A stretch of DNA of 64,000 nt from an uncultured Lachnospiraceae bacterium (GTDB taxonomy: Bacteria; Bacillota; Clostridia; Lachnospirales; Lachnospiraceae): NCBI GenBank assembly GCA_902777355.1, contig CACYTU010000004.1:1-64000 (forward strand), written 5' to 3'. The number at the start of each line of letters is the position of its first letter. Position 1 is the stretch's first letter. A model generated the notes under the pieces. It worked only from the letters and a program-made list of their open reading frames with translations. It was not told the origin of the DNA and searched no databases. The position numbers and the translations under genes are program-made. Of this stretch, positions 1-64,000 are shown one piece after another.

Positions 1-8
1 TGAGCAGT

Positions 9-70
9 ATCTGGCGGCAGTATAAAACTGCCACCAGATCGAAATCTGATGGCAGATATTTTTGTTTTTT
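9..70 (+). terminator. Terminator-like hairpin at left edge
   Basis: The arms ATCTGG (9-14) and CCAGAT (34-39) close a longer stem around a TATAAA-type loop. A second partial arm and a T-rich tract (59-70) follow. This would end a rightward transcript that starts outside the window. The hairpin is seen directly; its function is inferred. Confidence 0.5.
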
Positions 71-105
71 AATTGTCTACTTGACGGGGAGCAGTTCAGG
101 ATTCA

Positions 106-130
106 GGAGACACAGAACCGTCCCCTTCCT
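106..130. repeat. Direct repeat copy 1 with the GAACCGTCCCC motif
   Basis: This 24-base segment, which starts GGAGACACAG and contains GAACCGTCCCC, recurs exactly at 1589-1612. The two copies bracket the AT-rich orphan gene. The core is also related to the inverted repeat at 43397-43467, where it appears as GGGACGGTTC. A short microrepeat of TGTCTCGTCCC units follows at about 190-236. Confidence 0.8.
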
Positions 131-594
131 ACTATGTCAAGCCCCAGAGCCTTGATCTATAAGGCTTTCAGGCACCTGACACACTATCTGTCTCGTCCCT
201 GTCTCGTCCCTGTCTCGTCCTGTCTCGTCTCAATTTCCAGGGAGGAATAGTTTGTGCAAAGAAAATTATTCGACTATAATATTAAAAAGACATACTGAAT
301 ACCAATAAAGATATCGGCTGTGATGACATCCAAAACAAGATGTTGATAAAAAAACAAGTCAAGCCATCTATGTTGGCCTTTTACAAGGGGCAGAAAAATG
401 GAGTAGGATAAAACTTTATGGGAAAGTGGTCAGGTGTATCCACGTGTTCCATATGAAATCGCCGAATATTTTTTTGAAGATGAGCGGCTTTGCAGCGATG
501 AGTCGGAAGAAATCATAGTGGTGTTGTTCGCATGAATAACATGATTATTTTGGGCGTATTTGACACGGATATAAGCTTTTACAAGGTATAAAAT
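131..594. other. AT-rich intergenic stretch, possible gene remnant
   Basis: I see no intact gene here. It holds the TGTCTCGTCC microrepeat (190-236). At about 436-534 there is a short open plus-strand stretch that ends in a stop and would encode an acidic tail rich in Glu and Asp. It could be the end of a degraded gene, but nothing identifies it. The base composition matches the following AT-rich gene rather than the rest of the window. Confidence 0.4.
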
Positions 595-1578
595 ATGGGA
601 ATATTAAGTGATTTAATATCTGCATTGAGTGGTAATTCACAAACAATTACATCAGTCCAGCAATATAGGCTTTCGGAGACAATGAGAACTCAGTTGTGGG
701 GACAAATGCAGGAGTCTAAGGATAATGATAATAAAAAAACAATTGGAGATAAAGCTGATGGAAAGGTATTTAAGGGTAGAAATGATGATATAGAAACATT
801 AAATTACGTAGTCGTTGCTCAAGAAATTGACAGCATAATGAAACAAAAAGGAATATCTGAAACAGAAAAAAAACAATTAGAAGATTGTTTAAGATGTATT
901 GAATTGCTAAAAAAGAAGAGTCTTTCGCCAGAAAAAAAAGCTGCACTAGAAAAATCTTTGCAGAAAAGGTTAAAAGATTTTTCAATTACTTTTGACATTC
1001 ATGATAAAGCTATTCAAGATGTGAGCGAGACTCATCATAATGCTAGTGAGATAGCTCGATTGATTCTTAAAGATTTTAAAAGTCCATACTATAGTGCAAC
1101 AGGATTATTACCTAATAAATCAAGGGACTACTATTTAGGGAATTCTGGAGCAGAAGATCCAATATACGATAAATTTAATGAATTATATGGAAAAAAGGGA
1201 ATTTTGGGCTTTGTTGACGAAAATCCAGAAGCATCAAGAAATCTTTCACAAAAGGAATTGAAATTAGCTGCTAAAAGATATACAAAGCCAGCATTGTTGT
1301 TTAATGCACTCGGTTTTGCTGGCGCTGGTGTTGTGGGGATTCTTTCTCCTTTTTTATCACAATTTGTTAATCTTTCACCTTTAATTTTTTGTTCTATTGC
1401 TATCCCTACTATTACAACTTCTTTAGCTCTGTTAGAGAATAAAAGACTTCAACATAATGCCAAAATTGCAGAGGCTAGATTTAGAATTGCGAAGGATTTA
1501 GGACTAGTCAAAGGAGATTTTTCTGGCTTTGATTATATGTGGGATGTAAAAAATGGCATGCCCGAGGAAAAGGAGTAG
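595..1578 (+). CDS. AT-rich orphan protein with C-terminal membrane hairpin
   Basis: I do not recognise this 327-residue protein. The first ~230 residues are hydrophilic, Lys/Glu-rich and mostly helical. Two adjacent hydrophobic segments (about 236-258 and 262-281) form a probable membrane hairpin, followed by a charged 47-residue tail. There is no signal peptide, so it may be anchored with its long N-terminal part in the cytoplasm. The start is supported by AAGGT ten bases upstream of ATG. Base composition is far more AT-rich than neighbouring genes, and 24-bp direct repeats lie on both sides, which suggests recent acquisition. No partner gene indicates a role. Confidence 0.75.
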   Translation: MGILSDLISALSGNSQTITSVQQYRLSETMRTQLWGQMQESKDNDNKKTIGDKADGKVFKGRNDDIETLNYVVVAQEIDSIMKQKGISETEKKQLEDCLRCIELLKKKSLSPEKKAALEKSLQKRLKDFSITFDIHDKAIQDVSETHHNASEIARLILKDFKSPYYSATGLLPNKSRDYYLGNSGAEDPIYDKFNELYGKKGILGFVDENPEASRNLSQKELKLAAKRYTKPALLFNALGFAGAGVVGILSPFLSQFVNLSPLIFCSIAIPTITTSLALLENKRLQHNAKIAEARFRIAKDLGLVKGDFSGFDYMWDVKNGMPEEKE

Positions 1579-1588
1579 GTAATAATGG

Positions 1589-1613
1589 GGAGACACAGAA
1601 CCGTCCCCTTCCC
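1589..1613. repeat. Direct repeat copy 2 with the GAACCGTCCCC motif
   Basis: This is the second copy of the 24-base repeat at 106-129, in the same orientation and just past the stop of the AT-rich gene. The pair marks the likely boundaries of an inserted segment of about 1.5 kb. No transposase is visible. Confidence 0.8.
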
Positions 1614-1706
1614 TGCTGCTGGCCCTGAGCGAACAGACATTGACGCAAATCAGAATAACGAGTATCGTAAAACAAAATAAAATGAAGAGGAGCAGAGTAA
1701 ATATAT

Positions 1707-2201
1707 ATGGACATTCGAAAAGCGGAAATAGAGGATCTTGATGAGCTGGCCAACGCTGCGGCCACCTGTTTTCCTGCGGCTGAAGCGGCATCAAAAGAAA
1801 GAATCGCGGGAAGGCTGGCCGTTTATCCTGATTATTTCTGGGTGGGAAGGGATGAGTCTCATGAACTGATCTCTTTTGCCGTCGGGCCGGTCACAAAAGA
1901 GAGGGACCTGACAGACAATATGTATGCGGATCCATCTGTACATGATCCGGACGGGGACTGGCAAATGGTCTTTTGTCTGTGCACAATGCCGCAGCATCGC
2001 CGCAAGGGGTTGGGAGGACTGGTTCTGCAGCGCCTGATCAGCGAGGCTGAGGAGAAGGGCAGAAAAGGAGTGGTGCTGGCCTGCAAAGAAGAGAAGATTC
2101 CTTTTTACGAGAAATACGGATTTGTGAATGAAGGAGTTTCAAAATCAAAACATGGCGGAGCGCGCTGGTACCAGATGCGTCTTACCTTTGACAAAGATTA
2201 A
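1707..2201 (+). CDS. GNAT-family N-acetyltransferase
   Basis: This is a 164-residue acetyl-CoA-dependent N-acetyltransferase. The N-terminus (beta1-alpha1, 'IRKAEIEDLDEL') is typical of GNATs. The acetyl-CoA pyrophosphate loop is visible as RRKGLG at residues 98-103, after a hydrophobic beta4 strand. The C-terminal YEKYGF segment near residue 140 is the usual GNAT beta6/alpha4 motif. The pattern resembles arylalkylamine-type acetyltransferases, but the acceptor cannot be read from sequence. GAGGAG lies upstream with a rather long spacer. It is followed by a repeat-filled gap and a Nudix gene on the same strand. Confidence 0.85.
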   Translation: MDIRKAEIEDLDELANAAATCFPAAEAASKERIAGRLAVYPDYFWVGRDESHELISFAVGPVTKERDLTDNMYADPSVHDPDGDWQMVFCLCTMPQHRRKGLGGLVLQRLISEAEEKGRKGVVLACKEEKIPFYEKYGFVNEGVSKSKHGGARWYQMRLTFDKD

Positions 2202-2235
2202 TATCCGAATCATCTGATGAATATCAAATAGATTT

Positions 2236-2346
2236 CACAGAAGAATATTGAATGGATTTCACGGAAGGAATGTTGAACGGATTCACAGAGGAATATTGAA
2301 CAGATTTCAAGAAAGGAATGTTGAACGGATTCACGGAGGAATGTTG
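2236..2346 (+). repeat. Degenerate tandem repeat ahead of the Nudix start
   Basis: Three to four degenerate copies of a roughly 33-bp unit occur here, each carrying a GGAATGTTGAA-like core. The last copy supplies the GGAGG ribosome binding site nine bases before the Nudix ATG. The array therefore looks like successive duplications of a translation-start region. Confidence 0.7.
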
Positions 2347-2347
2347 A

Positions 2348-2962
2348 ATGGAAGATCAGATTCTGGAATGGGCAAAGGAACTGCAGAGTATTGCGCAGGC
2401 GGGACTCTATTATGGAAAGGATGTTTATGACCAGGAACGTTATCAGCGGGTCCGGGAGATTGCTGCGCAGATGCTGTCCATGCGGGCGGATCTCCCCATG
2501 GACAAAGTGGTCGAGGTTTTCTGCTCGGACATCTGTTATCAGACACCCAAGGTTGATACGCGCGCGGCGATCTTCCGGGATGGAAAGATCCTGCTGGTCC
2601 GGGAAAATGACGGATTCTGGTCCATACCGGGCGGATGGTGCGAATACAACCTTGCCCCCGCGGACAATGCTGTCAAAGAAGCACGGGAAGAAGCGGGTGT
2701 CGACATCTCAGTGAAAAAGCTGATCGCTGTACACGACAAGGACAAACACAATCCCAGACCATATCTCTTCGGAGTGATCAAAATCTTTTATCTGTGCGAA
2801 TTAATCGGTGGGGAATTCGTCCCCAATATCGAGACCTCCGAGAGCGGTTTTTTTGGCCTTGACGAGCTTCCTCCCCTGTCGGAGGAAAAATGCAATGAAG
2901 AACAGGTCAGGATGTGCTTCGAGGCCTGCTCTTCGGAAAACTGGGTTGTTCAGTTTGACTGA
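2348..2962 (+). CDS. Nudix hydrolase, YjhB / ADP-ribose pyrophosphatase-like
   Basis: This 204-residue protein hydrolyses a nucleoside diphosphate linked to another moiety, using a divalent metal. Residues 1-55 form the helical N-terminal region seen in YjhB-type Nudix proteins. The Nudix box runs from Gly95 to Val117 and keeps the metal-binding KEAREEAGV core. The upstream Glu of the classical G-x5-E pattern is Leu here, as is common in this subfamily with its GGW motif. The start has GGAGG nine bases upstream. A strong rho-independent terminator follows, so the gene ends its transcription unit. Substrate is uncertain; ADP-ribose or NADH-type compounds are plausible. Confidence 0.88.
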   Translation: MEDQILEWAKELQSIAQAGLYYGKDVYDQERYQRVREIAAQMLSMRADLPMDKVVEVFCSDICYQTPKVDTRAAIFRDGKILLVRENDGFWSIPGGWCEYNLAPADNAVKEAREEAGVDISVKKLIAVHDKDKHNPRPYLFGVIKIFYLCELIGGEFVPNIETSESGFFGLDELPPLSEEKCNEEQVRMCFEACSSENWVVQFD

Positions 2963-3014
2963 CATTTGCTTTTGTTCAGCCAGGCAACACCCCTATATTC
3001 GCTTTTTTGAGGAT

Positions 3015-3050
3015 GCGGGATGGCAGTGATCGCTGCCATCCCGCCTTTTT
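3015..3050 (+). terminator. Rho-independent terminator after the Nudix gene
   Basis: A perfect 12-bp stem (GCGGGATGGCAG at 3015-3026 pairing with 3033-3044), a six-base loop and a TTTTT tract at 3046-3050. The T-run is only on the plus strand, so it serves the Nudix gene rather than the converging HAD gene. Confidence 0.9.
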
Positions 3051-3060
3051 GTCGTCATGC

Positions 3061-3876
3061 TCATCCCAGGATTTTCCGGATCGCCTTTCCCACACCGTTG
3101 TGGTCGTTGTCATCTGTCACGAGAGTGCAAAGATCCCGAAGGCCGGGATCGGCATTTCCCATGGCGACAGAAAGGCCGACAGCCTCCAGCACCGCGCGGT
3201 CATTGTCGCCGTCTCCTATTCCGACAGTCTCCTCCATGGAGATTCCCAGAGCTTCCGCCAGCTTTTGCAGGCCCAGCGCCTTGGATACTCCCTCGTATGT
3301 CATCTCAAGCGTATACTCTTCAGGACAGGCAAAGGTAAGGGGCAGGTTTTTAACTTTGCCGTATGCCTCTTCCCAGTCCTCCCTGGAGCGAAAATAATAG
3401 TTGATCTTTGAGATCGACTCATGCCTGTCCAGTTCATCCGTCATGCTGGGAACTGTAATCGCCACGCTGCGGTAAAGTTCCTTATAGACGCCCATATGGT
3501 ATTCCTCCATGTGGTCAAGAACATCCCCGCGGATAATCGACACACCGTCTGTCAGGAACTGAAGCATACCGGCCTGTTCACCGATCAGGGATACAATCTT
3601 CCTTGCCAGATCTATCGGAATACTCTTGCGGAAGACAAATTTTTTCTCATGAAAATCATAGACCTCAGAGCCGCTGGTCGAGACCGCAAATCGGATATCG
3701 GGCAACAGGTCCGCATAGGGACGAAGCTCCACAAGTGTCCTTCCTGAGCAGTATACGACGTGCAGGCCCTGCCCGGCGGCATAGGCGATGTCCCTGACTG
3801 TATCCGGGTGGACCTTCTTGTCAGATGTGAGAAGTGTTCCGTCCATATCCAGAGCTAAAAGCTTATATTTTTGCAT
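3061..3876 (-). CDS. Cof-type HAD-superfamily phosphatase
   Basis: This 271-residue protein is a haloacid-dehalogenase phosphatase of the Cof/IIB branch, acting on small phosphorylated metabolites in the cytoplasm. Motif I is DMDGT, with nucleophile Asp10 and Asp12. Motif II is the SGR in the YCSGRT segment near residue 45. The Mg-binding motif IV is GDGDND at 221-226, followed by the typical AMGNA segment. Length fits the family. AGAGG lies nine bases before ATG. The gene converges with the Nudix gene and is preceded by a repeat array, so no operon partner is evident. The physiological substrate cannot be inferred. Confidence 0.9.
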   Translation of the reverse strand: MQKYKLLALDMDGTLLTSDKKVHPDTVRDIAYAAGQGLHVVYCSGRTLVELRPYADLLPDIRFAVSTSGSEVYDFHEKKFVFRKSIPIDLARKIVSLIGEQAGMLQFLTDGVSIIRGDVLDHMEEYHMGVYKELYRSVAITVPSMTDELDRHESISKINYYFRSREDWEEAYGKVKNLPLTFACPEEYTLEMTYEGVSKALGLQKLAEALGISMEETVGIGDGDNDRAVLEAVGLSVAMGNADPGLRDLCTLVTDDNDHNGVGKAIRKILG

Positions 3877-3904
3877 TTTTTATACCTCTTCTCGAATGAT
3901 AAGG

Positions 3905-4082
3905 CGCCACGCGCGGAAAAAAGCTGTGTGAAAACACACTGTGTGGAAGCAGGCTGTCTGAAAACAGGTTGTGTGAAAAAAGACTGTGTGGAAGCAGGCT
4001 GTGCGGAAACAGGATTTCCGGAAGCAGGCTGTGTGAAAACAGGATTTCCGGAAGCAGGCTGTGTGAAAACAGGCAGTAAGTT
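3905..4082. repeat. Intergenic degenerate tandem repeats
   Basis: Many copies of related units built on GAAGCAGGCTGTGTG and AAAACAGG, some separated by GATTTCCG. This fills most of the 278-bp gap between the HAD gene and the NamZ-like gene. The array contains no spacer/repeat regularity of the CRISPR kind and no clear coding potential. Confidence 0.8.
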
Positions 4083-4154
4083 CTTTGCAAAACCGCGCAA
4101 GTGGAACATCCAGCGCCGGGCACAAGCCCAGGCATAGGCCGGACAGGGGGCAGT

Positions 4155-5846
4155 TCACTCATCGTAAAGCAGGTAGGGACGTCTCTGTTCCTTAAAAGCC
4201 TCAACCTCTGTCTGCCAGGACTGCTCAATCTCCCGGGGACCGTCTCCCTCCTCGATCATCCTGCGGACCCTGTCTGTTCCGAAAAGGATGTCGATCCAGT
4301 AATGGCCGCTTCCGTCAGGCTGTCCAAAGAAAGAGATACCGGGATTCTGTTCCTGAAGGGCATGATACGCATCGATTACGTATTCCAGATTTATTTTTTC
4401 ATCCCAGATCTGTCTGAGCGGAACGCCTCTCAGGTCCTTTCCATAACATTCCTGTCCCTCAAAATCGGGTGAGGATGCGCCTTCCATACTCACCGGTGTA
4501 AAGGAAAAGTCGAATTCGTCATTGTCTGTAATATAGGGGCTCCCATAGATTTCAAAAGGAAATACTGTGCCGCGGCCGATCGAAAAAGCAGTGTTTTCAA
4601 AATAGCAGGTAGATGCATAGAAGTAGACAGCCCTCATATCCTTGAGGTTGGGTGACGGGTTGATGACAAGGCTGGATTTCGTCTGGTGAGTATAGTTCTC
4701 ACAGGGTACCACTGTCAGAAGGCAGGCGTCTTTTCCGCCGCTGAGCCATCCCTCCCCGTTGAACATCTGTGCCAGTTCCCCCAGCGTCATGCCATGAACA
4801 ACAGGGATGGGCAGTATTCCGACCCCGGAGACGAATTCGTCCTGCAGAATCGGTCCATCAACATAAAAGCCGTTGGGATTGGGGCGGTCCAGGATGATCA
4901 CTTCTTTGCCCGCCGCCGCGCATGCGTCCATCAGGTAATACATAGTGATGTAATATGTGTAATAGCGAAGGCCAACATCCTGAATATCAATCACCAGTGT
5001 GTCAAAGCGATCCATGTCTCCGGTAGAGGGATATGCGGATCCGCTTCCGAAGAGCGAGACGGCAGGCACGCCGGTCTTCTCATCCACAGAATCCAGAACC
5101 TGAGCCCCGGCATCGTCCTTTCCCCTCAGCCCGTGCTCGGGCACAAATATGACAGTCAAATCCACTCCCTGCCGCACAAGAGCATCCACGATATGCTCCC
5201 CGTATTCCACAGAGCTTCCGTCCAGAGTCTGTCCGAAGGGAATCAGATCCTCTCCCACTGTCAGGGAGTCGGTGCCGGTATCTTCTTTATCTTCCAGAGA
5301 GTCTGTAGCGGTCTCAATCCGGTTTCCTACGATTCCTGTCTGATTTGTAAAAAGCGCTACTCTCTTTCCGTCCAGCAGAGGCAGATAGATATCCGCCCGC
5401 TCATCGCCGAGGATAATGTCAGAATCTTCTTCATTCCCGTCTCCGTTTTTCACAGACTTCTCCGCTTCCGCCTTCTCCTTGGCGGGTTTGGCCGTCTCCG
5501 ATCCTGCTGTCCCTGCTTTTTCTGCTCCGGATTTTTCTGACTTTGTTTTCTCTGACCCGTTTTTTTCTAATCCGGAACTTTCTGACCCGGTTTTTTCTAA
5601 TCCGGAACTTTCTGACCCGGTTTTTTCTAATCCGGAACTTTCTGACCCGGTTTTTTCTAATCCGGAACTTTCTGACCCGGTTTTTTCTGATCCGGAACTT
5701 TCTGACCCGGATTCTGCTGACCCGTTTTTTTCTGTCTGTGTGCCTGCTCCCCCGCAGGCAGTCAGCATTGCCACAGACATGATCAGAATAATCATCATAA
5801 AAAGGATTTTCATTCTGTTCCAAAAACGACCATTTCCTGCTGTCAT
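4155..5846 (-). CDS. DUF1343 / NamZ-like exo-muramidase lipoprotein
   Basis: This 563-residue exported protein belongs to the DUF1343 family, whose characterised member NamZ is an exo-beta-N-acetylmuramidase acting on peptidoglycan fragments. The N-terminus has a short basic start, a hydrophobic core and a lipobox (LTAC), so the protein should be anchored at the outer face of the membrane. Residues ~37-135 are low complexity, including several copies of a 10-residue SGLEKTGSES repeat encoded by a 30-bp unit. The enzymatic domain covers ~150-563, with FVPEHGLRG, DIQDVGLRYYTY and DRPNPNG motifs typical of the family. The ATG is preceded by GAGG at eight bases. A cell-wall recycling role is inferred from the family. 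Confidence 0.88.
   Translation of the reverse strand: MTAGNGRFWNRMKILFMMIILIMSVAMLTACGGAGTQTEKNGSAESGSESSGSEKTGSESSGLEKTGSESSGLEKTGSESSGLEKTGSESSGLEKNGSEKTKSEKSGAEKAGTAGSETAKPAKEKAEAEKSVKNGDGNEEDSDIILGDERADIYLPLLDGKRVALFTNQTGIVGNRIETATDSLEDKEDTGTDSLTVGEDLIPFGQTLDGSSVEYGEHIVDALVRQGVDLTVIFVPEHGLRGKDDAGAQVLDSVDEKTGVPAVSLFGSGSAYPSTGDMDRFDTLVIDIQDVGLRYYTYYITMYYLMDACAAAGKEVIILDRPNPNGFYVDGPILQDEFVSGVGILPIPVVHGMTLGELAQMFNGEGWLSGGKDACLLTVVPCENYTHQTKSSLVINPSPNLKDMRAVYFYASTCYFENTAFSIGRGTVFPFEIYGSPYITDNDEFDFSFTPVSMEGASSPDFEGQECYGKDLRGVPLRQIWDEKINLEYVIDAYHALQEQNPGISFFGQPDGSGHYWIDILFGTDRVRRMIEEGDGPREIEQSWQTEVEAFKEQRRPYLLYDE
5571..5720 (-). repeat. In-frame 30-bp tandem repeat in the NamZ-like gene
   Basis: At least four nearly exact 30-bp copies and degenerate flanking ones encode a Ser/Glu/Lys-rich 10-residue repeat between the lipid anchor and the catalytic domain. 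The unit is a multiple of three, so copy-number change would alter stalk length without breaking the frame. Confidence 0.9.
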
Positions 5847-5971
5847 GTCTGAGACCTCGTTTCCAAAGAATGTGCGAATCTGCCGCTGTTATTTATCTCA
5901 TGATGTACCCGCGATAAACTTGGCCGGCCAGTGTCTTGAGCGCCGTTTCTGTGAAAGCTCCCTCTGAATAC

Positions 5972-6026
5972 ACCATACCATGCCGCCTTTTCCATAACAT
6001 ACCATGCCGCCTTTTTCATAATCAAC
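5972..6026. repeat. Short intergenic duplication
   Basis: Two copies of a unit of about 23 bp (ACCATGCCGCCTTTT-like) lie between the end of the cobamide operon and the NamZ-like gene. I see nothing else in the gap apart from the operon terminator. Confidence 0.6.
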
Positions 6027-6033
6027 CTGTCGT

Positions 6034-6063
6034 TAAAAAAAAAGGAGACTGGCGATTGTCTCC
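6034..6063 (-). terminator. Terminator at the end of the cobamide operon
   Basis: On the minus strand GGAGAC (from 6063) pairs with GTCTCC (to 6044) and is followed by a run of nine or more T residues. It lies about 80 bp past the last gene (cobU-like) of the leftward cobamide run. Confidence 0.8.
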
Positions 6064-6140
6064 CTTTCTTACTGCACAGCCTCATCTGAATCCAAATGTT
6101 TTTTCTGCAATCTGCGGTGAAAAAACCGGAGTTGAATTCA

Positions 6141-6485
6141 TTACGGCAGGCGGTCTCCCTTTAAAAACCGGGGCAGGCCGCAGCATACCCGAATAACTGT
6201 ATCAGCTCTTGATGCAAGAAGGCAGGCCAGGCGCCCTGCTTTTTCCCTGTTTCGTCTCTCGACAGGGTCAATGGGGACAACGCCGCCGCCGACCTCAGTC
6301 GCGATCACGACCTTTTTTTCCGCCAGATGATCTGCAAGATCCCGGAGGTTTTCCTCAGGTGTATCCGCCGCAAGTTCCTGCACATCCCTGACCGCAAGGG
6401 TTTTGAATGTCTCATCATCCCAGCCCAGTGCCTGCATGATATATTCCTGTTTACCAGCAAAGAGCGGTCCGGTCACAAAAATCAT
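6141..6485 (-). CDS. Short CobU-like protein
   Basis: This 114-residue protein resembles a shortened CobU (adenosylcobinamide kinase / guanylyltransferase). The N-terminus has a degenerate phosphate-binding loop (GPLFAGKQ) lacking the Ser/Thr after Lys. The second half keeps the CobU pattern EVGGGVVPIDP, an R...R..AGRL stretch, LASRAD and a CGLP..LKG ending. The bona fide CobU just upstream has a divergent segment at that place, so the two proteins may complement each other or form a complex. It is the last gene before the operon terminator. The kinase function is doubtful given the loop; the family assignment is reasonable. Confidence 0.65.
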   Translation of the reverse strand: MIFVTGPLFAGKQEYIMQALGWDDETFKTLAVRDVQELAADTPEENLRDLADHLAEKKVVIATEVGGGVVPIDPVERRNREKAGRLACLLASRADTVIRVCCGLPRFLKGDRLP

Positions 6486-6529
6486 AAAAGAATCTCTCCC
6501 ATCTTCAGTGTACTATTTCCGCATTCTCA

Positions 6530-6556
6530 AAAAGAGCCGGGAGTTTCCGACTCTTT
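6530..6556 (-). terminator. Hairpin between cobU and the cobU-like gene
   Basis: AAAGAG-CGG pairs with CCG-CTCTTT and is followed on the minus strand by TTTTT. It may attenuate read-through into the short cobU-like gene. Confidence 0.5.
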
Positions 6557-6562
6557 TCTTTT

Positions 6563-7093
6563 TTATCCTTTCAGTACATCCGGCAGGCCGCAGACCAGTT
6601 CCACCACATAATCCGCCCTTTTAGCCAGGATTCTGTTGAGTCGGGCGAGAGCCCGCAGGTATATGAGCGTCTCCCCCTCATAATTTTTTCCGCCCGAAAA
6701 AATCTCATTTGTGACAATGGTCATATGGGCACAGTCTGAAAAAACCTTTTCAATCTCCTCCGCGATTCGGTCCGGAAGGTCTGCCGCCTCATCCACTGCG
6801 GCTGCATCATTTCCGAACAGTTCATTAGCCATCAGATTCCCCAGGTCCTCAAGCAGGACATTGCTGTCCGCGGGCAGACGCAGCGACCCGATATTCCGGT
6901 AACACTCGATTGTCTCAAAGCCGCGGTCTCTGCGCAATGCGTGGTGACGGGCTATGCGTGCCCGGGCCTCCTCTCCAAAGGGCTCCATGGTCGCGATATA
7001 GATGCGCAGTCCTCCCCCTTCCAGGGACAGGACATGCCGCTCCGCATAATCGCTCTTCCCGCTGGCGCTCCCGCCGATCACTAAAGTAAACAC
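6563..7093 (-). CDS. cobU: CobU: adenosylcobinamide kinase / guanylyltransferase
   Basis: This 176-residue enzyme phosphorylates adenosylcobinamide and converts it to the GDP-activated form in nucleotide-loop assembly. The P-loop GGSASGKSDYAE sits at residues 7-18. The HHALR segment near residue 50 corresponds to the CobU region that carries the guanylylated His. VTNE is near residue 130, and the protein ends with the family pattern CGLPDVLKG. Length is normal for CobU. It is followed by the short CobU-like paralogue and preceded by a repeat-filled gap and a DUF819 gene, within the cobamide run. CobS, the next enzyme of the branch, is not in the window. Confidence 0.9.
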   Translation of the reverse strand: MFTLVIGGSASGKSDYAERHVLSLEGGGLRIYIATMEPFGEEARARIARHHALRRDRGFETIECYRNIGSLRLPADSNVLLEDLGNLMANELFGNDAAAVDEAADLPDRIAEEIEKVFSDCAHMTIVTNEIFSGGKNYEGETLIYLRALARLNRILAKRADYVVELVCGLPDVLKG

Positions 7094-7179
7094 GCTGTTC
7101 TCCCTTCCGCCTGGACGGCGGCTGAATCTGTGTTAAAGCAGCGTCCGCGTTTAAGCTGAACCTGCGCATAAACTGATTC

Positions 7180-7335
7180 TGCATTTTAAGCCGAATCCGC
7201 TTTTAAACTATGTCCTGGTTTTAAGCCGAATCCGCTTTTAAACTATGTCCTGGTTTTAAACCGAATCCGCTTTTAAACTATGTCCGGATTATGAACCGAA
7301 TCCACATTTAAACTGTATCCGGGTTTTTAACCGAA
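7180..7335. repeat. Intergenic tandem repeat, ~43-bp unit
   Basis: Four degenerate copies of a unit containing CCGAATCCGC and TTTAAACTATGTCC fill the gap between cobU and the DUF819 gene. No ORF or promoter stands out. Confidence 0.75.
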
Positions 7336-7342
7336 TCTGTAT

Positions 7343-8584
7343 TTACAGAGAAGTAAACAGGAAAATTCCATAGTAGTTGCCGATAATGTAACCCAGAGTC
7401 CCGACCAGGATCGCGGGGAAAATCAGGGAGTGCCAGCCTTTGGCGATGGCAAAAGCTGCTGCCGTCGTCGGCCCTCCGATATTGGCGTTGGATGAAACCG
7501 TGATCTCTTCGATGGAATAACCGAAAAGCTTCCCCAGTCCAAGTGAAAAAACAAGGTTGACAAAGACAATGATCGCCGCAAAGACCAGGAGCAGAGGTGC
7601 CCTGCGGATGATCAGTTCCACTGACGCGGGTGCCCCGATGACCGCAAAGAATATGTGGATCAGGAAGGTGCCGATTTCCTGTGATCCGGCAATATTTCCC
7701 AGAAAGCGGGGAAAAGCAGTTGCCAGTGCGGTCGTGATCGTCGTGATCAGCAGGTACTGGCTGCTGAGGAGGCCGCGCAGCAGTGAAATGCCCAATCCGT
7801 CTCCGGCCAAGACTGTCTCAAAAAAGCCCGCAAGCATTTTGGAAACAGCGACAATCATGCAGGCGGCCGCAAATCCCATGGCAAGATCCATGAGGGAGAC
7901 CGGACGAGCCTTCCAATATTCCGCCGCCCGGCTCTTGTGTGTCCTGTGGTGTTCCTTTACTTTTTCCATTTCCGACGGAGACGATTCAATCTCTTCGCGG
8001 CGGTCAATGATGGGATGTTTGTACTGTCTGCGGATCCACCCAAGAGATGGAAGCGCGACGAGCACGAAGAAATAGAGCACCATGAGCAGGTTGTCAGCGA
8101 CGATGGCAGCGGAGACCAGACTCTTATCCGCCCCGGTTGCGTCCGCCATGGCGACCAGATTGACCGAGCCGCCGACATAGGTGCCGACAAACATGGCAAG
8201 CGCTGGCTTGGCGCTGTCAATGCCAATGATATTTTTCAGCAGCATATAGGCAAGAACACCGCCTGCGGCTGTTCCCAGGCTTCCCAGGATGAAAATACCG
8301 AACATCCTGCCGCTCTCCCGCCAGATCTTGCGAAAATCCGCCTGAAAGAGAAGGAAGGGAATGGCCAGAGGCACCAGATAGGACCAGACGAAATCATAGG
8401 CGGGCGCATCTGTAGGAATAACATGCAGGTTGGCAAGAGCCATGGCAAAAACAAGACAGAGTACACAGGCAGAGACTTTGGCCGCCCAGGCGAAGCTCTG
8501 CTCCAGTCGAATCGAGACAGCAGCGATGACAACAAGAATTGCAAACAGCATCCATGTATTATCAGCTGAAATCAGTGTTGGCAT
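7343..8584 (-). CDS. DUF819 family polytopic membrane protein
   Basis: This integral membrane protein of about 413 residues has ten or more hydrophobic segments. Its glycine-rich GTYVGGSVNLVAMADATG and SSNANIGGPTTAAAFA regions are typical of the DUF819 family, which has a transporter-like fold related to other carboxylate/Na+-type carriers. Its substrate is not established. I place the start at the internal ATG (MPTLIS) because GGAGG lies 13 bases upstream; a TTG start 39 bases earlier has no good site. It sits inside the cobamide run between cbiL and cobU, so it may move a precursor such as a base, amino-alcohol or cobinamide. That link is inference only. Confidence 0.8.
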   Translation of the reverse strand: MPTLISADNTWMLFAILVVIAAVSIRLEQSFAWAAKVSACVLCLVFAMALANLHVIPTDAPAYDFVWSYLVPLAIPFLLFQADFRKIWRESGRMFGIFILGSLGTAAGGVLAYMLLKNIIGIDSAKPALAMFVGTYVGGSVNLVAMADATGADKSLVSAAIVADNLLMVLYFFVLVALPSLGWIRRQYKHPIIDRREEIESSPSEMEKVKEHHRTHKSRAAEYWKARPVSLMDLAMGFAAACMIVAVSKMLAGFFETVLAGDGLGISLLRGLLSSQYLLITTITTALATAFPRFLGNIAGSQEIGTFLIHIFFAVIGAPASVELIIRRAPLLLVFAAIIVFVNLVFSLGLGKLFGYSIEEITVSSNANIGGPTTAAAFAIAKGWHSLIFPAILVGTLGYIIGNYYGIFLFTSL

Positions 8585-8635
8585 AATAAAATCTGTAACC
8601 TCCGGTTCAGAACGAGAATTCAATGATGAATAGTG

Positions 8636-8740
8636 ATTAGAAAACAGTAAATGGTAATCCGTATATAGTAAACGGTAATCCGCAAATAGTAAATGGTAAA
8701 TAGTAACCCGTAAATAGTAAATGGTAATCCGTTAATGATG
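8636..8740. repeat. Intergenic AT-rich tandem repeat
   Basis: Five or six degenerate copies of AGTAAATGGTAATCCGT-like units lie upstream of the DUF819 gene. Confidence 0.75.
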
Positions 8741-8806
8741 TACCTGCGGACGGCTTCGTCGGCCGGGTTTTTACGCACCGTTTCGATAGAAATGTTCAAC
8801 CCGCGG

Positions 8807-9508
8807 TCAATAAGCACTTGACCGGTGCTTTTCCCTGGCAATCACCAGAGAGAAATAGCCTGCATCATCGGGGATCTCTTCAACGCTGCGGTAAATTTTT
8901 TCATTTTCCATGCCGCAGTTTTCCACACAGCCGACTTGGCGACCGCTGGCAATTAAAAGCTCTTTGATCTCCTTCATACGGCTGGCGGATTTCATGAGGA
9001 CGTAGGTTCCGTGCTGATCCAGCGGCTGGTCCGTTTTGTGAGAAGCAGGGATCACATGCAGGGGCTCATTCCACTCGGTCAGCGATATATTCAGACGGGC
9101 AGCGGCAGCACAGAAAGAGGTGATCCCGCTCACGAGTTCAACCTCATAGCCGTCCTCCTCAAGGATGTGCTGCAGGTAGCTGAAAGTGCAGTAGACCGTC
9201 GAATCACCCAGAGTCAGATAGACGACATTTTTGCCCTGATCGAGATATTCTTCCAGAAGCTTTGCCCCTCTTTGATGTTCCTGCGCCAGTTTCTCCCGGT
9301 CGCGCACCATAGGCATATAGACCGGCACAAGAGTCTTGTCAGCAATCTCCGGAACAGCTCCCAGAGCGATTTTATAAGCGACAGATTCCCTGGCATTTTT
9401 GCCGGGCACTGCAATCACCTCATTCTCCCGGATCAGGCGCACCGCCTTCAAAGTCATCAGTTCCGGATCTCCGGGGCCGACCCCGACACCATATGCTTTC
9501 CCTTTCAT
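8807..9508 (-). CDS. cbiL: CbiL: cobalt-precorrin-2 C20-methyltransferase
   Basis: This ~233-residue SAM-dependent methyltransferase methylates C20 of cobalt-factor II / cobalt-precorrin-2. It has the tetrapyrrole-methylase opening GVGVGPGDPELMTLKA, a central LTLGDSTVY loop, and the GIT/S-rich substrate pocket (VSGITSF). I choose the start at MKGKAYG since AAAGGA sits six bases upstream; an upstream alternative adds six residues with no site. It follows cbiK in the same leftward run. Length is normal for CbiL. Confidence 0.9.
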   Translation of the reverse strand: MKGKAYGVGVGPGDPELMTLKAVRLIRENEVIAVPGKNARESVAYKIALGAVPEIADKTLVPVYMPMVRDREKLAQEHQRGAKLLEEYLDQGKNVVYLTLGDSTVYCTFSYLQHILEEDGYEVELVSGITSFCAAAARLNISLTEWNEPLHVIPASHKTDQPLDQHGTYVLMKSASRMKEIKELLIASGRQVGCVENCGMENEKIYRSVEEIPDDAGYFSLVIAREKHRSSAY

Positions 9509-9511
9509 GTA

Positions 9512-9580
9512 ATTCCTTTCTGTCATGATGTACCCGTTTCTATCGTGATGTATCCGCTTCTATCGTGATGTATCCGCAGA
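9512..9580. repeat. Short tandem repeat upstream of cbiL
   Basis: Three copies of a ~23-bp unit (TATCGTGATGTATCCGC-like) sit directly upstream of the cbiL ribosome binding site. A second, more degenerate set containing GTCTGC and CGGGCG follows to about 9715. Confidence 0.65.
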
Positions 9581-9718
9581 CGACTTTGTCTGCCAAAATT
9601 AGTCCCGAGCGGGCATGCTCAAGCTATCTCACTTCGACACGGGAGAGTCTGCTCAGCGCAGTCTCTTTTCGGCTCGGGCGAGTCTGCCAGGTACAATCTC
9701 TTTTCAGCCCGGGCGGGA

Positions 9719-10729
9719 TCAGTTCAGGCATAGTCCCGCATGCGCCGCAAACAGTTCCTGCACTTCTTCCCATTCTCCTATTCCGCACAGAACTGTTTCG
9801 ACTTCGAAACCCTTTTTCAGGAAAATGCTCTTCCAGGAATCTTCCCTGCCTCCTGCCAGGTCGTTCCGGGCGTGGTCTCCCGATACGACCATGAAAGGAG
9901 CCAGAATGACTTTTTTGAAGCCCCTGCCGCAGATCTGCGGCAGAATATCCTCCAGCTCGGGTTCTCCTTCGACCGTAGCAATGAAATAATTGTCCGCGCC
10001 GTTCTTTCGCAGAGTATCCTGCAGGATACCGAAAACCGCATTGTCTTCAATATATCGTTTCTGTTTCGCAGCGGATTCTTCTGCCTTCTTTGAACCCGGC
10101 GAATTTGAAAAAGCGTCTGTTGAATCCGGGAATTTCGGATCCGGCACCTTCTGTGTTTCCGGAAAATTCGAATCCGGTATCTTCTCTGAATCCGGTATCT
10201 TCTCTGAATCCGGGAATTTTGGATCCGTGATTTTCTGATTCCTGCTAACAGTTTTTTTGCGTTTTTCGTTCCCGTGGCCCATGAGGACAACCGCTGTGTC
10301 CTCTGTCTGTACAGGGAGATGGTGAAGTATCGCGTCAGCGATTATTTTGAAATCCGAATCATCAAACAGGAGGGGCTTTCCGACAGATATTCTGTCAAAA
10401 AAAGGCTCCGCCTCTTTCAGAAGCTCCATCAGCCTGCGGTGCTCAGTTCCGTGCATCAGGTACAGAGGCTGCACATACAGGTCCCGGATGCCTTTTTCCT
10501 TAGCGTCCCGGATCGCGTCTTCCGGTCCTGCAATATACAGGCCATCCCTCTCCTGCAGTTTTTTGCGGATGAAACGGCTGGTAAAGCATCTTCGCACAGT
10601 GCAGTCCGGATGCCTTTTTTCTATACATTTTTCAATAGCGCCGATGGTTTTCTCGCGGGTATCCGCAAAAGAAGTGCCAAAACTCACCGCAAGCAATAGA
10701 CGGGGGCTTCCCGCTGCCAAGTTACTCAT
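9719..10729 (-). CDS. cbiK: CbiK: sirohydrochlorin cobaltochelatase with repeat insert
   Basis: This 336-residue protein is the anaerobic cobalt chelatase that inserts Co2+ into (sirohydrochlorin) factor II. It has the class-II chelatase opening LLAVSFGTSF, LMHG (His93), MGHGNE (His152) and SGDHARND (His285); the last two provide the metal-binding histidines known from CbiK. Between the MGHGNE motif and the next conserved block lies an insert of about 55 residues (~160-215) built from PDSEKIPDS-type repeats, explaining why it is longer than the usual ~265. GGAG lies nine bases upstream of ATG. A second, exported, tandem version occurs at 40475-43348. Confidence 0.9.
   Translation of the reverse strand: MSNLAAGSPRLLLAVSFGTSFADTREKTIGAIEKCIEKRHPDCTVRRCFTSRFIRKKLQERDGLYIAGPEDAIRDAKEKGIRDLYVQPLYLMHGTEHRRLMELLKEAEPFFDRISVGKPLLFDDSDFKIIADAILHHLPVQTEDTAVVLMGHGNEKRKKTVSRNQKITDPKFPDSEKIPDSEKIPDSNFPETQKVPDPKFPDSTDAFSNSPGSKKAEESAAKQKRYIEDNAVFGILQDTLRKNGADNYFIATVEGEPELEDILPQICGRGFKKVILAPFMVVSGDHARNDLAGGREDSWKSIFLKKGFEVETVLCGIGEWEEVQELFAAHAGLCLN
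10110..10225 (-). repeat. In-frame repeat insert within cbiK
   Basis: Degenerate copies of a 21-24 bp unit (GAATCCGGTATCTTCTCT-like on the plus strand) encode the Pro/Asp/Ser/Lys-rich loop of CbiK. Frame is preserved. Confidence 0.8.
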
Positions 10730-10899
10730 TTATGAATCTCCATGTCAGCCTGTATAATGTGGTTCTGAAACAGTGTCTTTTCTGCCGGCTGTTTTTCCGG
10801 CATCTCTACCGATTATTCTCTCGAAATCCTCCCGGTTTTTTCACTGTTCTCCCGATTATTCATCCGCCGATTTTCCGGATTATTCACCCCGGCTATTCG

Positions 10900-12165
10900 T
10901 CATGCTCTGCTGCCGGCTATAATCTCCCGAGAAAAATCAGAACCGCAATCAGGACTGCAATTCCCGCCGCAAACATAAGGGTGGTACAGCGGTTCATCAG
11001 CCGAACGGAGCGGGTAATGTCCCCGGGTTCCACCGGCCGTCCGCCGTCCCCGATTTCCTGTTTGTGGTGCAGCTCTCCGAAGTACCAGGTGTCTCCCAAC
11101 AATTTGAGGTGAAGAGCGCCGGCGCAGACAGACTCCGTCTGGGCGGAATTGGGACTGGGACTTTTGAGTCGGTCTCTTTTCCAGACCCGGAAGGCCGCTT
11201 TCCCGTCGGGAATGGCCCGTCTTCACACTGTCTTCGTTTGCGCTTGTAATGGAAACGCTCTCTTTTCCGGGCAGGTAAGATGCCATGATCATGAACAGGG
11301 CTGTCAGTCTGGCGGGGATGAAATTCATCACATCATCAAGTCTTGCCGCGGCAGTCCCGAAATATCTGTATCTGGTGTTTTTATATCCTGTCATGGAGTC
11401 CATGGTATTCACTGCTTTGTAAAAAATACCGCCGATTCCTCCCAGCAGAATCATGTAAAAAAGAGGGGCCGTCACTCCATCGGATGTGTTTTCGGCCACT
11501 GTCTCCACTGCTGCCTTGGCAATGCCCTCCGCATCCAGGCGGTCCGTATCACGACCGACGATCATGGAAACTGCCTTGCGGGCTCCTTCAATATCTCCCC
11601 GCAAAAGGGGATCTCTCACAGAGAAGCCCGCCTGCCCCAGGCTTCGAAGGGCCAGGAGCCGTCCGCAGAGGACGCCCTCTGCCAGGAGGCGTGCAAATGG
11701 ATGGATCCTGCCGCACAGCTGCAGCAGAAAAAAGATAATCCCTGTGCTCACCGCCAGGACCAGGATAACCATCAGGGTTCCTGCGATGCGCTCGCGGATG
11801 CGAATGCTTTTCGCACTTCCTGATTCACGTGTTCTTCCCGGATTTTCCGGGTTTTCCGGACATCCCGGACTTTCCGGGTTTTCCGGACTTCCCGGACTTC
11901 CCGCACTTTCCGGTTTTTGCGGACTTCCCGAACTATCTAAGCCTTCTGAATTTTCGGCACTGACCGCATCGATCTCAGCAGTACCCGGCTTCGCTGGCGG
12001 AACTGAAAAAAGAGTCCGCAGGGCCTTTTCAAAGAAGTCGATGAGGGTTCCGATCCCCTGCACAGGATGCCAGAGCCAGTGAGGATCACCGATCAGCAGA
12101 TCCACGGCCGCGGCTATCAGCAGGACGATAATTCTGTTTTGTGCCGACTGCCGCAACAATTCCAT
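10900..12165 (-). CDS. cbiB: CbiB: adenosylcobinamide-phosphate synthase, frameshifted near the 3' end
   Basis: CbiB is the membrane enzyme that attaches the aminopropanol arm to adenosylcobyric acid. The N-terminal DLLIGDPHWLWHPVQGIG motif, transmembrane helices and the ENTSDGVTAPLFY motif are all present. Residues ~60-120 are a Pro/Glu/Ser/Gly repeat insert. Past about position 11225 the frame that continues to 10900 is nonsense. The other minus-strand frame (about 11220 to 10917) encodes the true CbiB end, including AFRVWKRDRLKSPSPNSAQ and GDTWYFGELHHK. The frame must change between about 11226 and 11180. Either the gene is inactivated, or the assembly has a one-base error. AGAGGA lies ten bases upstream of ATG. 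Confidence 0.85.
   Translation of the reverse strand: MELLRQSAQNRIIVLLIAAAVDLLIGDPHWLWHPVQGIGTLIDFFEKALRTLFSVPPAKPGTAEIDAVSAENSEGLDSSGSPQKPESAGSPGSPENPESPGCPENPENPGRTRESGSAKSIRIRERIAGTLMVILVLAVSTGIIFFLLQLCGRIHPFARLLAEGVLCGRLLALRSLGQAGFSVRDPLLRGDIEGARKAVSMIVGRDTDRLDAEGIAKAAVETVAENTSDGVTAPLFYMILLGGIGGIFYKAVNTMDSMTGYKNTRYRYFGTAAARLDDVMNFIPARLTALFMIMASYLPGKESVSITSANEDSVKTGHSRRESGLPGLEKRPTQKSQSQFRPDGVCLRRRSSPQIVGRHLVLRRAAPQTGNRGRRTAGGTRGHYPLRSADEPLYHPYVCGGNCSPDCGSDFSREIIAGSRA
11830..11985 (-). repeat. In-frame repeat insert within cbiB
   Basis: Short CCGGACTTCCCGG / CCGGGTTTTCCGG units encode the PGSPENPESPG-type loop between the first and second membrane regions of CbiB. Confidence 0.8.
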
Positions 12166-12179
12166 TTTTTCAAATCCTC

Positions 12180-14756
12180 TTACTCACTTTTGTTTATGCC
12201 CTGATGGAAAGCTATTTGTTTTTTGGAAAACTGCCTGCATTTTTCCACAAATGCCGCAGCGAAATCCGGGTCTGACCGATAATACAGATGGGGGAAGCCG
12301 GCCATGATGTTTCCCTGCACGACCATGCAGTCCCAGGACCGTTTTCTGTCCGGTTTCCATGCCGTACATGCCTGTCCGTTCTCTGTGGAATCAAAATAGT
12401 GGAATTCGTGTCCCCGTATATGATGGCCATCCTGCAGATATCCGGCAGTCCCGGTTTCTCCGTCCTTTTTTTCAAGTTCCATATAGCCGAAGCGGACCAG
12501 TCTGTCCTTCATCCTGCAGCTTCCGGGAAGAACGCCGCACATCTGGTACAGAGTCCTGGCTGAAGTCTCTTTTTCAGATGCATCAGCCGATTGTCTTATG
12601 CTGCTGTCATCCGCTTCCTGTCCGGTGCCGGCCACAGTCTTAATATTTCCCGGATCCATCGACTGCTGCAGGTACATGAAGCCTCCGCATTCCGCCAGAA
12701 TCGGCAGTCCCTCCGCCGCAAGTTCCCGGATTTGCTTCTTCATTGTTTCGTTGTCCGCAAGTGCTTTCGCGTGCAGTTCGGGGTAGCCGCCGCCCAGCAC
12801 AAGTCCGTCCGCCGGGGGAATCCCTCTGTCGTGGACAGGTGAGAAAAAGACCAGATCAGCGCCCATCTCCTGCAAAAGCTCCAGATTGTCTTCATAGTAA
12901 AAGCTGAAAGCTTCGTCGCGGGCAACCGCAATACGGAGGCCGCCCGTCTTTTTATCACGGGCGGAAGAGACCGTTGACTCCTTTTTTACAGAATCTGCCG
13001 GGATGATAAGGGAGGGGGCTGTGCCGGCAAGCTTCAGCAGGGCATCAATGTCAATCGTTTTCTCCAAAACGTCTGCAAGGTGATTTATCTGATTCTGCAG
13101 GTCTTTGACTTCCCCGGGCTGAAGAAGCCCCAGGTGGCGGCTTCCCCAGGACAGAGTGTCATCATTAGGTACATAGCCGATGACCTTGAGGCTCGTGTCC
13201 TCCTCGATCCACTTTTTCATCACGGGAAACATGGGGCCGGAGATTCTGTTCAATATGACCCCTCTGATCCAGCGTTTTCCTTTTTCATACTCCGTAAAAC
13301 CTTTGATAATCGGAGCGATCGAACGGCTCATCCCCCTGGCATTGACGACCAGGACGACAGGCGTTTGGGTCTGCGCCGCGAGTTCGCAGGAGGAAGCCTC
13401 TGTCCCGGACATTCCCGTGCCGTCATAATATCCCATGACGCCTTCGATCACCGCGATGCCTGCCCCGTAACGGCGCACCGCGCGTGCCATGGTTTCCCCG
13501 GCGGTATTTCCTCTGACCGGTGAATCAGCAGGTGAAAAGAAGGTGTCCAGGTTCCGGGAGGGAATCCCAAGAACCTGCCTGTGAAACATGGGATCGATGT
13601 AGTCGGGGCCGCACTTGAAGGCTGCGGGACGGAGAGACCTTCTGCGCAGGAGATGCAGCAGGCCGCAGGTGACCAGTGTCTTGCCGCTTCCGCTTGAGGG
13701 TGCGGCCAGCATCAGGCGGGGAATGGAGAGTATCCGGTCAGCCACAGGGGCTTTTTCTGCAGCAGCGTTATGGTCCGCTCCTGATTCTTTTTCCGCAGCA
13801 GCATTCGGGTCTGCCACAGGGGCTTTTTCTGCTGCAGCGTTATGGTCCGCTCCTGATTCTTTTTCCGCAGCAGCATTCGAATCTGACACAGGGGCTTTTT
13901 CCATATCAGCGTTCGGATCTGCCTCAGGGGCTTTCTCCGTAAAAAACAGTTCCAGGCTGCCGGTTTTGGCGTCAAAACGGCCCAGCCCGGGATCCAGGTC
14001 GTAGAGCCGGCGGACAGTATCGTCGTCCAGAATCTCTGAGGGTTTTCCGCAGGCGAAAATTTCTTCGCCCTTCACGCAGATGATCCGGTCCGAAATCTTC
14101 ATGGCAAGGTCTATTTCATGAAGGGACATCACGACAGTGATTCCCTGCTCCCGGGACATTTTGTGGAGAATTCCCAGAAGCTCCAGCTTGTGGCGGATGT
14201 CGAGATAGGAAGTCGGCTCGTCCAGGATGATGATATCCGGCTCCTGACAGATGGCACGGGCCAGAAGGACACGCTGACGCTCGCCATCACTGACTGCATC
14301 AAAGGGCCTGTCAGAGAGGTGCTGCGCATGCACCGCCGTCAGCGCCTCATCCACCTTCTGCTCATCCGCCTCACGGAGGATTCCCAGACGTCCTGTGTAG
14401 GGATAGCGTCCCATTGCGGTCACATCCCGGCAGGTCATCAGCTCAGTCTGCAGGCGGCCGGTGAGCATGACAGCCATTTCCCTTGCCAGCTCCCCGGGCT
14501 CGAACTGCCCCAGTTTTTTCATCCCGGGGTCAGTGCCGTCCTTACCTGCCGTCTTTTCCTGTGCAAGGTAAATATCACCGCTGACGGGCGACAACTGCCG
14601 GGTGATGGTCTTAAGGATCGTGGACTTGCCGGATCCATTGGGACCGACCAGGGTCACAATCTCCCCCCTCTGCACGCCTATTTCAATTCCGTGGATCAGC
14701 GCCTTTCCATGGTAGCCGACGGCCAGATGGTCAAGGTTCAAATGAATCTGTTTCAA
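12180..14756 (-). CDS. cbiA: BtuD-like ABC ATPase fused to CbiA cobyrinate a,c-diamide synthase
   Basis: One 858-residue ORF joins two functions. Residues 1-275 are an FecE/BtuD-type ATPase: Walker A GPNGSGKST (~39-47), signature VSDGERQR, Walker B IIILDEPTS, and a switch His in MSLHE. Residues ~275-340 are tandem repeats (EKAPVADPN-like). Residues ~342-858 are CbiA: dethiobiotin-synthetase-like P-loop SSGSGKT, CGPDYIDP, and a glutamine amidotransferase domain with nucleophile Cys in AECGGFMY. CbiA uses ATP and glutamine to amidate the a and c side chains. The start is TTG; no ATG precedes the conserved region. The ATPase would pair with the BtuC-like permease encoded just upstream. cbiB starts 14 bases after the stop. 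Confidence 0.88.
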   Translation of the reverse strand: MKQIHLNLDHLAVGYHGKALIHGIEIGVQRGEIVTLVGPNGSGKSTILKTITRQLSPVSGDIYLAQEKTAGKDGTDPGMKKLGQFEPGELAREMAVMLTGRLQTELMTCRDVTAMGRYPYTGRLGILREADEQKVDEALTAVHAQHLSDRPFDAVSDGERQRVLLARAICQEPDIIILDEPTSYLDIRHKLELLGILHKMSREQGITVVMSLHEIDLAMKISDRIICVKGEEIFACGKPSEILDDDTVRRLYDLDPGLGRFDAKTGSLELFFTEKAPEADPNADMEKAPVSDSNAAAEKESGADHNAAAEKAPVADPNAAAEKESGADHNAAAEKAPVADRILSIPRLMLAAPSSGSGKTLVTCGLLHLLRRRSLRPAAFKCGPDYIDPMFHRQVLGIPSRNLDTFFSPADSPVRGNTAGETMARAVRRYGAGIAVIEGVMGYYDGTGMSGTEASSCELAAQTQTPVVLVVNARGMSRSIAPIIKGFTEYEKGKRWIRGVILNRISGPMFPVMKKWIEEDTSLKVIGYVPNDDTLSWGSRHLGLLQPGEVKDLQNQINHLADVLEKTIDIDALLKLAGTAPSLIIPADSVKKESTVSSARDKKTGGLRIAVARDEAFSFYYEDNLELLQEMGADLVFFSPVHDRGIPPADGLVLGGGYPELHAKALADNETMKKQIRELAAEGLPILAECGGFMYLQQSMDPGNIKTVAGTGQEADDSSIRQSADASEKETSARTLYQMCGVLPGSCRMKDRLVRFGYMELEKKDGETGTAGYLQDGHHIRGHEFHYFDSTENGQACTAWKPDRKRSWDCMVVQGNIMAGFPHLYYRSDPDFAAAFVEKCRQFSKKQIAFHQGINKSE
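13740..13930 (-). repeat. In-frame repeat linker between the ATPase and CbiA
   Basis: Four to five copies of 48-57 bp units (TTTTTCCGCAGCAGCATTCG and TTTTTCTGCTGCAGCGTTATGG types) encode the Ala/Glu/Asp-rich linker of the fusion protein. Confidence 0.85.
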
Positions 14757-14837
14757 TTCCCTGCCGCTTCCTTCCTGCTGTTTGATGATGTAAACAAAAG
14801 ACAGTGTTTTCCAGTATGCTGTCTGATGACAGACATA

Positions 14838-14947
14838 GAGAACAGCGTTTTATTGTTCCTGCCTGCTGTCCGATGGAGTTTGCCCGGGGCGGTGTATTTT
14901 CTGCCTGCTGTCCGATGGAGTTTGCCCGGGGCGGTGTTTTTTCTCCC
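14838..14947. repeat. Intergenic duplication upstream of the fusion gene
   Basis: Two near-identical copies (~52 bp each) of a unit containing CTGCTGTCCGATGGAGTTTG and CCCGGGGCGGTGT. The first also shares CTGCCTGCTG with the DNA just before it. Confidence 0.8.
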
Positions 14948-14954
14948 TGCAGCT

Positions 14955-16001
14955 TTATTTCCTGTTCCGGCGGATCAGCATGAAGATCACGACGGGAGCA
15001 CCCAGAACCGAGGTCACGGTACTGATATTGAGTTCTGTCGGGGAAAAAGCCATTCGGGCGATCAGGTCGCTGACCATGCAGAAGACCGCGCCGCCCAGAA
15101 AGGCGGCAGGGATCACGACCAGAGGTCTGGATGTTCCCAGCGCGCGTTTGACCAGAAAGGGGACAGCGATTCCGACGAAGGAAATGGGCCCCGCAAAAGC
15201 GGTCACGCAGGCGGACAGGATACCCGAGAGAAGGATCAGTTCCATGCGGAATCTCTTCACATTGACGCCCATACTCTGGGCATAGGCCTCGCCCATCTGA
15301 TAGGCACCGATCGGCTTGGCCAGCAGAAATACACAGAAAAAAGCCGCTCCCACGATCAGGGCAGCCGTGCCCGTCCCGCTCCAGTCAGCTCCCGAAAAAC
15401 TTCCCTGGGACCAGCCATGGAGGTTGACTATGTCGGAGTCCTCGGCGAAGGTCACGAGAAACTCCGTGACGGCGCTGCAGATGTAGCCGATCATAATGCC
15501 CGCGACGAGAAGGGCGGCCATGTGGTTGACCGCTCGAGACACGACGAGTATGAAAGCAGTGGACATCATGGCGCCCGCAAAGGCAGCCAGGATCAGAGCC
15601 CACGAGGAGGCAGAGCCGAAACGGTCGATGAGAATGATCATGACGACCGCGACGCACATCTTGGCGCCGGAGGAGATGCCCAAAACGAAGGGTCCCGCAA
15701 TGGGATTGCCGAAAAATGTCTGCAGAAGAAAGCCTGACAGGGCCAGGGCTCCCCCCAGGATGGCGGCCTGCAGGATCCTGGGCATTCGGATTTTCCAGAT
15801 AATGCTGACCTCAGAAGCCTCCCCCTGCCTGAGGAACAGGATCCTCAGGATCTTTCCCGTCGAAATGCTGACACTGCCGGTATTTATATTCAGAATGATC
15901 ATCGCCAGAAATGCAGCCGCCAGCAAGGCAAACACCATTATATAGCGCGTCCGCCGCAGCGCACTGACACGGGCGTGATCCGCTCTCTGTGTGCTGTCCA
16001 T
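14955..16001 (-). CDS. FecCD/BtuC-family ABC transporter permease
   Basis: This 348-residue permease of the iron-siderophore / vitamin B12 type has about ten membrane helices and the family signatures RMPRILQA, GALALSGFLLQ, NPIAGPFVLG and GPISFVGIAVPFLVK. It should form the membrane channel of an importer with the neighbouring substrate-binding lipoprotein and the ATPase half of the btuD::cbiA fusion. AAGGA lies six bases before ATG. The location inside the cobamide run points to corrinoid (cobinamide or cobamide) uptake; iron or cobalt chelates cannot be excluded. Confidence 0.9.
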   Translation of the reverse strand: MDSTQRADHARVSALRRTRYIMVFALLAAAFLAMIILNINTGSVSISTGKILRILFLRQGEASEVSIIWKIRMPRILQAAILGGALALSGFLLQTFFGNPIAGPFVLGISSGAKMCVAVVMIILIDRFGSASSWALILAAFAGAMMSTAFILVVSRAVNHMAALLVAGIMIGYICSAVTEFLVTFAEDSDIVNLHGWSQGSFSGADWSGTGTAALIVGAAFFCVFLLAKPIGAYQMGEAYAQSMGVNVKRFRMELILLSGILSACVTAFAGPISFVGIAVPFLVKRALGTSRPLVVIPAAFLGGAVFCMVSDLIARMAFSPTELNISTVTSVLGAPVVIFMLIRRNRK

Positions 16002-16012
16002 AGCAATTCCTT

Positions 16013-16228
16013 TTAAATGTCTTTTTTGCGCAGAGTTCTCAGGGGAGTAATCGTTCCGTCGGGCTCGACGAAGGAAATAGTTTCCAACTGCCCCCGCAGG
16101 TTCCTGCGGAAGTCGGCCAGATACGCCGTCCGGAGCCTCTTCTGCTCCGCCTTCTCCGCTTCAGTCAGTCCTATGGTCTTCTGTTTACGCGCAAGTTCAT
16201 TGATTCTGTCAAGTCTTTTTTGATTCAT
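16013..16228 (-). CDS. DUF896 family small protein (YnzC-like)
   Basis: This 71-residue protein matches the DUF896/YnzC family, small cytoplasmic helical-hairpin proteins of Bacillota. It begins with KRLDRINELARKQKTIGLT, followed by the EAEKAEQKRLR helix and a basic region. AGGAG sits six bases before ATG. It lies between the permease and the substrate-binding protein genes with tight spacing, an unusual position because family members usually sit elsewhere. No role in cobamide metabolism is known. Confidence 0.88.
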   Translation of the reverse strand: MNQKRLDRINELARKQKTIGLTEAEKAEQKRLRTAYLADFRRNLRGQLETISFVEPDGTITPLRTLRKKDI

Positions 16229-16280
16229 TAAATACTCCTGTATAGTGTTCTTGTAGCATTTTTTAATCCCCGGATCAGAT

Positions 16281-18020
16281 TTATTGCAGCTGTTCCAGGA
16301 ATGTCATATTTTCTGTGTCTTTGCCTGTGAGCATCCTGCGCAGGTCTGTGATCATCATAGCCGCTATGTCGGGGGACTGGTAGAGGCTTCGCTGAACCTG
16401 CCAGACATTTCCTTCCTGCACTGCCTTGAAGTCTGTCAGAAGGGCGGATCTTCCGCAGAGCTGGTCTATGTTTTTGACGGGATTTTCAATCGTGGCGTTG
16501 TAGATCAGGAAATCCGCGTCCTTTGCTGTATTGTAAAAATCTTCCATGGACAGGCGGACCGAGGCGCTGTTTCCACTCTCGTTCAGCAGGTCTTTGAAAA
16601 TATAATTCCCGCCTGCCAGTTCGATCATGCGGGGGATATAGTCATCCGTCGCGCGGACGATCACATTTCCGCCTGATGAGATGGAAAAGAAGGCAACAGT
16701 CAGTCCTGTATCGGTATATTCGGCGGATTGGGCAAACTGCTTATTCTGTTCTTCGAAAAATGCCTCCGCCTCTTTCTCATGTCCGGTCAGAACGCCGTAG
16801 AGCCTGACCCACTCGGTACGGCCCATGGGATGGCTCTCGTTGCTGGAGGTATCGATAAACACTGGGATTCCCAGTTCCTCCAGCTTTTCCTTCACCTCGG
16901 GCGTGTGGAGGATCATCATGGATTCCACCGCCAGGTCACAGCCCGAAGAGGCAAGGAGCTCGTAGTCCGGCGCGCTGTATTTGCCCGCATAGATCATGCT
17001 GCCGTCAGCCAGGGCCTTTTTGGGCGCGTCGATGTACCAGCCCTCGGCTTTGGTTCCGGTCATCTTCACCTGTCCAATCGCGCCCGCCGCGTCAAACAGA
17101 GCCATGGAGGAAGTCGCCGCAACGTAGATATTGCCGGGGGATGCCTTCAGAACCGTGACGGAAGCGGGCAGTTTCTTCATCATTTTCTGCTGAGCCGCGG
17201 AGTCGTCAGATGAGCTGTTTTCCGGCAGGATCAGGTACTGCCCGCTGTTGTGGATATCAATCAGCCGGTAAAGCGCGTCTTTGCTCCCGTCAGCAAGCTT
17301 GTAGGAATATATGTCAAATGTCTCCGCGTATGCTTTTTCCATGGCGGAAACAAAGGTCAGTCCCTCTATTACCGGCGGCTCGGAAGGGCTTTGCTGCTGT
17401 GAAGACCTTCCGCCCGCTGCAGGGATGTCTTTTCCGTCTTCCGCTCCGGTTTCTGTATCGTTTTGAGAATTGTTTTCTGCCTCCCTGTCCGCGGTCTCCC
17501 GTCCGGAACCCGCTGAACCCGCTCCGTCTGATCCTTCTGTTCCCTCTGATCCGTCTTTTTGTGTCAGGCTGATAAAGAGGGTGTATTCAATCTCATGCGG
17601 CTCTGACATGGCTGTCGTCAGCCCGCTGATTTTCATCTCTTCATCCAGAACGACAGGAATTCTGAAGACCGAATTCTTCCGGTCCTGTTCCTGCGCGTTT
17701 TTGGGGTCATACTGCTGACCGTTGACTTTCACCCACTCATAGTGGGGACTGCTGAACTCGATCACAGCCTGCGCCTCCCCCTGTGTGAGAGTGACTTCAG
17801 GGCAGGTGATCTTCACTTTCCCCGTTCCTCCCTGGGCTGTGAAGGTCTCCGGCACATAGGTGCCGTCCTGCAGCGCAGCGGATTCTCCGCCGGATGAAAC
17901 AGCACCTGCCTGTTCACCCGGGGAATCTGTTTTTCCCGCGGGTGAGCAGGCAGTTATCACCATGACCAAAAATAGAAGCAGGGTTGTCAGTTGAAAAGGC
18001 ATGCGCATTTTGTTTTTCAT
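16281..18020 (-). CDS. BtuF-like substrate-binding lipoprotein with extra N-terminal domain
   Basis: This 579-residue lipoprotein (lipobox ending at Cys25) is the binding protein of the B12/siderophore-type importer. Residues ~50-155 form a beta-rich domain beginning LQDGTY and ending in an EYTLFISL strand. That domain resembles the C-terminal domain of the tandem chelatase lipoprotein at 40475-43348. Residues ~155-215 are a Ser/Gly/Glu linker. Residues ~218-579 are the helical-backbone periplasmic-binding fold, with GCDLAVESMM, GIPVFIDTSSNESHPMGRTEW and AEAFFEEQN. AGAGGA lies eight bases before ATG. Corrinoid capture at the cell surface is inferred from the operon; the N-terminal domain may bind tetrapyrrole or metal. 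Confidence 0.85.
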   Translation of the reverse strand: MKNKMRMPFQLTTLLLFLVMVITACSPAGKTDSPGEQAGAVSSGGESAALQDGTYVPETFTAQGGTGKVKITCPEVTLTQGEAQAVIEFSSPHYEWVKVNGQQYDPKNAQEQDRKNSVFRIPVVLDEEMKISGLTTAMSEPHEIEYTLFISLTQKDGSEGTEGSDGAGSAGSGRETADREAENNSQNDTETGAEDGKDIPAAGGRSSQQQSPSEPPVIEGLTFVSAMEKAYAETFDIYSYKLADGSKDALYRLIDIHNSGQYLILPENSSSDDSAAQQKMMKKLPASVTVLKASPGNIYVAATSSMALFDAAGAIGQVKMTGTKAEGWYIDAPKKALADGSMIYAGKYSAPDYELLASSGCDLAVESMMILHTPEVKEKLEELGIPVFIDTSSNESHPMGRTEWVRLYGVLTGHEKEAEAFFEEQNKQFAQSAEYTDTGLTVAFFSISSGGNVIVRATDDYIPRMIELAGGNYIFKDLLNESGNSASVRLSMEDFYNTAKDADFLIYNATIENPVKNIDQLCGRSALLTDFKAVQEGNVWQVQRSLYQSPDIAAMMITDLRRMLTGKDTENMTFLEQLQ

Positions 18021-18069
18021 GTTTTAGTCCTCTTGTATTTCCCTCGACGGGAGCGCCCAACCTGTAGTT

Positions 18070-19752
18070 TTAACTGAGACGAAGTGCCAGGGCGGCTGTG
18101 ACACCCTCAAGGCTCTGTTTTTTCACAAGCAGTACTGCCCTGTCTCCGTCAACCGGCATGTTCTTGTCCCCGGCCGCGGCATAGTCCGATGCAAGGCGCA
18201 GTGCGCTCCGTTCGCACACACAGTCCACACCGGTGACATTGCGGACGAAATCGGAAGATGTAAAAGACCCAGGCACTGCATTGAGCTCCTCTGCCGTAAA
18301 AAAAGTGACAGGCAGTCCCCTATTCTCAGCAAAAGCAAGGAGTCCCTGCTCGCCTTTTTTTAAATCAATGGAGGCGATTCCGATGATTGCCTGAGGGAAG
18401 ACTCCGGCATCCGCCAGAATCTGCCTCACTGCCTTCTGAACAGCTTCCTCCGCAGTGCCTCTGCGGCAGCCGATTCCCAGAGTGACCGCCCGCGGGATCA
18501 GGTAAAGAGTTCTCTCCCGGTCCTGCTGACATCTTCTCCAGGAGACGACTATATCCGCCTCGCTCCGGTCAGAAGTTCTCTGGATTCCTTCACCGTATCT
18601 GCTGATTTCTTTTTCAGCAGCAGGGATTCCCGGGATGCATCTGTTCGTCTCTTCTTCTGCAGCGGGAATTGCACGGATGCATCTGTTCGTTTCTTCTTCT
18701 GCAGCGGGAATTCCCGAAATGCATCTGTTCGTCTCTTCTTCTGCAGCGGGAATTTCACGGATAACTTTATTTAAAAAAACGCCTTCCTGCCCGCAGTCAC
18801 CAGCTGCTCCGTCGTATTCTTTATCAAAATAGATCTTAGGAATCTCACCGGCCAGAATCCGCGCGGAAATCATTTTTGCCGCCGTCCGGTCGGAGATCTG
18901 CAGACCATTTTCTGCCGCGAAGACATCGACGGCAAAAAGGCCGCGTCCGTCGGTGGCCGTTGTGATCACAGGCCGGGCGCCGATGGCCTCTGCCAGTACG
19001 AGACTGAGGCGGTTCCCTCCTCCCACGTGGCCTGACATCAGTGAGATTATAAATCTTCCGTTCTCATCCGAGACCAGGACTGCCGGATCCCTGAATTTAT
19101 CTCTTGCAAAGGGAGCGATACACCGGACTGCGATTCCCGTCGAGGCAAAAAAGATGAGGGCATCTGCCTCTCCAAACCACTTTGCAGTCACTTCGGACAG
19201 CTTTGGGCCGTCTTCATAACCCGCCACATCCGCACAGCGGCCTGTCTGCAGGATTTCCGATTCCGGCAACAGATTCGCCAGGACTTCCGCTGCCCGCCGC
19301 ATAGTCTCAAATCCGCGCCGGGTGCAGGCCATCATGACGATTTTCCCAAATGGTCTGCCTGTCCCCTTAAGGACCCGTCTTTGGCTTTCGCTGTTTTTGG
19401 TTTTTCTGCCTGTCACGGAAGTCACAGAATCCGGCAGAGGCCGGTCCTCATCAGCGGCAGGAGACGTCTGGCGCATCACAGCGACGATCTCCGCATATTT
19501 TTCAGTGATCCTGCCATAGTTCTCCGGCAGGTGGGGAACGGCACAGTCAGTACAGACCTTGATTCCTTTTTCGTTATAAGTGAAATTTCCTCCGCATCCA
19601 GGCCCCAGCATGTAGAGCGGGCAATAACAGAAGAGGCAGTTAAAGCGCGAAGGATCCGCAATCCTGTGGCAGGGAAAATATTCACATTCTGTATTCTGGA
19701 AAAAGGAATAGTGCTTTCCCTCCCAGTGAGGCTTTTCCCTCTTTTTGCTCAT
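18070..19752 (-). CDS. cbiG: Cys-rich small domain fused to CbiG (cobalt-precorrin-5A hydrolase)
   Basis: This 560-residue protein opens the ring by removing C20 as acetaldehyde from cobalt-precorrin-5A. Residues 1-100 are a cysteine-rich small domain with about ten Cys (CEYFPC, CLFCYCPLY, CGGNF, CTDC), a probable metal-binding module found near cobamide genes. Residues ~137-320 are the CbiG N-terminal and central domains (FASTGIAVRC, MSGHVGGGN, TTATDGRG). A repeat insert of ~70 residues (AAEEETNRCI-type) follows. The C-terminal domain starts at LGIGCRRGT and contains IASIDLKK. AAGGAG lies seven bases upstream. It follows cobD by 12 bp, so the two genes are co-transcribed. Confidence 0.9.
   Translation of the reverse strand: MSKKREKPHWEGKHYSFFQNTECEYFPCHRIADPSRFNCLFCYCPLYMLGPGCGGNFTYNEKGIKVCTDCAVPHLPENYGRITEKYAEIVAVMRQTSPAADEDRPLPDSVTSVTGRKTKNSESQRRVLKGTGRPFGKIVMMACTRRGFETMRRAAEVLANLLPESEILQTGRCADVAGYEDGPKLSEVTAKWFGEADALIFFASTGIAVRCIAPFARDKFRDPAVLVSDENGRFIISLMSGHVGGGNRLSLVLAEAIGARPVITTATDGRGLFAVDVFAAENGLQISDRTAAKMISARILAGEIPKIYFDKEYDGAAGDCGQEGVFLNKVIREIPAAEEETNRCISGIPAAEEETNRCIRAIPAAEEETNRCIPGIPAAEKEISRYGEGIQRTSDRSEADIVVSWRRCQQDRERTLYLIPRAVTLGIGCRRGTAEEAVQKAVRQILADAGVFPQAIIGIASIDLKKGEQGLLAFAENRGLPVTFFTAEELNAVPGSFTSSDFVRNVTGVDCVCERSALRLASDYAAAGDKNMPVDGDRAVLLVKKQSLEGVTAALALRLS
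18590..18765 (-). repeat. In-frame repeat insert within cbiG
   Basis: Four copies of a 48-bp unit with TCTTCTTCTGCAGCGGGAAT encode the Ala-Glu-Glu-Glu-Thr-Asn-Arg-Cys repeats between the central and C-terminal CbiG domains. Confidence 0.9.
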
Positions 19753-19764
19753 TTACCTACTCCT

Positions 19765-20877
19765 TCAATCCCCCACAGGTTTTGTGGCCGCCTGCAAAAT
19801 CTCTGTCATCGCCTGCAGCAGAATATCGTTTTCCTCCGGCAGCAGGACAGCGGCCCGGTAATCGCCTTCCTGAAGACCTTTATAATTGTCACACTTCCTG
19901 ATCAGGATCCCTCTGGACAAAAGCGGCAGGTACAATTCAGTTCCGCAGGAGAAAAATATATAATTTGCCTCTCCCGGGAAAACCCTGCATCCCATCGATC
20001 TGAGAGCCGCCGCCATCCTTTCCCGCTCCTGGGCGACAAGGGACCGGGCCTTCTCCAGATACTCCTCATTTTCCGGCTCAAGCGCCGCAATACCGGCGAT
20101 CTGTGCCGGCAGGGAGACGCTCCACTCCGCCTGCTGCTTATGTATGGTCTCCAACACAGAGGAATCCGCTGCCATCAGATACCCGAGCCGGATGCCCGGC
20201 ATGGCAAAGCGCTTGGTAAAGGCATCCAGGACCAGCAGCCTTTGTTTTATCCTATCGTCCGCAGGTTTCTCCGGTTCTCTTTCCAGAAAAGCTTCCGGCG
20301 AGAGCAGGCGCCGCATAGTAAGCTGTTTTTCGTCCTGCAAAAAGCCGAGAAAGCATTCATCGACCAGCAGCCAGGTACCCTGGCGCTGACAGATATCCGC
20401 AATCCGGACAAGCAGTCGGGAGTCAATCAGGTTCCCGACCGGGTTGGAGGGTGAACACAGAATGGCCAGATCCGGACCTTCCGCCAGGTCGTCTAGGTAC
20501 CTGTCTGTCAGGGCGAAATCCTCTTCCCTTTTCAGAATATGATAGCGGACCTGTGCGCCGCAGGCTTTTGCCGCATGCAGGTATCCGGAAAAAGACGGCG
20601 CCGTCAGAAGAATACTGCGGGCACCCAGGCCGCGGGCCGCAGCCTCGATCAGCTCCGATGCTCCGTTTCCGCACAGGATCTGTCCCATTGGGACTCCGGT
20701 GAACTTCTCCAGGGCCTGCCGGAGCTCAGTGCAGTCCCGGTCCGGATACTGCTTCAGAAGAGGGAGACTGTCCCTCAGCCTGGTCAGGACACCTTCCGGA
20801 ATCCCCAGGGGATTGATATTGACCGAAAAGTCGTATCTCACCTCTGCGCTATTGTAAATCTCTCCTCCGTGCAGCAT
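19765..20877 (-). CDS. cobD: CobD: L-threonine-O-3-phosphate decarboxylase
   Basis: This 370-residue PLP enzyme makes aminopropanol phosphate for the nucleotide-loop linker. The HGG start and FSVNINPLG motif are characteristic of CobD. CSPSNPVGN, VDECFLGF and the PLP lysine in LDAFTKRFAMPG near residue 225, followed by GIRLGYL, identify the class-I aminotransferase fold. Length is close to family. The ribosome site is weak (AGAGAGAAC). The conserved start and HGG motif support this ATG. Its product is used by CbiB, whose gene is frameshifted here. Confidence 0.9.
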   Translation of the reverse strand: MLHGGEIYNSAEVRYDFSVNINPLGIPEGVLTRLRDSLPLLKQYPDRDCTELRQALEKFTGVPMGQILCGNGASELIEAAARGLGARSILLTAPSFSGYLHAAKACGAQVRYHILKREEDFALTDRYLDDLAEGPDLAILCSPSNPVGNLIDSRLLVRIADICQRQGTWLLVDECFLGFLQDEKQLTMRRLLSPEAFLEREPEKPADDRIKQRLLVLDAFTKRFAMPGIRLGYLMAADSSVLETIHKQQAEWSVSLPAQIAGIAALEPENEEYLEKARSLVAQERERMAAALRSMGCRVFPGEANYIFFSCGTELYLPLLSRGILIRKCDNYKGLQEGDYRAAVLLPEENDILLQAMTEILQAATKPVGD

Positions 20878-20904
20878 AAGCAGTCAGTTCTCTCTCTGTA
20901 AAAT

Positions 20905-21025
20905 AAAATGGTTTCTCCGGCAGTTCCGGTATTTTATCGGGCGAAAAAGCAGCTCCTGCAGTTCCGGTATTTTGCCGGGCGAAAAAGCAGCTCCTGCAGT
21001 TCCGACATTTTAACGGGCGAAAAAG
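20905..21025. repeat. Intergenic tandem repeat, ~37-bp unit
   Basis: Three copies of a unit with GCAGTTCCGGTATTTT and CGGGCGAAAAAGCAGCTCCT fill the gap between the cbiJ-E-T fusion and cobD. Confidence 0.8.
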
Positions 21026-21064
21026 CGTCCGGGCCGGCTTTATTGCTTTATTGTTTTGCTGTGT

Positions 21065-23446
21065 TTAAACAATGTATGATTCGCTGCCGGTAAACGAGAT
21101 AATAAAAACAGGATTTCCGGCGCGCAGGTAATGATAGTGACCCAGCATTTCCTCCCTGTTGACAATTACCTGAGTACACTGAAGATCACGGACCACCAAT
21201 TCTTTCAAAGCGGTCTTCAGCGCTGCCAGGGTCTCCGATGTAATACAGTTGACCACAACCCGTGCCTCTGGATTTTTTGAAAAAACTGCCTTCAGGATAT
21301 CCCCGATTTCGCCTCCGCTTCCGCCGACGAAAACATGGGTCGGTTCCGGCAGATCCGAAAGCGCCTCAGGGGCCCGCCCCTTAACAATCTCCATATTTTG
21401 CAGACAATATTTTGCCCGGTTCTGCTCCAGTAACGCCAGGGCATCCTGCTTATATTCAATTGACAGAATCTTCCCTTCCGGGCAGGTAAGGGCGGCTTCG
21501 ATGCTGACAGAGCCGGTACCGGCCCCCACATCCCAGAGGACCGCTTCTGATGTGAGTCCCAGGCGGCACAGAGAGAGCGAACGGATTTCCGAAGAAGTCA
21601 TGGGTGCTTTTCCCCGTATAAAGGCGTTATCAGGCAGCCCGGGTACAACAGGACAATTTTCCGCATCCAAATGCTTTATATATAGGACATAAAGCCCTTC
21701 CCCTTTGACCTCTGTCAGCTCATGTGCGGTGCATGTGCAGATTTTTTCCGCAGGGCGGGATAACTCATAGCCGTAGATCAGCCTCAGATTTCCAAGGACG
21801 CCCCGCTTCTGTGCTCTTTCCAGCAATACACCTGTCCATGTGAGATTCTCCACTCCGGCCAAAAGGAGAAAGCACTCTCTGTTCCTGCGCACCTGTCCGA
21901 CAACGTTGCAGAATCGGCCGTGGGAGCTGAGAATCTTCCAGTCCTGCCAGGGAATCCCTGCCCTCGAGGCAAACCAGGAAACACAGGAAATACCACAGAT
22001 CAACTGCATTTCAATCCCCCTGTCGTACATCGGCCGTCTGTTCAGAGTGGAATATAAGCGGGCAGCTCCGCTGTAAAAGCCGCTGTCTCCGGAAAAAGCG
22101 ACCGCTGCCCTCTCTATTTCTTCATGCTCGAACATATATCTCACAATTGTCAGACTGTCATAAGCGGGGATGATCGTTTTGGAGGAAACCGATTCACAGG
22201 CCGCCATGAGATTGTCAAGGACCGTCTTTGCCCCGAACAGGACTTCAGCCGTTGCAATAGCCTCCTCTGCCTCTTTTGTAATAGCCCCGGCACCGCCGAC
22301 ACCGATTCCGACCAGAAAAAGCTTTCTCTTCTTTTCGCAGTCCATGTCAGCGGTGTAAACTTCGTCATCCACGTCTTCCGTGATGGTTATACCGCCCATG
22401 ACTGCCTCGCCATCCATGACAGCCACATCGCTCAGACCAGCCATGACTGCAGAGTCTTCCATAGCGGCCATATCGCTCATGCCGCTCTTTATTGAGACGT
22501 CTTCCATGGCGGTCACACCGCTCATGCCGCCCTTAACTGCGGCGCTTTCCATGGCGGCCACACCCTTTGCGGGCACATTTTTGTCAACGGACACACCATC
22601 CCCGGCACCATGGTATGTATCGCTGTCTGCATCGACACCGGCATACCGCAGAGCCGCGGTGATCGTATGCTCCAGGTCCAGGGTCTGTGCGAGGTTTTCC
22701 GCAGGGGTGCGGATCACCACCGCCCGGATGCCGCAGCGCCTGACCGCCTCTGTCTTTTCGGGAAATCCTCCCGCCGCGCCGGTCTCCTTAGTCAGAAGCC
22801 AGGAAGCTCCTGCATAGTGAATCTGGGCGCAGTTCATCTCCACATCAAAAGGTCCCTGCATGGCGAAAATCTGTTTTCCCGCAAGTCCAGCTTCCGCACA
22901 TGCCTGCAGGCTCTCCTGAGTGGGAAGCACGCGCGCCGTGATTCTGGACGGATTCCCCAGAGCTTTTGCAAAGCGGACCAGTTCTTTGCTGCCGGTCGTC
23001 ACCAGAATGTGTCCCGGAACAGACGCCAGAAAAGCGCCTGCCTGGTCGGCATCAGAGACATAGACAAAGTCATCATCGTCCTGCAATGCATGGTCCTTGG
23101 GGCTGCCAGAAGAATCTCCGGTAAGAACATCTCTCTGCAGGTGCAGATATGGAAGGCCGGTTTCTCTGCAGGCCGCCCCAATCTCTCCCGAGACAATCTG
23201 CGCATGGGGGTGCGTCGCATCGATCACACAGGAAAAAGACCCTTCCCGCATCAACTGTGCCATACCGCTGCGGTCGAGTCTCCCTGCATGGACGGTCATG
23301 AGGGGATGAGGTGTCAGAACCTCTTCGCCGTAATGCGTCGCCACGCTCACAGTGCAGGGAACTCCCGCTGCCAGCAGTCCTTCCGCCGCATTCCGTCCTT
23401 CTGTTGTCCCTCCGAAAATCAAAATACTTCTGCCAGCTGTTTTCAT
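21065..23446 (-). CDS. CbiJ-CbiE-CbiT triple fusion
   Basis: This 793-residue polypeptide combines three steps. Residues 1-~275 are CbiJ/CobK (cobalt-precorrin-6A reductase: LIFGGTTEGR opening, DATHPHA). Residues ~285-365 are Ala/Met-rich repeats. Residues ~370-590 are CbiE, a tetrapyrrole methylase (LVGIGVGGAG, FSGDSGFYSGA, ISSHGR). Residues ~600-793 are CbiT, the Rossmann C15-methyltransferase / C12 decarboxylase (GKAPMTSSEIR, WDVGAGTGSVSIE, FVGGSGG). CbiE-CbiT fusion equals CobL; the added N-terminal CbiJ lets one protein carry out consecutive reductions and methylations. GAGGTG lies 12 bases upstream of ATG. Confidence 0.9.
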   Translation of the reverse strand: MKTAGRSILIFGGTTEGRNAAEGLLAAGVPCTVSVATHYGEEVLTPHPLMTVHAGRLDRSGMAQLMREGSFSCVIDATHPHAQIVSGEIGAACRETGLPYLHLQRDVLTGDSSGSPKDHALQDDDDFVYVSDADQAGAFLASVPGHILVTTGSKELVRFAKALGNPSRITARVLPTQESLQACAEAGLAGKQIFAMQGPFDVEMNCAQIHYAGASWLLTKETGAAGGFPEKTEAVRRCGIRAVVIRTPAENLAQTLDLEHTITAALRYAGVDADSDTYHGAGDGVSVDKNVPAKGVAAMESAAVKGGMSGVTAMEDVSIKSGMSDMAAMEDSAVMAGLSDVAVMDGEAVMGGITITEDVDDEVYTADMDCEKKRKLFLVGIGVGGAGAITKEAEEAIATAEVLFGAKTVLDNLMAACESVSSKTIIPAYDSLTIVRYMFEHEEIERAAVAFSGDSGFYSGAARLYSTLNRRPMYDRGIEMQLICGISCVSWFASRAGIPWQDWKILSSHGRFCNVVGQVRRNRECFLLLAGVENLTWTGVLLERAQKRGVLGNLRLIYGYELSRPAEKICTCTAHELTEVKGEGLYVLYIKHLDAENCPVVPGLPDNAFIRGKAPMTSSEIRSLSLCRLGLTSEAVLWDVGAGTGSVSIEAALTCPEGKILSIEYKQDALALLEQNRAKYCLQNMEIVKGRAPEALSDLPEPTHVFVGGSGGEIGDILKAVFSKNPEARVVVNCITSETLAALKTALKELVVRDLQCTQVIVNREEMLGHYHYLRAGNPVFIISFTGSESYIV
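22375..22580 (-). repeat. In-frame repeat linker between CbiJ and CbiE
   Basis: Five or six copies of ~36-48 bp units (CATGGCGGCCATATCGCTCA type) encode the Ala/Met/Asp/Val-rich connector of the fusion. Confidence 0.85.
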
Positions 23447-23469
23447 CTTCCGGGTGCACCTCTTTTTTG

Positions 23470-23553
23470 CCTGTATTTATGAACAGGACTCATTTTCCCC
23501 GTCTTGCCGCTCTCTGGAATAGCCGCGGGGCGTCACCTTTTTATTCTCTGCAT
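23470..23553 (-). repeat. Duplicated 3' end of cbiH
   Basis: On the minus strand this spacer repeats the last codons of cbiH (VTPRGYSRER, GEN, ESCS) including its stop codon. The gap downstream of cbiH is therefore a tandem copy of the gene's own end. Confidence 0.9.
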
Positions 23554-24333
23554 TTATGAACAGGAATCATTTTCCCCTGCATGCCGCTCTCTGGAGTAGC
23601 CGCGGGGGGTCACCATTTTATCGCCGATCCGCTTTGTCGACTCGTTTCCGATAAAGACGGTTGTAAACATATCCACCTTAACGTCCCGAAGCTGTCCCAG
23701 AGTATAAATGTGGGTCTCTTCGCCATCCCGTCCGATATTGCGCACGGTACCGCAGACCTGTTCCGGAGGCAGAGTCTCCAGGAGGATATCGCAGGCTCTC
23801 TGCAGATAATCATGCCGCCTTTTGCTGGAGGGGTTATAGAGGACGATCACAAAATCTCCCTCTGCCGCCATCCGAAGCCGCTTCTCGATCTTCTCCCAGG
23901 GGGTCATCAGGTCGCTGAGGCTGATCAGGACAAAATCGTGGATCAGGGGAGCTCCCAGACGGGCCGCCCCGCTCAGTGCCGCCGTGACACCGGGTATCAC
24001 CTGAATCTCCACAGTGGGATAGTCCTTTGCCACCTCGTAAATCAGGCCGGCCATGCCATAGACGCCCGCGTCTCCGCTGCAGATAAAGGCGACGTCCGAT
24101 CCTTTGGCAGCCTCGTCCAGGGCAAGCACGCACCGCTGCTCCTCCCGGCGCATTGTCGTTGTGATTATTTTTTTGCCAGGGAAACGCTCCTTCACCAGGT
24201 CCACATAGACATGGTAGCCTGCAATCACATCGCTCTCTTCAATCGCCCGGTAAGCCTCCATTGTCATCTGGTCAATCTCGCCCGGCCCAATGCCGATCAC
24301 GATAACTCTTCCCTTTCCGGCTTCACTGTCCAT
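23554..24333 (-). CDS. cbiH: CbiH: cobalt-precorrin-3B C17-methyltransferase
   Basis: This 259-residue tetrapyrrole methylase performs the ring-contracting C17 methylation. It shows VIGIGPGEIDQMT at the N-terminus, ICSGDAGVYGMAG, VIPGVTAALS, LYNPSSKRR and the C-terminal MVTPRGY, all diagnostic of CbiH/CobJ. GGAGG lies five bases before ATG. Length is normal. The final 15 or so codons plus stop are duplicated downstream. Confidence 0.93.
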   Translation of the reverse strand: MDSEAGKGRVIVIGIGPGEIDQMTMEAYRAIEESDVIAGYHVYVDLVKERFPGKKIITTTMRREEQRCVLALDEAAKGSDVAFICSGDAGVYGMAGLIYEVAKDYPTVEIQVIPGVTAALSGAARLGAPLIHDFVLISLSDLMTPWEKIEKRLRMAAEGDFVIVLYNPSSKRRHDYLQRACDILLETLPPEQVCGTVRNIGRDGEETHIYTLGQLRDVKVDMFTTVFIGNESTKRIGDKMVTPRGYSRERHAGENDSCS

Positions 24334-24454
24334 GCTTTCCTCCGAAATACAATCTAATCATTCTGTGCCGCATTCCCGCGGGCAGCTATGACCGGCCCGC
24401 GTTTTGCACACCATTTTGATAAAACCTCAATAAAAACAGCGGAATTATAAAAAA

Positions 24455-24560
24455 ACATCTCACAAAAATATCTCATGAAGATATCCCGCAAAAATATCCC
24501 GCAAAAATATCTCGCAAAACATCTCTCGATAATATCTCAAATATCTCAGAAAAATATCTC
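24455..24560. repeat. Intergenic microrepeat of ~13-bp units
   Basis: About eight copies of AAAAATATCTCGC-like units lie between cbiF and cbiH; the last overlap the cbiF stop region. Confidence 0.8.
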
Positions 24561-25317
24561 ATTCAGAGGCATCTCTGAATTCGGTGGTAAATCCGGGATC
24601 ATAGAGTTTTGAGCGCTCATAGCCGCTCTGGGCGACGGCACTGCCGACAATGATCAGGGCGGTTTTGGTGATTCCGTGTTCCGCGGCGGTCTGCGCCAAA
24701 GTCTCCACAGTGCAGATATATTTTTCCTCATCCGGCCAGGTCGCCTTGTAGACAATGGCGGCCGGTGTCTCCGGAGCATATCCGCCGGCCACCAGCCTGC
24801 GGCTGAGTTTGTCCAGCATCCCTGTGCTCAGAAAGATCACCATGGTCGCGCCGTGTGCGGCGAAGGATTCAATGGATTCTTTCTCCGGCATCGGGGTGCG
24901 GCCGGCCATGCGGGTGATGATCACGCTCTGCGTGATACCGGGCAGGGTGTACTCCATATCAAGGGCGGAAGCCGCGCCGCAGAAGGCACTCACGCCGGGA
25001 GTGTAATCGTAGGGAATCCTCTCCTCTTCCAGAATATCCATCTGCTCCCGGATAGCGCCGTATATACAGGGGTCCCCTGTGTGCAGGCGCACTGTCGACA
25101 GGCCTGCCTTTTCGGCTTCCCTCATCGCGTCTGTCACCTGCTCCAGGGTCATCTTGGCGCTGTCAAGGACACGGCAGCCCTCTTTTTTTGATTCCAGAAG
25201 AGCGGGATTCACCAGCGATCCCGCGTAAATGATAAGGTCAGCCTGCTCGAGCAGCCTCTGCCCGCGCACTGTGATCAGATCCGGAGCCCCGGATCCCGCT
25301 CCCACAAAATGTATCAT
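24559..25317 (-). CDS. cbiF: CbiF: cobalt-precorrin-4 C11-methyltransferase
   Basis: This 252-residue SAM-dependent methylase transfers a methyl group to C11. Diagnostic motifs are FVGAGSGAPDLIT at the N-terminus, IIYAGSLVNPALL, RLHTGDPCIYGA, TPGVSAFCGAAS and ITRMAGRTPMP. AGAGG lies seven bases upstream. Length is typical for CbiF/CobM. Confidence 0.93.
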   Translation of the reverse strand: MIHFVGAGSGAPDLITVRGQRLLEQADLIIYAGSLVNPALLESKKEGCRVLDSAKMTLEQVTDAMREAEKAGLSTVRLHTGDPCIYGAIREQMDILEEERIPYDYTPGVSAFCGAASALDMEYTLPGITQSVIITRMAGRTPMPEKESIESFAAHGATMVIFLSTGMLDKLSRRLVAGGYAPETPAAIVYKATWPDEEKYICTVETLAQTAAEHGITKTALIIVGSAVAQSGYERSKLYDPGFTTEFRDASE

Positions 25318-25434
25318 GCCCTACCTCTTGAGTCCTTGTTCTCTGTTTACTGTTTACTGTTTATTGTTATATGCTTTGTGTAAATGTACGCAAATACAGG
25401 CAAAGTCTCTTCACTGTCGTTCTCAGATTCCATA

Positions 25435-25582
25435 AAGCAGTTCCTGCAGAAAAGGAAATTTTATTCAATTGCCCGGAGCTGTTCCTTCGGGAGACGAAAC
25501 TTATTCAGTTTTCCCGAGCTGCTCCTGCAGAAGACGAAATCTTATTCAATTGCCCGGAGCTGCTCCTGCAGAAGACGAAATC
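25435..25582 (-). repeat. Duplicated 3' end of cbiD
   Basis: Four copies of a ~41-bp unit follow the cbiD stop on the minus strand. Each repeats the last codons of cbiD (QEQLRAIE) and its TAA. Degeneracy increases away from the gene. Confidence 0.9.
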
Positions 25583-26971
25583 TTATTCAATTGCCCGGAG
25601 CTGTTCCTGTAGAAGACGCATGTATTCAAGGGCCTTCCCTGTCCTGCCCAGTTCTCCGTGAACATTGGAAAAAACAACAACCTCGACCTGCATTCTGCCC
25701 CCGGACCAGCCTTCCATGACCGCCTGAATACGCCGTGTCATTTCTGCCATCACCGCCTTGTCCAGCCCGTATTTCCGCAGGATATTGATGGCCTCGTCGG
25801 TCATGACGCAGTCCGCCAGTTCCTGTTTCAGGCTGTCAAAGATTTCTTCACGGCTGTAAAGCTCCTCCGACTTCTCTTCCGCCGATTCCCGGGGTACAAA
25901 AGCTTCCTGACAATTTCCGGAGGAATCTTTCCCATTCCCGAAAAGTACGCTCTCCGCAATGTCTGTCAGGATTTCCATCCTGTGGTCCCCGTACTGTGAG
26001 TGGGTATTGCGGATCCCGCCCGCCACCTTAACGAGCTTGCCGATATGGCCCACGAAGAGCATGCGCCTGAAGCCTGCGTCTGCCGCCATCAGGACGGTGT
26101 CATAAATGAAATTGGAGGCAGTCACTGCCGTCTCCAGCGAAAATCCGTATTTTTCCAGGAAAAAATTTTTGCCGTAATTACCGGGTGCCGCCGGCAGAAT
26201 CGTCAGCCCCTCTTCTTTCCTGACCCGCACTTCCACGCGGATTGTATCCAGCAGGGCCTGATCACTCATGGGCTCCACGATCCCGCTGGTCCCCAGGATG
26301 GATATGCCGCCCTCGATGCCCAGTCTGGGATTAAATGTCTTTGCCGCAAGTTCACGTCCTCCAGGAACGGAAATCGTGATGTCCAGCCCCGGCGGAACTG
26401 CATCCGGCCGGTTTTCCCGCTCGTCCCGCAGCACCTCCTGAACCGCCTCCGCGATCATCCGCCTGGGCGTGCTGTTGATGGCAGCGCTGCCCACCGGCTG
26501 GTCCAGCCCGGGTTTTGTCACGCGTCCCACGCCCTCTCCCCCATCGATGTGGATTCCCGGCTTATCGGAGCGGGCTGCAGTGGCATAGATCAGGACATGG
26601 TTTGTGATGTCCGGATCATCTCCGCTGTCCTTGCGGACGGCGCAGGACACAGCTGAAAGTGCTGTATATCCCGGATGTAAAGGACTAAGCCCACCCTGAT
26701 TCTTTTGACAGGGGGCAGGTTCGGACCCGGGGAGAGGTATCTCTTTTCTGTCTTTTCCATGCAGGGAGCAGTTTCCCTGACGGAAACGGATATCCTCTAT
26801 ATCCAGGATCAGCTTCAGCCCTTTCGGGGTCTGCAGACTGACCTGCGAAATGATCCTGCCTGTCAGAAGCATAGCGGCTGCCGCTTTTGCCGCTGCCGCG
26901 GCGCAGCTTCCCGTTGTATATCCCAGGCGCAGTTTTTGCCCGCCCTTTTCAATGTACTCGTTCAGTTCCAT
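25583..26971 (-). CDS. cbiD: CbiD: cobalt-precorrin-5B C1-methyltransferase
   Basis: This 462-residue enzyme methylates C1 after ring contraction in the anaerobic route. It shows LRLGYTTGSCAAAAAKAA at the start, GEGVGRVTKPGL, FNPRLGIEGGISILGTSGIVEPMS, NYGKNF and FVGHIGKLVKVAGG, all CbiD signatures. At 462 residues it is longer than the usual ~370. Extra residues sit at ~68-112 and ~385-420, in the same manner as the other expanded cobamide genes here. The ribosome binding site is weak (TGGTAG). Confidence 0.92.
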   Translation of the reverse strand: MELNEYIEKGGQKLRLGYTTGSCAAAAAKAAAAMLLTGRIISQVSLQTPKGLKLILDIEDIRFRQGNCSLHGKDRKEIPLPGSEPAPCQKNQGGLSPLHPGYTALSAVSCAVRKDSGDDPDITNHVLIYATAARSDKPGIHIDGGEGVGRVTKPGLDQPVGSAAINSTPRRMIAEAVQEVLRDERENRPDAVPPGLDITISVPGGRELAAKTFNPRLGIEGGISILGTSGIVEPMSDQALLDTIRVEVRVRKEEGLTILPAAPGNYGKNFFLEKYGFSLETAVTASNFIYDTVLMAADAGFRRMLFVGHIGKLVKVAGGIRNTHSQYGDHRMEILTDIAESVLFGNGKDSSGNCQEAFVPRESAEEKSEELYSREEIFDSLKQELADCVMTDEAINILRKYGLDKAVMAEMTRRIQAVMEGWSGGRMQVEVVVFSNVHGELGRTGKALEYMRLLQEQLRAIE

Positions 26972-27080
26972 TTATCTACCAGAAAGCTATCCGCCGAAAC
27001 TCGTCTGTCAAAAAGTCATCCAACGGAAGGTCATTCGTTGAAATCTGTCCGTCTAAAAGCTTGTCCTTCGGAAAGTTCTA

Positions 27081-27722
27081 TCATTTCATGTTATAAAGGA
27101 TGGCATTGCAGATTGCGGCCGCGACATTGCTGCCGCCTTTCCTGCCGCGGTTGCAGATATAGGGCACACCGGAGGCCATGATCCTCTCCTTGGCCTGCAC
27201 GACATTGACGAATCCCACGGGAACCGCGATCACCAGTTCAGGCATATAGCCCTGGTGGATTTTTTCCTCCAGAGCCAGAAGGGCTGTCGGGGCATTTCCG
27301 ACAGCAAAAATAAGAGGAATGCCCTTTTCCTTTGCCTCCCGGACCGCCTTGTCCACGGCTGCAGCGGATCTGGTCGTCCCGTCCTCCCCGGCCTGCAGTG
27401 CCACTTCGGGATCCGCGACATAACAGTGAACCTGGCCTCCGAAAGCAGCCAGCTTCCTTTTGTTTATTCCGGACATGGCCATGGTTGTGTCCGTGACAAT
27501 ATGAGCTCCACGCCGGATGGCGTCGGAGGCTTTTTCCAGAACCCTTTCACTGAATGCCAGGGTATCAAGATATTCGAAGTCTGCGGTCGTGTGGATTGCC
27601 CGCAGGATCACATGCTTTTTATCTTCCGGAATCTCTCTTCCCTGCTCCCGCAGTTCCTTCTCTATTATCCGAAAGCTTGTTTTTTCTATATCCGCCGGAA
27701 GGACATGTTCGATTTCAATCAT
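27081..27722 (-). CDS. cbiC: CbiC: cobalt-precorrin-8 methylmutase
   Basis: This 213-residue enzyme moves the C11 methyl to C12 to give cobyrinate. It has IEKTSFRIIEKEL near the N-terminus, VILRAIHTTADFEYLD with the catalytic His, IVTDTTMAMSGINKRKL, and the end motif CNRGRKGGSNVAAAICNAI. I choose the start at MIEIEH because GAGGAG lies six bases upstream and the family begins there; an upstream in-frame extension of 22 residues has no support. It is the first gene after the cob operon promoter. Confidence 0.92.
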   Translation of the reverse strand: MIEIEHVLPADIEKTSFRIIEKELREQGREIPEDKKHVILRAIHTTADFEYLDTLAFSERVLEKASDAIRRGAHIVTDTTMAMSGINKRKLAAFGGQVHCYVADPEVALQAGEDGTTRSAAAVDKAVREAKEKGIPLIFAVGNAPTALLALEEKIHQGYMPELVIAVPVGFVNVVQAKERIMASGVPYICNRGRKGGSNVAAAICNAILYNMK

Positions 27723-27845
27723 CTGTTCTCCTCTTAGACGTTTTTTTACAACGCCCGAACCGACATCCCGCAGCGCAGGGCATGACACTGATTCGTCCGA
27801 AAATCCACATTGTCAGCGCCCTGAGCGCATTTTTTGCCAAATTGT
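27723..27845 (-). other. Leader of the cbiC operon
   Basis: About 120 nt lie between the -10 box and the cbiC start. I looked for a cobalamin riboswitch core (a GCCxCTG-type box) here and do not see one, so this operon seems to lack its own B12 riboswitch. Confidence 0.5.
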
Positions 27846-27887
27846 ATTATAACATGAATAATAAAACCCTTTGGTAATTATTATTGC
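27846..27887 (-). promoter_or_regulatory. cbiC operon promoter with AATAATTACCAA motif
   Basis: On the minus strand TATAAT (27851-27846) lies exactly 19 nt after the motif TAATTACCAA (ending at 27871). An inverted copy TTTGGTAATT lies further upstream at about 27912-27921, forming a wide dyad. The same motif with the same 19-nt spacing precedes the TATAAT upstream of the riboswitch at 49419-49460. Confidence 0.65.
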
Positions 27888-28000
27888 CATTTACAGTAAA
27901 ACAAACAAAATTACCAAATCAAAATACTAATCACAGTTCCGGTCTGCAGTTTATTTCACACATCTCATGGGAAACCACACGGGTTTTGTAAGGTAAAAAA

Positions 28001-28039
28001 GCCCCGGCTCTCTGCCATACACAGGCAGTTCTCCGGGGC
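28001..28039 (-). terminator. Terminator of the NADAR gene
   Basis: GCCCCGG (28001-28007) and CCGGGGC (28033-28039) form the base of a long hairpin with an inner stem. The minus strand then has six T residues; the plus strand has TTTTGACTTTT, so it may work both ways. Confidence 0.85.
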
Positions 28040-28202
28040 TTTTGACTTTTATGAATTATCAGTCTGTATCAGTCTGGTTTTATTTCAGGTAAAGATTCCG
28101 GCTTTCGCGCAAGAGTGTAACCCGCGTGGATTCCCGTTTTTTCCGTATGAGCTTATCCTGCAAGTCTTGCGCGATGAAGCATTAAGCTCAAAGCTGAAAG
28201 AC

Positions 28203-29357
28203 TCAGATAATCCCCAGTTTCATCATTTCATCCAGATCGTAAAGAAGCGCATAGAATCCCTCTTCGGGGATATCATCAGGCAGATCTTCGGCAGGTACAT
28301 CGGCTGTGTTTTCCTGCGAAATGTCGGAAGGCTCTTCTGTCATAGAAAGCGGGACGGGGGCCTCTTCCGATGCAGCCGCAGGCTCGGCACCGAATTCCAG
28401 AACAGCCGCCGGAGCCGCATTTGTATCCTCTTCCGTGCTGACATTAGTATCTCCGGTGTCGGCTTCATCTGCTGCCGGAGCTGCTGCCTGCTCTTCGGGT
28501 ACGGCAGTGGTTTCCGAATCGGAAACGGCTTCCGCCGCTGTCTCCTGATCCGGCTCCGGAACTGCCGCCGCTGCTGCCCTTGCTTTGGCACGGTTCAGGG
28601 CGTTCTCAATGTCAGCCGCATTGCCGGCTATGACGCGCTCCATTGTGACGAGAGGAATTCTGTTGAGATTGCCCACATTATCGGACGTTGCCAGGAAAAG
28701 TTCCAGATACTGCCTGGCTGTGTCAAGGTAAGCCCGGACGGATTCTTTGGCGCCCGGAAGGGCAGCGATTTCCTGCAGGGTCATCTTTCCGATCGGTGTC
28801 TGCAGAATAAAAGGGGCCTTGGGAAAAACATATGCTTCATCAGCTCCGACAAGACGGTCTGCGCAGCGCAGATCAGCGCGCACCTGCATGAGGGCCTTTC
28901 CTGTCATATTCCTGTTTTTCCATTTTGCAGGGTCGCGGACCCATTCTTCGCTCGGAGGAAGTATGCGGTCCAGAAGTCCTTCTTTGGGGATTTCAACCAG
29001 GAGACGGAAGCCCGTAGAAAGCAGCTTTTTGCGAAGCTCCGGATTCTGCAGGAACTTTTGGCGCATGCCCAGGCGCATAATCTGCTGGCGCACTTCCTCC
29101 CAGCTGTTATTTTCCAGCAGCCGCTGCTTCTTGGAGATCTTTACCAGGGCTGCGGAGTCGCCGCCGCATTCAAGGACTTTTTCCGCAGTGGCCTTGCTGC
29201 GTCCGAAGAGCGCCCTCATGTAATAGAGGAATTGTTCTACGGACTCAAAGCGGGTCCCTATATAAGTAAAGGGCGCCTGATATTGGTTGCTGAATTCTCC
29301 CCATTCACCGTCCGGTGTTTTGAAGACGATAATCTTATCTCCGTTCAATTCTGCCAT
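28203..29357 (-). CDS. NADAR-domain (YbiA-like) protein with acidic repeat tail
   Basis: This ~384-residue protein carries a NADAR-type domain at residues ~1-170, a family linked to hydrolysis of N-glycosidic bonds in ADP-ribose-like or riboflavin-intermediate substrates. The opening WGEFSNQY, then APFTYIGTRFESVEQFLYY and LRCADRL, match its pattern. The middle (~170-250) is helical. The tail (~250-375) is Ala/Glu/Pro-rich and low complexity, ending with a conserved-looking LLYDLDEMMKLGII. The start MAELNG is preceded by GAGAGGAGG at nine bases. It has its own promoter and terminator, although it sits between two cobamide gene blocks, so it is probably an independent unit. Confidence 0.7.
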   Translation of the reverse strand: MAELNGDKIIVFKTPDGEWGEFSNQYQAPFTYIGTRFESVEQFLYYMRALFGRSKATAEKVLECGGDSAALVKISKKQRLLENNSWEEVRQQIMRLGMRQKFLQNPELRKKLLSTGFRLLVEIPKEGLLDRILPPSEEWVRDPAKWKNRNMTGKALMQVRADLRCADRLVGADEAYVFPKAPFILQTPIGKMTLQEIAALPGAKESVRAYLDTARQYLELFLATSDNVGNLNRIPLVTMERVIAGNAADIENALNRAKARAAAAAVPEPDQETAAEAVSDSETTAVPEEQAAAPAADEADTGDTNVSTEEDTNAAPAAVLEFGAEPAAASEEAPVPLSMTEEPSDISQENTADVPAEDLPDDIPEEGFYALLYDLDEMMKLGII

Positions 29358-29569
29358 GATGCGCAGCCTCCTCTCTTTCATTACGAAGGTGTATCACAGT
29401 TCACGCCCCTCCTGAACCGGGCATCCTTTTAGATTCGGGCATCCCCTTTGATCCGGCCGGATCCGTCCGCCTTGTGCTGCGGAACCGTTGCGCTTGGGGA
29501 GGAGTATAGGACCCCCCTGCCTCACAGGTCCGCTTTTGTCCGCGGTTCACGGGTAAAAATCGTGATTTA

Positions 29570-29598
29570 ATTATATCGCTCTGGCGGGGAATTTACAA
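29570..29598 (-). promoter_or_regulatory. Promoter for the NADAR gene
   Basis: On the minus strand TTGTAA (29598-29593), a 17-nt spacer and a consensus TATAAT (29575-29570). The leader to the start codon is about 210 nt and contains a GGACC...GGTCC-type stem. I see no recognised riboswitch in it. Confidence 0.65.
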
Positions 29599-29712
29599 TA
29601 AAACCGACTGTCGTCCGCTGCTGTTTTGTACATGATTTGTGCATGTTTTGCACCTGTTCTGCGTCTTCCGGAGCGTATGTTGTCACCCTGGGGAAATCCC
29701 ATCCTGAAGGGC

Positions 29713-31482
29713 TTAAGCGATTGGATTTCCGCCTCCCTGCTCCAGGATCTCGTAAATTTTTTTCATATCCAGATATCTGCGCATGGTGTCCGCCAGAATG
29801 TCGTACTGGGTCTCTTTATAGGTCCGGCTGTCCGTTTCCTGCACGGTCTTTTCCCCTTCTTCCGGGAAAGTCCGCAGCGTCACCCCTTTGTGGTCCGCCA
29901 GGATTTCCACAATTCTTCGGGCAATGCCGGGAGCATCGAATACGCCGTGGACATATGTGCCGTATATGTTTCCGCAGGCGGTCCCGTCCGGAGATTCGAT
30001 TCCGGTCCTCTGAACTTTGATGACGCTGAAACTGCCATCACAAGGGCTTCCGCAGGGAATCCCGGCGGTTTTTCCCGTGGTTTTTCCTGTGGTTTTCCCT
30101 GTGATTTTCCCTGTGTTATTTCCAACGTTTTTTTCAGTGGTGTTTCCGGTGGTATTTCCAACGCTTTTTTCAGTGGGGTTTCCGGTGTTATTTTCAACGC
30201 TTTTTTCAGTGGTGTTTCCGGTGGTATTTCCAACGCTTTTTTCAGTGGGGTTTCCGGTGTTCTGAGAGGTGCGGCCCATGTGGATCTCATAGCCCTCAAT
30301 CTCCATTCCGCCCAGGCCCTTTAGGATTCCGGGAAGCTCAGCGATCCTGCCGCTCACGCGGGTGCGCCGCTTTTCCTTTGAAAAAACAGTCTCTGTCTCC
30401 AGAAATCCCAGTCCCGGGGCACTGCCGCCCTCTTCGGTCTGATCGGGGTCAGAGATCGAGCGCCCCAGCATCTGATAACCGCCGCAGACACCGAAAATCG
30501 GGCATCCCCGCATGCGCAGGTCATTTATGGCAGCTGCCATGCCGGTCTCTCTGAGCCAGCGCAGATCCGCCATGGTGTTCTTGGTCCCCGGCAGAATGAT
30601 CATATCTGGATTTCCCAGAGCGGAAGGTTTTGAGACATAGCGCAGGTCCGCTTCCTGTATTCTGGAAAAAACATTGAAATCCGTAAAATTGGACAGATGG
30701 GGCAGGCGTATGACCACGATCTCCACAGGTTTGCCCGCCGGAGGACGGTTGGTCTGCGAGAGCTGGGGCGAGAGGGAATCCTCATCGTCTATGTCCAGCT
30801 GCATAAAGGGGATCACGCCGACCACAGGTACGCCGCCCCGTTCCTCCAGCATGACAATGCCGGGATCCAGAATGGTCTTGTCCCCGCGGAATTTATTGAT
30901 GATAAAGCCCTTGAGCAGGGCCTGTTCGTCCGGCTCCAGCAGCATATGGGTTCCCAGCAGCTGGGCAAAGACGCCGCCGCGGTCAATGTCGCCCGCCAGC
31001 AGTACAGGCGCGCCGACCGCTTTGGCAAGTCCCATATTTACAATATCGTCTTTCTTCAGATTGATCTCCGCCGGACTCCCCGCGCCCTCGATCACGATAA
31101 TGTCGTACTCAGCAGCGAGCGAGTTGTAGGCCTCCAGAACCATGGGCATCAGGCTCTTTTTATAGGCAAAATATTTCCGGGCATCCATATCGCCCAGGAC
31201 CTCTCCGTTGACGATCACCTGGGAGCCCGTATCTGTCGTGGGCTTGAGCAGAATGGGGTTCATCCGCACATCCGGCGCAATGCCTGCCGCCTCCGCCTGC
31301 ATGACCTGGGCGCGGCCCATCTCCAGACCGTCCTCCGTGATAAAAGAGTTCAGGGCCATATTCTGGGATTTAAAGGGAGCGACCCGATATCCGTCCTGGC
31401 GGAAGATCCTGCACAGGCCGGCTGCCAGAAGGCTCTTGCCGGCGTTGGACATGGTTCCCTGGATCATGATTGCTTTTGCCAT
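29713..31482 (-). CDS. cbiP: CbiP/CobQ: cobyric acid synthase with repeat insert
   Basis: This 589-residue ATP- and glutamine-dependent amidotransferase amidates the b, d, e and g side chains. The N-terminal dethiobiotin-synthetase-like domain has [18 protein letters not shown] and [10 protein letters not shown]. The amidotransferase domain has [12 protein letters not shown] with the nucleophilic Cys and a C-terminal [10 protein letters not shown] with the catalytic His. About 70 residues (~409-478) of [15 protein letters not shown] repeats are inserted ahead of the final catalytic block, accounting for the extra length over ~500. GGAGA lies ten bases before ATG. It follows cobT with ~90 bp spacing. 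Confidence 0.93.
30055..30268 (-). repeat. In-frame repeat insert within cbiP
   Basis: Seven or more degenerate copies of 24- and 33-bp units with TTTTCAGTGG(T/G)GTTTCC encode Asn/Thr/Gly/Glu-rich repeats. The units are irregular and lie within the coding frame, so this is not a CRISPR array. Confidence 0.88.
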
Positions 31483-31570
31483 AAAGTATGTTCTCCAAAA
31501 TCTGTTTCGCGGACATTCCCCGCCCGTCAGTTTTCGCGGATAATTCCGGCAAGCTGCTTTTTTCCGGGCA

Positions 31571-32923
31571 CTACTGTTTCTGCATGGCGCGCAGTTCTGT
31601 CAGGTATCCGTCGTCGATCCTCGCCTGTTCGAAGGTAGCCATTTCATTCATCAGGGCGCAGGATGCCTCCAGAATCTGAAATGCCAGAGGACACCCGCTG
31701 CCCTCCCCCAGTCTCATGTTCATGTGCAGCCAGGGATCCAGACCAAGCTCCTGAGCCGCACGCATATATCCGATTTCATCCGAGACATGGGAGGGGAACA
31801 TGAAATCTCTGGAAAAACCGCACAGCCGCTGGGCGCAGAGCGCCGCGACAATGGAAATAAATCCGTCGATCACCACAGGGATTCTATAGATGGCGGCTCC
31901 CAGGAAAACGCCGCACATGCCGGCTATGTCCAGTCCCCCGACCTTTGCGATCACGTCGATGGGGTCCGGATCGATATGGGGATCCTCGCTTTTATCTTCC
32001 GCATTCTCCCTGTCGCAGGAACACTTCAGTCCGTGCAGTTCCAGGGCCCGGACAATCACTTTTTTCTTTTTTTCGAATGCGGCGTCAGTGAGGCCGCCGC
32101 CCCGGCCGGTGACGTCCTCCACCGCAAGGTCCGTCAGTGCAGCCAGCACCGCGGAGGAAGTCGTCGTATTTCCGATTCCCATTTCACCGACTCCGATCAC
32201 GTCGATCCCGTCCTCACAGGCCTGCCCGGCACGCTCGATTCCGACCATTATTGCCTTCACGGCCTCCTGACGGGTCATGGCGGCTTCCCTGACCAGATTT
32301 CCGGTTCCGCGGCGGATCCGGCGCTGCAGGATTCCGCATCCCTCCTCTTCATAGGGAGTGGCGATTCCGATATCGACTACCTCGACTTCATTTCCGAAAT
32401 GCGCTGCCAGTGAGGACATTCCGGTGAGGTGCCTGGTCATATTCAAGGCCTGGGCAAGCGTGACGATCTGCGGTGTGGAAGAGACTCCCTCTTCCACGAC
32501 GCCATTGTCCGCGCACATGACGATGATCCGCCTCCGGTCCAGAGTGTTTTTCACTTTTCCTGTGATGCCGGCAAGCTGAACTGCCGCGTCTGTGAGTTTT
32601 CCCAGACTTCCGGGCGGTGCCGCCAGGGACTGCACATAGTCCTCCGCCGCGCGCGCCGCTGCCGGGTCCGCTCCCCGGATCTCTTCTATCCGCTCTCTGA
32701 GTTTTTCTTCCAGGTCTGTTTTCATTTCTTCCGCATCTATTTTCATTTCTTCTGAACCCGCTTTTATCTCTTCCACATCTATTATGCTCTCTTCTGAACC
32801 TGTTTTTATTTCTTCCGGGTCTTTTCTCTTTTCTTCTGAGCCTGCTCTCATTTCCTCCGGGTCTTTTCTCTTTTCTTCTGAGCCTGCTCTCATTTCCTCC
32901 GGGTCTTTTCTCTTTTTTACCAT
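31571..32923 (-). CDS. cobT: CobT: nicotinate-nucleotide-dimethylbenzimidazole phosphoribosyltransferase
   Basis: CobT makes alpha-ribazole phosphate from a lower-ligand base and NaMN. The 450-residue protein has an N-terminal extension of ~75 residues formed by [18 protein letters not shown] repeats. The enzyme proper follows: PPGSLGKL near residue 103, [43 protein letters not shown], and the C-terminal LRLGEGSG with the catalytic Glu. AGGA precedes the ATG at 32923. It starts a leftward unit with cbiP, divergent from the cobC-like gene. Confidence 0.93.
32705..32920 (-). repeat. In-frame repeat at the 5' end of cobT
   Basis: Three near-perfect 45-bp copies and further degenerate ones (TTTTCTCTTTTCTTCTGAGC type) encode the charged N-terminal extension of CobT. 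The first copy begins just after the start codon. Confidence 0.92.
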
Positions 32924-33018
32924 GTTTTTTTCCTGCCTTACGCCGCCGGATGATTTCCTGGTTTTTATCCTACCTTACGCCGCCGGATGATTTTTTAAAA
33001 ATTTTTTCAGTAAGAACA

Positions 33019-33055
33019 ATTATATCACGCGCACGGGATTCTCTTTTGCTATAAT
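33019..33055. promoter_or_regulatory. Divergent -10 boxes between cobT and the cobC-like gene
   Basis: A minus-strand TATAAT (33024-33019) points to cobT and a plus-strand TATAAT (33050-33055) points to the phosphatase gene. Neither has a convincing -35, so both may need an activator. Confidence 0.4.
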
Positions 33056-33207
33056 TTCAGATTTTTTGCACTTTATGTCCAGTTCCTGATACACTATGTT
33101 TGAGGCTGTGTTTGAGGTGCAAAACATTATCATCAAGCCGACAGGAACTGCACCGGACTGCGGGCTTCTGCCCGCCGCAGAGACTGCGGGACAGGGAGTT
33201 TTTTTGT

Positions 33208-34020
33208 ATGAATATCTATTTGATCAGACATGGTCTGACGACCCCCGGCGAAGAGGGAAGATATCAGGGTTTTCTGGACGAAAGTCTGTCGGACAAGGGC
33301 AGGGCGCAGCTGGCAGAAGCTCCGCAAAAGCCCTCTCACGTCTATGTCTCCCCAGCGAAACGCGCGCGCGAAACCGCCTCGATCCTGTTTCCCGGGGCAG
33401 AACAGATCTGTGTGCCCGGACTTTGGGAGATGAACTTCGGGATTTTTGAGGGCCGCACCTGGAAAGAGATGGAAAACGATGCCCGCTACCGCGAATGGGT
33501 GGACGGCATGTGTCTTGGCACCTGCCCCGGCGGCGAGAGCCACGCCTCCTTCTCAGCCCGTGTCTGCAGGGCTTTCCAATTTGTTCTCGACACAGAAAAA
33601 AAATGGCAGAAAAAAAACGAGACCAGTGGTCTGTCTGTTCCTTCCGCCGGAGAAGGACGCTTCGAAGAAGACATTTTCATCGTGTCCCACGGCGGTACCC
33701 AGATGGCCATCCTTGAGAGATGGGGACGTCCCGCCCGCGACTATTACAGCTGGCAGCGCCCATGCGGCTGCGGCTGGAAGCTGTCTCTGAAAGAACCTGA
33801 AAAAAAGCCGGCCGGCAACGATGAACAGAAAGCCTCTGAACCGGACATAAAATTCTCAGATGACTGTGGAAAAAATCCCGATAACTGCGATAAGAATACA
33901 GATGACTGCGGGGAAAGTACAGATAACTGCGTAAAGAAACGAAATGAATGCGGAAGGAATACGTATAACAGCGGCTGTATGGAACTGCTGGTTCTGGAGG
34001 AAGTGACTCTGATTCGCTGA
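33208..34020 (+). CDS. cobC: CobC-like histidine phosphatase (alpha-ribazole phosphatase)
   Basis: This 271-residue phosphoglycerate-mutase-type phosphatase would remove the phosphate from alpha-ribazole-5'-phosphate or cobamide phosphate. The catalytic motif LIRHG is at residues 5-9. RARET, WEMNFGIFEGRTW and IVSHGG (second catalytic His) follow. I choose the ATG at 33208 since the catalytic motif starts right after it. The last ~70 residues are a repeat-rich tail (DDCGKN / DNCDKN / DDCGES) with regularly spaced cysteines. It diverges from cobT; a small membrane-protein gene follows after 16 bp. Confidence 0.85.
   Translation: MNIYLIRHGLTTPGEEGRYQGFLDESLSDKGRAQLAEAPQKPSHVYVSPAKRARETASILFPGAEQICVPGLWEMNFGIFEGRTWKEMENDARYREWVDGMCLGTCPGGESHASFSARVCRAFQFVLDTEKKWQKKNETSGLSVPSAGEGRFEEDIFIVSHGGTQMAILERWGRPARDYYSWQRPCGCGWKLSLKEPEKKPAGNDEQKASEPDIKFSDDCGKNPDNCDKNTDDCGESTDNCVKKRNECGRNTYNSGCMELLVLEEVTLIR
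33850..33970 (+). repeat. In-frame repeat in the cobC-like tail
   Basis: Five copies of a ~21-24-bp unit (GATGACTGTGGAAAAAAT type) encode Asp/Asn-x-Cys repeats near the C-terminus. Confidence 0.8.
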
Positions 34021-34036
34021 AGAGGAGGATAGAAAT

Positions 34037-34327
34037 ATGCTTAAAAAAGCCGGACTTATGGCTGCAGGCATCGTGGTCGGACTGGTGATCACCGGAGTGC
34101 TGATGGAGCAGGAACGGCGTCGGGAGGAAGAATCCTCCGGCGGCGCGGAAAAAAAGAACGGTCTCTACGCCGAGATCAGCGGAAACACTGTGCGCATGTA
34201 TGAATTAAAAGACGGACATTTCTGCGGATATACCGAGACAAAAGTCTTTGAGAGCAGCGACAAGGCCATGGAATGGGTGGTCAAAGAGACCGATGCCAAG
34301 CTGATCATCAAGGGAGAGGACACCTGA
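34037..34327 (+). CDS. Small membrane-anchored protein, unknown function
   Basis: I do not recognise this 96-residue protein. Residues ~5-23 form one hydrophobic segment (GLMAAGIVVGLVITGVL), followed by a charged ERRREEE stretch and a ~60-residue soluble part with alternating beta/alpha character. GAGGAGG lies seven bases upstream of ATG, and it begins 16 bp after the cobC-like gene, so the two are probably co-transcribed. Confidence 0.75.
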   Translation: MLKKAGLMAAGIVVGLVITGVLMEQERRREEESSGGAEKKNGLYAEISGNTVRMYELKDGHFCGYTETKVFESSDKAMEWVVKETDAKLIIKGEDT

Positions 34328-34489
34328 CTGCTGCCGGCAGGCACAGGATGACCACTGGCAGGCATGCTGCCATTTACAGCTGCGGATGACAGCAGGCCTG
34401 AGGCTTGCAGAATACTTTTACGGGCGAGGTCAGCAGCAATCATTTCAGGCAGAAAAGCCTGACCGTAATCGTTTGAGGAGACACAGCAT

Positions 34490-36994
34490 ATGAGTGCTTT
34501 CGGTCATTTTTATCTTGATAAGGAAAAAGACATCATCGTCGACCTCTTCATGGAGAGTGGTGCGCTTTCCTATGTGCTGCGCACCCCCAACCACTCGACG
34601 GGCAATCTGATCACTAATCTGGCAGACCTCTGCGGTCTCTCGATCAGCTTCGACGAGGACGGTCTCAAAGTAGTAAGGGGAGAGATTCCCTGCTATATCG
34701 ACGACTCCAACAGGGCTGTCTATATCCTGCGGCTGGGCGACACCAAAGTCGCCAATATTTATCCCGACGGAACCATAGAGCGGAAGGCCTCCATTCCTGC
34801 CATCGCCAAGACCCTGATGAGCCAGACCAAAAATTATGACCTGGGTACCTGGCACACACTGGTCAAGACATATATTCCGAGGGACTATAAATTCCGCACA
34901 GACCTCCACACCCATATGAACGCGAATCTGGATCCCGACATCCTGATCGCTCTGGGCATCCACCACCAGATCCGTTATCCCCTCTACTACATACGCAAAC
35001 TGAAGCTGCGCTGCACACCGGAGCAGGAAAAAATTCTGGCGCGGCGGAGGGCTGTAACCGCTGAGCGCTTCACGGATTCGCCCCTGCGGGGGAAATATCT
35101 GACCCGCAGGATCAACGACAACACCTTCATCAATTTCGCGGATTTCATCCTGGCGGACCCCGAAAACGCCGCCTATAACATTCCACTCATCCGTGCCTCC
35201 CTGGCTATCCTCAAGGACGGACAGGCAGTCTTTTCCAATCTGGAAAAAGTCTACCTCTACCGCTATGTTTTTACCAAGGGCGTGCCCGCTGACGACTCTG
35301 TGGATCTGAGTAGATATCAGCCCGTGCCGGACAGGGAAATCGCCGACGCGCTTGTCCGTATGGAAAAAGACCGCACCAACCCTGACTATGCCGGTTTTTC
35401 CCTGCTGCAGAACAAACTTCTCTGGGTCGCCAGAGGCTGTCAGAAGCGCGGGATCTGCTACATGGAAATCTCCGACACCGGGCTGGTAAAGCCCGACCAG
35501 GCAGCGTCGCTTCTGGGTCAGATCCATGAATGCATGCCCGCCATTATCCGGGATACGGGCGTCGTGCTCCGCTTTCTGGCTTCTTTCAGACGGATCCCGC
35601 TGACCATCGTCCGCGATCAGGTGGAACCCCAGAGGGTGGTCCAGGATCAGGTCCGGACTCTTCGCGCCGTCGCCTGCGACCCCTACGTGGCCGGATCCGA
35701 CATCATCGGCGAAGAGATCAACGATATCCGTGACCTGAAACCGTTGATCAAAGAGCTTGTCTCCATAGCCGGAGCGCATCCGGGTTTTGTCATCCGGATC
35801 CATGCCGGCGAGAACGACTCCCTCAAAAATAATGTGGCGGAGAGCCTGCGATGTGTAAAAGATTCCCTGGCCCCTGGCCAGCCCATGCCTGCCGTGAGGA
35901 TCGGCCACGGCCTCTATACCGCCAACCTGAAATCCCGCAGAGGAAAACAGCTCATCGAAGACCTGAAGGAATCCGGCACCGTTCTGGAATTCCAGCTGAC
36001 CTCCAATGTCCGTCTCAACAATCTCAGCATCCTGCGCCGGCACCCCCTGAAACAGTACCTGGCAAACGGCGTTTACTGTGTCCAGGGCACCGACGGAGGC
36101 GCCATCTACGGGACAGATTCCATCGATGAACAACTGGCTCTGGAGCGCCTTCTGGACCTCTCCTATGAAGAGATGCTGGCCATGCGCAAGGCAGAGGACC
36201 GGGTGCTTGCAGCCTGCCTCGATACTTTCAGCCGCAAAAAGACTGCGTTTGCGAATCTCTGCGGAAATGATAAGCCGGAGGTCTACCTGGAAAAACAGAT
36301 CCGGAAAGAACCCGTCCCGGACCGCCCCCTCATGATCGGCCGCGGCCACCTGGAGAGCCTTGCCTGTCTGGGAGACCGTGTCAGGGAAATGCCCAGGGAC
36401 AAAGTCCCTGTCATTGTCCTGGGCGGCAGTTTCAACACCGACCGCAGGGCCACCCGCATGCAGGAATGGGCCGGGGAACTGCTGCGGCGCATTGTGAAGG
36501 GATCCGACCCCGAAAAGGTCTTTTTCGTGATCGGCTACAAAATGCTGGCCTATGAAAGAGAACTGGTCCGTCTCTGCGAGGGCAGGTTCGAGATTTTTGC
36601 GATCGTCCCCACACAGCTGACAGAACAGGAAGCCGCCAGGCTGAAAAAGAGCGGTGTCGGAATCCGAATCTCCATCGAGTCCGTCGGAATGGGACTGTAC
36701 AAAAGTTTTTCTTATGAAATCTTCAAGCGCCGCCCCTCAGTCGTCGCGGCCCTGGACGGCAACTCCGCCGGCACCAACGTGATCCAGGAGGCCAGAAACG
36801 GCAAGCGCAGATCCAGAATCTTCGTCAACCGCCACGCTGTCAGCCTCTATTCCAAGGCACAGACTCTGCAGGGATACGCCGGGATCATAGACAACCCCGA
36901 CGCGGCAGGCCGGATCCTCAGGGCAATAGACAGTGTTTGGAAAGAGATGCAGGAAGGTGACTGGTTCGTGGCCGATGAAACTACCACACAGTAA
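34490..36994 (+). CDS. Adenosine-deaminase-like protein with additional C-terminal domain
   Basis: This 834-residue protein contains a metal-dependent deaminase-type TIM barrel. HTH at residues 140-142 gives the first metal ligands, HAGE at 438-441 the catalytic Glu pair, GHG near 472 the next His, and GTD near 534/542 an Asp. Residues 1-130 are an N-terminal domain not found in ordinary adenosine deaminases. Residues ~640-825 form a separate alpha/beta domain starting VIVLGGSFN that may be a Rossmann- or SLOG-like nucleotide-binding fold. GAGGAG lies eight bases before ATG. The next gene encodes a hydantoinase-family protein. Substrate is unknown; purine or pterin deamination is one option. 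Confidence 0.65.
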   Translation: MSAFGHFYLDKEKDIIVDLFMESGALSYVLRTPNHSTGNLITNLADLCGLSISFDEDGLKVVRGEIPCYIDDSNRAVYILRLGDTKVANIYPDGTIERKASIPAIAKTLMSQTKNYDLGTWHTLVKTYIPRDYKFRTDLHTHMNANLDPDILIALGIHHQIRYPLYYIRKLKLRCTPEQEKILARRRAVTAERFTDSPLRGKYLTRRINDNTFINFADFILADPENAAYNIPLIRASLAILKDGQAVFSNLEKVYLYRYVFTKGVPADDSVDLSRYQPVPDREIADALVRMEKDRTNPDYAGFSLLQNKLLWVARGCQKRGICYMEISDTGLVKPDQAASLLGQIHECMPAIIRDTGVVLRFLASFRRIPLTIVRDQVEPQRVVQDQVRTLRAVACDPYVAGSDIIGEEINDIRDLKPLIKELVSIAGAHPGFVIRIHAGENDSLKNNVAESLRCVKDSLAPGQPMPAVRIGHGLYTANLKSRRGKQLIEDLKESGTVLEFQLTSNVRLNNLSILRRHPLKQYLANGVYCVQGTDGGAIYGTDSIDEQLALERLLDLSYEEMLAMRKAEDRVLAACLDTFSRKKTAFANLCGNDKPEVYLEKQIRKEPVPDRPLMIGRGHLESLACLGDRVREMPRDKVPVIVLGGSFNTDRRATRMQEWAGELLRRIVKGSDPEKVFFVIGYKMLAYERELVRLCEGRFEIFAIVPTQLTEQEAARLKKSGVGIRISIESVGMGLYKSFSYEIFKRRPSVVAALDGNSAGTNVIQEARNGKRRSRIFVNRHAVSLYSKAQTLQGYAGIIDNPDAAGRILRAIDSVWKEMQEGDWFVADETTTQ

Positions 36995-37009
36995 AAATCA
37001 TCAGCGGGA

Positions 37010-37317
37010 ATGTCCATGCTAAAAACACCGGGGAACACTGTTAGAAAAAACTGCGAAAAAAAGCTAAGAAAAAAAAGCTAAGAAAAAAAGCTAAATAATA
37101 AAAACGGTAACAAAATCCAGTGAAAAGGCTTTGGTGAAACAGCTTTAGTGAAACAGTTTCAGTGAAACAGGTTTTTGGATGAAATAGTTTTTGTGAAACA
37201 GTTTCAGTGAAACAGGTTTTTGGATGAAATAGTTTTTGTGAAACAGTTTCAGTGAAACAGGTTTTTGGATGAAATAGTTTTTGTGAAACAGGTCTGTAAG
37301 AAATAATCGGGAAAAAA
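37010..37317 (+). repeat. Intergenic tandem repeats before the hydantoinase-like gene
   Basis: Three near-exact 45-bp copies (AGTTTCAGTGAAACAGG + TTTTTGGATGAAATAG type) at about 37150-37290, preceded by A-rich GCTAAGAAAAAA repeats at 37060-37095. No gene is seen in this 323-bp gap. Confidence 0.85.
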
Positions 37318-39345
37318 ATGAAGGGAATCGGAATTGACACCGGCGGAACCTGCACGGATGCCGTCATATATGACTTTGAAAACGGCCGTGTGCTCGCGGA
37401 AGCCAAAACACTGACTACACACCAGGATCTGAAAATCGGTATCGGGGAAGTCCTGCGGCAGCTCCCGCAGGATCTGCTGAAAGAGTGCAGGCAGGCTGCG
37501 CTGTCAACGACACTGGCCACCAACGCCTGCGTTGAAAATCTGGGAGGAAAGGGAAAAATCATTTTCCTGGGCGTATCCCGGAAAGTCTTCATGAATACAT
37601 GGCGCAGCTATGGATTCCGCTCCCTCGACGACATCATGCTTGTAGACTGCCGCATTCTGCCTGATCCCGCAGCGTCAGAAGAGCCCGACTGGGAAATGCT
37701 GCGCAGCAGAATCCCGGCCTTTCTGGCAGACTGCGACTGCGTCAGTATCGTGCAGCTTTTCTCCGCGGATCACAATGGGGCCTATGAACTGCGGACCAGA
37801 GATATTATACGGGAATTCCCCCAGTTTCAGAACATACCTGTTATTCTGGGCAATACCCTCTTTGCCGACCGCAATGCCATCCGACGCGGTGCCGGCGCGC
37901 TTTTAAATGCCCGCCTGGTCCCCGTTATCCACGCTTTCATGGCTGCCATCAAAGAAGTCTTCGCCTCCATGAACCTGGACATGCCCATCACTATCATCCG
38001 CAGCGACGGCTCGCAGATGTCCGACTCCTTCGCACAGGAACGCCCTGTCGAGACGCTGCTGTGCGGTCCTGCCGCCAGCGTGATCGGCGCCTGCTCCCTG
38101 TCTGATTCACCCAATGCCATCGTGGTCGACATGGGAGGAACCACCACGGATATAGCCCTGGTCAAAAACCGCATCGTCAGACGGGCGGAAGCCGGCATAA
38201 AGGTGGGTGACTGGAAAACTTTTGTCAAGGGACTCTATGTCGACACATTCGGTCTGGGAGGCGATACCCGCGTCTATTACGACCGCGGAGGCCGGGTCCG
38301 CCTGGGAAAAAACCGCGTCCAGCCTCTCTGCGTCCTGGCATCGGAATACCCCTGGGTCCTGGAAGAACTGCGGTCTCTCGATGAGTCGGGCCGTCTGAAT
38401 ATAATCCCCTTACATGAATATTTTATTCTTCTGAGAGATATCGAAGACGACGGATCCGGACATTTTTTCAACAGTGAGCGCGCCCTCTGCCGTGCCCTCA
38501 AAGAAGGCCCTCTCTCCTACGAAAAGGCCTGTGCCGCCATCGGAAAAGATATTTATACCGCTGATTTCAGCAGACTGGAATCTGCCCGGGTCATCCTTCG
38601 ATGTGGCCTGACACCCACAGATTTCATGCATATCCGCGGGGATTTCAGCGCTTTTTCCACAGAGGCATCCATGCGGGCTGCCGCATTTTTCGTCCGCAGC
38701 TGCGAGGCGGAAGACATTGAATCCCTCGCCCGTATGGCCTACGACCTGGTGACCGAGCGCCTTTACAAAAACATCGTTCGGGTCCTCCTGACCACAGAGT
38801 GCGCTCCCCTCTCAAAAGATCCTTTTGACAAACAGCTGAACGACCTCATCGACTGCTCCTGGCAGCTGGCGTATAAGGGCCGCAGAGCAAACAGCTGCTT
38901 CCTCCCCGGTATATTCGAGACACATGCCAGGCTTGTCGGCGCGGGGGCCCCGACCCATATCTTCCTGCCCCGGGTCGCTAAAATGCTGGGCACAAGAGCA
39001 GTGCTCCCCAAACACGCGGCCGTAGCCAACGCAGTAGGCGCGATCACAGGCCAGGTCACTGCCATCACTGAAATCACCCTCACCCCCCTGGCGGGAGATG
39101 ACTACGGCGCTGTCGTTGTCGTCACTCCCCGGATCCGCAGGACCTTCAATTCCCGCGCGAAGGCACTCTCCTTTGCAAAAAAAGAAGGCCGCAGAATCGC
39201 TGAGGAAAAAGCCCGCTCCCAGGGCGCCAGGGGCAGCATTACTGTCCGGGAAGAAATCATCCGCAACGACTCTACAATGGGCTACGGAAAGATCTGGCTG
39301 GGCGATACCCTGCGCTATACGGCTTCCGGAAGCACCATCCGGTAA
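37318..39345 (+). CDS. Hydantoinase/oxoprolinase-family protein
   Basis: This 675-residue protein belongs to the hydantoinase A / 5-oxoprolinase family, ATP-dependent enzymes with an acetate-kinase-Hsp70-like fold. IDTGGTCTDAV at residues 6-16 and VVDMGGTTTDIALV near 267 are the phosphate-binding loops. STTLATNACVENLGGK and RSDGSQMS are further family motifs. Members act on cyclic amides such as hydantoin or 5-oxoproline, but relatives near corrinoid genes may energise other reactions. The ribosome site is weak (CGGGA). The gene follows the deaminase-like gene and ends at a strong terminator, which suggests a two-gene unit. No HyuB partner is present. Confidence 0.8.
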   Translation: MKGIGIDTGGTCTDAVIYDFENGRVLAEAKTLTTHQDLKIGIGEVLRQLPQDLLKECRQAALSTTLATNACVENLGGKGKIIFLGVSRKVFMNTWRSYGFRSLDDIMLVDCRILPDPAASEEPDWEMLRSRIPAFLADCDCVSIVQLFSADHNGAYELRTRDIIREFPQFQNIPVILGNTLFADRNAIRRGAGALLNARLVPVIHAFMAAIKEVFASMNLDMPITIIRSDGSQMSDSFAQERPVETLLCGPAASVIGACSLSDSPNAIVVDMGGTTTDIALVKNRIVRRAEAGIKVGDWKTFVKGLYVDTFGLGGDTRVYYDRGGRVRLGKNRVQPLCVLASEYPWVLEELRSLDESGRLNIIPLHEYFILLRDIEDDGSGHFFNSERALCRALKEGPLSYEKACAAIGKDIYTADFSRLESARVILRCGLTPTDFMHIRGDFSAFSTEASMRAAAFFVRSCEAEDIESLARMAYDLVTERLYKNIVRVLLTTECAPLSKDPFDKQLNDLIDCSWQLAYKGRRANSCFLPGIFETHARLVGAGAPTHIFLPRVAKMLGTRAVLPKHAAVANAVGAITGQVTAITEITLTPLAGDDYGAVVVVTPRIRRTFNSRAKALSFAKKEGRRIAEEKARSQGARGSITVREEIIRNDSTMGYGKIWLGDTLRYTASGSTIR

Positions 39346-39447
39346 ATTCCTTTCCTTTGCCATTGCGCCGTTGGAAAAAACTTTTCCCAGTACTTTTTTC
39401 CGATACTTTTCACGATCTCCCGAGACTTCCCGGGGAATCAAAAAACA

Positions 39448-39497
39448 GGGTGGAACCTGTTCGCGGACTGCGAATGGGCTCCACCCTTCTGTTTTTT
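39448..39497 (+). terminator. Terminator after the hydantoinase-like gene
   Basis: A GGGTGGA...TCCACCC stem with an inner TTCGC-GCGAA stem, followed by TTCTGTTTTTT. Confidence 0.9.
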
Positions 39498-39567
39498 ATA
39501 TTTTACTATAATCTTTCCATTATCTTTTCAGCATATTGCCTTATCATGAATATTTAAAAGCTTCTGA

Positions 39568-40344
39568 TTACAATGAAAATCCCCAGGCCTTCTCAATCTC
39601 TTCCCTTATAACGCGCAGCTGTTCGATCTGCTTAACATTTTGGCCGTTCTGCAGGATCTGCAGCAGGTATCCCTGGTCTTTCACTATGGTCCGGGTGACT
39701 TCCAGTTCCAGGTCAAATGCCATGCAGCAATAAAGAATGGTATTATCAAAGACACTTTTCACAAGCTTGCGGGGTACACACTGATGTGCATAGACACAGT
39801 CCATCAGCTCCTTACCCGCTTCGGGCTCATCCGTAAATCTGCTTCTTCCCGCTCCCGCGATATCTTCAAAAGGAGTGGTCGCAATGACCCTGAAAATATC
39901 TGTTTTATCGGCATCCCGGATCAGCTGACAGAAAAGACGGGTGCGGGGATCCAGATCAGACGGCAGAGCCAGCTTATTATGAAGGCGCACCGCCGTCTCG
40001 CAAAGAGCCCGCCATCCTTCCGGCAGCCCCTGAGTCGGATATCTGTCGATCAGTCCGTCCACAAACAAAATATCCGCACCCAGCTCGGCATGATCCACAG
40101 AAAGAGAATCCACAAAGGTCCCATATCTTCTCTCCTGCTCAAACCTGCCAGTATCATGCAGAATCCCGAGAAACCAGGCCAGATCGATATCGTCACTTCC
40201 CAACCTCAGCCCCTCAGCTATCGTCTGCGCATTTTTTGCGACACGGAAGGTGTGGAGGATTTTCCGGTCTATATCTTTCAGCGCCTCATTATAATCTTTT
40301 GTGTAATTTTGAAAAACGGATATTGTTTCAATGTGATCGATCAT
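39568..40344 (-). CDS. HD-domain phosphohydrolase
   Basis: This ~258-residue protein has an HD-type metal-dependent phosphohydrolase domain. The histidine in LHTFRVAKNA (~residue 33), the HD pair in GILHDTGRFEQ (~64), and a later DHAELGADIL and D in IRDADKTDIFRV provide the expected ligands. I place the start at MIDHIE, where homologues usually begin; an ATG 30 bases earlier has no ribosome binding site either. It is a monocistronic minus-strand gene isolated by terminators on both sides. Substrate unknown. Confidence 0.8.
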   Translation of the reverse strand: MIDHIETISVFQNYTKDYNEALKDIDRKILHTFRVAKNAQTIAEGLRLGSDDIDLAWFLGILHDTGRFEQERRYGTFVDSLSVDHAELGADILFVDGLIDRYPTQGLPEGWRALCETAVRLHNKLALPSDLDPRTRLFCQLIRDADKTDIFRVIATTPFEDIAGAGRSRFTDEPEAGKELMDCVYAHQCVPRKLVKSVFDNTILYCCMAFDLELEVTRTIVKDQGYLLQILQNGQNVKQIEQLRVIREEIEKAWGFSL

Positions 40345-40394
40345 ATTTTTCTTTAGTTTCCAGCAAGTATACATCGTGAACAGGAATACAGCAA

Positions 40395-40419
40395 ACGCCC
40401 GGCCATGGCGGCCGGGCGT
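40395..40419 (-). terminator. Hairpin downstream of the tandem chelatase gene
   Basis: A ten-base perfect stem ACGCCCGGCC / GGCCGGGCGT with a short loop. The minus-strand tail is TTTGCTGTATT, a weak T-tract. Confidence 0.6.
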
Positions 40420-40474
40420 CTGTTATTTCCGCAATAGGCCGGCGCACACAATGGCGCGCAGGCATTGTCTTTTC

Positions 40475-43348
40475 TTATTCGGCTTTCACCACATCCGTCA
40501 CTTTGACCTTGTGATCATACCAATTTCCCTTTGTGCCGACAAGCGCGCAGTCAAATTCCTGGTCGATCGCAGGCACGGGGATATCAAATCCGTACACTTC
40601 ATCTGTAGTTCCGTCGGTGTAGTCCACCTTGTCAGTTGTGGGCTGCAGCAGGGCTGCGCCCTCTTTCTGTGCCTCCTCGGCAGTTCCCTGGAAGAGGTTG
40701 ACGATTTTTTTGGAAGCCAGGCTGACATGGATGGTCATCTTTCCGTCTTTCACGGTCAGAATGCCCTTATCCTCTTTTGCCTCGTTCACATGGAACATAC
40801 CGCTGTCGGTGGTAAAGGTCGCTGTATAGGTTCCGTCCTCAAGGGCTGCGCTTTCTGCTGCTGCAGCGGATGTGGAGCCTTCGTCAGCTTTTGCCTCTCC
40901 GTTGATTGCCTCTCCGGCGTGCTCGACATAGAGTGCCTGGACTTCCGGAATGCGGCCAAGGCCTTCAATCTGGGTATCGATCTTCTCGAAGCCGCCGTCG
41001 GCGGTAAACATGCTCTTCCAGGAATCCTCGTCGTCGCCTGCCATGTCGTTGTTGGCGTGATCGCCTGCCACGACCATCAGGGGGCGAAGGATCACCTTCT
41101 TATAACCTGCCTTTTTGACTGCGGCAATGATGTTTTCACAGGAAGTCTCTTCGGGCTCACCCTCGACAGTTCCGACAAAAACATTCTTGTAGCCCAGCTT
41201 GTCCATCTGGGTCTGCATCTGGCTGTAGGTCACTTTGGCGACATGCGCGGTCCCGTGTCCCATGAAGACAAAAGCGGTTCCGTCTTCTGCCGCTGCATCG
41301 ATGCTGTCAAATCCGGCGACTTTGACGGCCTCTGCCACGACTGCCTTTGCGACTGTTTCCTTGTCGTCATTGATGACTGTGGCATCCTCCCCGACTTCGC
41401 CCAGAAGGGGCTCCGCGACCTTTACAGATTCAAAATCGCCTTCGACAGCCTTTACGGCTTCCATGAGTTCATCGTACTCAGCGCCGTGCATCAGGTGTGT
41501 GGGCTGGATCACAAGGTTCTTGACACCGTTTTCTTTTGCGCGGGCAAGAGCCTGAGCTACGTTGTCGATGACCTCGCCGTCGCGGGCCTGCACATGGTTG
41601 ATGATGATCTGGGCAGTGAATCCTCTGCGGACCGACCAGTCGGGATAGGCCTCCTGCAGAGCCTTCTCGATCCCGCCGATATCTGTAGCGCGGCTCTCAT
41701 TGAAGGAAGTACCGAAACTCACGACCAGCAGCTCGTTCTCGCCAATCTCATCCCCATTGAGCGGGTCGTCCAGGGAAGCGTCGCCCGTATCGCGTCCGAA
41801 GTAATCAGGGTCTGCTTCTTCGCCTTCCACCATAGCCTTCTGCTCATCTGTCAGGGCATCCCAGGCAGCCTTTGCTGCTGCGATGTCGTCGTCAGTTGTA
41901 TCAGTGCGCTCCTGCACATAAATGGCATCGATCAGAGCTCCGCACTCTTTTGCCAGTTCTTCGTCTGTCTTGTCTGTGTCCGCCGCCGCATCCGCTGTGA
42001 TCGGATCTTCCTCCATGGCGTCCTCAGCGTGCTCGACATAGAGTGCCTGGACTTCCGGAATGCGTCCGAGACCCTCGATCTGGGTGTCAACCTTCTCGAA
42101 GCCGCCGTCGGCGGTAAACATGCTCTTCCAGGAATCTTCTTCGTCACCTGCCATGTCGTTGTTGGCGTGATCGCCTGCCACGACCATCAGGGGACGGAGG
42201 ATTACCTTCTTGTAGCCGGCATCTTTGACTGCAGCAATGATATTTTCGCAGGAAGTCTCTTCGGGCTCGCCCTCGACGGTTCCGACAAAAACATTCTTAT
42301 AACCGAGCTCATTCATCTGGGCCTGCATCTGGCTGTAGGTCACTTTGGCGACGTGTGCGGTCCCGTGTCCCATGAAGACAAAAGCGGTTCCGTCTTCTGC
42401 CGCCGCGTCGATGCTGTCAAATCCGGCGGTCTTGACGGCCTCCGCCACGACTGCCTTGGCAACTGTTTCCTTGTCGTCATTGATGTCTGTGGCATCCTCG
42501 CCGACTTCACCCAGAAGGGGCTCCGCAACGCGGACTGTCTCAAAATCGCCTGCTGCCGCTTTCACGGCTTCCATCAGCTCATCGTACTCAGCGCCATGCA
42601 TCAGGTGTGTGGGCTGAATCAGGAGGTTCTTGACACCGTTTTCTTTCGCGCGGGCAAGTGCCTGAGCTACGTTGTCGATGACCTCGCCGTCACGGGCCTG
42701 CACATGGTTGATGATGATCTGGGCTGTGAAACCTCTGCGGACAGACCAGTCGGGATAGGCCGCCTGCAGAGCCTTTTCGATACCGCCGATATCTGTTGCG
42801 CGGCTTTCGTTGAAGGAAGTGCCGAAGCTCACGACCAGCAGCTCGTTCTCGCCGATCTCATCCGCATTGAGCGGATCATCTGCAGCGGCATCACCGGTAT
42901 CGCGTCCGAAGTAATCGGGATCCGCAAATTCTCCGGCTACCATTTCTTTCTGCTCGTCTGTCAGGGCATCCCAGGCATCCTTAGCCGCCGCGATGTCCGC
43001 ATCGGTCGTCTCTGTGCGCTCCTGCACATAGATGGCATCAATCAGAGCCGCGCACTCCGCAGCCAGCTCCTCATCTGTTTTAGCGGCCTGTGCGCCTGTA
43101 TCCGCTGCAGCAGCCATCTCTGCCCCTGTTTCCGCCACGGGCGCAGCATCTGTCACCGCCACAGTATCCGCCACGGGCGCGGCATCCGTCACTGCACCGC
43201 TGTCTGCGGTGGAAACAGCCGCGTCAGTGCTCTCTGTCGTCTGGCTGGTATCTGTTGCCGGAGCGGTTCCGGCTGCGCTGCCGCAGCCTGCCAGAAGCGC
43301 TCCCGTGAGGGCGGATGCCAATAGGATTGCTGTCAATTTCTTTTTCAT
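40475..43348 (-). CDS. Exported lipoprotein with two tandem CbiK-type chelatase units
   Basis: This 957-residue lipoprotein has a signal peptide and lipobox (LLAGC, Cys22), then a Thr/Ala/Asp-rich linker to residue 90. Two units (91-441 and 461-811) repeat with a period of exactly 370 residues. Each opens with a ~60-residue helical TDEELA...DALTDEQK module, then a CbiK domain: VVSFGTSFNESR, LMHGAEY, FMGHGTAH and VAGDHANND, keeping the metal-binding histidines. Residues ~840-957 are a beta-rich domain beginning EDGTYTATF, related to that of the BtuF-like lipoprotein. GAGGAGG sits seven bases before ATG. Location outside the cell suggests metal or tetrapyrrole capture or chelation rather than the biosynthetic step. 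Confidence 0.85.
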   Translation of the reverse strand: MKKKLTAILLASALTGALLAGCGSAAGTAPATDTSQTTESTDAAVSTADSGAVTDAAPVADTVAVTDAAPVAETGAEMAAAADTGAQAAKTDEELAAECAALIDAIYVQERTETTDADIAAAKDAWDALTDEQKEMVAGEFADPDYFGRDTGDAAADDPLNADEIGENELLVVSFGTSFNESRATDIGGIEKALQAAYPDWSVRRGFTAQIIINHVQARDGEVIDNVAQALARAKENGVKNLLIQPTHLMHGAEYDELMEAVKAAAGDFETVRVAEPLLGEVGEDATDINDDKETVAKAVVAEAVKTAGFDSIDAAAEDGTAFVFMGHGTAHVAKVTYSQMQAQMNELGYKNVFVGTVEGEPEETSCENIIAAVKDAGYKKVILRPLMVVAGDHANNDMAGDEEDSWKSMFTADGGFEKVDTQIEGLGRIPEVQALYVEHAEDAMEEDPITADAAADTDKTDEELAKECGALIDAIYVQERTDTTDDDIAAAKAAWDALTDEQKAMVEGEEADPDYFGRDTGDASLDDPLNGDEIGENELLVVSFGTSFNESRATDIGGIEKALQEAYPDWSVRRGFTAQIIINHVQARDGEVIDNVAQALARAKENGVKNLVIQPTHLMHGAEYDELMEAVKAVEGDFESVKVAEPLLGEVGEDATVINDDKETVAKAVVAEAVKVAGFDSIDAAAEDGTAFVFMGHGTAHVAKVTYSQMQTQMDKLGYKNVFVGTVEGEPEETSCENIIAAVKKAGYKKVILRPLMVVAGDHANNDMAGDDEDSWKSMFTADGGFEKIDTQIEGLGRIPEVQALYVEHAGEAINGEAKADEGSTSAAAAESAALEDGTYTATFTTDSGMFHVNEAKEDKGILTVKDGKMTIHVSLASKKIVNLFQGTAEEAQKEGAALLQPTTDKVDYTDGTTDEVYGFDIPVPAIDQEFDCALVGTKGNWYDHKVKVTDVVKAE
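40916..41968 (-). repeat. Internal duplication, copy 2 (1110-bp period)
   Basis: Second copy of the helical-module + CbiK unit. It is nearly identical at the protein level to the first and separated by a fixed period of 1110 bp. Confidence 0.9.
42026..43078 (-). repeat. Internal duplication, copy 1 (1110-bp period)
   Basis: First copy of the helical-module + CbiK unit. High DNA identity with copy 2 makes the locus prone to recombination and copy-number change. Confidence 0.9.
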
Positions 43349-43396
43349 AGTTATCCTCCTCGTTTTGAAAAAATGATAAGTTACAAGAGATCACCG

Positions 43397-43467
43397 GGGA
43401 CGGTTCCGGCTGACTCATAAAAAAGCCCGCAGTTCTGCGGAAAAAATGAGTCAGGAAGAACCGTCCC
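43397..43467. repeat. Inverted repeat with GGGACGGTTC / GAACCGTCCC arms
   Basis: Arms of 22 bases (43397-43418 and 43446-43467), each combining GGGACGGTTC with TGACTCAT, flank an inner stem GCCCGCAG-TTC-TGCGG. This resembles dispersed repeats common in Clostridia and shares its core with the direct repeats at 106-130 and 1589-1613. Confidence 0.8.
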
Positions 43468-43495
43468 TATTGACTCACTATTGACTCATAGCGTC

Positions 43496-45919
43496 TTAAA
43501 CATCGGATATGATTATCAGGGCTGCCACGAGCGACAGGATCACGTACAGGATTCCATAGAGGACGTACAGTACGATCCCCCAGATCGGAACCGGCAGTCT
43601 GCCAAAGAATTCAAGGATCTTGTAGAAGGTGAAGGGGGCTAAGAGCAGGCAGGCCTGGGTCAGCACATATTTCCACAAGGACGGGTGCGGCGTTTTATTT
43701 TTCAGACAGCCCAAAGCAAAACCAATCAGGAGACAGAACATAACGGCGATCCGGGACAGCATCTGTAAGAACTGCGCGGGTCCGGGGAGCCCTCCCGCGA
43801 CGCGGTCCCAGATCGTCAGGATCAGCCAGAAGAGGAAGGGCGGAAGGACCTTTTTGATCGTTGCCGCGATGACCTTGCTGCGATAGCCGGGTTTAAACCG
43901 GTGGCTGCCGAAATGTATGCCGTCCCCGCCTCGAAAAGGCATGCCGTTACCACGGCGGAAAAGCATGCCGCCACCGCTCCTGAATCCGGCAGTTTTCCTG
44001 GCCTTGTTCGCTCTTCTGCGCAGGGCGGAGTCGATGTGCAGGTTCAGCCGCTTTTCCAGAAAGGACAGGGACACTGACATGCTGCCTGTGGCAGGAAATT
44101 CATATTTTGCCGGCAGGAAGCTGGCCGCGAGCTCCATCGTAGGTTTGAAATCGTGTTCAAAACTTATATCGCTGACATCATTTTTTTCGTTCAGACAGCT
44201 GATAAAGGCGTACCGGCAGCATCTTTCAGCCCGCTTGATGTATTTTTCGCCGTGGACCTCCTCCTTCGGGTTCTTAAGTGCATAATCGATGACTCTGCGG
44301 AGCGCGTCACGCTGTGCGCTCGATCCCGCGAAGGCGGAGGTAAAATCAGCGAGAGCTTTTAAACCTTCACGCTCTTTCGGGATACTTCCGGGAGCAGAGG
44401 GGTCTCCGCTCCCGCCGCTTTCTTCGTCAATGTCAGTCACATGAAAGTGGAACATTCTTCTATAGCCGCCTATGGTCCTGAGCTGCTCATCCACGATTGG
44501 CTGTTTGTCGTCGTAGCACTTGAGGAAAGCGCGCTGCAGACGGCTGCTCATCCCGGACTGCTGCAGCATGACAAGCAGGTTCTGATGGAGATGCCGCAGG
44601 AGCTCCTGTCTGCGGGCGTCGGGCAGACCGGGCATTGCGCAGGTCATGATCTCCTGATGCACAGATTCGCCCAACTTGCGCGCACTGTATTCAGAGCGGA
44701 CGCTCTTGAACCTGTCCAGGTATTCGCTGCGGATTTTTGCGGTGATACACAGGCCGATGACATCTGCACGGTGGAGCTTTTTTTTATTGCCGGAAGTGGC
44801 GATGACGATGTCATCCGGGATCATGCCGGCGAGATTGTCGGCATACTTCGCCTGCGCGTGTTTTTCGTGATTGATCACGTTCCGCACGTAGCAGGCGCAT
44901 TCTTCATAGAAGCCGACGGCGGCCTCCCTGACCAGCGACGTCCCTTCCCTGTACATCTTTTCGACATCCAGCCTGTTGATCCACTGGAGGAGTGTCTGGA
45001 CGCTGTTTCCGTCAGCTTGCAGGCGCGTCACTTCTTTCGACATGGCGAAGAGCATGGCGCGTGCAAACGCCTGCTGTGTATCCTTTTCCCCGAGCTGTCC
45101 GGGGGTTTTTTCGTAGAGGTCCGCAGCCTCCTCGAGGTCTTTTGAGAACCGGATGGCATTGGCATAAGGGATCAGACACCTGCTGACCGCCCGGTCGACA
45201 GCGCCGTTTTCGACAGCCCGCGCGCCGGGGGTGCCGAGGACATCGATGCAGGCGGAGACGTTCGCCGGCCTGCCGTCCCAGCTATAGTCTTCGACGCGGC
45301 ATACGATCTCTTCCACCAGCTTCCGACGGAACCCGTTCCAGGCCGCGATGGTTTCCTCCTTGAACTTTTCGTCCTTCTGCTGCCTGTAAGTGGTGGATTC
45401 CTCCACCTTCGTGTTTTTGAAAAAAATATTATACAGTGAAAAAGCCATATCCCAGGCCGCGGCGGCGTGCTCCGTGTCCTCGGTCTCGCTGTTCAGCGCG
45501 ATGCGGGCGCAGAGCGCGGCGTATGCCTGAATCCGCCAGGGATCCCGGAGATTCAGGACAGTTTCCCGGATCCGGTCCGGCTTAAACAGATCCACGCTGT
45601 CCTCCGCCTCTTCCTGGACGACGATGTCGTCTTTCAGTCTGACAAATTCCTCCTTGAAAAAGCGGTACGGGATGGGCGTGCCGGACGCGCCGCTCAGGGC
45701 GATACAGGCTTTCCGGTACGCGGTGTTTTCCTCGTCCGGCCCCGGACGGGTGAAGCGGAGCGTGGTCAGCTCGTCATAGAGACGTATCTCCGGTATCAGC
45801 ATTTGCGCGCGATAAGTGCCGGCTTCGCTGAGGGAGACCTCTTTCTGCATTCTGACATGCATGGCCATTTCCCTGCCGCTCAGTGTCGGCGGCGCAAGCA
45901 AGGCTTCGAACCGGTTCAT
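43496..45919 (-). CDS. Large protein with C-terminal membrane region, unknown function
   Basis: I do not recognise this 807-residue protein. Residues 1-~660 are soluble, mainly helical and charged. A short Gly/Arg/Phe-rich repeat (FRSGGGMLFRRGNG-like) lies at ~655-680. Residues ~690-805 contain about four hydrophobic helices, ending in IIISDV. So a large domain appears to face the cytoplasm from a membrane anchor. GGAGG-AGGAG lies five bases before ATG. It follows an Hsp70-like gene on the same strand, separated by 288 bp with three stem-loops, and may be its client or co-factor. That pairing is inferred from position only. Confidence 0.7.
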   Translation of the reverse strand: MNRFEALLAPPTLSGREMAMHVRMQKEVSLSEAGTYRAQMLIPEIRLYDELTTLRFTRPGPDEENTAYRKACIALSGASGTPIPYRFFKEEFVRLKDDIVVQEEAEDSVDLFKPDRIRETVLNLRDPWRIQAYAALCARIALNSETEDTEHAAAAWDMAFSLYNIFFKNTKVEESTTYRQQKDEKFKEETIAAWNGFRRKLVEEIVCRVEDYSWDGRPANVSACIDVLGTPGARAVENGAVDRAVSRCLIPYANAIRFSKDLEEAADLYEKTPGQLGEKDTQQAFARAMLFAMSKEVTRLQADGNSVQTLLQWINRLDVEKMYREGTSLVREAAVGFYEECACYVRNVINHEKHAQAKYADNLAGMIPDDIVIATSGNKKKLHRADVIGLCITAKIRSEYLDRFKSVRSEYSARKLGESVHQEIMTCAMPGLPDARRQELLRHLHQNLLVMLQQSGMSSRLQRAFLKCYDDKQPIVDEQLRTIGGYRRMFHFHVTDIDEESGGSGDPSAPGSIPKEREGLKALADFTSAFAGSSAQRDALRRVIDYALKNPKEEVHGEKYIKRAERCCRYAFISCLNEKNDVSDISFEHDFKPTMELAASFLPAKYEFPATGSMSVSLSFLEKRLNLHIDSALRRRANKARKTAGFRSGGGMLFRRGNGMPFRGGDGIHFGSHRFKPGYRSKVIAATIKKVLPPFLFWLILTIWDRVAGGLPGPAQFLQMLSRIAVMFCLLIGFALGCLKNKTPHPSLWKYVLTQACLLLAPFTFYKILEFFGRLPVPIWGIVLYVLYGILYVILSLVAALIIISDV

Positions 45920-45972
45920 TCGTTTCTCCTTCCTCCGGGGAAAAAGTTGACAAAGGGATGGTTCTTTTGTCG

Positions 45973-46098
45973 TTTCTGGTCACACTGTGACCGGAAACGG
46001 GGCGTTTTCCATTCCAAATCGCGTTTCATGCGATGGAAAACGCCCTTGAGCCCGGTAAAGGCTGCCGGCCCGCACCAAACAGCGGAGTGTTTGGTGCG
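45973..46098. other. Structured intergenic region with three stem-loops
   Basis: Three consecutive inverted repeats: GTTTC-GGTCACA...TGTGACC-GGAAAC (45972-45999), GGCGTTTTCCAT...ATGGAAAACGCC (46001-46044) and CGCACCAAAC...GTTTGGTGCG (46071-46098). None has a strong T-tract. They lie between the Hsp70-like gene and its downstream partner and could be RNA processing or stability elements. Confidence 0.6.
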
Positions 46099-46207
46099 TG
46101 TGACTTGTAACCTTTTGTCAGCTTACTTCCGGCAGTTTACAATTTCACAGATCCGCATAGGGTTTCGTTGAACAGCAGGAGCGGACAAGCGATTTATGAA
46201 AAGATTT

Positions 46208-48784
46208 TTACGGAGTTTCCGGGGCGTTCCCCGTTTGGACTCTCAACAGTTGCATGGCCTTCTCCCAGCGAGGATATATCTCACGGATGGTCTGCAGGTA
46301 TGGCTCACATTCCTCGTCCGAAGGCTGGAAACGGCAGACGAGCAAGATCTCCTGGCAGGCGCGGAGATCATCCTGGGCATGTATGTCGAAATCCTTTCGT
46401 CTGTCAGGCGGGACCTGGTTATATTGCTCGTTATATTTGTTGATGTATTTTTCGATTCTATGGGCAATGAAGGTGCAGGTTAGCCACATCGGAGGATTTT
46501 GGGGCGGCGGCGGTGGATATTCTTTGAGTATCTCCTCGAGTTCTTCAAGGATGCGCCAGGCATAGGACAGAGCAGGCTGGTCTTCGCTGTCATAAGCCTG
46601 CTGACCGGCATTTGCGGCGTTGTGGATTTCCCTGGCGATAACCCCGCCGCCTTTTTCGGATTCGGAGTTTTTCCTTTCCAGTTCACGGACCTTCTGATCG
46701 AAGACATCCTTCGGCGGATGCATTTCGATGGGCATTACGAACCCATTGATTTTTTCAAGGATCTCGTCAGCCGAAACCGCATCTCCCTCTTCAATTGCTT
46801 CCTGAAGAGCCGCGGCCATGCAGCTGAGCATCCTGTCAGCCGCGACACGCCTTTCTTCTTCGGGGTGCAGAGCGATGCGGGAGCGCGCCGCCGCGACGAT
46901 CCGATTGACCTCGTCCGATGCGGGAAGCTTCGGCGGCGGAGAGGGTTCCATCTCCAGGGAAAGCCTGCTGCTTCTTGTTTCAGCCTGCGCAGTGAAACGG
47001 CTGGAGCAGTCACAGGTAATGAAGAGATAGACCTCCGTGCCGGGCGGCAGGGGTTCCTCCAGGTTTATCCGGATTTGCTTAAGCGGTTTTTTTCCTTCGA
47101 ATAAGCGCAGACAGACAGCATCGGAGGTTTCCTCATTGATTGTGAATGTATGCATCCGCGTGCAGGGAAGGCCGAATCCCTTCTCCATAATCTTTAAATG
47201 CCTGCGCGCGCCGGTGATTTTGCTGTCGGTTTCTATGTAATAGTCTCTGGACAATACTGCCTTCGGGTTCAGAATCTCTCCGGGCGCGGCATCAAAACCT
47301 GTTTCGAGGAGGACCCTGCCGTCAGCGATGAATTCACAACTGTAGAATTCTCCCCTGCTTTCGTCTTCATACGGCAGTTCTTCGAAAACGAAGGCACCAT
47401 TTTCCTCGAGCATAAATTCCTTCCCGCATGCATGCGTGCATCCACCGGCTTTACGCGTGACTCTGGCGTAAATGCTTTCGGGCAGATTGCCGCCCTCCGC
47501 CTGGAGGCTTCCTCTGACATTGCTTAAACCGCCGTAGCCGACTGCGGGAGCAAAGTGGGAGGTCACGGAGATGCCGGCTCCTTCCCAGGGCTCTGTCTGA
47601 TGGTGCCGATAGACGCCAAACGCCGCCGCCGCGATCGCCGCGCCGTATCCAACGGCCAGGTCGGGCTCATCGATCAGTGGCTTCGGCTGTTTGGTGTGCT
47701 CGGGCAGCAAGGGAGATGTGAAGTTCTCCTCAAGAATCCTGGATACAAGCGGGATGTGCGTACTGCCGCCGACGAGAAGAACGCTGTCGATTTTGTCAAG
47801 CGAAATATAGTAATGCTCTGCCGCCTCCCGCAGCGCTCTGCGGCACTCGTCAATTGTACTTTCGAGCAGAGGGCGGATCAGGTCTTCGAATTCACTTCGG
47901 CTCACGGTCGCGCTGAGGTCGACTTTCGCGCCGCTTTTATCTTCAAAAATGCCGTTCGTGGACTCGAAAAACACCTCCCCGGAACTGAGCGCTTTTTTGA
48001 TGATTTCCGCACGCATCTTCAGGCGGGAGAAGCGGTGCCGGTCTTCTTCATTGTGGAAGATATCCATGCCATCGAGATCGTACCCCTTGTCAGAGTTCCG
48101 GAGCTTCTCGAGCAGATGACGCGCGAGGATGTCGTCAAAGCTGTCCCCGCCCAGGCAGCTGCTGCCAGCGATGCTCAGCACGAAAGCATCGCCTTCGTAC
48201 AGACGGACGATGGAGACGTCGAACGTTCCGCCGCCAAGGTCATAGACCATGAAAATGCCATTGTCGATCTTATTTTTGAAGCAGTGGTACATCACGGCTG
48301 CTACAGGATCCTGCAGGGTGAACTCCACCTTCAGCCCGGCGAGTTCCCCGGCTTTTGTCGTGTTTTCGCGGGCATTGGAAGCAAAACATGCGGGGATCGT
48401 GACAACCGCGTGGTCCACGACATAGTCCGCGTACTCCGGGAACCCGTGCAGATACTCCTCCATCTGCTTTTTCATCTCCTTCAGGATTTTCGCGGAGACC
48501 TCGACAGGGGAGAGTTTCAGGGGGCCCGTACTGACGCGGTAACTCTCGTCACCTATGTGGCGCTTAACCGAGACGATGGGCTCAGGTACCAGGCCGCGCC
48601 GGTCTGCCGCGAACTGCCCGGCCCTGACGCCTCCGGCTTCCCCGTCATAGACAATGGCTGAAGGGAAGGTCCTGCACCCGGTTCTGTCCGTGCAGCAGAC
48701 AATAGTACTGTTATCATCAGCCATCATGGCAATGACACTGCTGGTCGTTCCGAGATCGATTCCCACGCATTTGCTGATTTGCAT
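46208..48784 (-). CDS. Hsp70 (DnaK)-like protein with divergent C-terminus
   Basis: This ~858-residue protein has the Hsp70-type actin-fold ATPase: GIDLGTTSSV at residues 8-17, YDLGGGTFDVSIV near 175-190 and LLVGGSTHIPLV near 315. A beta-sandwich-like segment follows (~380-560), but the C-terminal ~300 residues are extended, helical and unlike DnaK's lid, with a PPPPQNPP stretch. It is clearly not the housekeeping DnaK. The start MQISKC has GGGAGGG seven bases upstream; an upstream in-frame extension of 23 residues crosses this site. It lies downstream of a terminator and cobalamin riboswitch and upstream of the 807-residue membrane protein. Confidence 0.85.
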   Translation of the reverse strand: MQISKCVGIDLGTTSSVIAMMADDNSTIVCCTDRTGCRTFPSAIVYDGEAGGVRAGQFAADRRGLVPEPIVSVKRHIGDESYRVSTGPLKLSPVEVSAKILKEMKKQMEEYLHGFPEYADYVVDHAVVTIPACFASNARENTTKAGELAGLKVEFTLQDPVAAVMYHCFKNKIDNGIFMVYDLGGGTFDVSIVRLYEGDAFVLSIAGSSCLGGDSFDDILARHLLEKLRNSDKGYDLDGMDIFHNEEDRHRFSRLKMRAEIIKKALSSGEVFFESTNGIFEDKSGAKVDLSATVSRSEFEDLIRPLLESTIDECRRALREAAEHYYISLDKIDSVLLVGGSTHIPLVSRILEENFTSPLLPEHTKQPKPLIDEPDLAVGYGAAIAAAAFGVYRHHQTEPWEGAGISVTSHFAPAVGYGGLSNVRGSLQAEGGNLPESIYARVTRKAGGCTHACGKEFMLEENGAFVFEELPYEDESRGEFYSCEFIADGRVLLETGFDAAPGEILNPKAVLSRDYYIETDSKITGARRHLKIMEKGFGLPCTRMHTFTINEETSDAVCLRLFEGKKPLKQIRINLEEPLPPGTEVYLFITCDCSSRFTAQAETRSSRLSLEMEPSPPPKLPASDEVNRIVAAARSRIALHPEEERRVAADRMLSCMAAALQEAIEEGDAVSADEILEKINGFVMPIEMHPPKDVFDQKVRELERKNSESEKGGGVIAREIHNAANAGQQAYDSEDQPALSYAWRILEELEEILKEYPPPPPQNPPMWLTCTFIAHRIEKYINKYNEQYNQVPPDRRKDFDIHAQDDLRACQEILLVCRFQPSDEECEPYLQTIREIYPRWEKAMQLLRVQTGNAPETP

Positions 48785-48870
48785 AGATATCCCTCCCTTG
48801 AGAAATGGGCAGTTACATGACTTCTTTATCTGTTGCCTGATCCTTTTGTGCAAAAACCCCTTAAACAGAT

Positions 48871-48894
48871 AAAAAGCGGCTGGAGAGTGCCGCC
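48871..48894 (-). terminator. Terminator between the riboswitch region and the Hsp70-like gene
   Basis: GGCGGC pairs with GCCGC on the minus strand, followed by TTTTTAT. It closes off the ~200-nt segment downstream of the riboswitch before the Hsp70-like gene begins. Confidence 0.75.
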
Positions 48895-49088
48895 TTTTAC
48901 CTTATTTCATCACGTTAAAAACCGGGAATTTTTAACAGAGCTGACAATATAAAACGAAGGCAGGAATAAGCGCTCCATTTCGTGCCGGATCATGAAATGA
49001 AACAGGGCTGAGTCCGGTCCTGCTTCCATCTGCCCCCGGCCGGGCCGTGTCCGCTGCAGGGCGGAAAAACACCTCACGCGGGCCGTGT
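48895..49088 (-). ncRNA. Candidate riboswitch-controlled small RNA or tiny ORF
   Basis: This ~190-nt stretch lies between two minus-strand terminators, just after the B12 riboswitch. The only ORF with any ribosome site (GGGGGCAG) would encode about 39 residues from an ATG near 49029 and matches nothing I know. A B12-riboswitch-controlled small RNA is known from Listeria (Rli55) and Enterococcus (EutX), where it titrates a regulator. The same logic could apply here, but that is inference. Confidence 0.35.
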
Positions 49089-49091
49089 CAT

Positions 49092-49135
49092 AAAAAGAGG
49101 AGGCATTTCGCTGCATACACGCGAAAATGCCCCCG
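49092..49135 (-). terminator. Intrinsic terminator of the riboswitch
   Basis: On the minus strand GGGGGCATTTTCGC pairs with GCGAAATGCCTCC across a short loop and is followed by TCTTTTT. It lies ~45 nt after the aptamer and would serve as its expression platform. Confidence 0.88.
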
Positions 49136-49164
49136 CAAATTCATCACGTCACCGCTGTTCCCAC

Positions 49165-49412
49165 CGAACAGGGCATCCAGTCTGCATCTGCAGCAAGTAT
49201 CCTGGCTTGGCTTCATCCTCCGTCCCGTCTTCCCGGAATGATTTTCAGAAAATCTCAAATAATCTCTTCCAGTGACTCCCGCGGCATTGTTTTCACGGCG
49301 CCGCAGGCAGGGACTTTGTCTGCCTCACAGTAGCGGGGGCTGCTCCGGTTTTGAACCGGATTCCTTGTCAGGCTCCGAAGAGCACTGCAAATGCTTTTCA
49401 ATTTTTCTGACT
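49165..49412 (-). ncRNA. Cobalamin (B12) riboswitch
   Basis: Read on the minus strand, the hallmark core GGAATCCGG...CCGGAGCAGCCCCCGC-ACTGT lies at 49364-49327. A TCACTGGAAGAG segment (around 49275) and the GAAGCCAAGCCAGGATAC-type B12 box at 49214-49191 complete the aptamer. A promoter lies directly upstream and a terminator directly downstream. The aptamer is well formed. The expected target gene (transport or cobamide synthesis) is not the next gene, which is Hsp70-like beyond a second terminator. Confidence 0.92.
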
Positions 49413-49418
49413 ATCGGT

Positions 49419-49460
49419 ATTATAGCATATCTACCTGCCGATATTGGTAATTATTTTGCA
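49419..49460 (-). promoter_or_regulatory. Riboswitch promoter with the AATAATTACCAA motif
   Basis: Minus-strand TATAAT (49424-49419) lies exactly 19 nt after TGCAAAATAATTACCAA (49460-49444). The same motif and spacing occur at the cbiC operon promoter. A related copy with TTACAAA lies upstream of the transporter promoter at 60795-60811. Confidence 0.65.
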
Positions 49461-49604
49461 TAAATTAGCCCGAATTTCACAGGCTGCTACTGTGCGAAGC
49501 CTTTATAAGAGCAGCATCTTCCGTACTGCATCCGTGGCTGCAGTAAACAACACACCTTCGCTGTGTACACCTTCGCTGTGTACATCTTCGGTGTGCCGGA
49601 GCGT

Positions 49605-50987
49605 TTATTTCTTCATCGCGTCCAGAGCTTCCTGGATGGTCTTCTGAAGTTCTTCTTTCGAAGGGATGATAGAACGCCATTTCAGCTCGCCGTTCAGATA
49701 CATGGAAGGAAGGTTGGGAACACCCATCTTGATGCAGCGTGCGACGTTTTCCTTGTAGATGTATTTGTACTCGACCACGTCGATCTGATCGCCGAACATT
49801 TCGATGGCCTGGTTGGCGGCGCCCATCATGTAGCCGCAGGCTGCGCACTGGGCGGAATCCAGTGTGAAGACTTCCAGGAAAGGCTTCTCCAGGTGCTCGT
49901 AATCGGGAAGCACGACACCGGAGGTATCGATTTCCTCTGCCTGATAGTTTTTGACCATCTCGCGGACAGCATCTGTCTCAAGCGCTGCCTGTGCGATGCC
50001 GATGCAGTTCTCGATCGGGACTTTGTAGGGCATGTCACAGCCGGGAGCGATGATGAAATTGGTCTTGTCCGGAATGCTGTCGAGAAGTTCCACTGCGAAC
50101 TTCATGTTGTCCTGCTGATTGCCGAGCAGCATGATGGAGGTCAGCGGAATATTTCCGCCGATCGCGATGTTGTACTCGTCAGTAATCTTCTTGGCTGCCA
50201 GGATATCGACGTTCTCATCGACAGAAATGGAATCGGGGCCGGTCTGGCACATGACATCAATATTTCTGGTAGCGTCGCCGCATACAAAGAAGGAAGAGAA
50301 AGCACCCTTCTCGCGGATGAACGCGAAGATGTCCTTATAGGGTTCCATGCAATAGGTCTCGAAATCATCCGAAGAGATCTGGGAGATCAGCGGATCGACC
50401 ATGGCGATGACGTCCATGCCGGCTTCGATGTAGTACTCGGCAACCTTATTGCAGACGCGGGCGCAGAAGGCCATCAGATCGCAGACTTCATCCTCAAAGT
50501 CATACATATCTGTGAAGAGCTGGTTTCCGCGCAGGTGAGAAGCCAGTGTGAAAGGACCGCAGATCAGGCCGTACAGGGCGGTCGTATCTCCGACGGCTTC
50601 TTTCATGCGCTTCATAACTTCCAGAACATAAGGGATACGGCCGGATTCCTTTGTGGGAATCTTGCAGTCGCAGGGAGTTACGGGGGGCTCATCCTCGTCC
50701 TCGGTCTCCAGCGGGTGGGCAGATACGGAAGGCGGGCAGTCGTCCGCCCATCTCAGCTCGCAGCCAAGGCACTCGGCCTCGATCTGCAGATCAAAGATCA
50801 CGGGCTGTCCATCCGGACGATACAGGCGGTTGACTTCCATCAGGGACTCGAATGCCGCATCTGCATTTGTAAGCATCTCAGTCGCAGTGTAGCCTTTCAG
50901 AAAGCCGGCATGCACGCCTGCAAAAGGCACCCACGGAGCACGCTCGACCGGCTCATGTTTCAGACAACGGATCAACAGATCTTTCAT
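49605..50987 (-). CDS. UroD-family corrinoid methyltransferase with C-terminal thioredoxin-like domain
   Basis: This ~460-residue protein has a uroporphyrinogen-decarboxylase-like TIM barrel of the MtaA/MtbA methyltransferase type (residues 1-~350), with KHEPVERAPWVP at the start and LYGLICGPFTLASHL in the middle. These enzymes move methyl groups between a corrinoid protein and a thiol or substrate. Residues ~365-460 form a thioredoxin/glutaredoxin-like domain: FTLDSAQCAACGYM holds a CxxC, and GVPNLPSMYLNGE gives the cis-Pro-type strand. AAGGAGG lies five to six bases before the chosen ATG. The fusion suggests that the methyl acceptor or donor chemistry needs a dithiol. Confidence 0.85.
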   Translation of the reverse strand: MKDLLIRCLKHEPVERAPWVPFAGVHAGFLKGYTATEMLTNADAAFESLMEVNRLYRPDGQPVIFDLQIEAECLGCELRWADDCPPSVSAHPLETEDEDEPPVTPCDCKIPTKESGRIPYVLEVMKRMKEAVGDTTALYGLICGPFTLASHLRGNQLFTDMYDFEDEVCDLMAFCARVCNKVAEYYIEAGMDVIAMVDPLISQISSDDFETYCMEPYKDIFAFIREKGAFSSFFVCGDATRNIDVMCQTGPDSISVDENVDILAAKKITDEYNIAIGGNIPLTSIMLLGNQQDNMKFAVELLDSIPDKTNFIIAPGCDMPYKVPIENCIGIAQAALETDAVREMVKNYQAEEIDTSGVVLPDYEHLEKPFLEVFTLDSAQCAACGYMMGAANQAIEMFGDQIDVVEYKYIYKENVARCIKMGVPNLPSMYLNGELKWRSIIPSKEELQKTIQEALDAMKK

Positions 50988-51291
50988 CTTTACCTCCTTA
51001 CGCAAATCCATTACTGCTGCATCATTTTATTATACTTTTGGCTATGGTCTCGCATTCACAGCGATCTCATTACATGCCGGATAAAATACAAAAAATTTTC
51101 ATCTGACGCAGAATGTGATTTCTGTTTTTAACATTATAGGCGAAATCCACCCATTCTTTTTAGAATAAAAATTTATTTTTTTAGTAATTTCTTTGCGCAT
51201 TTGCCTGGTGCTCACGTCCTGCCGTCCGCTCCGTCTTCCTCCGTCTTCTGCTCCGTCTGCTCACCTGCCCGTCCGCTCACCTGCCGTCTGC
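50988..51291. other. Intergenic gap between the two methyltransferase genes
   Basis: About 300 bp. 51205-51295 contains CGTCTGCTC / CACCTGCCCGTC microrepeats just past the stop of the upstream methyltransferase gene. 51150-51190 is very AT-rich with a TTCTTTTTAGAA-type dyad. I see no gene and no clear promoter. Confidence 0.5.
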
Positions 51292-52335
51292 TCATTTTTT
51301 ATAAGCGCCGTAGGTTTTGGCGATCTCCACCATACGCCTGGCATGAGGGAAGGCATCGGGAGAGATCAGTTCGCAGCCGGTCGCCAGTATAAAACCGCCG
51401 CCCTTTGCCATGGCATCAATGCTGGCCTTGCACTCTGCTTCGAGCTTCTCGGGTGTTCCGACGGTCGCGGTCGTAGGCGCGACACAGCCGATCAGGGTCG
51501 TCACATCGCCGTATTTCTCCTTGCACTCGGCAAAATCGGCACAGTCATCCGGCGGATAAAGGAAGGAGATGGCTTCGGGATGCATGCGATTGATCTGTGC
51601 GTCAAAATAAATCTTGCCGCCGCAGTTGTGGATCATGACCATGGCGCCTTTGGAATGCACATGCTCGGCAAGTTCCTGTACCAGATCTCCTTCGAGTTCG
51701 TCCCACATGTCCTTGCTCATAATACTGCCGGACGCAAACAGAGTGTCAAACATGATGCCCTGCACGCCGGTCTCCAGAAGCGCGTCGCAATACTCTTTGA
51801 GCACCTGAGTAATGATACCGGCCGTGTCATGTACGACCTCGGGCTGTTCAATGCAGTCCACATACATCTCCGCCTGGTTGCGGAGCATGGAAAGTGTTCC
51901 GAGAGGTCCGAAGACAAAGGCTATCACAGGATATTCTCCCTTGGCGGCCTCCACCAGCTGCCTGCAGACATCGATATGCATCATCATGCGGTCACAGGTG
52001 CGGTAGTCGACATACTGGATCTTGTCGTACTCATCTTCATCGCTGATGACCTGATTTTTATAATTGGGATGAGCCGCCTCATGATCAGGGAAGACCAGCT
52101 CCTGGCCCCAGGCCGTACATTCGACAGACAGATCGATCAGTGTCACAATGCAGTCCAGATCAAATTCCTCTTTGGCTTTTAAAAGACCCTTCACACAGGT
52201 GTCGGCGTCTGTCGACCACTCGCGGCAGTTCGCTCCGATCAGATGTCTGGATACGCCTGCCAGCAGAGGATATGCCGGTACATGGTCAGGTTCCTGATGG
52301 TTTAAAGCCATGACAACTCTTTCCATTGAATTCAT
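51292..52335 (-). CDS. UroD-family (MtaA-like) methyltransferase
   Basis: This ~347-residue TIM-barrel methyltransferase resembles MtaA/MtbA and other UroD-like enzymes that pass methyl groups to or from corrinoid proteins. The start MERVVMALNHQEPDHVP is typical. Zinc-ligand candidates are His and Cys in MIHNCGG, the Cys of IGCV, and the Cys in ATGCEL. AFVFGPLG lies in the middle. AAGGAGG is eight bases before ATG. It is preceded by its own promoter with an operator-like dyad, and is followed by the thioredoxin-fused paralogue. Confidence 0.88.
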   Translation of the reverse strand: MNSMERVVMALNHQEPDHVPAYPLLAGVSRHLIGANCREWSTDADTCVKGLLKAKEEFDLDCIVTLIDLSVECTAWGQELVFPDHEAAHPNYKNQVISDEDEYDKIQYVDYRTCDRMMMHIDVCRQLVEAAKGEYPVIAFVFGPLGTLSMLRNQAEMYVDCIEQPEVVHDTAGIITQVLKEYCDALLETGVQGIMFDTLFASGSIMSKDMWDELEGDLVQELAEHVHSKGAMVMIHNCGGKIYFDAQINRMHPEAISFLYPPDDCADFAECKEKYGDVTTLIGCVAPTTATVGTPEKLEAECKASIDAMAKGGGFILATGCELISPDAFPHARRMVEIAKTYGAYKK

Positions 52336-52446
52336 CGTATATCCTCCTTGGTACATCAATTGAAAAAGTATTTGTCTTTTCCTTCTCTATTGTTTCAGAG
52401 GACCTCCCGACCTCCGGATGTCAGAATGTTCTCTTCACATGCAGGA

Positions 52447-52465
52447 TAGTAGACTATATCTACTA
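52447..52465. promoter_or_regulatory. Operator-like perfect inverted repeat
   Basis: TAGTAGA-ctata-TCTACTA, a perfect 7-bp inverted repeat, lies five bases downstream of the -10 box of the methyltransferase promoter. A matching element lies downstream of the transporter promoter (60742-60761). PadR-family repressors bind such dyads, and a padR-like gene is adjacent. Confidence 0.65.
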
Positions 52466-52470
52466 TGTGT

Positions 52471-52498
52471 ATAATAATAAAAAGCTATGCCCTGTCCA
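52471..52498 (-). promoter_or_regulatory. Promoter of the methyltransferase gene
   Basis: Minus-strand TGGACA (52498-52493), a 16-nt spacer and TATTAT (52476-52471), with the operator-like dyad over the expected start of transcription. Confidence 0.55.
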
Positions 52499-52507
52499 GT
52501 ATTTGAT

Positions 52508-52544
52508 AAGCTGTTGTCACGTCCCTTCAGGGGATCAACAGCTG
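52508..52544. terminator. Dyad between the padR-like gene and the methyltransferase gene
   Basis: AGCTGTTG and CAACAGCT arms enclose a loop that itself has CCCTTCAGGGG. The T-tract is on the plus strand (TTTTA) and weak, so it may be an attenuator or simple hairpin ending the padR-like transcript. Confidence 0.4.
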
Positions 52545-52588
52545 TTTTACTGGCTCCCGGAAGTTGGTACCGGGGCAGCCCGCACGGT

Positions 52589-52981
52589 TCACAGCTTCTG
52601 AAAAATCTCAGTAACTCCCGCTGTCTCTTCCATACTGCTGACCAGATCCGCAATAGACGCTGCATAGCTGCGCAGCGTCACCTGCCAGTTTCCCAGACAG
52701 GCTTTTCCCTTTTCCGTGATGGAATACACTCTCCTGGAAACATCCTTGTCCTGCGCGTTTTCCAGCCTGGAAGTCAGATATCCCGAGGCCTCCATCTTCT
52801 TCAGATAACGGTAGACACCGGTCTTATCCGGCTCGATGCCTCCGAACATGGGATTTTTGCCCAGATCCCGAATGATCAGCCAGCCGTATTTGTCCTGCCG
52901 GTACAAGCTCATCAGGATACCGGGCTGCAGCATCTTGTCCAGATTTTTCCCTTTGCAGGGACAGTCCATTTCAAAATACAT
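52589..52981 (-). CDS. PadR-family transcriptional regulator with Cys-rich N-terminus
   Basis: This ~130-residue winged-helix protein fits the PadR family. It has the opening helix LDKMLQPGILMSLYRQDKYG, a recognition-helix region ending YRYLKKMEASGYL, and the wing RRVYSITEKGKACL, followed by a dimerisation helix. The N-terminus carries MDCPCKGKN, two cysteines that could sense metal or thiol state. I choose the start MYFEMD because GAGGAG lies eight bases upstream. It lies 25 bp after the cobW gene. I infer that it controls the nearby methyltransferase and transporter promoters. Confidence 0.85.
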   Translation of the reverse strand: MYFEMDCPCKGKNLDKMLQPGILMSLYRQDKYGWLIIRDLGKNPMFGGIEPDKTGVYRYLKKMEASGYLTSRLENAQDKDVSRRVYSITEKGKACLGNWQVTLRSYAASIADLVSSMEETAGVTEIFQKL

Positions 52982-53006
52982 TGGATGATCTCCTCTATCC
53001 TGCTTC

Positions 53007-53945
53007 TCAGCCAAGTGTGATCTCTCCGATCTCATCGGGGTACCAGGCAGCAGCTTCGCGCACACGTTTTCTCACAGGCATTCCGGATCCGGACAAAACG
53101 GTGAGAAGACCTTGCAGGTGTACAGGCACCGGTCTTTCCCAGGCCGACACAGACACGACATTGCCGGTACAGCTGACCAGCATCATCCCCTCTTTCGTCT
53201 GTACAAATCCCTTCACACGAAAGGTTGTCTCCGAGAACATTTCAATAAATTTCCGCAGCTGATATACAGTAATCTGCGGATTGACGCGGACTGACAGCCG
53301 CATCGTTGTTATGTCCGCGATCAGCGGCATCTCCCGGTCACCGCCGTCTGCTGTTTTCTGAAGACTGCAAAGGAGATCCGGAAGGCTGCTGTCCACCTGT
53401 CCGAACGATGTCTCCAGGACCGGCATGTCGGGGCGATGTCCCCTGATCAGTTCCCTGGTACTCTCCAGCTGTTCAGGCGAAGCCAGGTCCGTCTTGTTGA
53501 TCAGGGCAATATCCGAAGCGGAAACCTGCCGCAGGCATGCGCGTGATTTGGCGTAAACTTTCGGAAAACGCACCGCATCCACCAGGCATACCGCACCGGC
53601 GTATTCTATGTCGGGAAAGCGGCTTTGATCCGCGAAGAGCCGTCGTACACCCGTGGGGTCCGAGAGTCCGGAGGCTTCCACCAGGACTACGTCGGTATCC
53701 GGTTCCACAAAGGTCGTCAGCGCCTGCTCAAACTGGTCGAGCCGGCAGGAGCAGAAGACAGACCCTCCGGTAATCTCCTCCATCCCTATGCCGAGTTCCT
53801 CCAGCAGCATGCCGTCGATTCCCTCCCTGCCGAACTCGTTGATGATCAGCTGCATTTTTTCTCCCGGGAAAAGCCTTATGAAGTTTTTCAGAAAAGTGCT
53901 CTTCCCGGATCCCAGAAATCCGGTGATCAGATACAGTCTGCTCAT
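53007..53945 (-). CDS. CobW-family GTPase (metal chaperone type)
   Basis: This 312-residue G3E GTPase has Walker A GFLGSGKST at residues 8-16, NEFGREGIDG, a GGSVFCSCR motif in place of the usual CxCC, Walker B VLVEASGLSDP, and the specificity motif NKTD near residue 150. The C-terminal ~100 residues form the CobW_C domain. Members deliver metals or activate metalloenzymes; here Zn for the methyltransferases or cobalt for the corrinoid protein are plausible. I use the ATG at 53945; a TTG 15 bases earlier is an alternative. It precedes the padR-like gene with 25 bp spacing. Confidence 0.88.
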   Translation of the reverse strand: MSRLYLITGFLGSGKSTFLKNFIRLFPGEKMQLIINEFGREGIDGMLLEELGIGMEEITGGSVFCSCRLDQFEQALTTFVEPDTDVVLVEASGLSDPTGVRRLFADQSRFPDIEYAGAVCLVDAVRFPKVYAKSRACLRQVSASDIALINKTDLASPEQLESTRELIRGHRPDMPVLETSFGQVDSSLPDLLCSLQKTADGGDREMPLIADITTMRLSVRVNPQITVYQLRKFIEMFSETTFRVKGFVQTKEGMMLVSCTGNVVSVSAWERPVPVHLQGLLTVLSGSGMPVRKRVREAAAWYPDEIGEITLG

Positions 53946-54001
53946 GATCTCATCCGCCAAAGCTGCTGATAGCAGGTAAAGCTTTTTTTCCGCTGCTTCA
54001 A

Positions 54002-54030
54002 ATCTTAATGTAAAGTATAATTTTTACCAA
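54002..54030 (-). promoter_or_regulatory. Possible promoter for the cobW-padR unit
   Basis: Minus-strand TTGGTA (54030-54025), a 17-nt spacer and TAAGAT (54007-54002). A TGCAAAATAATTACAAA element overlaps the lipoate-ligase stop just upstream (54061-54077). Confidence 0.4.
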
Positions 54031-54067
54031 TTTGGGTTTATCGAAAAAACATCTCATGTTTTTGTAA

Positions 54068-54919
54068 TTATTTTGCATCCATCAATATATCGGTACTTTC
54101 AGAGATGATTGCCCCCATGACGGTCTCCATTTTCAGGTCGGGATAGCGGTCGCACAGATTGGTCACACGGCTCCTTACAGAGGCGATTCTGTGGCGCGCG
54201 AGCTTGGCCGGAGAAGCATTCAGGACTGCCGCCATCCGGTCCAGATCCACATCAAACATGAGCGTCGCATGGAACAAAAAGAACCCTTCCGGAGTCTCCC
54301 GGGAAGCCGAACCGGAAAATTTTCCTCCTTCTCCGAAAGGCTCTTCCGTCCTGAAATCCCCTTCCTCTTTGACGGATCCAGAGGTTTTCATCCCGGAAAT
54401 CCCCGGTCCGGCATCCTTGAGTACAAGGTCGTTTCTTCCTGTTTTACAGGCGTCAACTCCGCATTTTACAAGGGCTTTCAGCAATATTTCCTGACAAATC
54501 GCTTCATCGAGGCTGTCCGCATACGCTATAAAGGAGACGTTCAGATTGCCCGGATCCTGGAAGACCGCGCCCCCGCCGGTGCGGCGTCTGACGATCCGGA
54601 TTCCCATCTTCTCCGCGGCATCCAGGCGGCACTCCGCCTCAGCATCCTGGTGTCGTCCGATCACGACACAGTCCTCATTCCGCCAGAAAAGCAGGCAGAG
54701 CACACCCCGCTCTGCCTGCCCTGTAAGCTCCTCCTCGATGGACAGATTCTCCTCTGCATCTCTGCTGTCACTTTGCAGAACCCGGATTCCGCAAAAGCGT
54801 CCTGCTCTGTCTTCACAAGAACTGTTTCCATACTCAGAGATTTGTTCCGAATACCCAAAAAGACCCGTTTTCTCCCGAAAACAAATCTGCCGGACACCTT
54901 TTGGTAATTTCTTTGGCAC
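54068..54919 (-). CDS. Lipoate-protein ligase (LplA-like)
   Basis: This ~284-residue enzyme activates lipoate (or octanoate) with ATP and attaches it to a lysine of a lipoyl domain. Motifs include RRRTGGGAVFQDPGNLNVSFI, GRNDLVL and LFHATLMFDVD, then SVRSRVTNL. About 31 extra residues are inserted before KFSGSA, which usually follows NDL closely. I choose the GTG start at 54919: AGGAG lies six bases upstream, and the GTG is only one base past the stop of the lipoyl-domain gene, a clear case of translational coupling. The adjacent lipoyl protein is the obvious acceptor. Confidence 0.9.
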   Translation of the reverse strand: MPKKLPKGVRQICFREKTGLFGYSEQISEYGNSSCEDRAGRFCGIRVLQSDSRDAEENLSIEEELTGQAERGVLCLLFWRNEDCVVIGRHQDAEAECRLDAAEKMGIRIVRRRTGGGAVFQDPGNLNVSFIAYADSLDEAICQEILLKALVKCGVDACKTGRNDLVLKDAGPGISGMKTSGSVKEEGDFRTEEPFGEGGKFSGSASRETPEGFFLFHATLMFDVDLDRMAAVLNASPAKLARHRIASVRSRVTNLCDRYPDLKMETVMGAIISESTDILMDAK

Positions 54920-54920
54920 T

Positions 54921-55214
54921 TTATTCTCCTGTTTCGATATATCCAAGAACGTCTCCGTAGGTAAATTCCTCCCCGTCTTCAATGCAGATTTCCGCAAACT
55001 GCCCGCTACAGGGCGCACGAAATTCGAAGGTCTTTTTTTCTATCTCTCCTTCGCAGATCACCTGGTCCTGCTCCACAGAGTCTCCCGGTCTGACCAGCCA
55101 GAAGATCTCTCCTGTCTTGTGGCGGATATGATACTCCCTGTTCTGGCACTCGCAGGGGTGCTCCGGATCCTTTTTGGGTCTTGCCTTGGGGGGCACTAAT
55201 ATTTCCACTCTCAT
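54921..55214 (-). CDS. Free-standing lipoyl-domain protein
   Basis: This 97-residue protein is essentially one biotinyl/lipoyl-type domain. The lipoylation site is in EGEIEKKTFEF, at Lys60 or Lys61, in the expected hairpin turn, flanked by VRPGDSVEQDQ and the ending APCSGQF...GDVLGYIE. The N-terminus (~30 residues) is basic and holds CEC. It differs from GcvH, which is longer. Coupling to the lipoate ligase gene and the nearby dihydrolipoyl-dehydrogenase-like gene indicates a lipoyl arm cycling between dithiol and disulfide or carrying a group. No E1/E2 or glycine-cleavage genes are in the window. Confidence 0.85.
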   Translation of the reverse strand: MRVEILVPPKARPKKDPEHPCECQNREYHIRHKTGEIFWLVRPGDSVEQDQVICEGEIEKKTFEFRAPCSGQFAEICIEDGEEFTYGDVLGYIETGE

Positions 55215-55387
55215 CTTAATTTACTCCTCCATATCTGCCCTGCTTCGAAGCGGCTCCGGGAGAATCGCGCGTGCCCGGCTTTTCAGAGACAAGCCGGCAT
55301 CTTCCCCGCTGTGTGCGTGCTGCATCCAACACTCCTTCGGCCTGTCGGAGCCTTTTTGCTGCTGTTCCGCTGTTCTCTCCGGTGCAA

Positions 55388-55990
55388 TCAGTCCTTGTCA
55401 TTCAGGGGATAGTAGGGACATTCCCCATGCCGGCATTCTTTGTTCTTTTCGTAATATTTACAGACCACACGGGGGCTGTTCTGCAGATGCAGACCGAGCT
55501 TTTCATTGATATAGGGAACCGATTCGGAGACAGACAGATAGGCTGTGCGCTTGCAGCATCTGGGCCCCTCCACCGACGCGATCTTCTGCAGACAGAGCCC
55601 TGTCAGTTCATTGCACCACTGCCAGGTCTTTCCGGAAACCGGCGTTGTCTGAGTCCAGACACTCATAAAAATACCCGCCCCGACACCTGCTCCGCATGCG
55701 CCGAAGTTTCCGCAGACTCCTCCGGGAACCTGCAAGGAACGGGTTTTGGCTGTGTCGAGCATTTCCTCCAGCGCCTCGCGGGGCTCCGACTGTTCCATGG
55801 CGGCCAGTGTCAGGAGCGCCGCAGGCATGATGAAATGATGATAGGGATAGTGGATGGGAACCTCGGGATGATCCATCATCTTTTCGAGCAGTTCTTCAAC
55901 CGTCAGCTTTTGCCCTGCATCATAGACGCCCAGGCAGATCTGCTGCAGATCCGCTAAAACAGAATCCTTCAAAATAATCTGATGTACCAT
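55388..55990 (-). CDS. DUF5714 family cysteine-rich protein
   Basis: This ~200-residue protein matches DUF5714, a family frequent in anaerobes near methyltransferase or metal-cofactor genes. Conserved-looking elements are GGVCGNFGACGAGVGAGIF near residue 90, WCNELTGLCL, EGPRCCKRTAY, and a C-terminal CKYYEKNKECRHGECPYYP with three Cys. The cysteine pattern suggests a metal or Fe-S site. GGGAGG lies eight bases before the chosen ATG (MVHQII). It sits between the flavoprotein gene and the lipoyl-domain gene. Molecular function is unknown. Confidence 0.8.
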   Translation of the reverse strand: MVHQIILKDSVLADLQQICLGVYDAGQKLTVEELLEKMMDHPEVPIHYPYHHFIMPAALLTLAAMEQSEPREALEEMLDTAKTRSLQVPGGVCGNFGACGAGVGAGIFMSVWTQTTPVSGKTWQWCNELTGLCLQKIASVEGPRCCKRTAYLSVSESVPYINEKLGLHLQNSPRVVCKYYEKNKECRHGECPYYPLNDKD

Positions 55991-56130
55991 AATCGATTCC
56001 TCCCTATGCAATCAAGCTCTTTCTCTTTCACATGCATTTATTCTACATCGCGCAATAACCAGTGACTACATAACAGACGCGGGATACAAACGCAGCTAAG
56101 CAAACTCGTTTCATCGCAGGTACAATCCTC

Positions 56131-57777
56131 TCATCTCCGTCGTTTGACGGGAAGCTCAGGAGAGCCGCCGCAGGCATCCTCCACTGCCATTCGCACAAGC
56201 TCGCTCAGAGAAGGATGGGCGAAGACCTGCCTGCAAATCTGACTGCAGGGAATCCGGTAGAGGATATAGGACTGCAGCAGATGGATCATTTCCTCTGCTT
56301 CAGGTGCGATGACACAGGCCCCCAGAAGAAGATCGGTCTTTGTGTCGCGCCATACTGTCACTGAACCGTCTGTATATTGCCTGATTCGTGCTGCTCCGGA
56401 TGCATAAACAGGCGCCTTGCCGGTTCTGATAATAAACCCCCGGGCACGGATTTCTTCGATCGACATGCCCACACAGGCTGCCGGAGGGTCGATATGAAGA
56501 CATGCGGGCGCGCACATCCTCTCCCATCCCCGAGAGATATCCGCCTCCGGGTGAGTTTTCCAGCCCATATCGGGAAAGAGCTGAATGCTTTCACCGGTGT
56601 CCATATCCTTCTGCAGGATCACTTCTGCCGCCTGTTCCGCCTGCCATGTCCCATAATAAGCTGTCTTCTCCTGTCCGTTTGCATCCCCGATGCAAAAAAC
56701 GTGCGGATTTGCAGTTCTTCCGCAGGCATCCGCCCGGATATAACCGTCCTGTGTCAGATGAAGGCCGAGAGCGTGGGCTTTTCTGGCAGGAAACACAGGT
56801 CTTCGCCCCACGGCAGTCAAAACAGCCGTCCTGACCTCTTTCTCCGGCATATGTCCTGCTTCCCTTTGTACAGGGTCCGGCTCCTGCAGGCCGCCTTGGG
56901 GATCCTCTTGTTTTTCCCGCTTTTCCCGGCAGGGCGGCATGCTTTTCAGGACCTCATCCAGCCAGGCATCGTACGACCGGCAATTCTCCCGTATCCTGAC
57001 CCCGTGCCTCTCCAGGATTCTCCGGACAGCCCTTCGCGGTTCTCTGCTCCAGGATGCCAGGATCTGCTCTCCCGCCTCGCAGAGTTCTACGGCCGGCACA
57101 AAAGCGGACATGGCATCCGCTATCTCGCATCCTGCTGTCCCGCCGCCAATCACGATCAATCTGTCCGGAAGAGTTTTCATCTCTCTCAAAGTGTCCGTTG
57201 TATAAAAGCCGACCGAGGGGTTCTTTTTTGCCGAAAGCAGAACAGACTCCGGAACCATGGGGGCTGATCCGGGCGCCAGAACAATGTCCCTTGCGGAATA
57301 TTTTTCTCCGCCCGTCTCAATTTGCAGCCCTTCCGGGCCTCTCTCCGGAAAAATCTCTTCTCCTTCCAGAAGGCGGACGCGCCGGGACATCTGCACCAGC
57401 CGGATCCCTTCTGTCATCTCTTTTGCGGTCTGCGCGGTCTCTTGCAGAAAGTCTTCCCAGGCAGCCTGCCTTATATCATCCTTCAGGTGCCGGTTTTCCC
57501 GATTTGCAGGGGATCCGTTGTTTTTCATGTTCCCTGAATCGGGGCATTGTGGGGAGAGCTGACTGCCCGCAGGCTCCTCTCTGAGCCTCCGGCGCAGCCC
57601 GGCCGCCGCCAGGGAAAGTTTTTTTGTCGGAATGCAGCCGGTTCTGAGGCAGGTCCCGCCCGGAGACACGCAGTCGGCCAGGGCAGTCCGTTTTCCGTTT
57701 TCAGCAAGGACAGCGGCTGCCCGGCACCCTGCAGGTCCTGCGCCGATCACGATCACATCATAGCGTCTGTCCTCCAT
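56131..57777 (-). CDS. Dihydrolipoyl-dehydrogenase-like flavoprotein
   Basis: This ~548-residue FAD/NAD disulfide oxidoreductase should reoxidise or reduce a lipoyl dithiol. The FAD loop GAGPAG is at residues 12-17; the redox pair Cys43 and Cys48 lies in GGTCLRTGCIP. The NAD loop GGGTAGCE is near 217, the second FAD motif CIGDANG near 395, and the catalytic His-Glu pair lies in FAHPSLSE at the C-terminus. At 548 it is longer than the usual ~470, with hydrophilic inserts at ~65-110 and ~300-345. AAAGGAG lies seven bases before ATG. It begins 11 bp after the permease stop, in the same transcript. Confidence 0.88.
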   Translation of the reverse strand: MEDRRYDVIVIGAGPAGCRAAAVLAENGKRTALADCVSPGGTCLRTGCIPTKKLSLAAAGLRRRLREEPAGSQLSPQCPDSGNMKNNGSPANRENRHLKDDIRQAAWEDFLQETAQTAKEMTEGIRLVQMSRRVRLLEGEEIFPERGPEGLQIETGGEKYSARDIVLAPGSAPMVPESVLLSAKKNPSVGFYTTDTLREMKTLPDRLIVIGGGTAGCEIADAMSAFVPAVELCEAGEQILASWSREPRRAVRRILERHGVRIRENCRSYDAWLDEVLKSMPPCREKREKQEDPQGGLQEPDPVQREAGHMPEKEVRTAVLTAVGRRPVFPARKAHALGLHLTQDGYIRADACGRTANPHVFCIGDANGQEKTAYYGTWQAEQAAEVILQKDMDTGESIQLFPDMGWKTHPEADISRGWERMCAPACLHIDPPAACVGMSIEEIRARGFIIRTGKAPVYASGAARIRQYTDGSVTVWRDTKTDLLLGACVIAPEAEEMIHLLQSYILYRIPCSQICRQVFAHPSLSELVRMAVEDACGGSPELPVKRRR

Positions 57778-57788
57778 CTGCGTCTCCT

Positions 57789-58697
57789 TTACATCTCCCA
57801 GACAATCAGTTTTTTCTGTAAAACATCGATACATTTGTTAAGAGCCGTCACGACAGTCCCCACTACTATAATCCCTGCGACAACCTTTGTGTAGTTGCCG
57901 TATGTATTATAGTTTACTATATAATACCCCATTCCGCTTGTCGCGCCCATCATCTCAGCAAAAGTCAGCAGCATGATTCCTGTCGTGAAAGTAACCTTCA
58001 GACTTCCGACCACCCCTGCAAACGCATAGGGAAAGAGGATCTCCAGGATCATGGAGGTATTGCTCAGATTCATGGCGCGCGCACTGTCCATGATCCCCTT
58101 GTCCATGCCGTCAATGCGGACGATCATTCCCAGGAAAGTCGGCCAGAAGATTCCCAGGATCAGGACCACTGCGGAGGCACTTCGAAAGGTCGGCATCAGG
58201 GCCACAACATAAGGGGCAAAAACAGTGGACGGAATCGGGGCAAGTACGCCGGCGATCGGATGAAAAAGGTCCCGAAGGCGCCGGATCCATCCGCAGATCA
58301 GGCCGGCTGCCATTCCCGCCGCCAGTCCCGCGATCATGCTGCTCAAAAACAGCCTGAGAGAAGAAAAAACACCCGTCGCGATCACTCTGCGGTCATCCGC
58401 AAAAACCTGAAAGACATTCTCCGGCGCAGGGACAAGAACCGGGTGCATAAGGGCCAGTTTTGTCACTGCGCACTCCCAGACTATGAGAAATCCCCACAAA
58501 ACGACCATCAGGTCGGACGCTGCGCGCAGCTGCTCTCTGTTCCGGGTGACCCGGATCAGGTACAGGATTTCCATAAGGGCGATCGCAGCCAACATGGCAA
58601 AAGGAGGCTGCACCTCTTTTTTTCCGGGCAGCCGGATCAATATGCAGAGAACGATGAGAAGAATGTGACTGAGTATGCTTGTACGTTTACGATTCAT
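57789..58697 (-). CDS. ABC transporter permease, TauC/SsuC-like
   Basis: This ~303-residue permease with about six membrane helices belongs to the nitrate/sulfonate/taurine group. Its EAA-type loop is in MDSARAMNLSNTSMILEILFPYAFAGVVGSL. GGAGGAG lies six to eight bases before ATG, and the start overlaps the ATPase gene end by 11 bp. With the ATPase and the binding lipoprotein it forms a complete importer, likely for the substrate of the methyltransferase system. Confidence 0.9.
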   Translation of the reverse strand: MNRKRTSILSHILLIVLCILIRLPGKKEVQPPFAMLAAIALMEILYLIRVTRNREQLRAASDLMVVLWGFLIVWECAVTKLALMHPVLVPAPENVFQVFADDRRVIATGVFSSLRLFLSSMIAGLAAGMAAGLICGWIRRLRDLFHPIAGVLAPIPSTVFAPYVVALMPTFRSASAVVLILGIFWPTFLGMIVRIDGMDKGIMDSARAMNLSNTSMILEILFPYAFAGVVGSLKVTFTTGIMLLTFAEMMGATSGMGYYIVNYNTYGNYTKVVAGIIVVGTVVTALNKCIDVLQKKLIVWEM

Positions 58698-59430
58698 GGA
58701 ACCACTCCTCCAAAGACGCTCGAAGCTCTCTGCAGTCTGAATACCCCTTGGACCCGGCACAGCATTCACTGATCCTTTCAGATATTTCCATTTCCCGCTC
58801 AATCGCTCCGTTTCTCATAAACACGATCCTGGTCCCCATAGCCAGCGCCTCATCGAGGTCATGTGTGACGAAAATCACGGTCTTCTTCTCCTCCTTCCAG
58901 AGTTTCCGCAGAAGCTTCTGCAGGTCCGCACGGATCGCGGGATCCAGCGCACCGAAGGGCTCGTCCAGAAGAAGCACCTCCGCGCCCGAAGCCAGTGCTC
59001 TGGCTATGGCCGTGCGCTGCCTCATACCGCCGGAAAGCTGATAGGGGTATTTGTCCTGCGCATTCTCCATCCCGGTTTTCCCGAGAAAAAGATCCGCCCG
59101 CCGCTCCATCTCCTCTTTCCCGAAACGGCGGCTCTTTTTCATTGCAAACAGGACATTTCCCCGCACCGTCTGCCAGGGAAAAAGGGAATACTGCTGAAAC
59201 ACCACCGCGCGGTCCATGCCCGGCACATTCATATTGCGGCCATCCCTTGTGATAGAGCCCGACTGCAGAGGAAGAAGACCCGCCAGCAGATGGATCAGGG
59301 TGCTCTTTCCGCAGCCCGAGTGCCCCAGAACACACACAAATTCTCCATCCTGTACAGTGAGGGAGAGATCACGGATCACCGTCTCTTTGCTGTTTTCGTA
59401 AGTATATTGAAGATTTTTAATTTCAATCAC
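58687..59430 (-). CDS. ABC transporter ATP-binding protein, TauB/SsuB-like
   Basis: This ~248-residue ATPase has Walker A GHSGCGKST (~38-46), Q-loop FQQYSLFPWQTV, signature LSGGMRQR, Walker B VLLLDEPFGALD and the switch His in VTHDLDEA, the pattern of nitrate/taurine/sulfonate importers. I favour the GTG start at 59430 (AAGGA eight bases upstream); an ATG at 59478 would add 16 residues without a good site. It overlaps the permease gene by 11 bp. Confidence 0.9.
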   Translation of the reverse strand: MIEIKNLQYTYENSKETVIRDLSLTVQDGEFVCVLGHSGCGKSTLIHLLAGLLPLQSGSITRDGRNMNVPGMDRAVVFQQYSLFPWQTVRGNVLFAMKKSRRFGKEEMERRADLFLGKTGMENAQDKYPYQLSGGMRQRTAIARALASGAEVLLLDEPFGALDPAIRADLQKLLRKLWKEEKKTVIFVTHDLDEALAMGTRIVFMRNGAIEREMEISERISECCAGSKGYSDCRELRASLEEWFHES

Positions 59431-59494
59431 AGCCTGTTTCCTTCCCCTGCCCCGGTTTGTCAGAACATCTTTTTGCATCGCCCCTGCATCTTGA

Positions 59495-60694
59495 TCAATT
59501 GGTCTCTTTCGCCTCCTGCATGAGATCCTGCCAGAGAGTATTGTCCGCCTCGCGGTCCGCCAGGGTCTGCAGCGCGGTCTCATAAACAGTGGTGTCGACG
59601 TGGTCTGCCATATCGACAGGGGTATTTGCGTCAATATCACCGTTCAGCTTCATGGTCTCATAGAAATCCAAAACTTTCTTTTTGTTGGGGTTGAGAGAGA
59701 CGATCATGGCATTTCTGTATGTGTCCGTTCCGTACATGACCGCCTCTGTGTAGGCCGCGTCCTGCCCTGAATAGGCCGACAGCACTTCGATGGTCTTTGC
59801 ATGGTCGTTCAAATAGATCTCATAGGCACGCAGCGCAGCAATCTCAAACTTCACAAGGGCATCCTTCTTTTCCGCAAGGGTCTTTCCGGAAGTCGACTGG
59901 CGGCAGCAGGGGAAGCCTTCCACAAAATCGCCTGCGTGAAATGCCACCTTCAGGCCGTTTCCCTCCGCAACATAACCGAACCCGCTGTTGACAAAGCCCA
60001 GATCAACCTCTCCTTTTTTTACGGCTTCTGCGATGGATGCCTGAGAATCCAGATAAACATACTGGACATCCACATCGGGCTCCAGCCCGTGCTCACGCAG
60101 GTATCCCTTCATGACCATATGTCCGGTCTCCATGCGGAAGCACCCGATCTTTTTGCCGCGGAAATCCTCCGCTTCTTTGTAAAGGTCCGCATTCTCGGGA
60201 AGGGTCACACACTCGCTGCCCTCTGAAATCGTTCCGCCGAACACACACACATCCGCGCCCTGGGAGGCGAAGCTCAGCGTGGGGATGGCCCCGTAGGGAA
60301 GGACATCCAGCTTGCCCTCACTGACAGCCGTGATTCCCTCCGCAAGATTGGAGACCTTCTCAAACTGCACATCGACACCCTCTTCTTCAAACAGCCCCAG
60401 CTCCTTTGCCATGATGACGCAGGCTGTCTTCATATCCTGCCCCAGCATACCCACTTTGAGAGTTTCCATCTCTTCTGCAGGCACCTGCGCAGAAACACTT
60501 TCCGATGCGGTTTCCGAAGCAGCTTCTGTTCCGGCAGCCCCGGTATTTTCCGCCTCCTGCCCGGCCTGCTGATCAGCCCCGGCAGCTTCCTGGCCTGCAC
60601 TGTCCGCTGCCGATGAACCTCCTCCGCACCCGGACAGAAGAACTGCCCCCGTGATCATTCCTGCCAGTACTGCCGCGACCCATCTCTTCTTCAT
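59495..60694 (-). CDS. ABC substrate-binding lipoprotein, NitT/TauT type
   Basis: This 399-residue lipoprotein (signal peptide, lipobox LLSGC, Cys23) is the capture component of the importer. After a Gln/Glu/Ala-rich stalk (~25-75) the type-II binding fold starts at METLKVGMLGQDMKTA, with VAEGITAVSEGKLDVLPYGAIPT and GKKIGCFRMETGHMVMKGYL, as in SsuA/TauA-like proteins. AAAGGAGG lies seven bases before ATG. It is the first gene of the transporter unit and has an operator-like dyad at its promoter. The ligand is unknown. Confidence 0.9.
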   Translation of the reverse strand: MKKRWVAAVLAGMITGAVLLSGCGGGSSAADSAGQEAAGADQQAGQEAENTGAAGTEAASETASESVSAQVPAEEMETLKVGMLGQDMKTACVIMAKELGLFEEEGVDVQFEKVSNLAEGITAVSEGKLDVLPYGAIPTLSFASQGADVCVFGGTISEGSECVTLPENADLYKEAEDFRGKKIGCFRMETGHMVMKGYLREHGLEPDVDVQYVYLDSQASIAEAVKKGEVDLGFVNSGFGYVAEGNGLKVAFHAGDFVEGFPCCRQSTSGKTLAEKKDALVKFEIAALRAYEIYLNDHAKTIEVLSAYSGQDAAYTEAVMYGTDTYRNAMIVSLNPNKKKVLDFYETMKLNGDIDANTPVDMADHVDTTVYETALQTLADREADNTLWQDLMQEAKETN

Positions 60695-60741
60695 GCCTGT
60701 ATCCTCCTTTAATTATGTAGCTGATGGTGTATTTGGCCCGC

Positions 60742-60761
60742 AGTAGACCAAGTCTATTACT
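60742..60761. promoter_or_regulatory. Operator-like inverted repeat at the transporter promoter
   Basis: AGTAGAC-caa-GTCTAtTACT closely matches the dyad at 52447-52465 and lies seven bases downstream of the -10 box, as at the other site. I infer a shared repressor, probably the PadR-like protein. Confidence 0.6.
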
Positions 60762-60768
60762 TGAGAAT

Positions 60769-60811
60769 ATCATACACCTTACCGAGCTCTTTTTTTTGTA
60801 ATTATTTTGGA
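60769..60811 (-). promoter_or_regulatory. Transporter promoter with an AATAATTACAAA motif
   Basis: Minus-strand TATGAT (60774-60769) lies 20 nt after CCAAAATAATTACAAA (60810-60795), a variant of the motif at the cbiC and riboswitch promoters. Confidence 0.5.
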
Positions 60812-60892
60812 ATTAAGGAAAAAGCGGATTATTTCCGGGCAGATGGGACACTTGTGACTCAATAAAATGGACATAGCCGGTATCAAAAAGGG

Positions 60893-60945
60893 AACTCCCG
60901 GCAGGGACACCGGATTTTTCCTGTTCGGTATCCCCGCCGGGAGTT
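60893..60945 (-). terminator. Terminator after the DUF2284 gene
   Basis: AACTCCCGGC (60893-60902) pairs with GCCGGGAGTT (60936-60945), with an inner GGGATACC...GGTGTCCC stem. The minus-strand side continues TCCCTTTTT. It may also act on the plus strand. Confidence 0.8.
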
Positions 60946-60959
60946 TTCATCTTTTTACA

Positions 60960-61502
60960 TCATTTAAACAGCACACAGCCTGTAAAGGTAACGGTATTTC
61001 TGCCGTAATAATAGGGCGTATCCGCGCTTTTGCATACGTCCGTGACCAGCAGTCCGTAGGCTTCCATTGAAGTAAATGCCCTGTCGGGAAAGCGGCAGGG
61101 CGCATCCGGATAGGTGCAGCTCGCACACTGCTGTCCGCATCCTCCGCTTCCCATGGGCAGAAAAGCTTCCTCCCCCATTTCGCGCAGGCGGCCGACATAT
61201 TTCAGGAAGCGGTCGCGCTGTGTCACCTGGGCTTCTTCGATCGCTTCTCCGTCGAATTCATCCTCCATCTGGGCAGTAGTCTGCAGAACGATTCCCCATT
61301 TAAACTGCTTCGCCTTTTTCCTGCTGTCTGCAAGGGTTCCGCAGGCAGGCGGACATGTCCAGAGCCTTCCGTAGTTGCCGCATTTGTTGGCCTTGCACAT
61401 ATCGCGGACTTCCTTGAGAAAGTTCAAGTCCTTTGTTTCAAAAATGCCTCTGCCTTTAAATCCAATCTCCTCCGCCAAAGCGGCGGCTGTCTCTTTGGTC
61501 AT
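60960..61502 (-). CDS. DUF2284 predicted metal-binding protein
   Basis: This 180-residue protein belongs to DUF2284, small cysteine-rich proteins of anaerobes thought to bind metal or Fe-S. The Cys pattern is CKANKCGNYGRLWTCPPACG near residues 35-54, then GGCGQQCASC and APC around 120-135, and VCKS. It starts with ATG and has GAGGAGG ~13 bases upstream. It follows the activator gene in the corrinoid block and ends at a terminator. A role in assembling or activating the corrinoid/methyltransferase system is suggested by context only. Confidence 0.85.
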   Translation of the reverse strand: MTKETAAALAEEIGFKGRGIFETKDLNFLKEVRDMCKANKCGNYGRLWTCPPACGTLADSRKKAKQFKWGIVLQTTAQMEDEFDGEAIEEAQVTQRDRFLKYVGRLREMGEEAFLPMGSGGCGQQCASCTYPDAPCRFPDRAFTSMEAYGLLVTDVCKSADTPYYYGRNTVTFTGCVLFK

Positions 61503-61609
61503 ATTTGTGATGAACCTCCTCTGTAAAGTTGCTCTGTCCGTGCGGAAGATTGATCCTTCCTGATCACGCCCAAAACCTCTCGAATTTCATGGTAGTCTGA
61601 AAACAGCAA

Positions 61610-63100
61610 TCAATCCTGTTCCGGGAAAAATATATTGTCCATGTAGAGATCGCTGAAGAGAGGGTTCTCCGCGAGAGCCGTCTCCTCCGCGTTCTCTCCA
61701 ACAGCGCGCATGCGCTCCAGAACAGAAGGATCGCAGGCTGCCATCACGGCGCCGGCAAGGGAACTGTTGCCCACAGGAACCATCCTGTCCAGCAGTTCCT
61801 CCGGAAGCAGGCCGATCCCGACCGCCTTTTCCAGATTGATCTTCTGGCCGAAGCCTCCGGCAATATAGAGCTTTCCGATCTGATCATAGTCTGCTCCGTA
61901 CTCTTCCAGCAGGACCTCCAGTCCCGCGCGCACGGCGGACTTGGCCAGCTGTACCTCACGGACATCCTTGTTGGTAAACACAATTCCTTCCGCGACAGGG
62001 AATCCGTCGTCAAAATATTTATCATCCAGAAGGCCGGTCTCATCGACCAGCTCCTCCTTCAGGAGCTCGTAGACAGTCTCCAAAACACCCGTCCCGCAAA
62101 GACCGACAGGAGGCAGATTCCCGATCGTCTGCACCCTTGCATTGCCGTCAGTGATCTCCACGCTGCTGACCGCGCCCGGGATGCCCGCAACGCCGCAGCT
62201 GATATTGCCGCCCTCAAAAGCGGGGCCGGCCGCCGTGGACGCCGATATGATGCGGTCACGGTTTCCGATCGCCATCTCGCCGTTGGTACCAAGGTCAACG
62301 AGGATACAGATCTCCTCGCTCTGATCGATCCCGCATGCCACGATGCCGCTCACAATATCCGCGCCGACAAAGGTACTGATCCCCGGAAGAATCGTCATGT
62401 TTTCATATTCATGCAGGGAGATATCGACCGGCGTGTAGGGGGCAGCTCCCAGAGTCTTGCAGGAAAGTCCCTGCAGCAGGTGTTCCATGGTTGAATTTCC
62501 GCTGATCACCATCCGGGTATCCTGCGCCAGTCCCAGTTTTTCCCGCAGCAGATCCAGATCAGCGCGAATGCTCTTCTGCAACAGGCCGCCCTTACCCTGA
62601 TTGGAAGCCTCCATCCTGCTGATGACATCGGCTCCCCAGCTTCTCTGGTGATTAATGCCCGTGGAAGTCCCCAGAATCCGTCCGCTGCCGATTTCCACAG
62701 CGGACATTGCGATGGTTGTCGTACCGATATCGACAGCCGCCGTTATGGTTCCGCCTTCCTCAGGTTCTTTCTGTCCCGGGATCCTGCCGGGGGCTCCATT
62801 CAGCACAAAGCCGGACGCAACGTCCATCTGTTTCTCGTCCCCTGCTTCGATTTCAATGACAGCGCCCTTCACGGCTGCAGTCCTGCAGGCAAGGCGCACG
62901 CCTGCCGCAATCTCCGCTTCTGTCAGAACTTTGCGGTCTGCCTGCGATGGTGCGGGCGGATCCTGGACAAAGCGGACCCGGCACTTACCGCAGGTACCGT
63001 TCCCGCCGCAGGGAGCCAGGATATATTCCCCTTGTGCCTGCAGTGCCTGCAAAATACTTGTGCCCTCTACTGTGTTCTCTATCCGGATCCTGTGTCCCAC
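61610..63100 (-). CDS. RACo/RamA-type ferredoxin-ASKHA corrinoid activator
   Basis: This ~497-residue protein reductively reactivates inactive Co(II) corrinoid proteins with ATP. Residues 1-~85 are a [2Fe-2S] ferredoxin-type domain with Cys31, Cys37, Cys40 (APCGGNGTCGKC) and a fourth in RLACR. The rest is the DUF4445-type ASKHA domain: AVDIGTTTIAMS near 125, GNSTMEH, LVDLGTNGEMAIG near 275 and YIAGGFG near 425. I choose the GTG start at 63100: GAGGAGG lies eight bases upstream, and the ferredoxin domain begins there. It follows the corrinoid-protein gene. Confidence 0.92.
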   Translation of the reverse strand: MGHRIRIENTVEGTSILQALQAQGEYILAPCGGNGTCGKCRVRFVQDPPAPSQADRKVLTEAEIAAGVRLACRTAAVKGAVIEIEAGDEKQMDVASGFVLNGAPGRIPGQKEPEEGGTITAAVDIGTTTIAMSAVEIGSGRILGTSTGINHQRSWGADVISRMEASNQGKGGLLQKSIRADLDLLREKLGLAQDTRMVISGNSTMEHLLQGLSCKTLGAAPYTPVDISLHEYENMTILPGISTFVGADIVSGIVACGIDQSEEICILVDLGTNGEMAIGNRDRIISASTAAGPAFEGGNISCGVAGIPGAVSSVEITDGNARVQTIGNLPPVGLCGTGVLETVYELLKEELVDETGLLDDKYFDDGFPVAEGIVFTNKDVREVQLAKSAVRAGLEVLLEEYGADYDQIGKLYIAGGFGQKINLEKAVGIGLLPEELLDRMVPVGNSSLAGAVMAACDPSVLERMRAVGENAEETALAENPLFSDLYMDNIFFPEQD

Positions 63101-63213
63101 TCTTTTTTCCTCCTCGGGCAGATTATACCTTGCGCGGTCGTGTGATAAGATCACACAGCTATTTTACAGGTGTTGCTTATTTACTGCACCTGATATTTCC
63201 TTTTTTTACAAAT

Positions 63214-63242
63214 CATGCCCCCGCTTGATCTGCGGGGGCATG
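63214..63242. other. Hairpin between the corrinoid-protein and activator genes
   Basis: CATGCCCCCGC and GCGGGGGCATG form an 11-bp perfect stem with no T-tract on the minus strand. It may balance expression of the two genes by stabilising mRNA ends rather than terminate fully. Confidence 0.6.
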
Positions 63243-63309
63243 TATTTCTCCTTACAATAGCGCCCTGGGGCGCAGGCTCTGCTTCAAGCCGCACAAATCA
63301 CCCTGAAAA

Positions 63310-63948
63310 TCAGGCGCTGACAAACTCAAGCGCTTTTTCCGCCGCGCTGGGAGCATCCTCTGTGTAGGCATCAGCGCCGATGCTTTCCGCAAACTCCTGG
63401 GTGACGGGAGCACCGCCGACCATGATCTTGACCTTGTCGCGGATTCCGGCTTCCTCGGCCGCTTTGATGACTTCGCCCATCATAGGCATTGTGGTCGTGA
63501 GCAGGGCAGACATTCCGATGATGTCAGCGTTTTCGTCGATTGCCGCCTGGATAAATTTTTCCGGGGCCACGTCGACGCCAAGATCGACGACCTCGAAACC
63601 CTTGCCCTCAAACATCATGATGACCAGATTCTTGCCGATATCATGCAGGTCGCCCTGGACTGTGCCCATGACGATCTTGCCCTTGCCGGTCGCGCTGTCA
63701 TCGGAAAGATAGGGTTTGAGCACCTCGGAACCGGCCTTCATGGCTCGCGCCGATACCAGAACCTGAGGCACGAAAATCTCATTTGCCTTGAACTTTGCTC
63801 CGACGACATCCATGCCCGCGAGAAGTCCTTTGGTCAGAATATCATTGGGGGCCAGTCCCTCATCGATTGCCTGCTGACAGAGTTTCTTTACGTCTTTTCT
63901 TTTGCCTTTCTGTAACATCTCGGAAATCTGTTCAAGCACTTCACTCAT
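63310..63948 (-). CDS. Corrinoid (B12-binding) methyl-carrier protein, MtaC/MtbC-like
   Basis: This 212-residue protein has the methionine-synthase-type helical cap (1-~85) and the B12-binding Rossmann domain (~90-212). The cobalt-ligand motif is D100-L-H102-D-I-G105, so His102 coordinates cobalt. MSALLTTTMP and VGGAPVT are the further nucleotide-tail pocket motifs. It carries the methyl group between the substrate-specific and acceptor methyltransferases. AAAGGAG lies eight bases before ATG. It is the first visible gene of the block; upstream genes are outside the window, so a substrate-specific MtaB/MtbB-type methyltransferase could lie beyond the edge. Confidence 0.94.
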   Translation of the reverse strand: MSEVLEQISEMLQKGKRKDVKKLCQQAIDEGLAPNDILTKGLLAGMDVVGAKFKANEIFVPQVLVSARAMKAGSEVLKPYLSDDSATGKGKIVMGTVQGDLHDIGKNLVIMMFEGKGFEVVDLGVDVAPEKFIQAAIDENADIIGMSALLTTTMPMMGEVIKAAEEAGIRDKVKIMVGGAPVTQEFAESIGADAYTEDAPSAAEKALEFVSA

Positions 63949-64000
63949 CTGCGTTTCTCCTTTCGTAAAAATTCCCGGTTTTCTTTAATTTTTGCTCTTG

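Follow-up and report, generated by a model that had tools for sequence, protein, structure and literature searches.

Lipoic acid is known from 2-oxoacid dehydrogenases, the glycine cleavage system, the sHdr system of sulfur oxidation and the SirTM context. The SirTM/GcvH-L/LplA2 operon reportedly places a lipoyl protein beside a dedicated ligase, as is also the case at the locus described here, and its carrier is said to be GcvH-like and associated with ADP-ribosylation; neither SirTM-type ADP-ribosylation genes nor GcvH-like genes were identified at the locus. According to PMC10332631, LbpA of the sHdr system is likewise a free lipoyl protein that has a ligase of its own and does not belong to 2-oxoacid dehydrogenases or glycine cleavage. 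LbpA is described there as GcvH-like, whereas the lipoyl family analyzed here belongs to PF00364, carries an N-terminal CxC motif and matches E2 lipoyl domains; no sHdr genes were identified at the locus.

Regarding methyl transfer, type 1 mlp gene clusters were proposed to enable the utilization of methylated selenium and sulfur compounds by anaerobes (Kountz and Balskus, PMC10418091). These clusters feature several UroD proteins, a corrinoid protein and an activator, with no H4folate methyltransferase gene annotated. The same components, namely three UroD proteins, a corrinoid protein and RACo, are encoded at the present locus and its continuation on the contig, as deduced from a comparison of components. 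In contrast to the rule that mlp genes lie within 2 kb of each other, two UroD genes (UroD347 and UroD-Trx) are located about 9 kb or more from RACo and its corrinoid protein, and the third UroD gene is the only one within 2 kb of the latter. Moreover, genes for a lipoyl protein, LplA, CobW and DUF5714 occur at the locus; none of the words lipo, CobW and DUF appears in the main text of PMC10418091. The selenocysteine-assisted organometal (SAO) system, as described in PMC13188914, shares a Tau-like importer, and the PCC(R/x)(Q/x) motif of the importer encoded here recalls CUxxT of SaoB. Locus proteins matched SaoA, SaoP and SaoX, all below cut-off, but the corrinoid chemistry sets the locus apart from SAO. 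Among the matches listed in NCBIfam scans of 13 of the 14 proteins (all but RACo; the best 25 matches for the Lpd-like protein and the ATPase), there was none to SaoL (MerB-like lyase), SaoT (thioredoxin), SaoB or SaoC.

The window, i.e., the whole analyzed stretch of 64,000 nucleotides from an uncultured Lachnospiraceae bacterium, carries the first 14 genes compiled in Table 1. As stated in the first-pass annotation, all named genes between 49605 and 63948 are located on one strand, and Pfam matches confirmed the families, covering the corrinoid protein, RACo, DUF2284, the NMT1/Ssu-type importer, the Lpd-like flavoprotein, DUF5714, the lipoyl domain, LplA, CobW, PadR and two UroD proteins. 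The RACo start was placed at GTG 63100, preceded by AGGAGG. Among NCBIfam models, the corrinoid protein was nearest to the MtgC type (230 bits, below the cut-off of 370), the substrate-binding lipoprotein reached 71 bits for the SsuA family, and the permease 61 bits for SaoP and 60 bits for TauC, all three below cut-off.

Table 1. Features of the locus and of the adjoining contig sequence (C4).
Feature	Position	Strand	Supporting match
Corrinoid protein (B12-binding)	63310..63948	-	PF02310/PF02607
RACo-type corrinoid activator	61610..63100	-	PF14574, PF17651, Fer2
DUF2284 predicted metal-binding protein	60960..61502	-	PF10050, 152 bits
NMT1/Ssu-type substrate-binding lipoprotein, PCCRQ cysteine pair	59495..60694	-	PF09084
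ABC transporter ATPase, start uncertain	58687..59478	-	PF00005
ABC transporter permease	57789..58697	-	PF00528
Dihydrolipoyl-dehydrogenase-like (Lpd-like) flavoprotein	56131..57777	-	TIGR01350, 228 bits (below cut-off); PDB Lpd 2eq6
DUF5714 protein, Cys-rich	55388..55990	-	PF18978, 188 bits
Lipoyl protein, 97 aa	54921..55214	-	PF00364, 45 bits; E2 lipoyl domains in PDB
LplA catalytic domain	54068..54919	-	PF21948, 153 bits; E. coli LplA 1x2g
CobW-family GTPase	53007..53945	-	PF02492; YjiA 1nij
PadR regulator, N-terminal CxCxG	52589..52981	-	PF03551
UroD347, UroD-type methyltransferase	51292..52335	-	PF01208, 172 bits
UroD-Trx, MtaA-like UroD methyltransferase fused at its C-terminus to a thioredoxin domain (CAAC)	49605..50987	-	PF01208, 182 bits
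PocR/AraC regulator (past the window, contig continues)	C4:64118-65557	-	same contig
Third UroD protein (past the window, contig continues)	C4:65681-66940	-	same contig

An independent metagenome-assembled genome (L009) contains 12 of the locus genes in the same order, with 88-99% protein identity; UroD347 was not detected there, on a contig that begins at RACo. An assembly artefact as source of the locus was ruled out by this conserved 12-gene order. Several intergenic gaps measure 120-300 nt, promoter-like sites were not in excess (11 vs. 9.7 in shuffled sequences), and terminator-like sites were commoner than in shuffled sequences (29 vs. 15.0, both strands); for these reasons, a single transcript for the locus is not established.

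The lipoyl protein matched PF00364 above cut-off as well as E2 lipoyl domains, and its predicted lipoyl lysine, located in the hairpin, is K60. Of the two modification sites suggested previously, Lys60 and Lys61, alignment to E2 lipoyl domains predicted the former and not the latter. K60 is conserved in 122 of 122 family sequences and the N-terminal CxC (C21-x-C23) in 121, in an alignment that retains one evidently frame-shifted fragment (P0013). Apparently, the protein is a member of an undescribed family. Genes for 2-oxoacid dehydrogenase or glycine cleavage had been reported as missing from the locus. The lipoyl protein is a free 97-aa protein, and no PF01597 (GCV_H) match was obtained at the locus. 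Neither a GcvH nor, among the PF00364 matches, an E2-type chain was found in the window's genome (G000; 84.08% complete, 5.12% contaminated), nor were other lipoyl-type carriers. The sole PF01597 match of this genome (22.5 bits, cut-off 22.2) represents a biotin carrier on contig C59.

Only one LplA was found in the window's genome, and it is encoded at the locus. Its most likely start is GTG 54919, one base past the lipoyl stop codon and preceded by AGGAG, which bears out the one-base spacing noted earlier. The protein possesses the ligase motifs and catalytic domain (E 3.8e-35 to E. coli LplA 1x2g); it matched PF21948 and lacks the C-terminal LplA domain (PF10437) present in the L014 homologue. 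Among 11 lipoyl-protein genomes (G602 and G768 were left out), nine encode exactly one LplA, seven of these at the lipoyl locus; no LplA match was obtained for G400, and GcvH was found in two (G399 and G400). The Lpd-like flavoprotein is longer than usual, features CxxxxC and a C-terminal HPSLSE, and resembles PDB Lpd 2eq6 (E 4.5e-40), with a TIGR01350 score below the cut-off of 408.8. At four loci, which are of three kinds (window/L009, L012 and L018), an Lpd-like gene adjoins both LplA and the lipoyl gene.

Both UroD-type methyltransferases of the first-pass annotation were recovered with PF01208, but the thioredoxin domain fused to the last one had been missed. This domain reached 23.1 bits for Thioredoxin_3, slightly below the Pfam cut-off of 24.8; in the relative L118 it scored 58.3 bits, above cut-off, and all 24 relatives in the alignment share its CxxC. 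The structure model of UroD-Trx (pLDDT 93.4) matched PDB 4ay7 best (Foldseek; target TM 0.89, identity 24%). UroD-Trx resembles MtaA/MtbA of the UroD superfamily in fold, in both zinc-site cysteines and probably in chemistry. It differs by the fused thioredoxin domain, by NCBIfam scores below cut-off, the methylcobamide:CoM methyltransferases being nearest, and by the zinc site, where Phe-Val-Cys replaces the His-x-Cys of the SCMT pattern (His-x-Cys plus Cys) and the second Cys is retained. UroD347 has the complete pattern in the alignment to 4ay7, with an NCBIfam score below cut-off, and UroD419 had no PDB relative at E<=0.001. No H4folate methylase is encoded within 20 kb of the locus; the sole MeTr match in the window's genome (E<=1e-8) lies elsewhere, in an 889-aa frame on contig C55.

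Searching further genomes for the combination of lipoyl protein, LplA and methyltransferase, as suggested earlier, showed that UroD-Trx is encoded in all 13 lipoyl-protein genomes, compared to 40 of 391 (~10%) in a class sample that is a single draw with non-independent relatives (G000 and G392 are near twins). The link between lipoyl protein and UroD-Trx is real. Within the 13 loci, whose neighbor counts depend on score thresholds and contig ends, UroD-Trx lies within 10 kb of the lipoyl gene on the same strand in eight, LplA is near in eight and PadR in seven, including an unrelated PadR 9.8 kb off in L018. In the five loci where UroD-Trx is not near, the contig ends at the gene (one), a contig break is probable (one) or UroD-Trx is located elsewhere (three). 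For the corrinoid protein and the Lpd-like gene, both part of the combination described earlier, the link is not supported in that form, these being near in just two and four loci, respectively. DUF5714 adjoins the lipoyl gene in 13/13 loci, and it is this protein, not the methyltransferase, that represents its tightest and constant partner. The lipoyl protein is absent from 37 of the 40 sampled UroD-Trx genomes, and UroD-Trx therefore has other reductants. In the UroD-Trx tree, lipoyl-bearing loci occur in both deep clades, with five changes of lipoyl-locus state that may be gains or losses; L052 was labelled a lipoyl locus by inference and L053 was omitted as a duplicate of L014. The contigs of L052 and L015 break inside neighboring genes, and their gene order matches L014. 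A few genomes contribute more than one stretch to the 55-locus set.

Based on these results, it is tentatively proposed, at somewhat less than even confidence, that a UroD/corrinoid methyltransferase system is joined here by a lipoyl-carrier module, whose Lpd-reduced lipoyl dithiol would feed electrons to the CxxC thioredoxin domain of UroD-Trx. The dithiol-reductant idea of the first-pass annotation is strengthened because the methyltransferase carries this domain. K60 would be lipoylated by the locus LplA, alone or with a partner, and electrons would pass from NAD(P)H via the Lpd-like enzyme and the lipoyl dithiol to CxC/CAAC; where the locus has no Lpd gene, a different reductase of the cell would stand in. 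The importer may take up a thiophilic compound with its methyl group on S, Se or As, which would be transferred to the RACo-activated corrinoid protein and on to a thiol, not to H4folate, with CobW presumably inserting metal into the methyltransferases. In favor of the proposal, stand-alone H4folate:corrinoid methyltransferases were not detected in ten of the 13 lipoyl-protein genomes. Points against such a relay are the absence of the lipoyl protein from most sampled UroD-Trx genomes, DUF5714 in place of the methyltransferase as constant neighbor, the LplA without C-terminal domain, the genome without an LplA match, GcvH in two genomes, and the loci with no Lpd-like gene (present in 4/13), corrinoid protein (2/13) or UroD-Trx (not near in 5/13) in the vicinity.

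Dihydrolipoyl might instead be the methyl acceptor, a protein-bound coenzyme M substitute to which a UroD protein moves the corrinoid methyl group, the S-methyl arm then passing it on or releasing a methyl-sulfur product. The closeness of UroD-Trx to methylcobamide:CoM methyltransferases speaks for this, as do the His-Cys-Cys pattern of UroD347, linked to S/Se-methyltransferases in PMC10418091, and ten of 13 lipoyl-protein genomes in which no stand-alone H4folate:corrinoid methyltransferase was found. However, Phe replaces the zinc-site His in UroD-Trx, turnover of S-methyl-lipoyl needs a further enzyme, of which none is evident, and redox cycling better fits the Lpd-like partners, rendering this explanation quite improbable.

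It is also unlikely, albeit conceivable, that lipoyl dithiol, CxC and the Cys-rich DUF5714 serve as a shuttle for soft metal(loid)s, the dithiol binding a methylated metalloid (As, Se, Hg type) after its import while corrinoid enzymes demethylate it. Cys motifs indeed occur in the lipoyl protein, the importer protein (PCCRQ in 5/5 relatives of at least 300 bits) and PadR (CxCxG in 7/8 of at least 80 bits), and the importer resembles SAO models below cut-off, but PCCRQ is also present in the L106 importer, which has no lipoyl gene. Furthermore, DUF5714 genes without lipoyl neighbor have an arsenate-reductase-like gene within 1.5 kb in seven of 28 places and ArsM-like genes in three more (survey of 35 places, 30 of which came with loci); however, the ArsC-like matches score below NCBIfam cut-offs, and no ars query matched a lipoyl or UroD-Trx locus. 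Alternatively, the lipoyl protein may serve a DUF5714 reaction of its own kind, separate from methyl transfer, its proximity to methyltransferases reflecting shared regulation or habitat and no direct cooperation with UroD-Trx. The constancy of DUF5714, whose model (pLDDT 92.6) had no clear PDB match, compared to UroD-Trx near in 8/13 only, agrees with this, as does the self-contained Lpd-LplA-DUF5714-lipoyl run of L018, whose UroD-Trx is encoded elsewhere in the genome. Nevertheless, the enrichment of UroD-Trx in lipoyl-protein genomes and the lipoyl-bearing loci in both deep clades make this reading improbable, too.

A more far-reaching reading, possible but doubtful, is that the lipoyl family, with its lipoyl arm and CxC, represents a new use of lipoic acid: in anaerobes, its protein-bound dithiol would power the corrinoid-dependent transfer of methyl groups from thiophilic and possibly metalloid compounds and, as partner of UroD-Trx, would substitute for H4folate or coenzyme M. 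The lipoyl protein is encoded in entries labelled Robinsoniella peoriensis and Emergencia timonensis and is therefore testable in isolates. If true, coupling of a lipoyl carrier to B12-dependent methyl transfer would add a further role of lipoic acid, may account for the retention of LplA in genomes that yielded no GcvH, and would represent a testable route for the anaerobic utilization of methyl-S, methyl-Se or methyl-As compounds.

The genes listed in the first-pass annotation for 49605-63948 were all recovered, with the whole set located on the minus strand. The same order of 12 locus genes, with protein identities of 88–99%, was observed at L009, the corresponding locus of an independent MAG, and therefore the locus does not represent a chimera. 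The cobalamin riboswitch lies between UroD-Trx and an Hsp70-like gene, following the former and preceding the latter; a B12 riboswitch in front of a chaperone-like gene would be unusual.

Features of the locus on contig CACYTU010000004.1, in the direction of transcription of the minus strand
Feature	Coordinates	Strand	Remark
Third UroD protein	65681-66940	minus	past window end
PocR/AraC regulator	64118-65557	minus	past window end
Corrinoid protein		minus
RACo (corrinoid activator)		minus
DUF2284		minus
Importer		minus	binding protein, ATPase, permease
Lpd-like flavoprotein	56131-57777	minus
DUF5714		minus
Lipoyl protein	54921-55214	minus	97 aa
LplA		minus
CobW		minus
PadR		minus
UroD347	51292-52335	minus
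UroD-Trx	49605-50987	minus
Cobalamin riboswitch	49175-49404	minus	89.3 bits
Hsp70-like gene	46211-48787

Both UroD-type methyltransferases reported in the first pass are present, but the C-terminal thioredoxin domain of the last one had been overlooked: this gene encodes an MtaA-like UroD methyltransferase carrying such a domain (UroD-Trx). The thioredoxin Pfam match of the window protein (23.1 bits) is just under the cut-off of 24.8, and that of a relative at L118 reaches 58.3 bits. Moreover, C383 and C386, forming a CAAC or CAPC motif, are invariant in 24/24 aligned relatives. The AlphaFold model (mean pLDDT 93.4) matched best to PDB entry 4ay7 (target TM 0.89, 24% identity), a methylcobalamin:CoM methyltransferase, from which UroD-Trx differs by a Phe replacing the zinc-site His, with both Cys retained. 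At the equivalent site, UroD347 retains both His-x-Cys and Cys, and the third UroD protein, as read by eye from its sequence, possesses His-x-Cys and lacks the second Cys. Relatives at L118, L120, L121 and L123 comprise 556–575 aa, the first featuring two thioredoxin stretches, and some matches in the class sample, e.g., L063, L070 and L071, contain one in-frame TGA, TAA or TAG each.

A first search with the lipoyl protein yielded 13 homologues, and a profile of 18 lipoyl sequences gave 170 matches at E≤1e-10, of which 120 were listed. Among the matches listed, aligned as the window protein plus 121 proteins, K60 is present in 122/122 and C21-x-C23 in 121/122 sequences; the remaining one is evidently a fragment with a frame shift. 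K60 occupies the lysine position of E2 lipoyl domains, and the protein appears from its sequence to form a family of its own. In the window's own genome, one LplA gene was found, located at this locus. PF00364 matched four proteins there, namely two biotin carriers (EAMKM), one protein that is HlyD-like by our own reading of its sequence, and the lipoyl protein. Interpretation of the latter as GcvH was rejected since the sole GCV_H match of this genome is one of the biotin carriers (22.5 bits vs. a cut-off of 22.2); a 2-oxoacid dehydrogenase E2 was also rejected, the lipoyl protein being a free 97-aa chain and none of the PF00364 matches of this genome being of the E2 type. Within 11 lipoyl genomes searched, LplA was found in 10 and GcvH in two; nine encode exactly one LplA, located at the lipoyl locus in seven of these. 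The SirTM/GcvH-L system (PMC4518038) serves as a further comparison. By the description in PMC10332631, the lipoyl protein is not of the LbpA type.

UroD-Trx is encoded in all 10 genomes picked up via the lipoyl protein (best match E≤1.1e-110, identity 43–99%). Of the 391 class-sample genomes, 40 gave a match to UroD-Trx and three to the full-length lipoyl family (13 more showed partial matches only); these three all belong to the 40. When the window's own genome is disregarded, 2/2 lipoyl genomes encode UroD-Trx, with a chance probability of about 0.01. UroD-Trx is much more widespread than the lipoyl family, and 37 of its 40 genomes do not encode the lipoyl protein. A tree built from 52 UroD-Trx proteins requires five changes of the lipoyl-locus state, which may be gains or losses, at least four of them being forced by well-supported branches; the state occurs in both deep clades.

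Within 10 kb, the 13 lipoyl loci contain DUF5714 (13), CobW (nine), LplA and UroD-Trx (eight each), PadR (seven, one unrelated), the importer, RACo, DUF1638, a hydantoinase-like protein and Lpd-like genes (four each), and the corrinoid protein, DUF2284 and UroD347 (two each). The co-conservation proposed in the first pass is supported for UroD-Trx (10/10 and 3/3 lipoyl genomes), but not, as stated, for the Lpd-like and corrinoid proteins. Regarding the five loci with UroD-Trx not nearby, the contig stops right after the lipoyl gene at L011, the L014 arrangement is probably split across contigs at L015, and UroD-Trx is sited elsewhere in the genome for L018, L181 and L182. Of 55 clustered loci, 52 contained the UroD-Trx cluster and 23 corrinoid proteins; two CobW clusters occurred in 45 and six loci, respectively. 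Based on these frequencies and on the 37 genomes mentioned, UroD-Trx together with CobW forms the shared core, to which the lipoyl unit is an addition. To our knowledge, no function has been described for this pair. CobW is also a frequent partner at the class-sample UroD-Trx loci L084-L123, some of which additionally harbor MttB-type or MeTr-type genes.

Assignment to a type 1 mlp cluster (rules of PMC10418091) was rejected because two of the UroD genes are too distant from the corrinoid and activator genes. Furthermore, the locus differs from the selenocysteine-assisted organometal (SAO) system (as described in PMC10418091 and PMC13188914), whose importer models score far under cut-off here. 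A literature search found no paper tying lipoyl proteins to corrinoid methyltransferases.

Lpd-like genes adjoin the LplA and lipoyl genes in the window and its counterpart L009, in L012 and in L018, an arrangement that points to reduction of the lipoyl arm. The window protein comprises about 548 aa, longer than usual Lpd, and the L012 and L018 forms are shorter (393 and 414 aa). A stand-alone H4folate:corrinoid methyltransferase, as judged from open-frame length, was not found at E≤1e-8 in 10/13 lipoyl genomes. In most of these genomes, the methyl group is therefore probably accepted by something other than H4folate; the lipoyl thiol itself is a candidate of low probability for this role.

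Cys motifs recur across the locus, namely lipoyl CxC, PadR CxCxG (7/8 aligned), PCCRQ of the importer binding protein (5/5 aligned) and the Cys-rich DUF5714. At 28 places featuring DUF5714 without a lipoyl neighbour, arsenate-reductase-like genes were located within 1.5 kb in seven and ArsM-like genes in three further cases, these matches being mostly under NCBIfam cut-offs. Taken together, these features make a thiophilic methyl substrate likely. Arsenate-reductase-like genes adjoin DUF5714 in L188, L191, L194, L196 and others; the DUF5714 of L198 and L200 forms a fusion with a radical SAM-like part and has an ArsM-like gene as its neighbour. A second DUF5714 gene of the window's genome is located on contig C98 (L172), without a lipoyl neighbour. 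According to PMC10579292, dimethylarsenate is demethylated anaerobically by methylotrophic methanogens and bacteria. Queries for ars genes gave no match at any lipoyl or UroD-Trx locus. A metalloid shuttle would be a less likely alternative, as would a DUF5714-centred module tied only loosely to methyl transfer. In the dithiol relay proposed here as the preferred reading, electrons would pass from the Lpd-like enzyme via the lipoyl arm to the CxxC motif of UroD-Trx, and this flow would serve corrinoid methyl transfer out of a soft-atom methyl compound.
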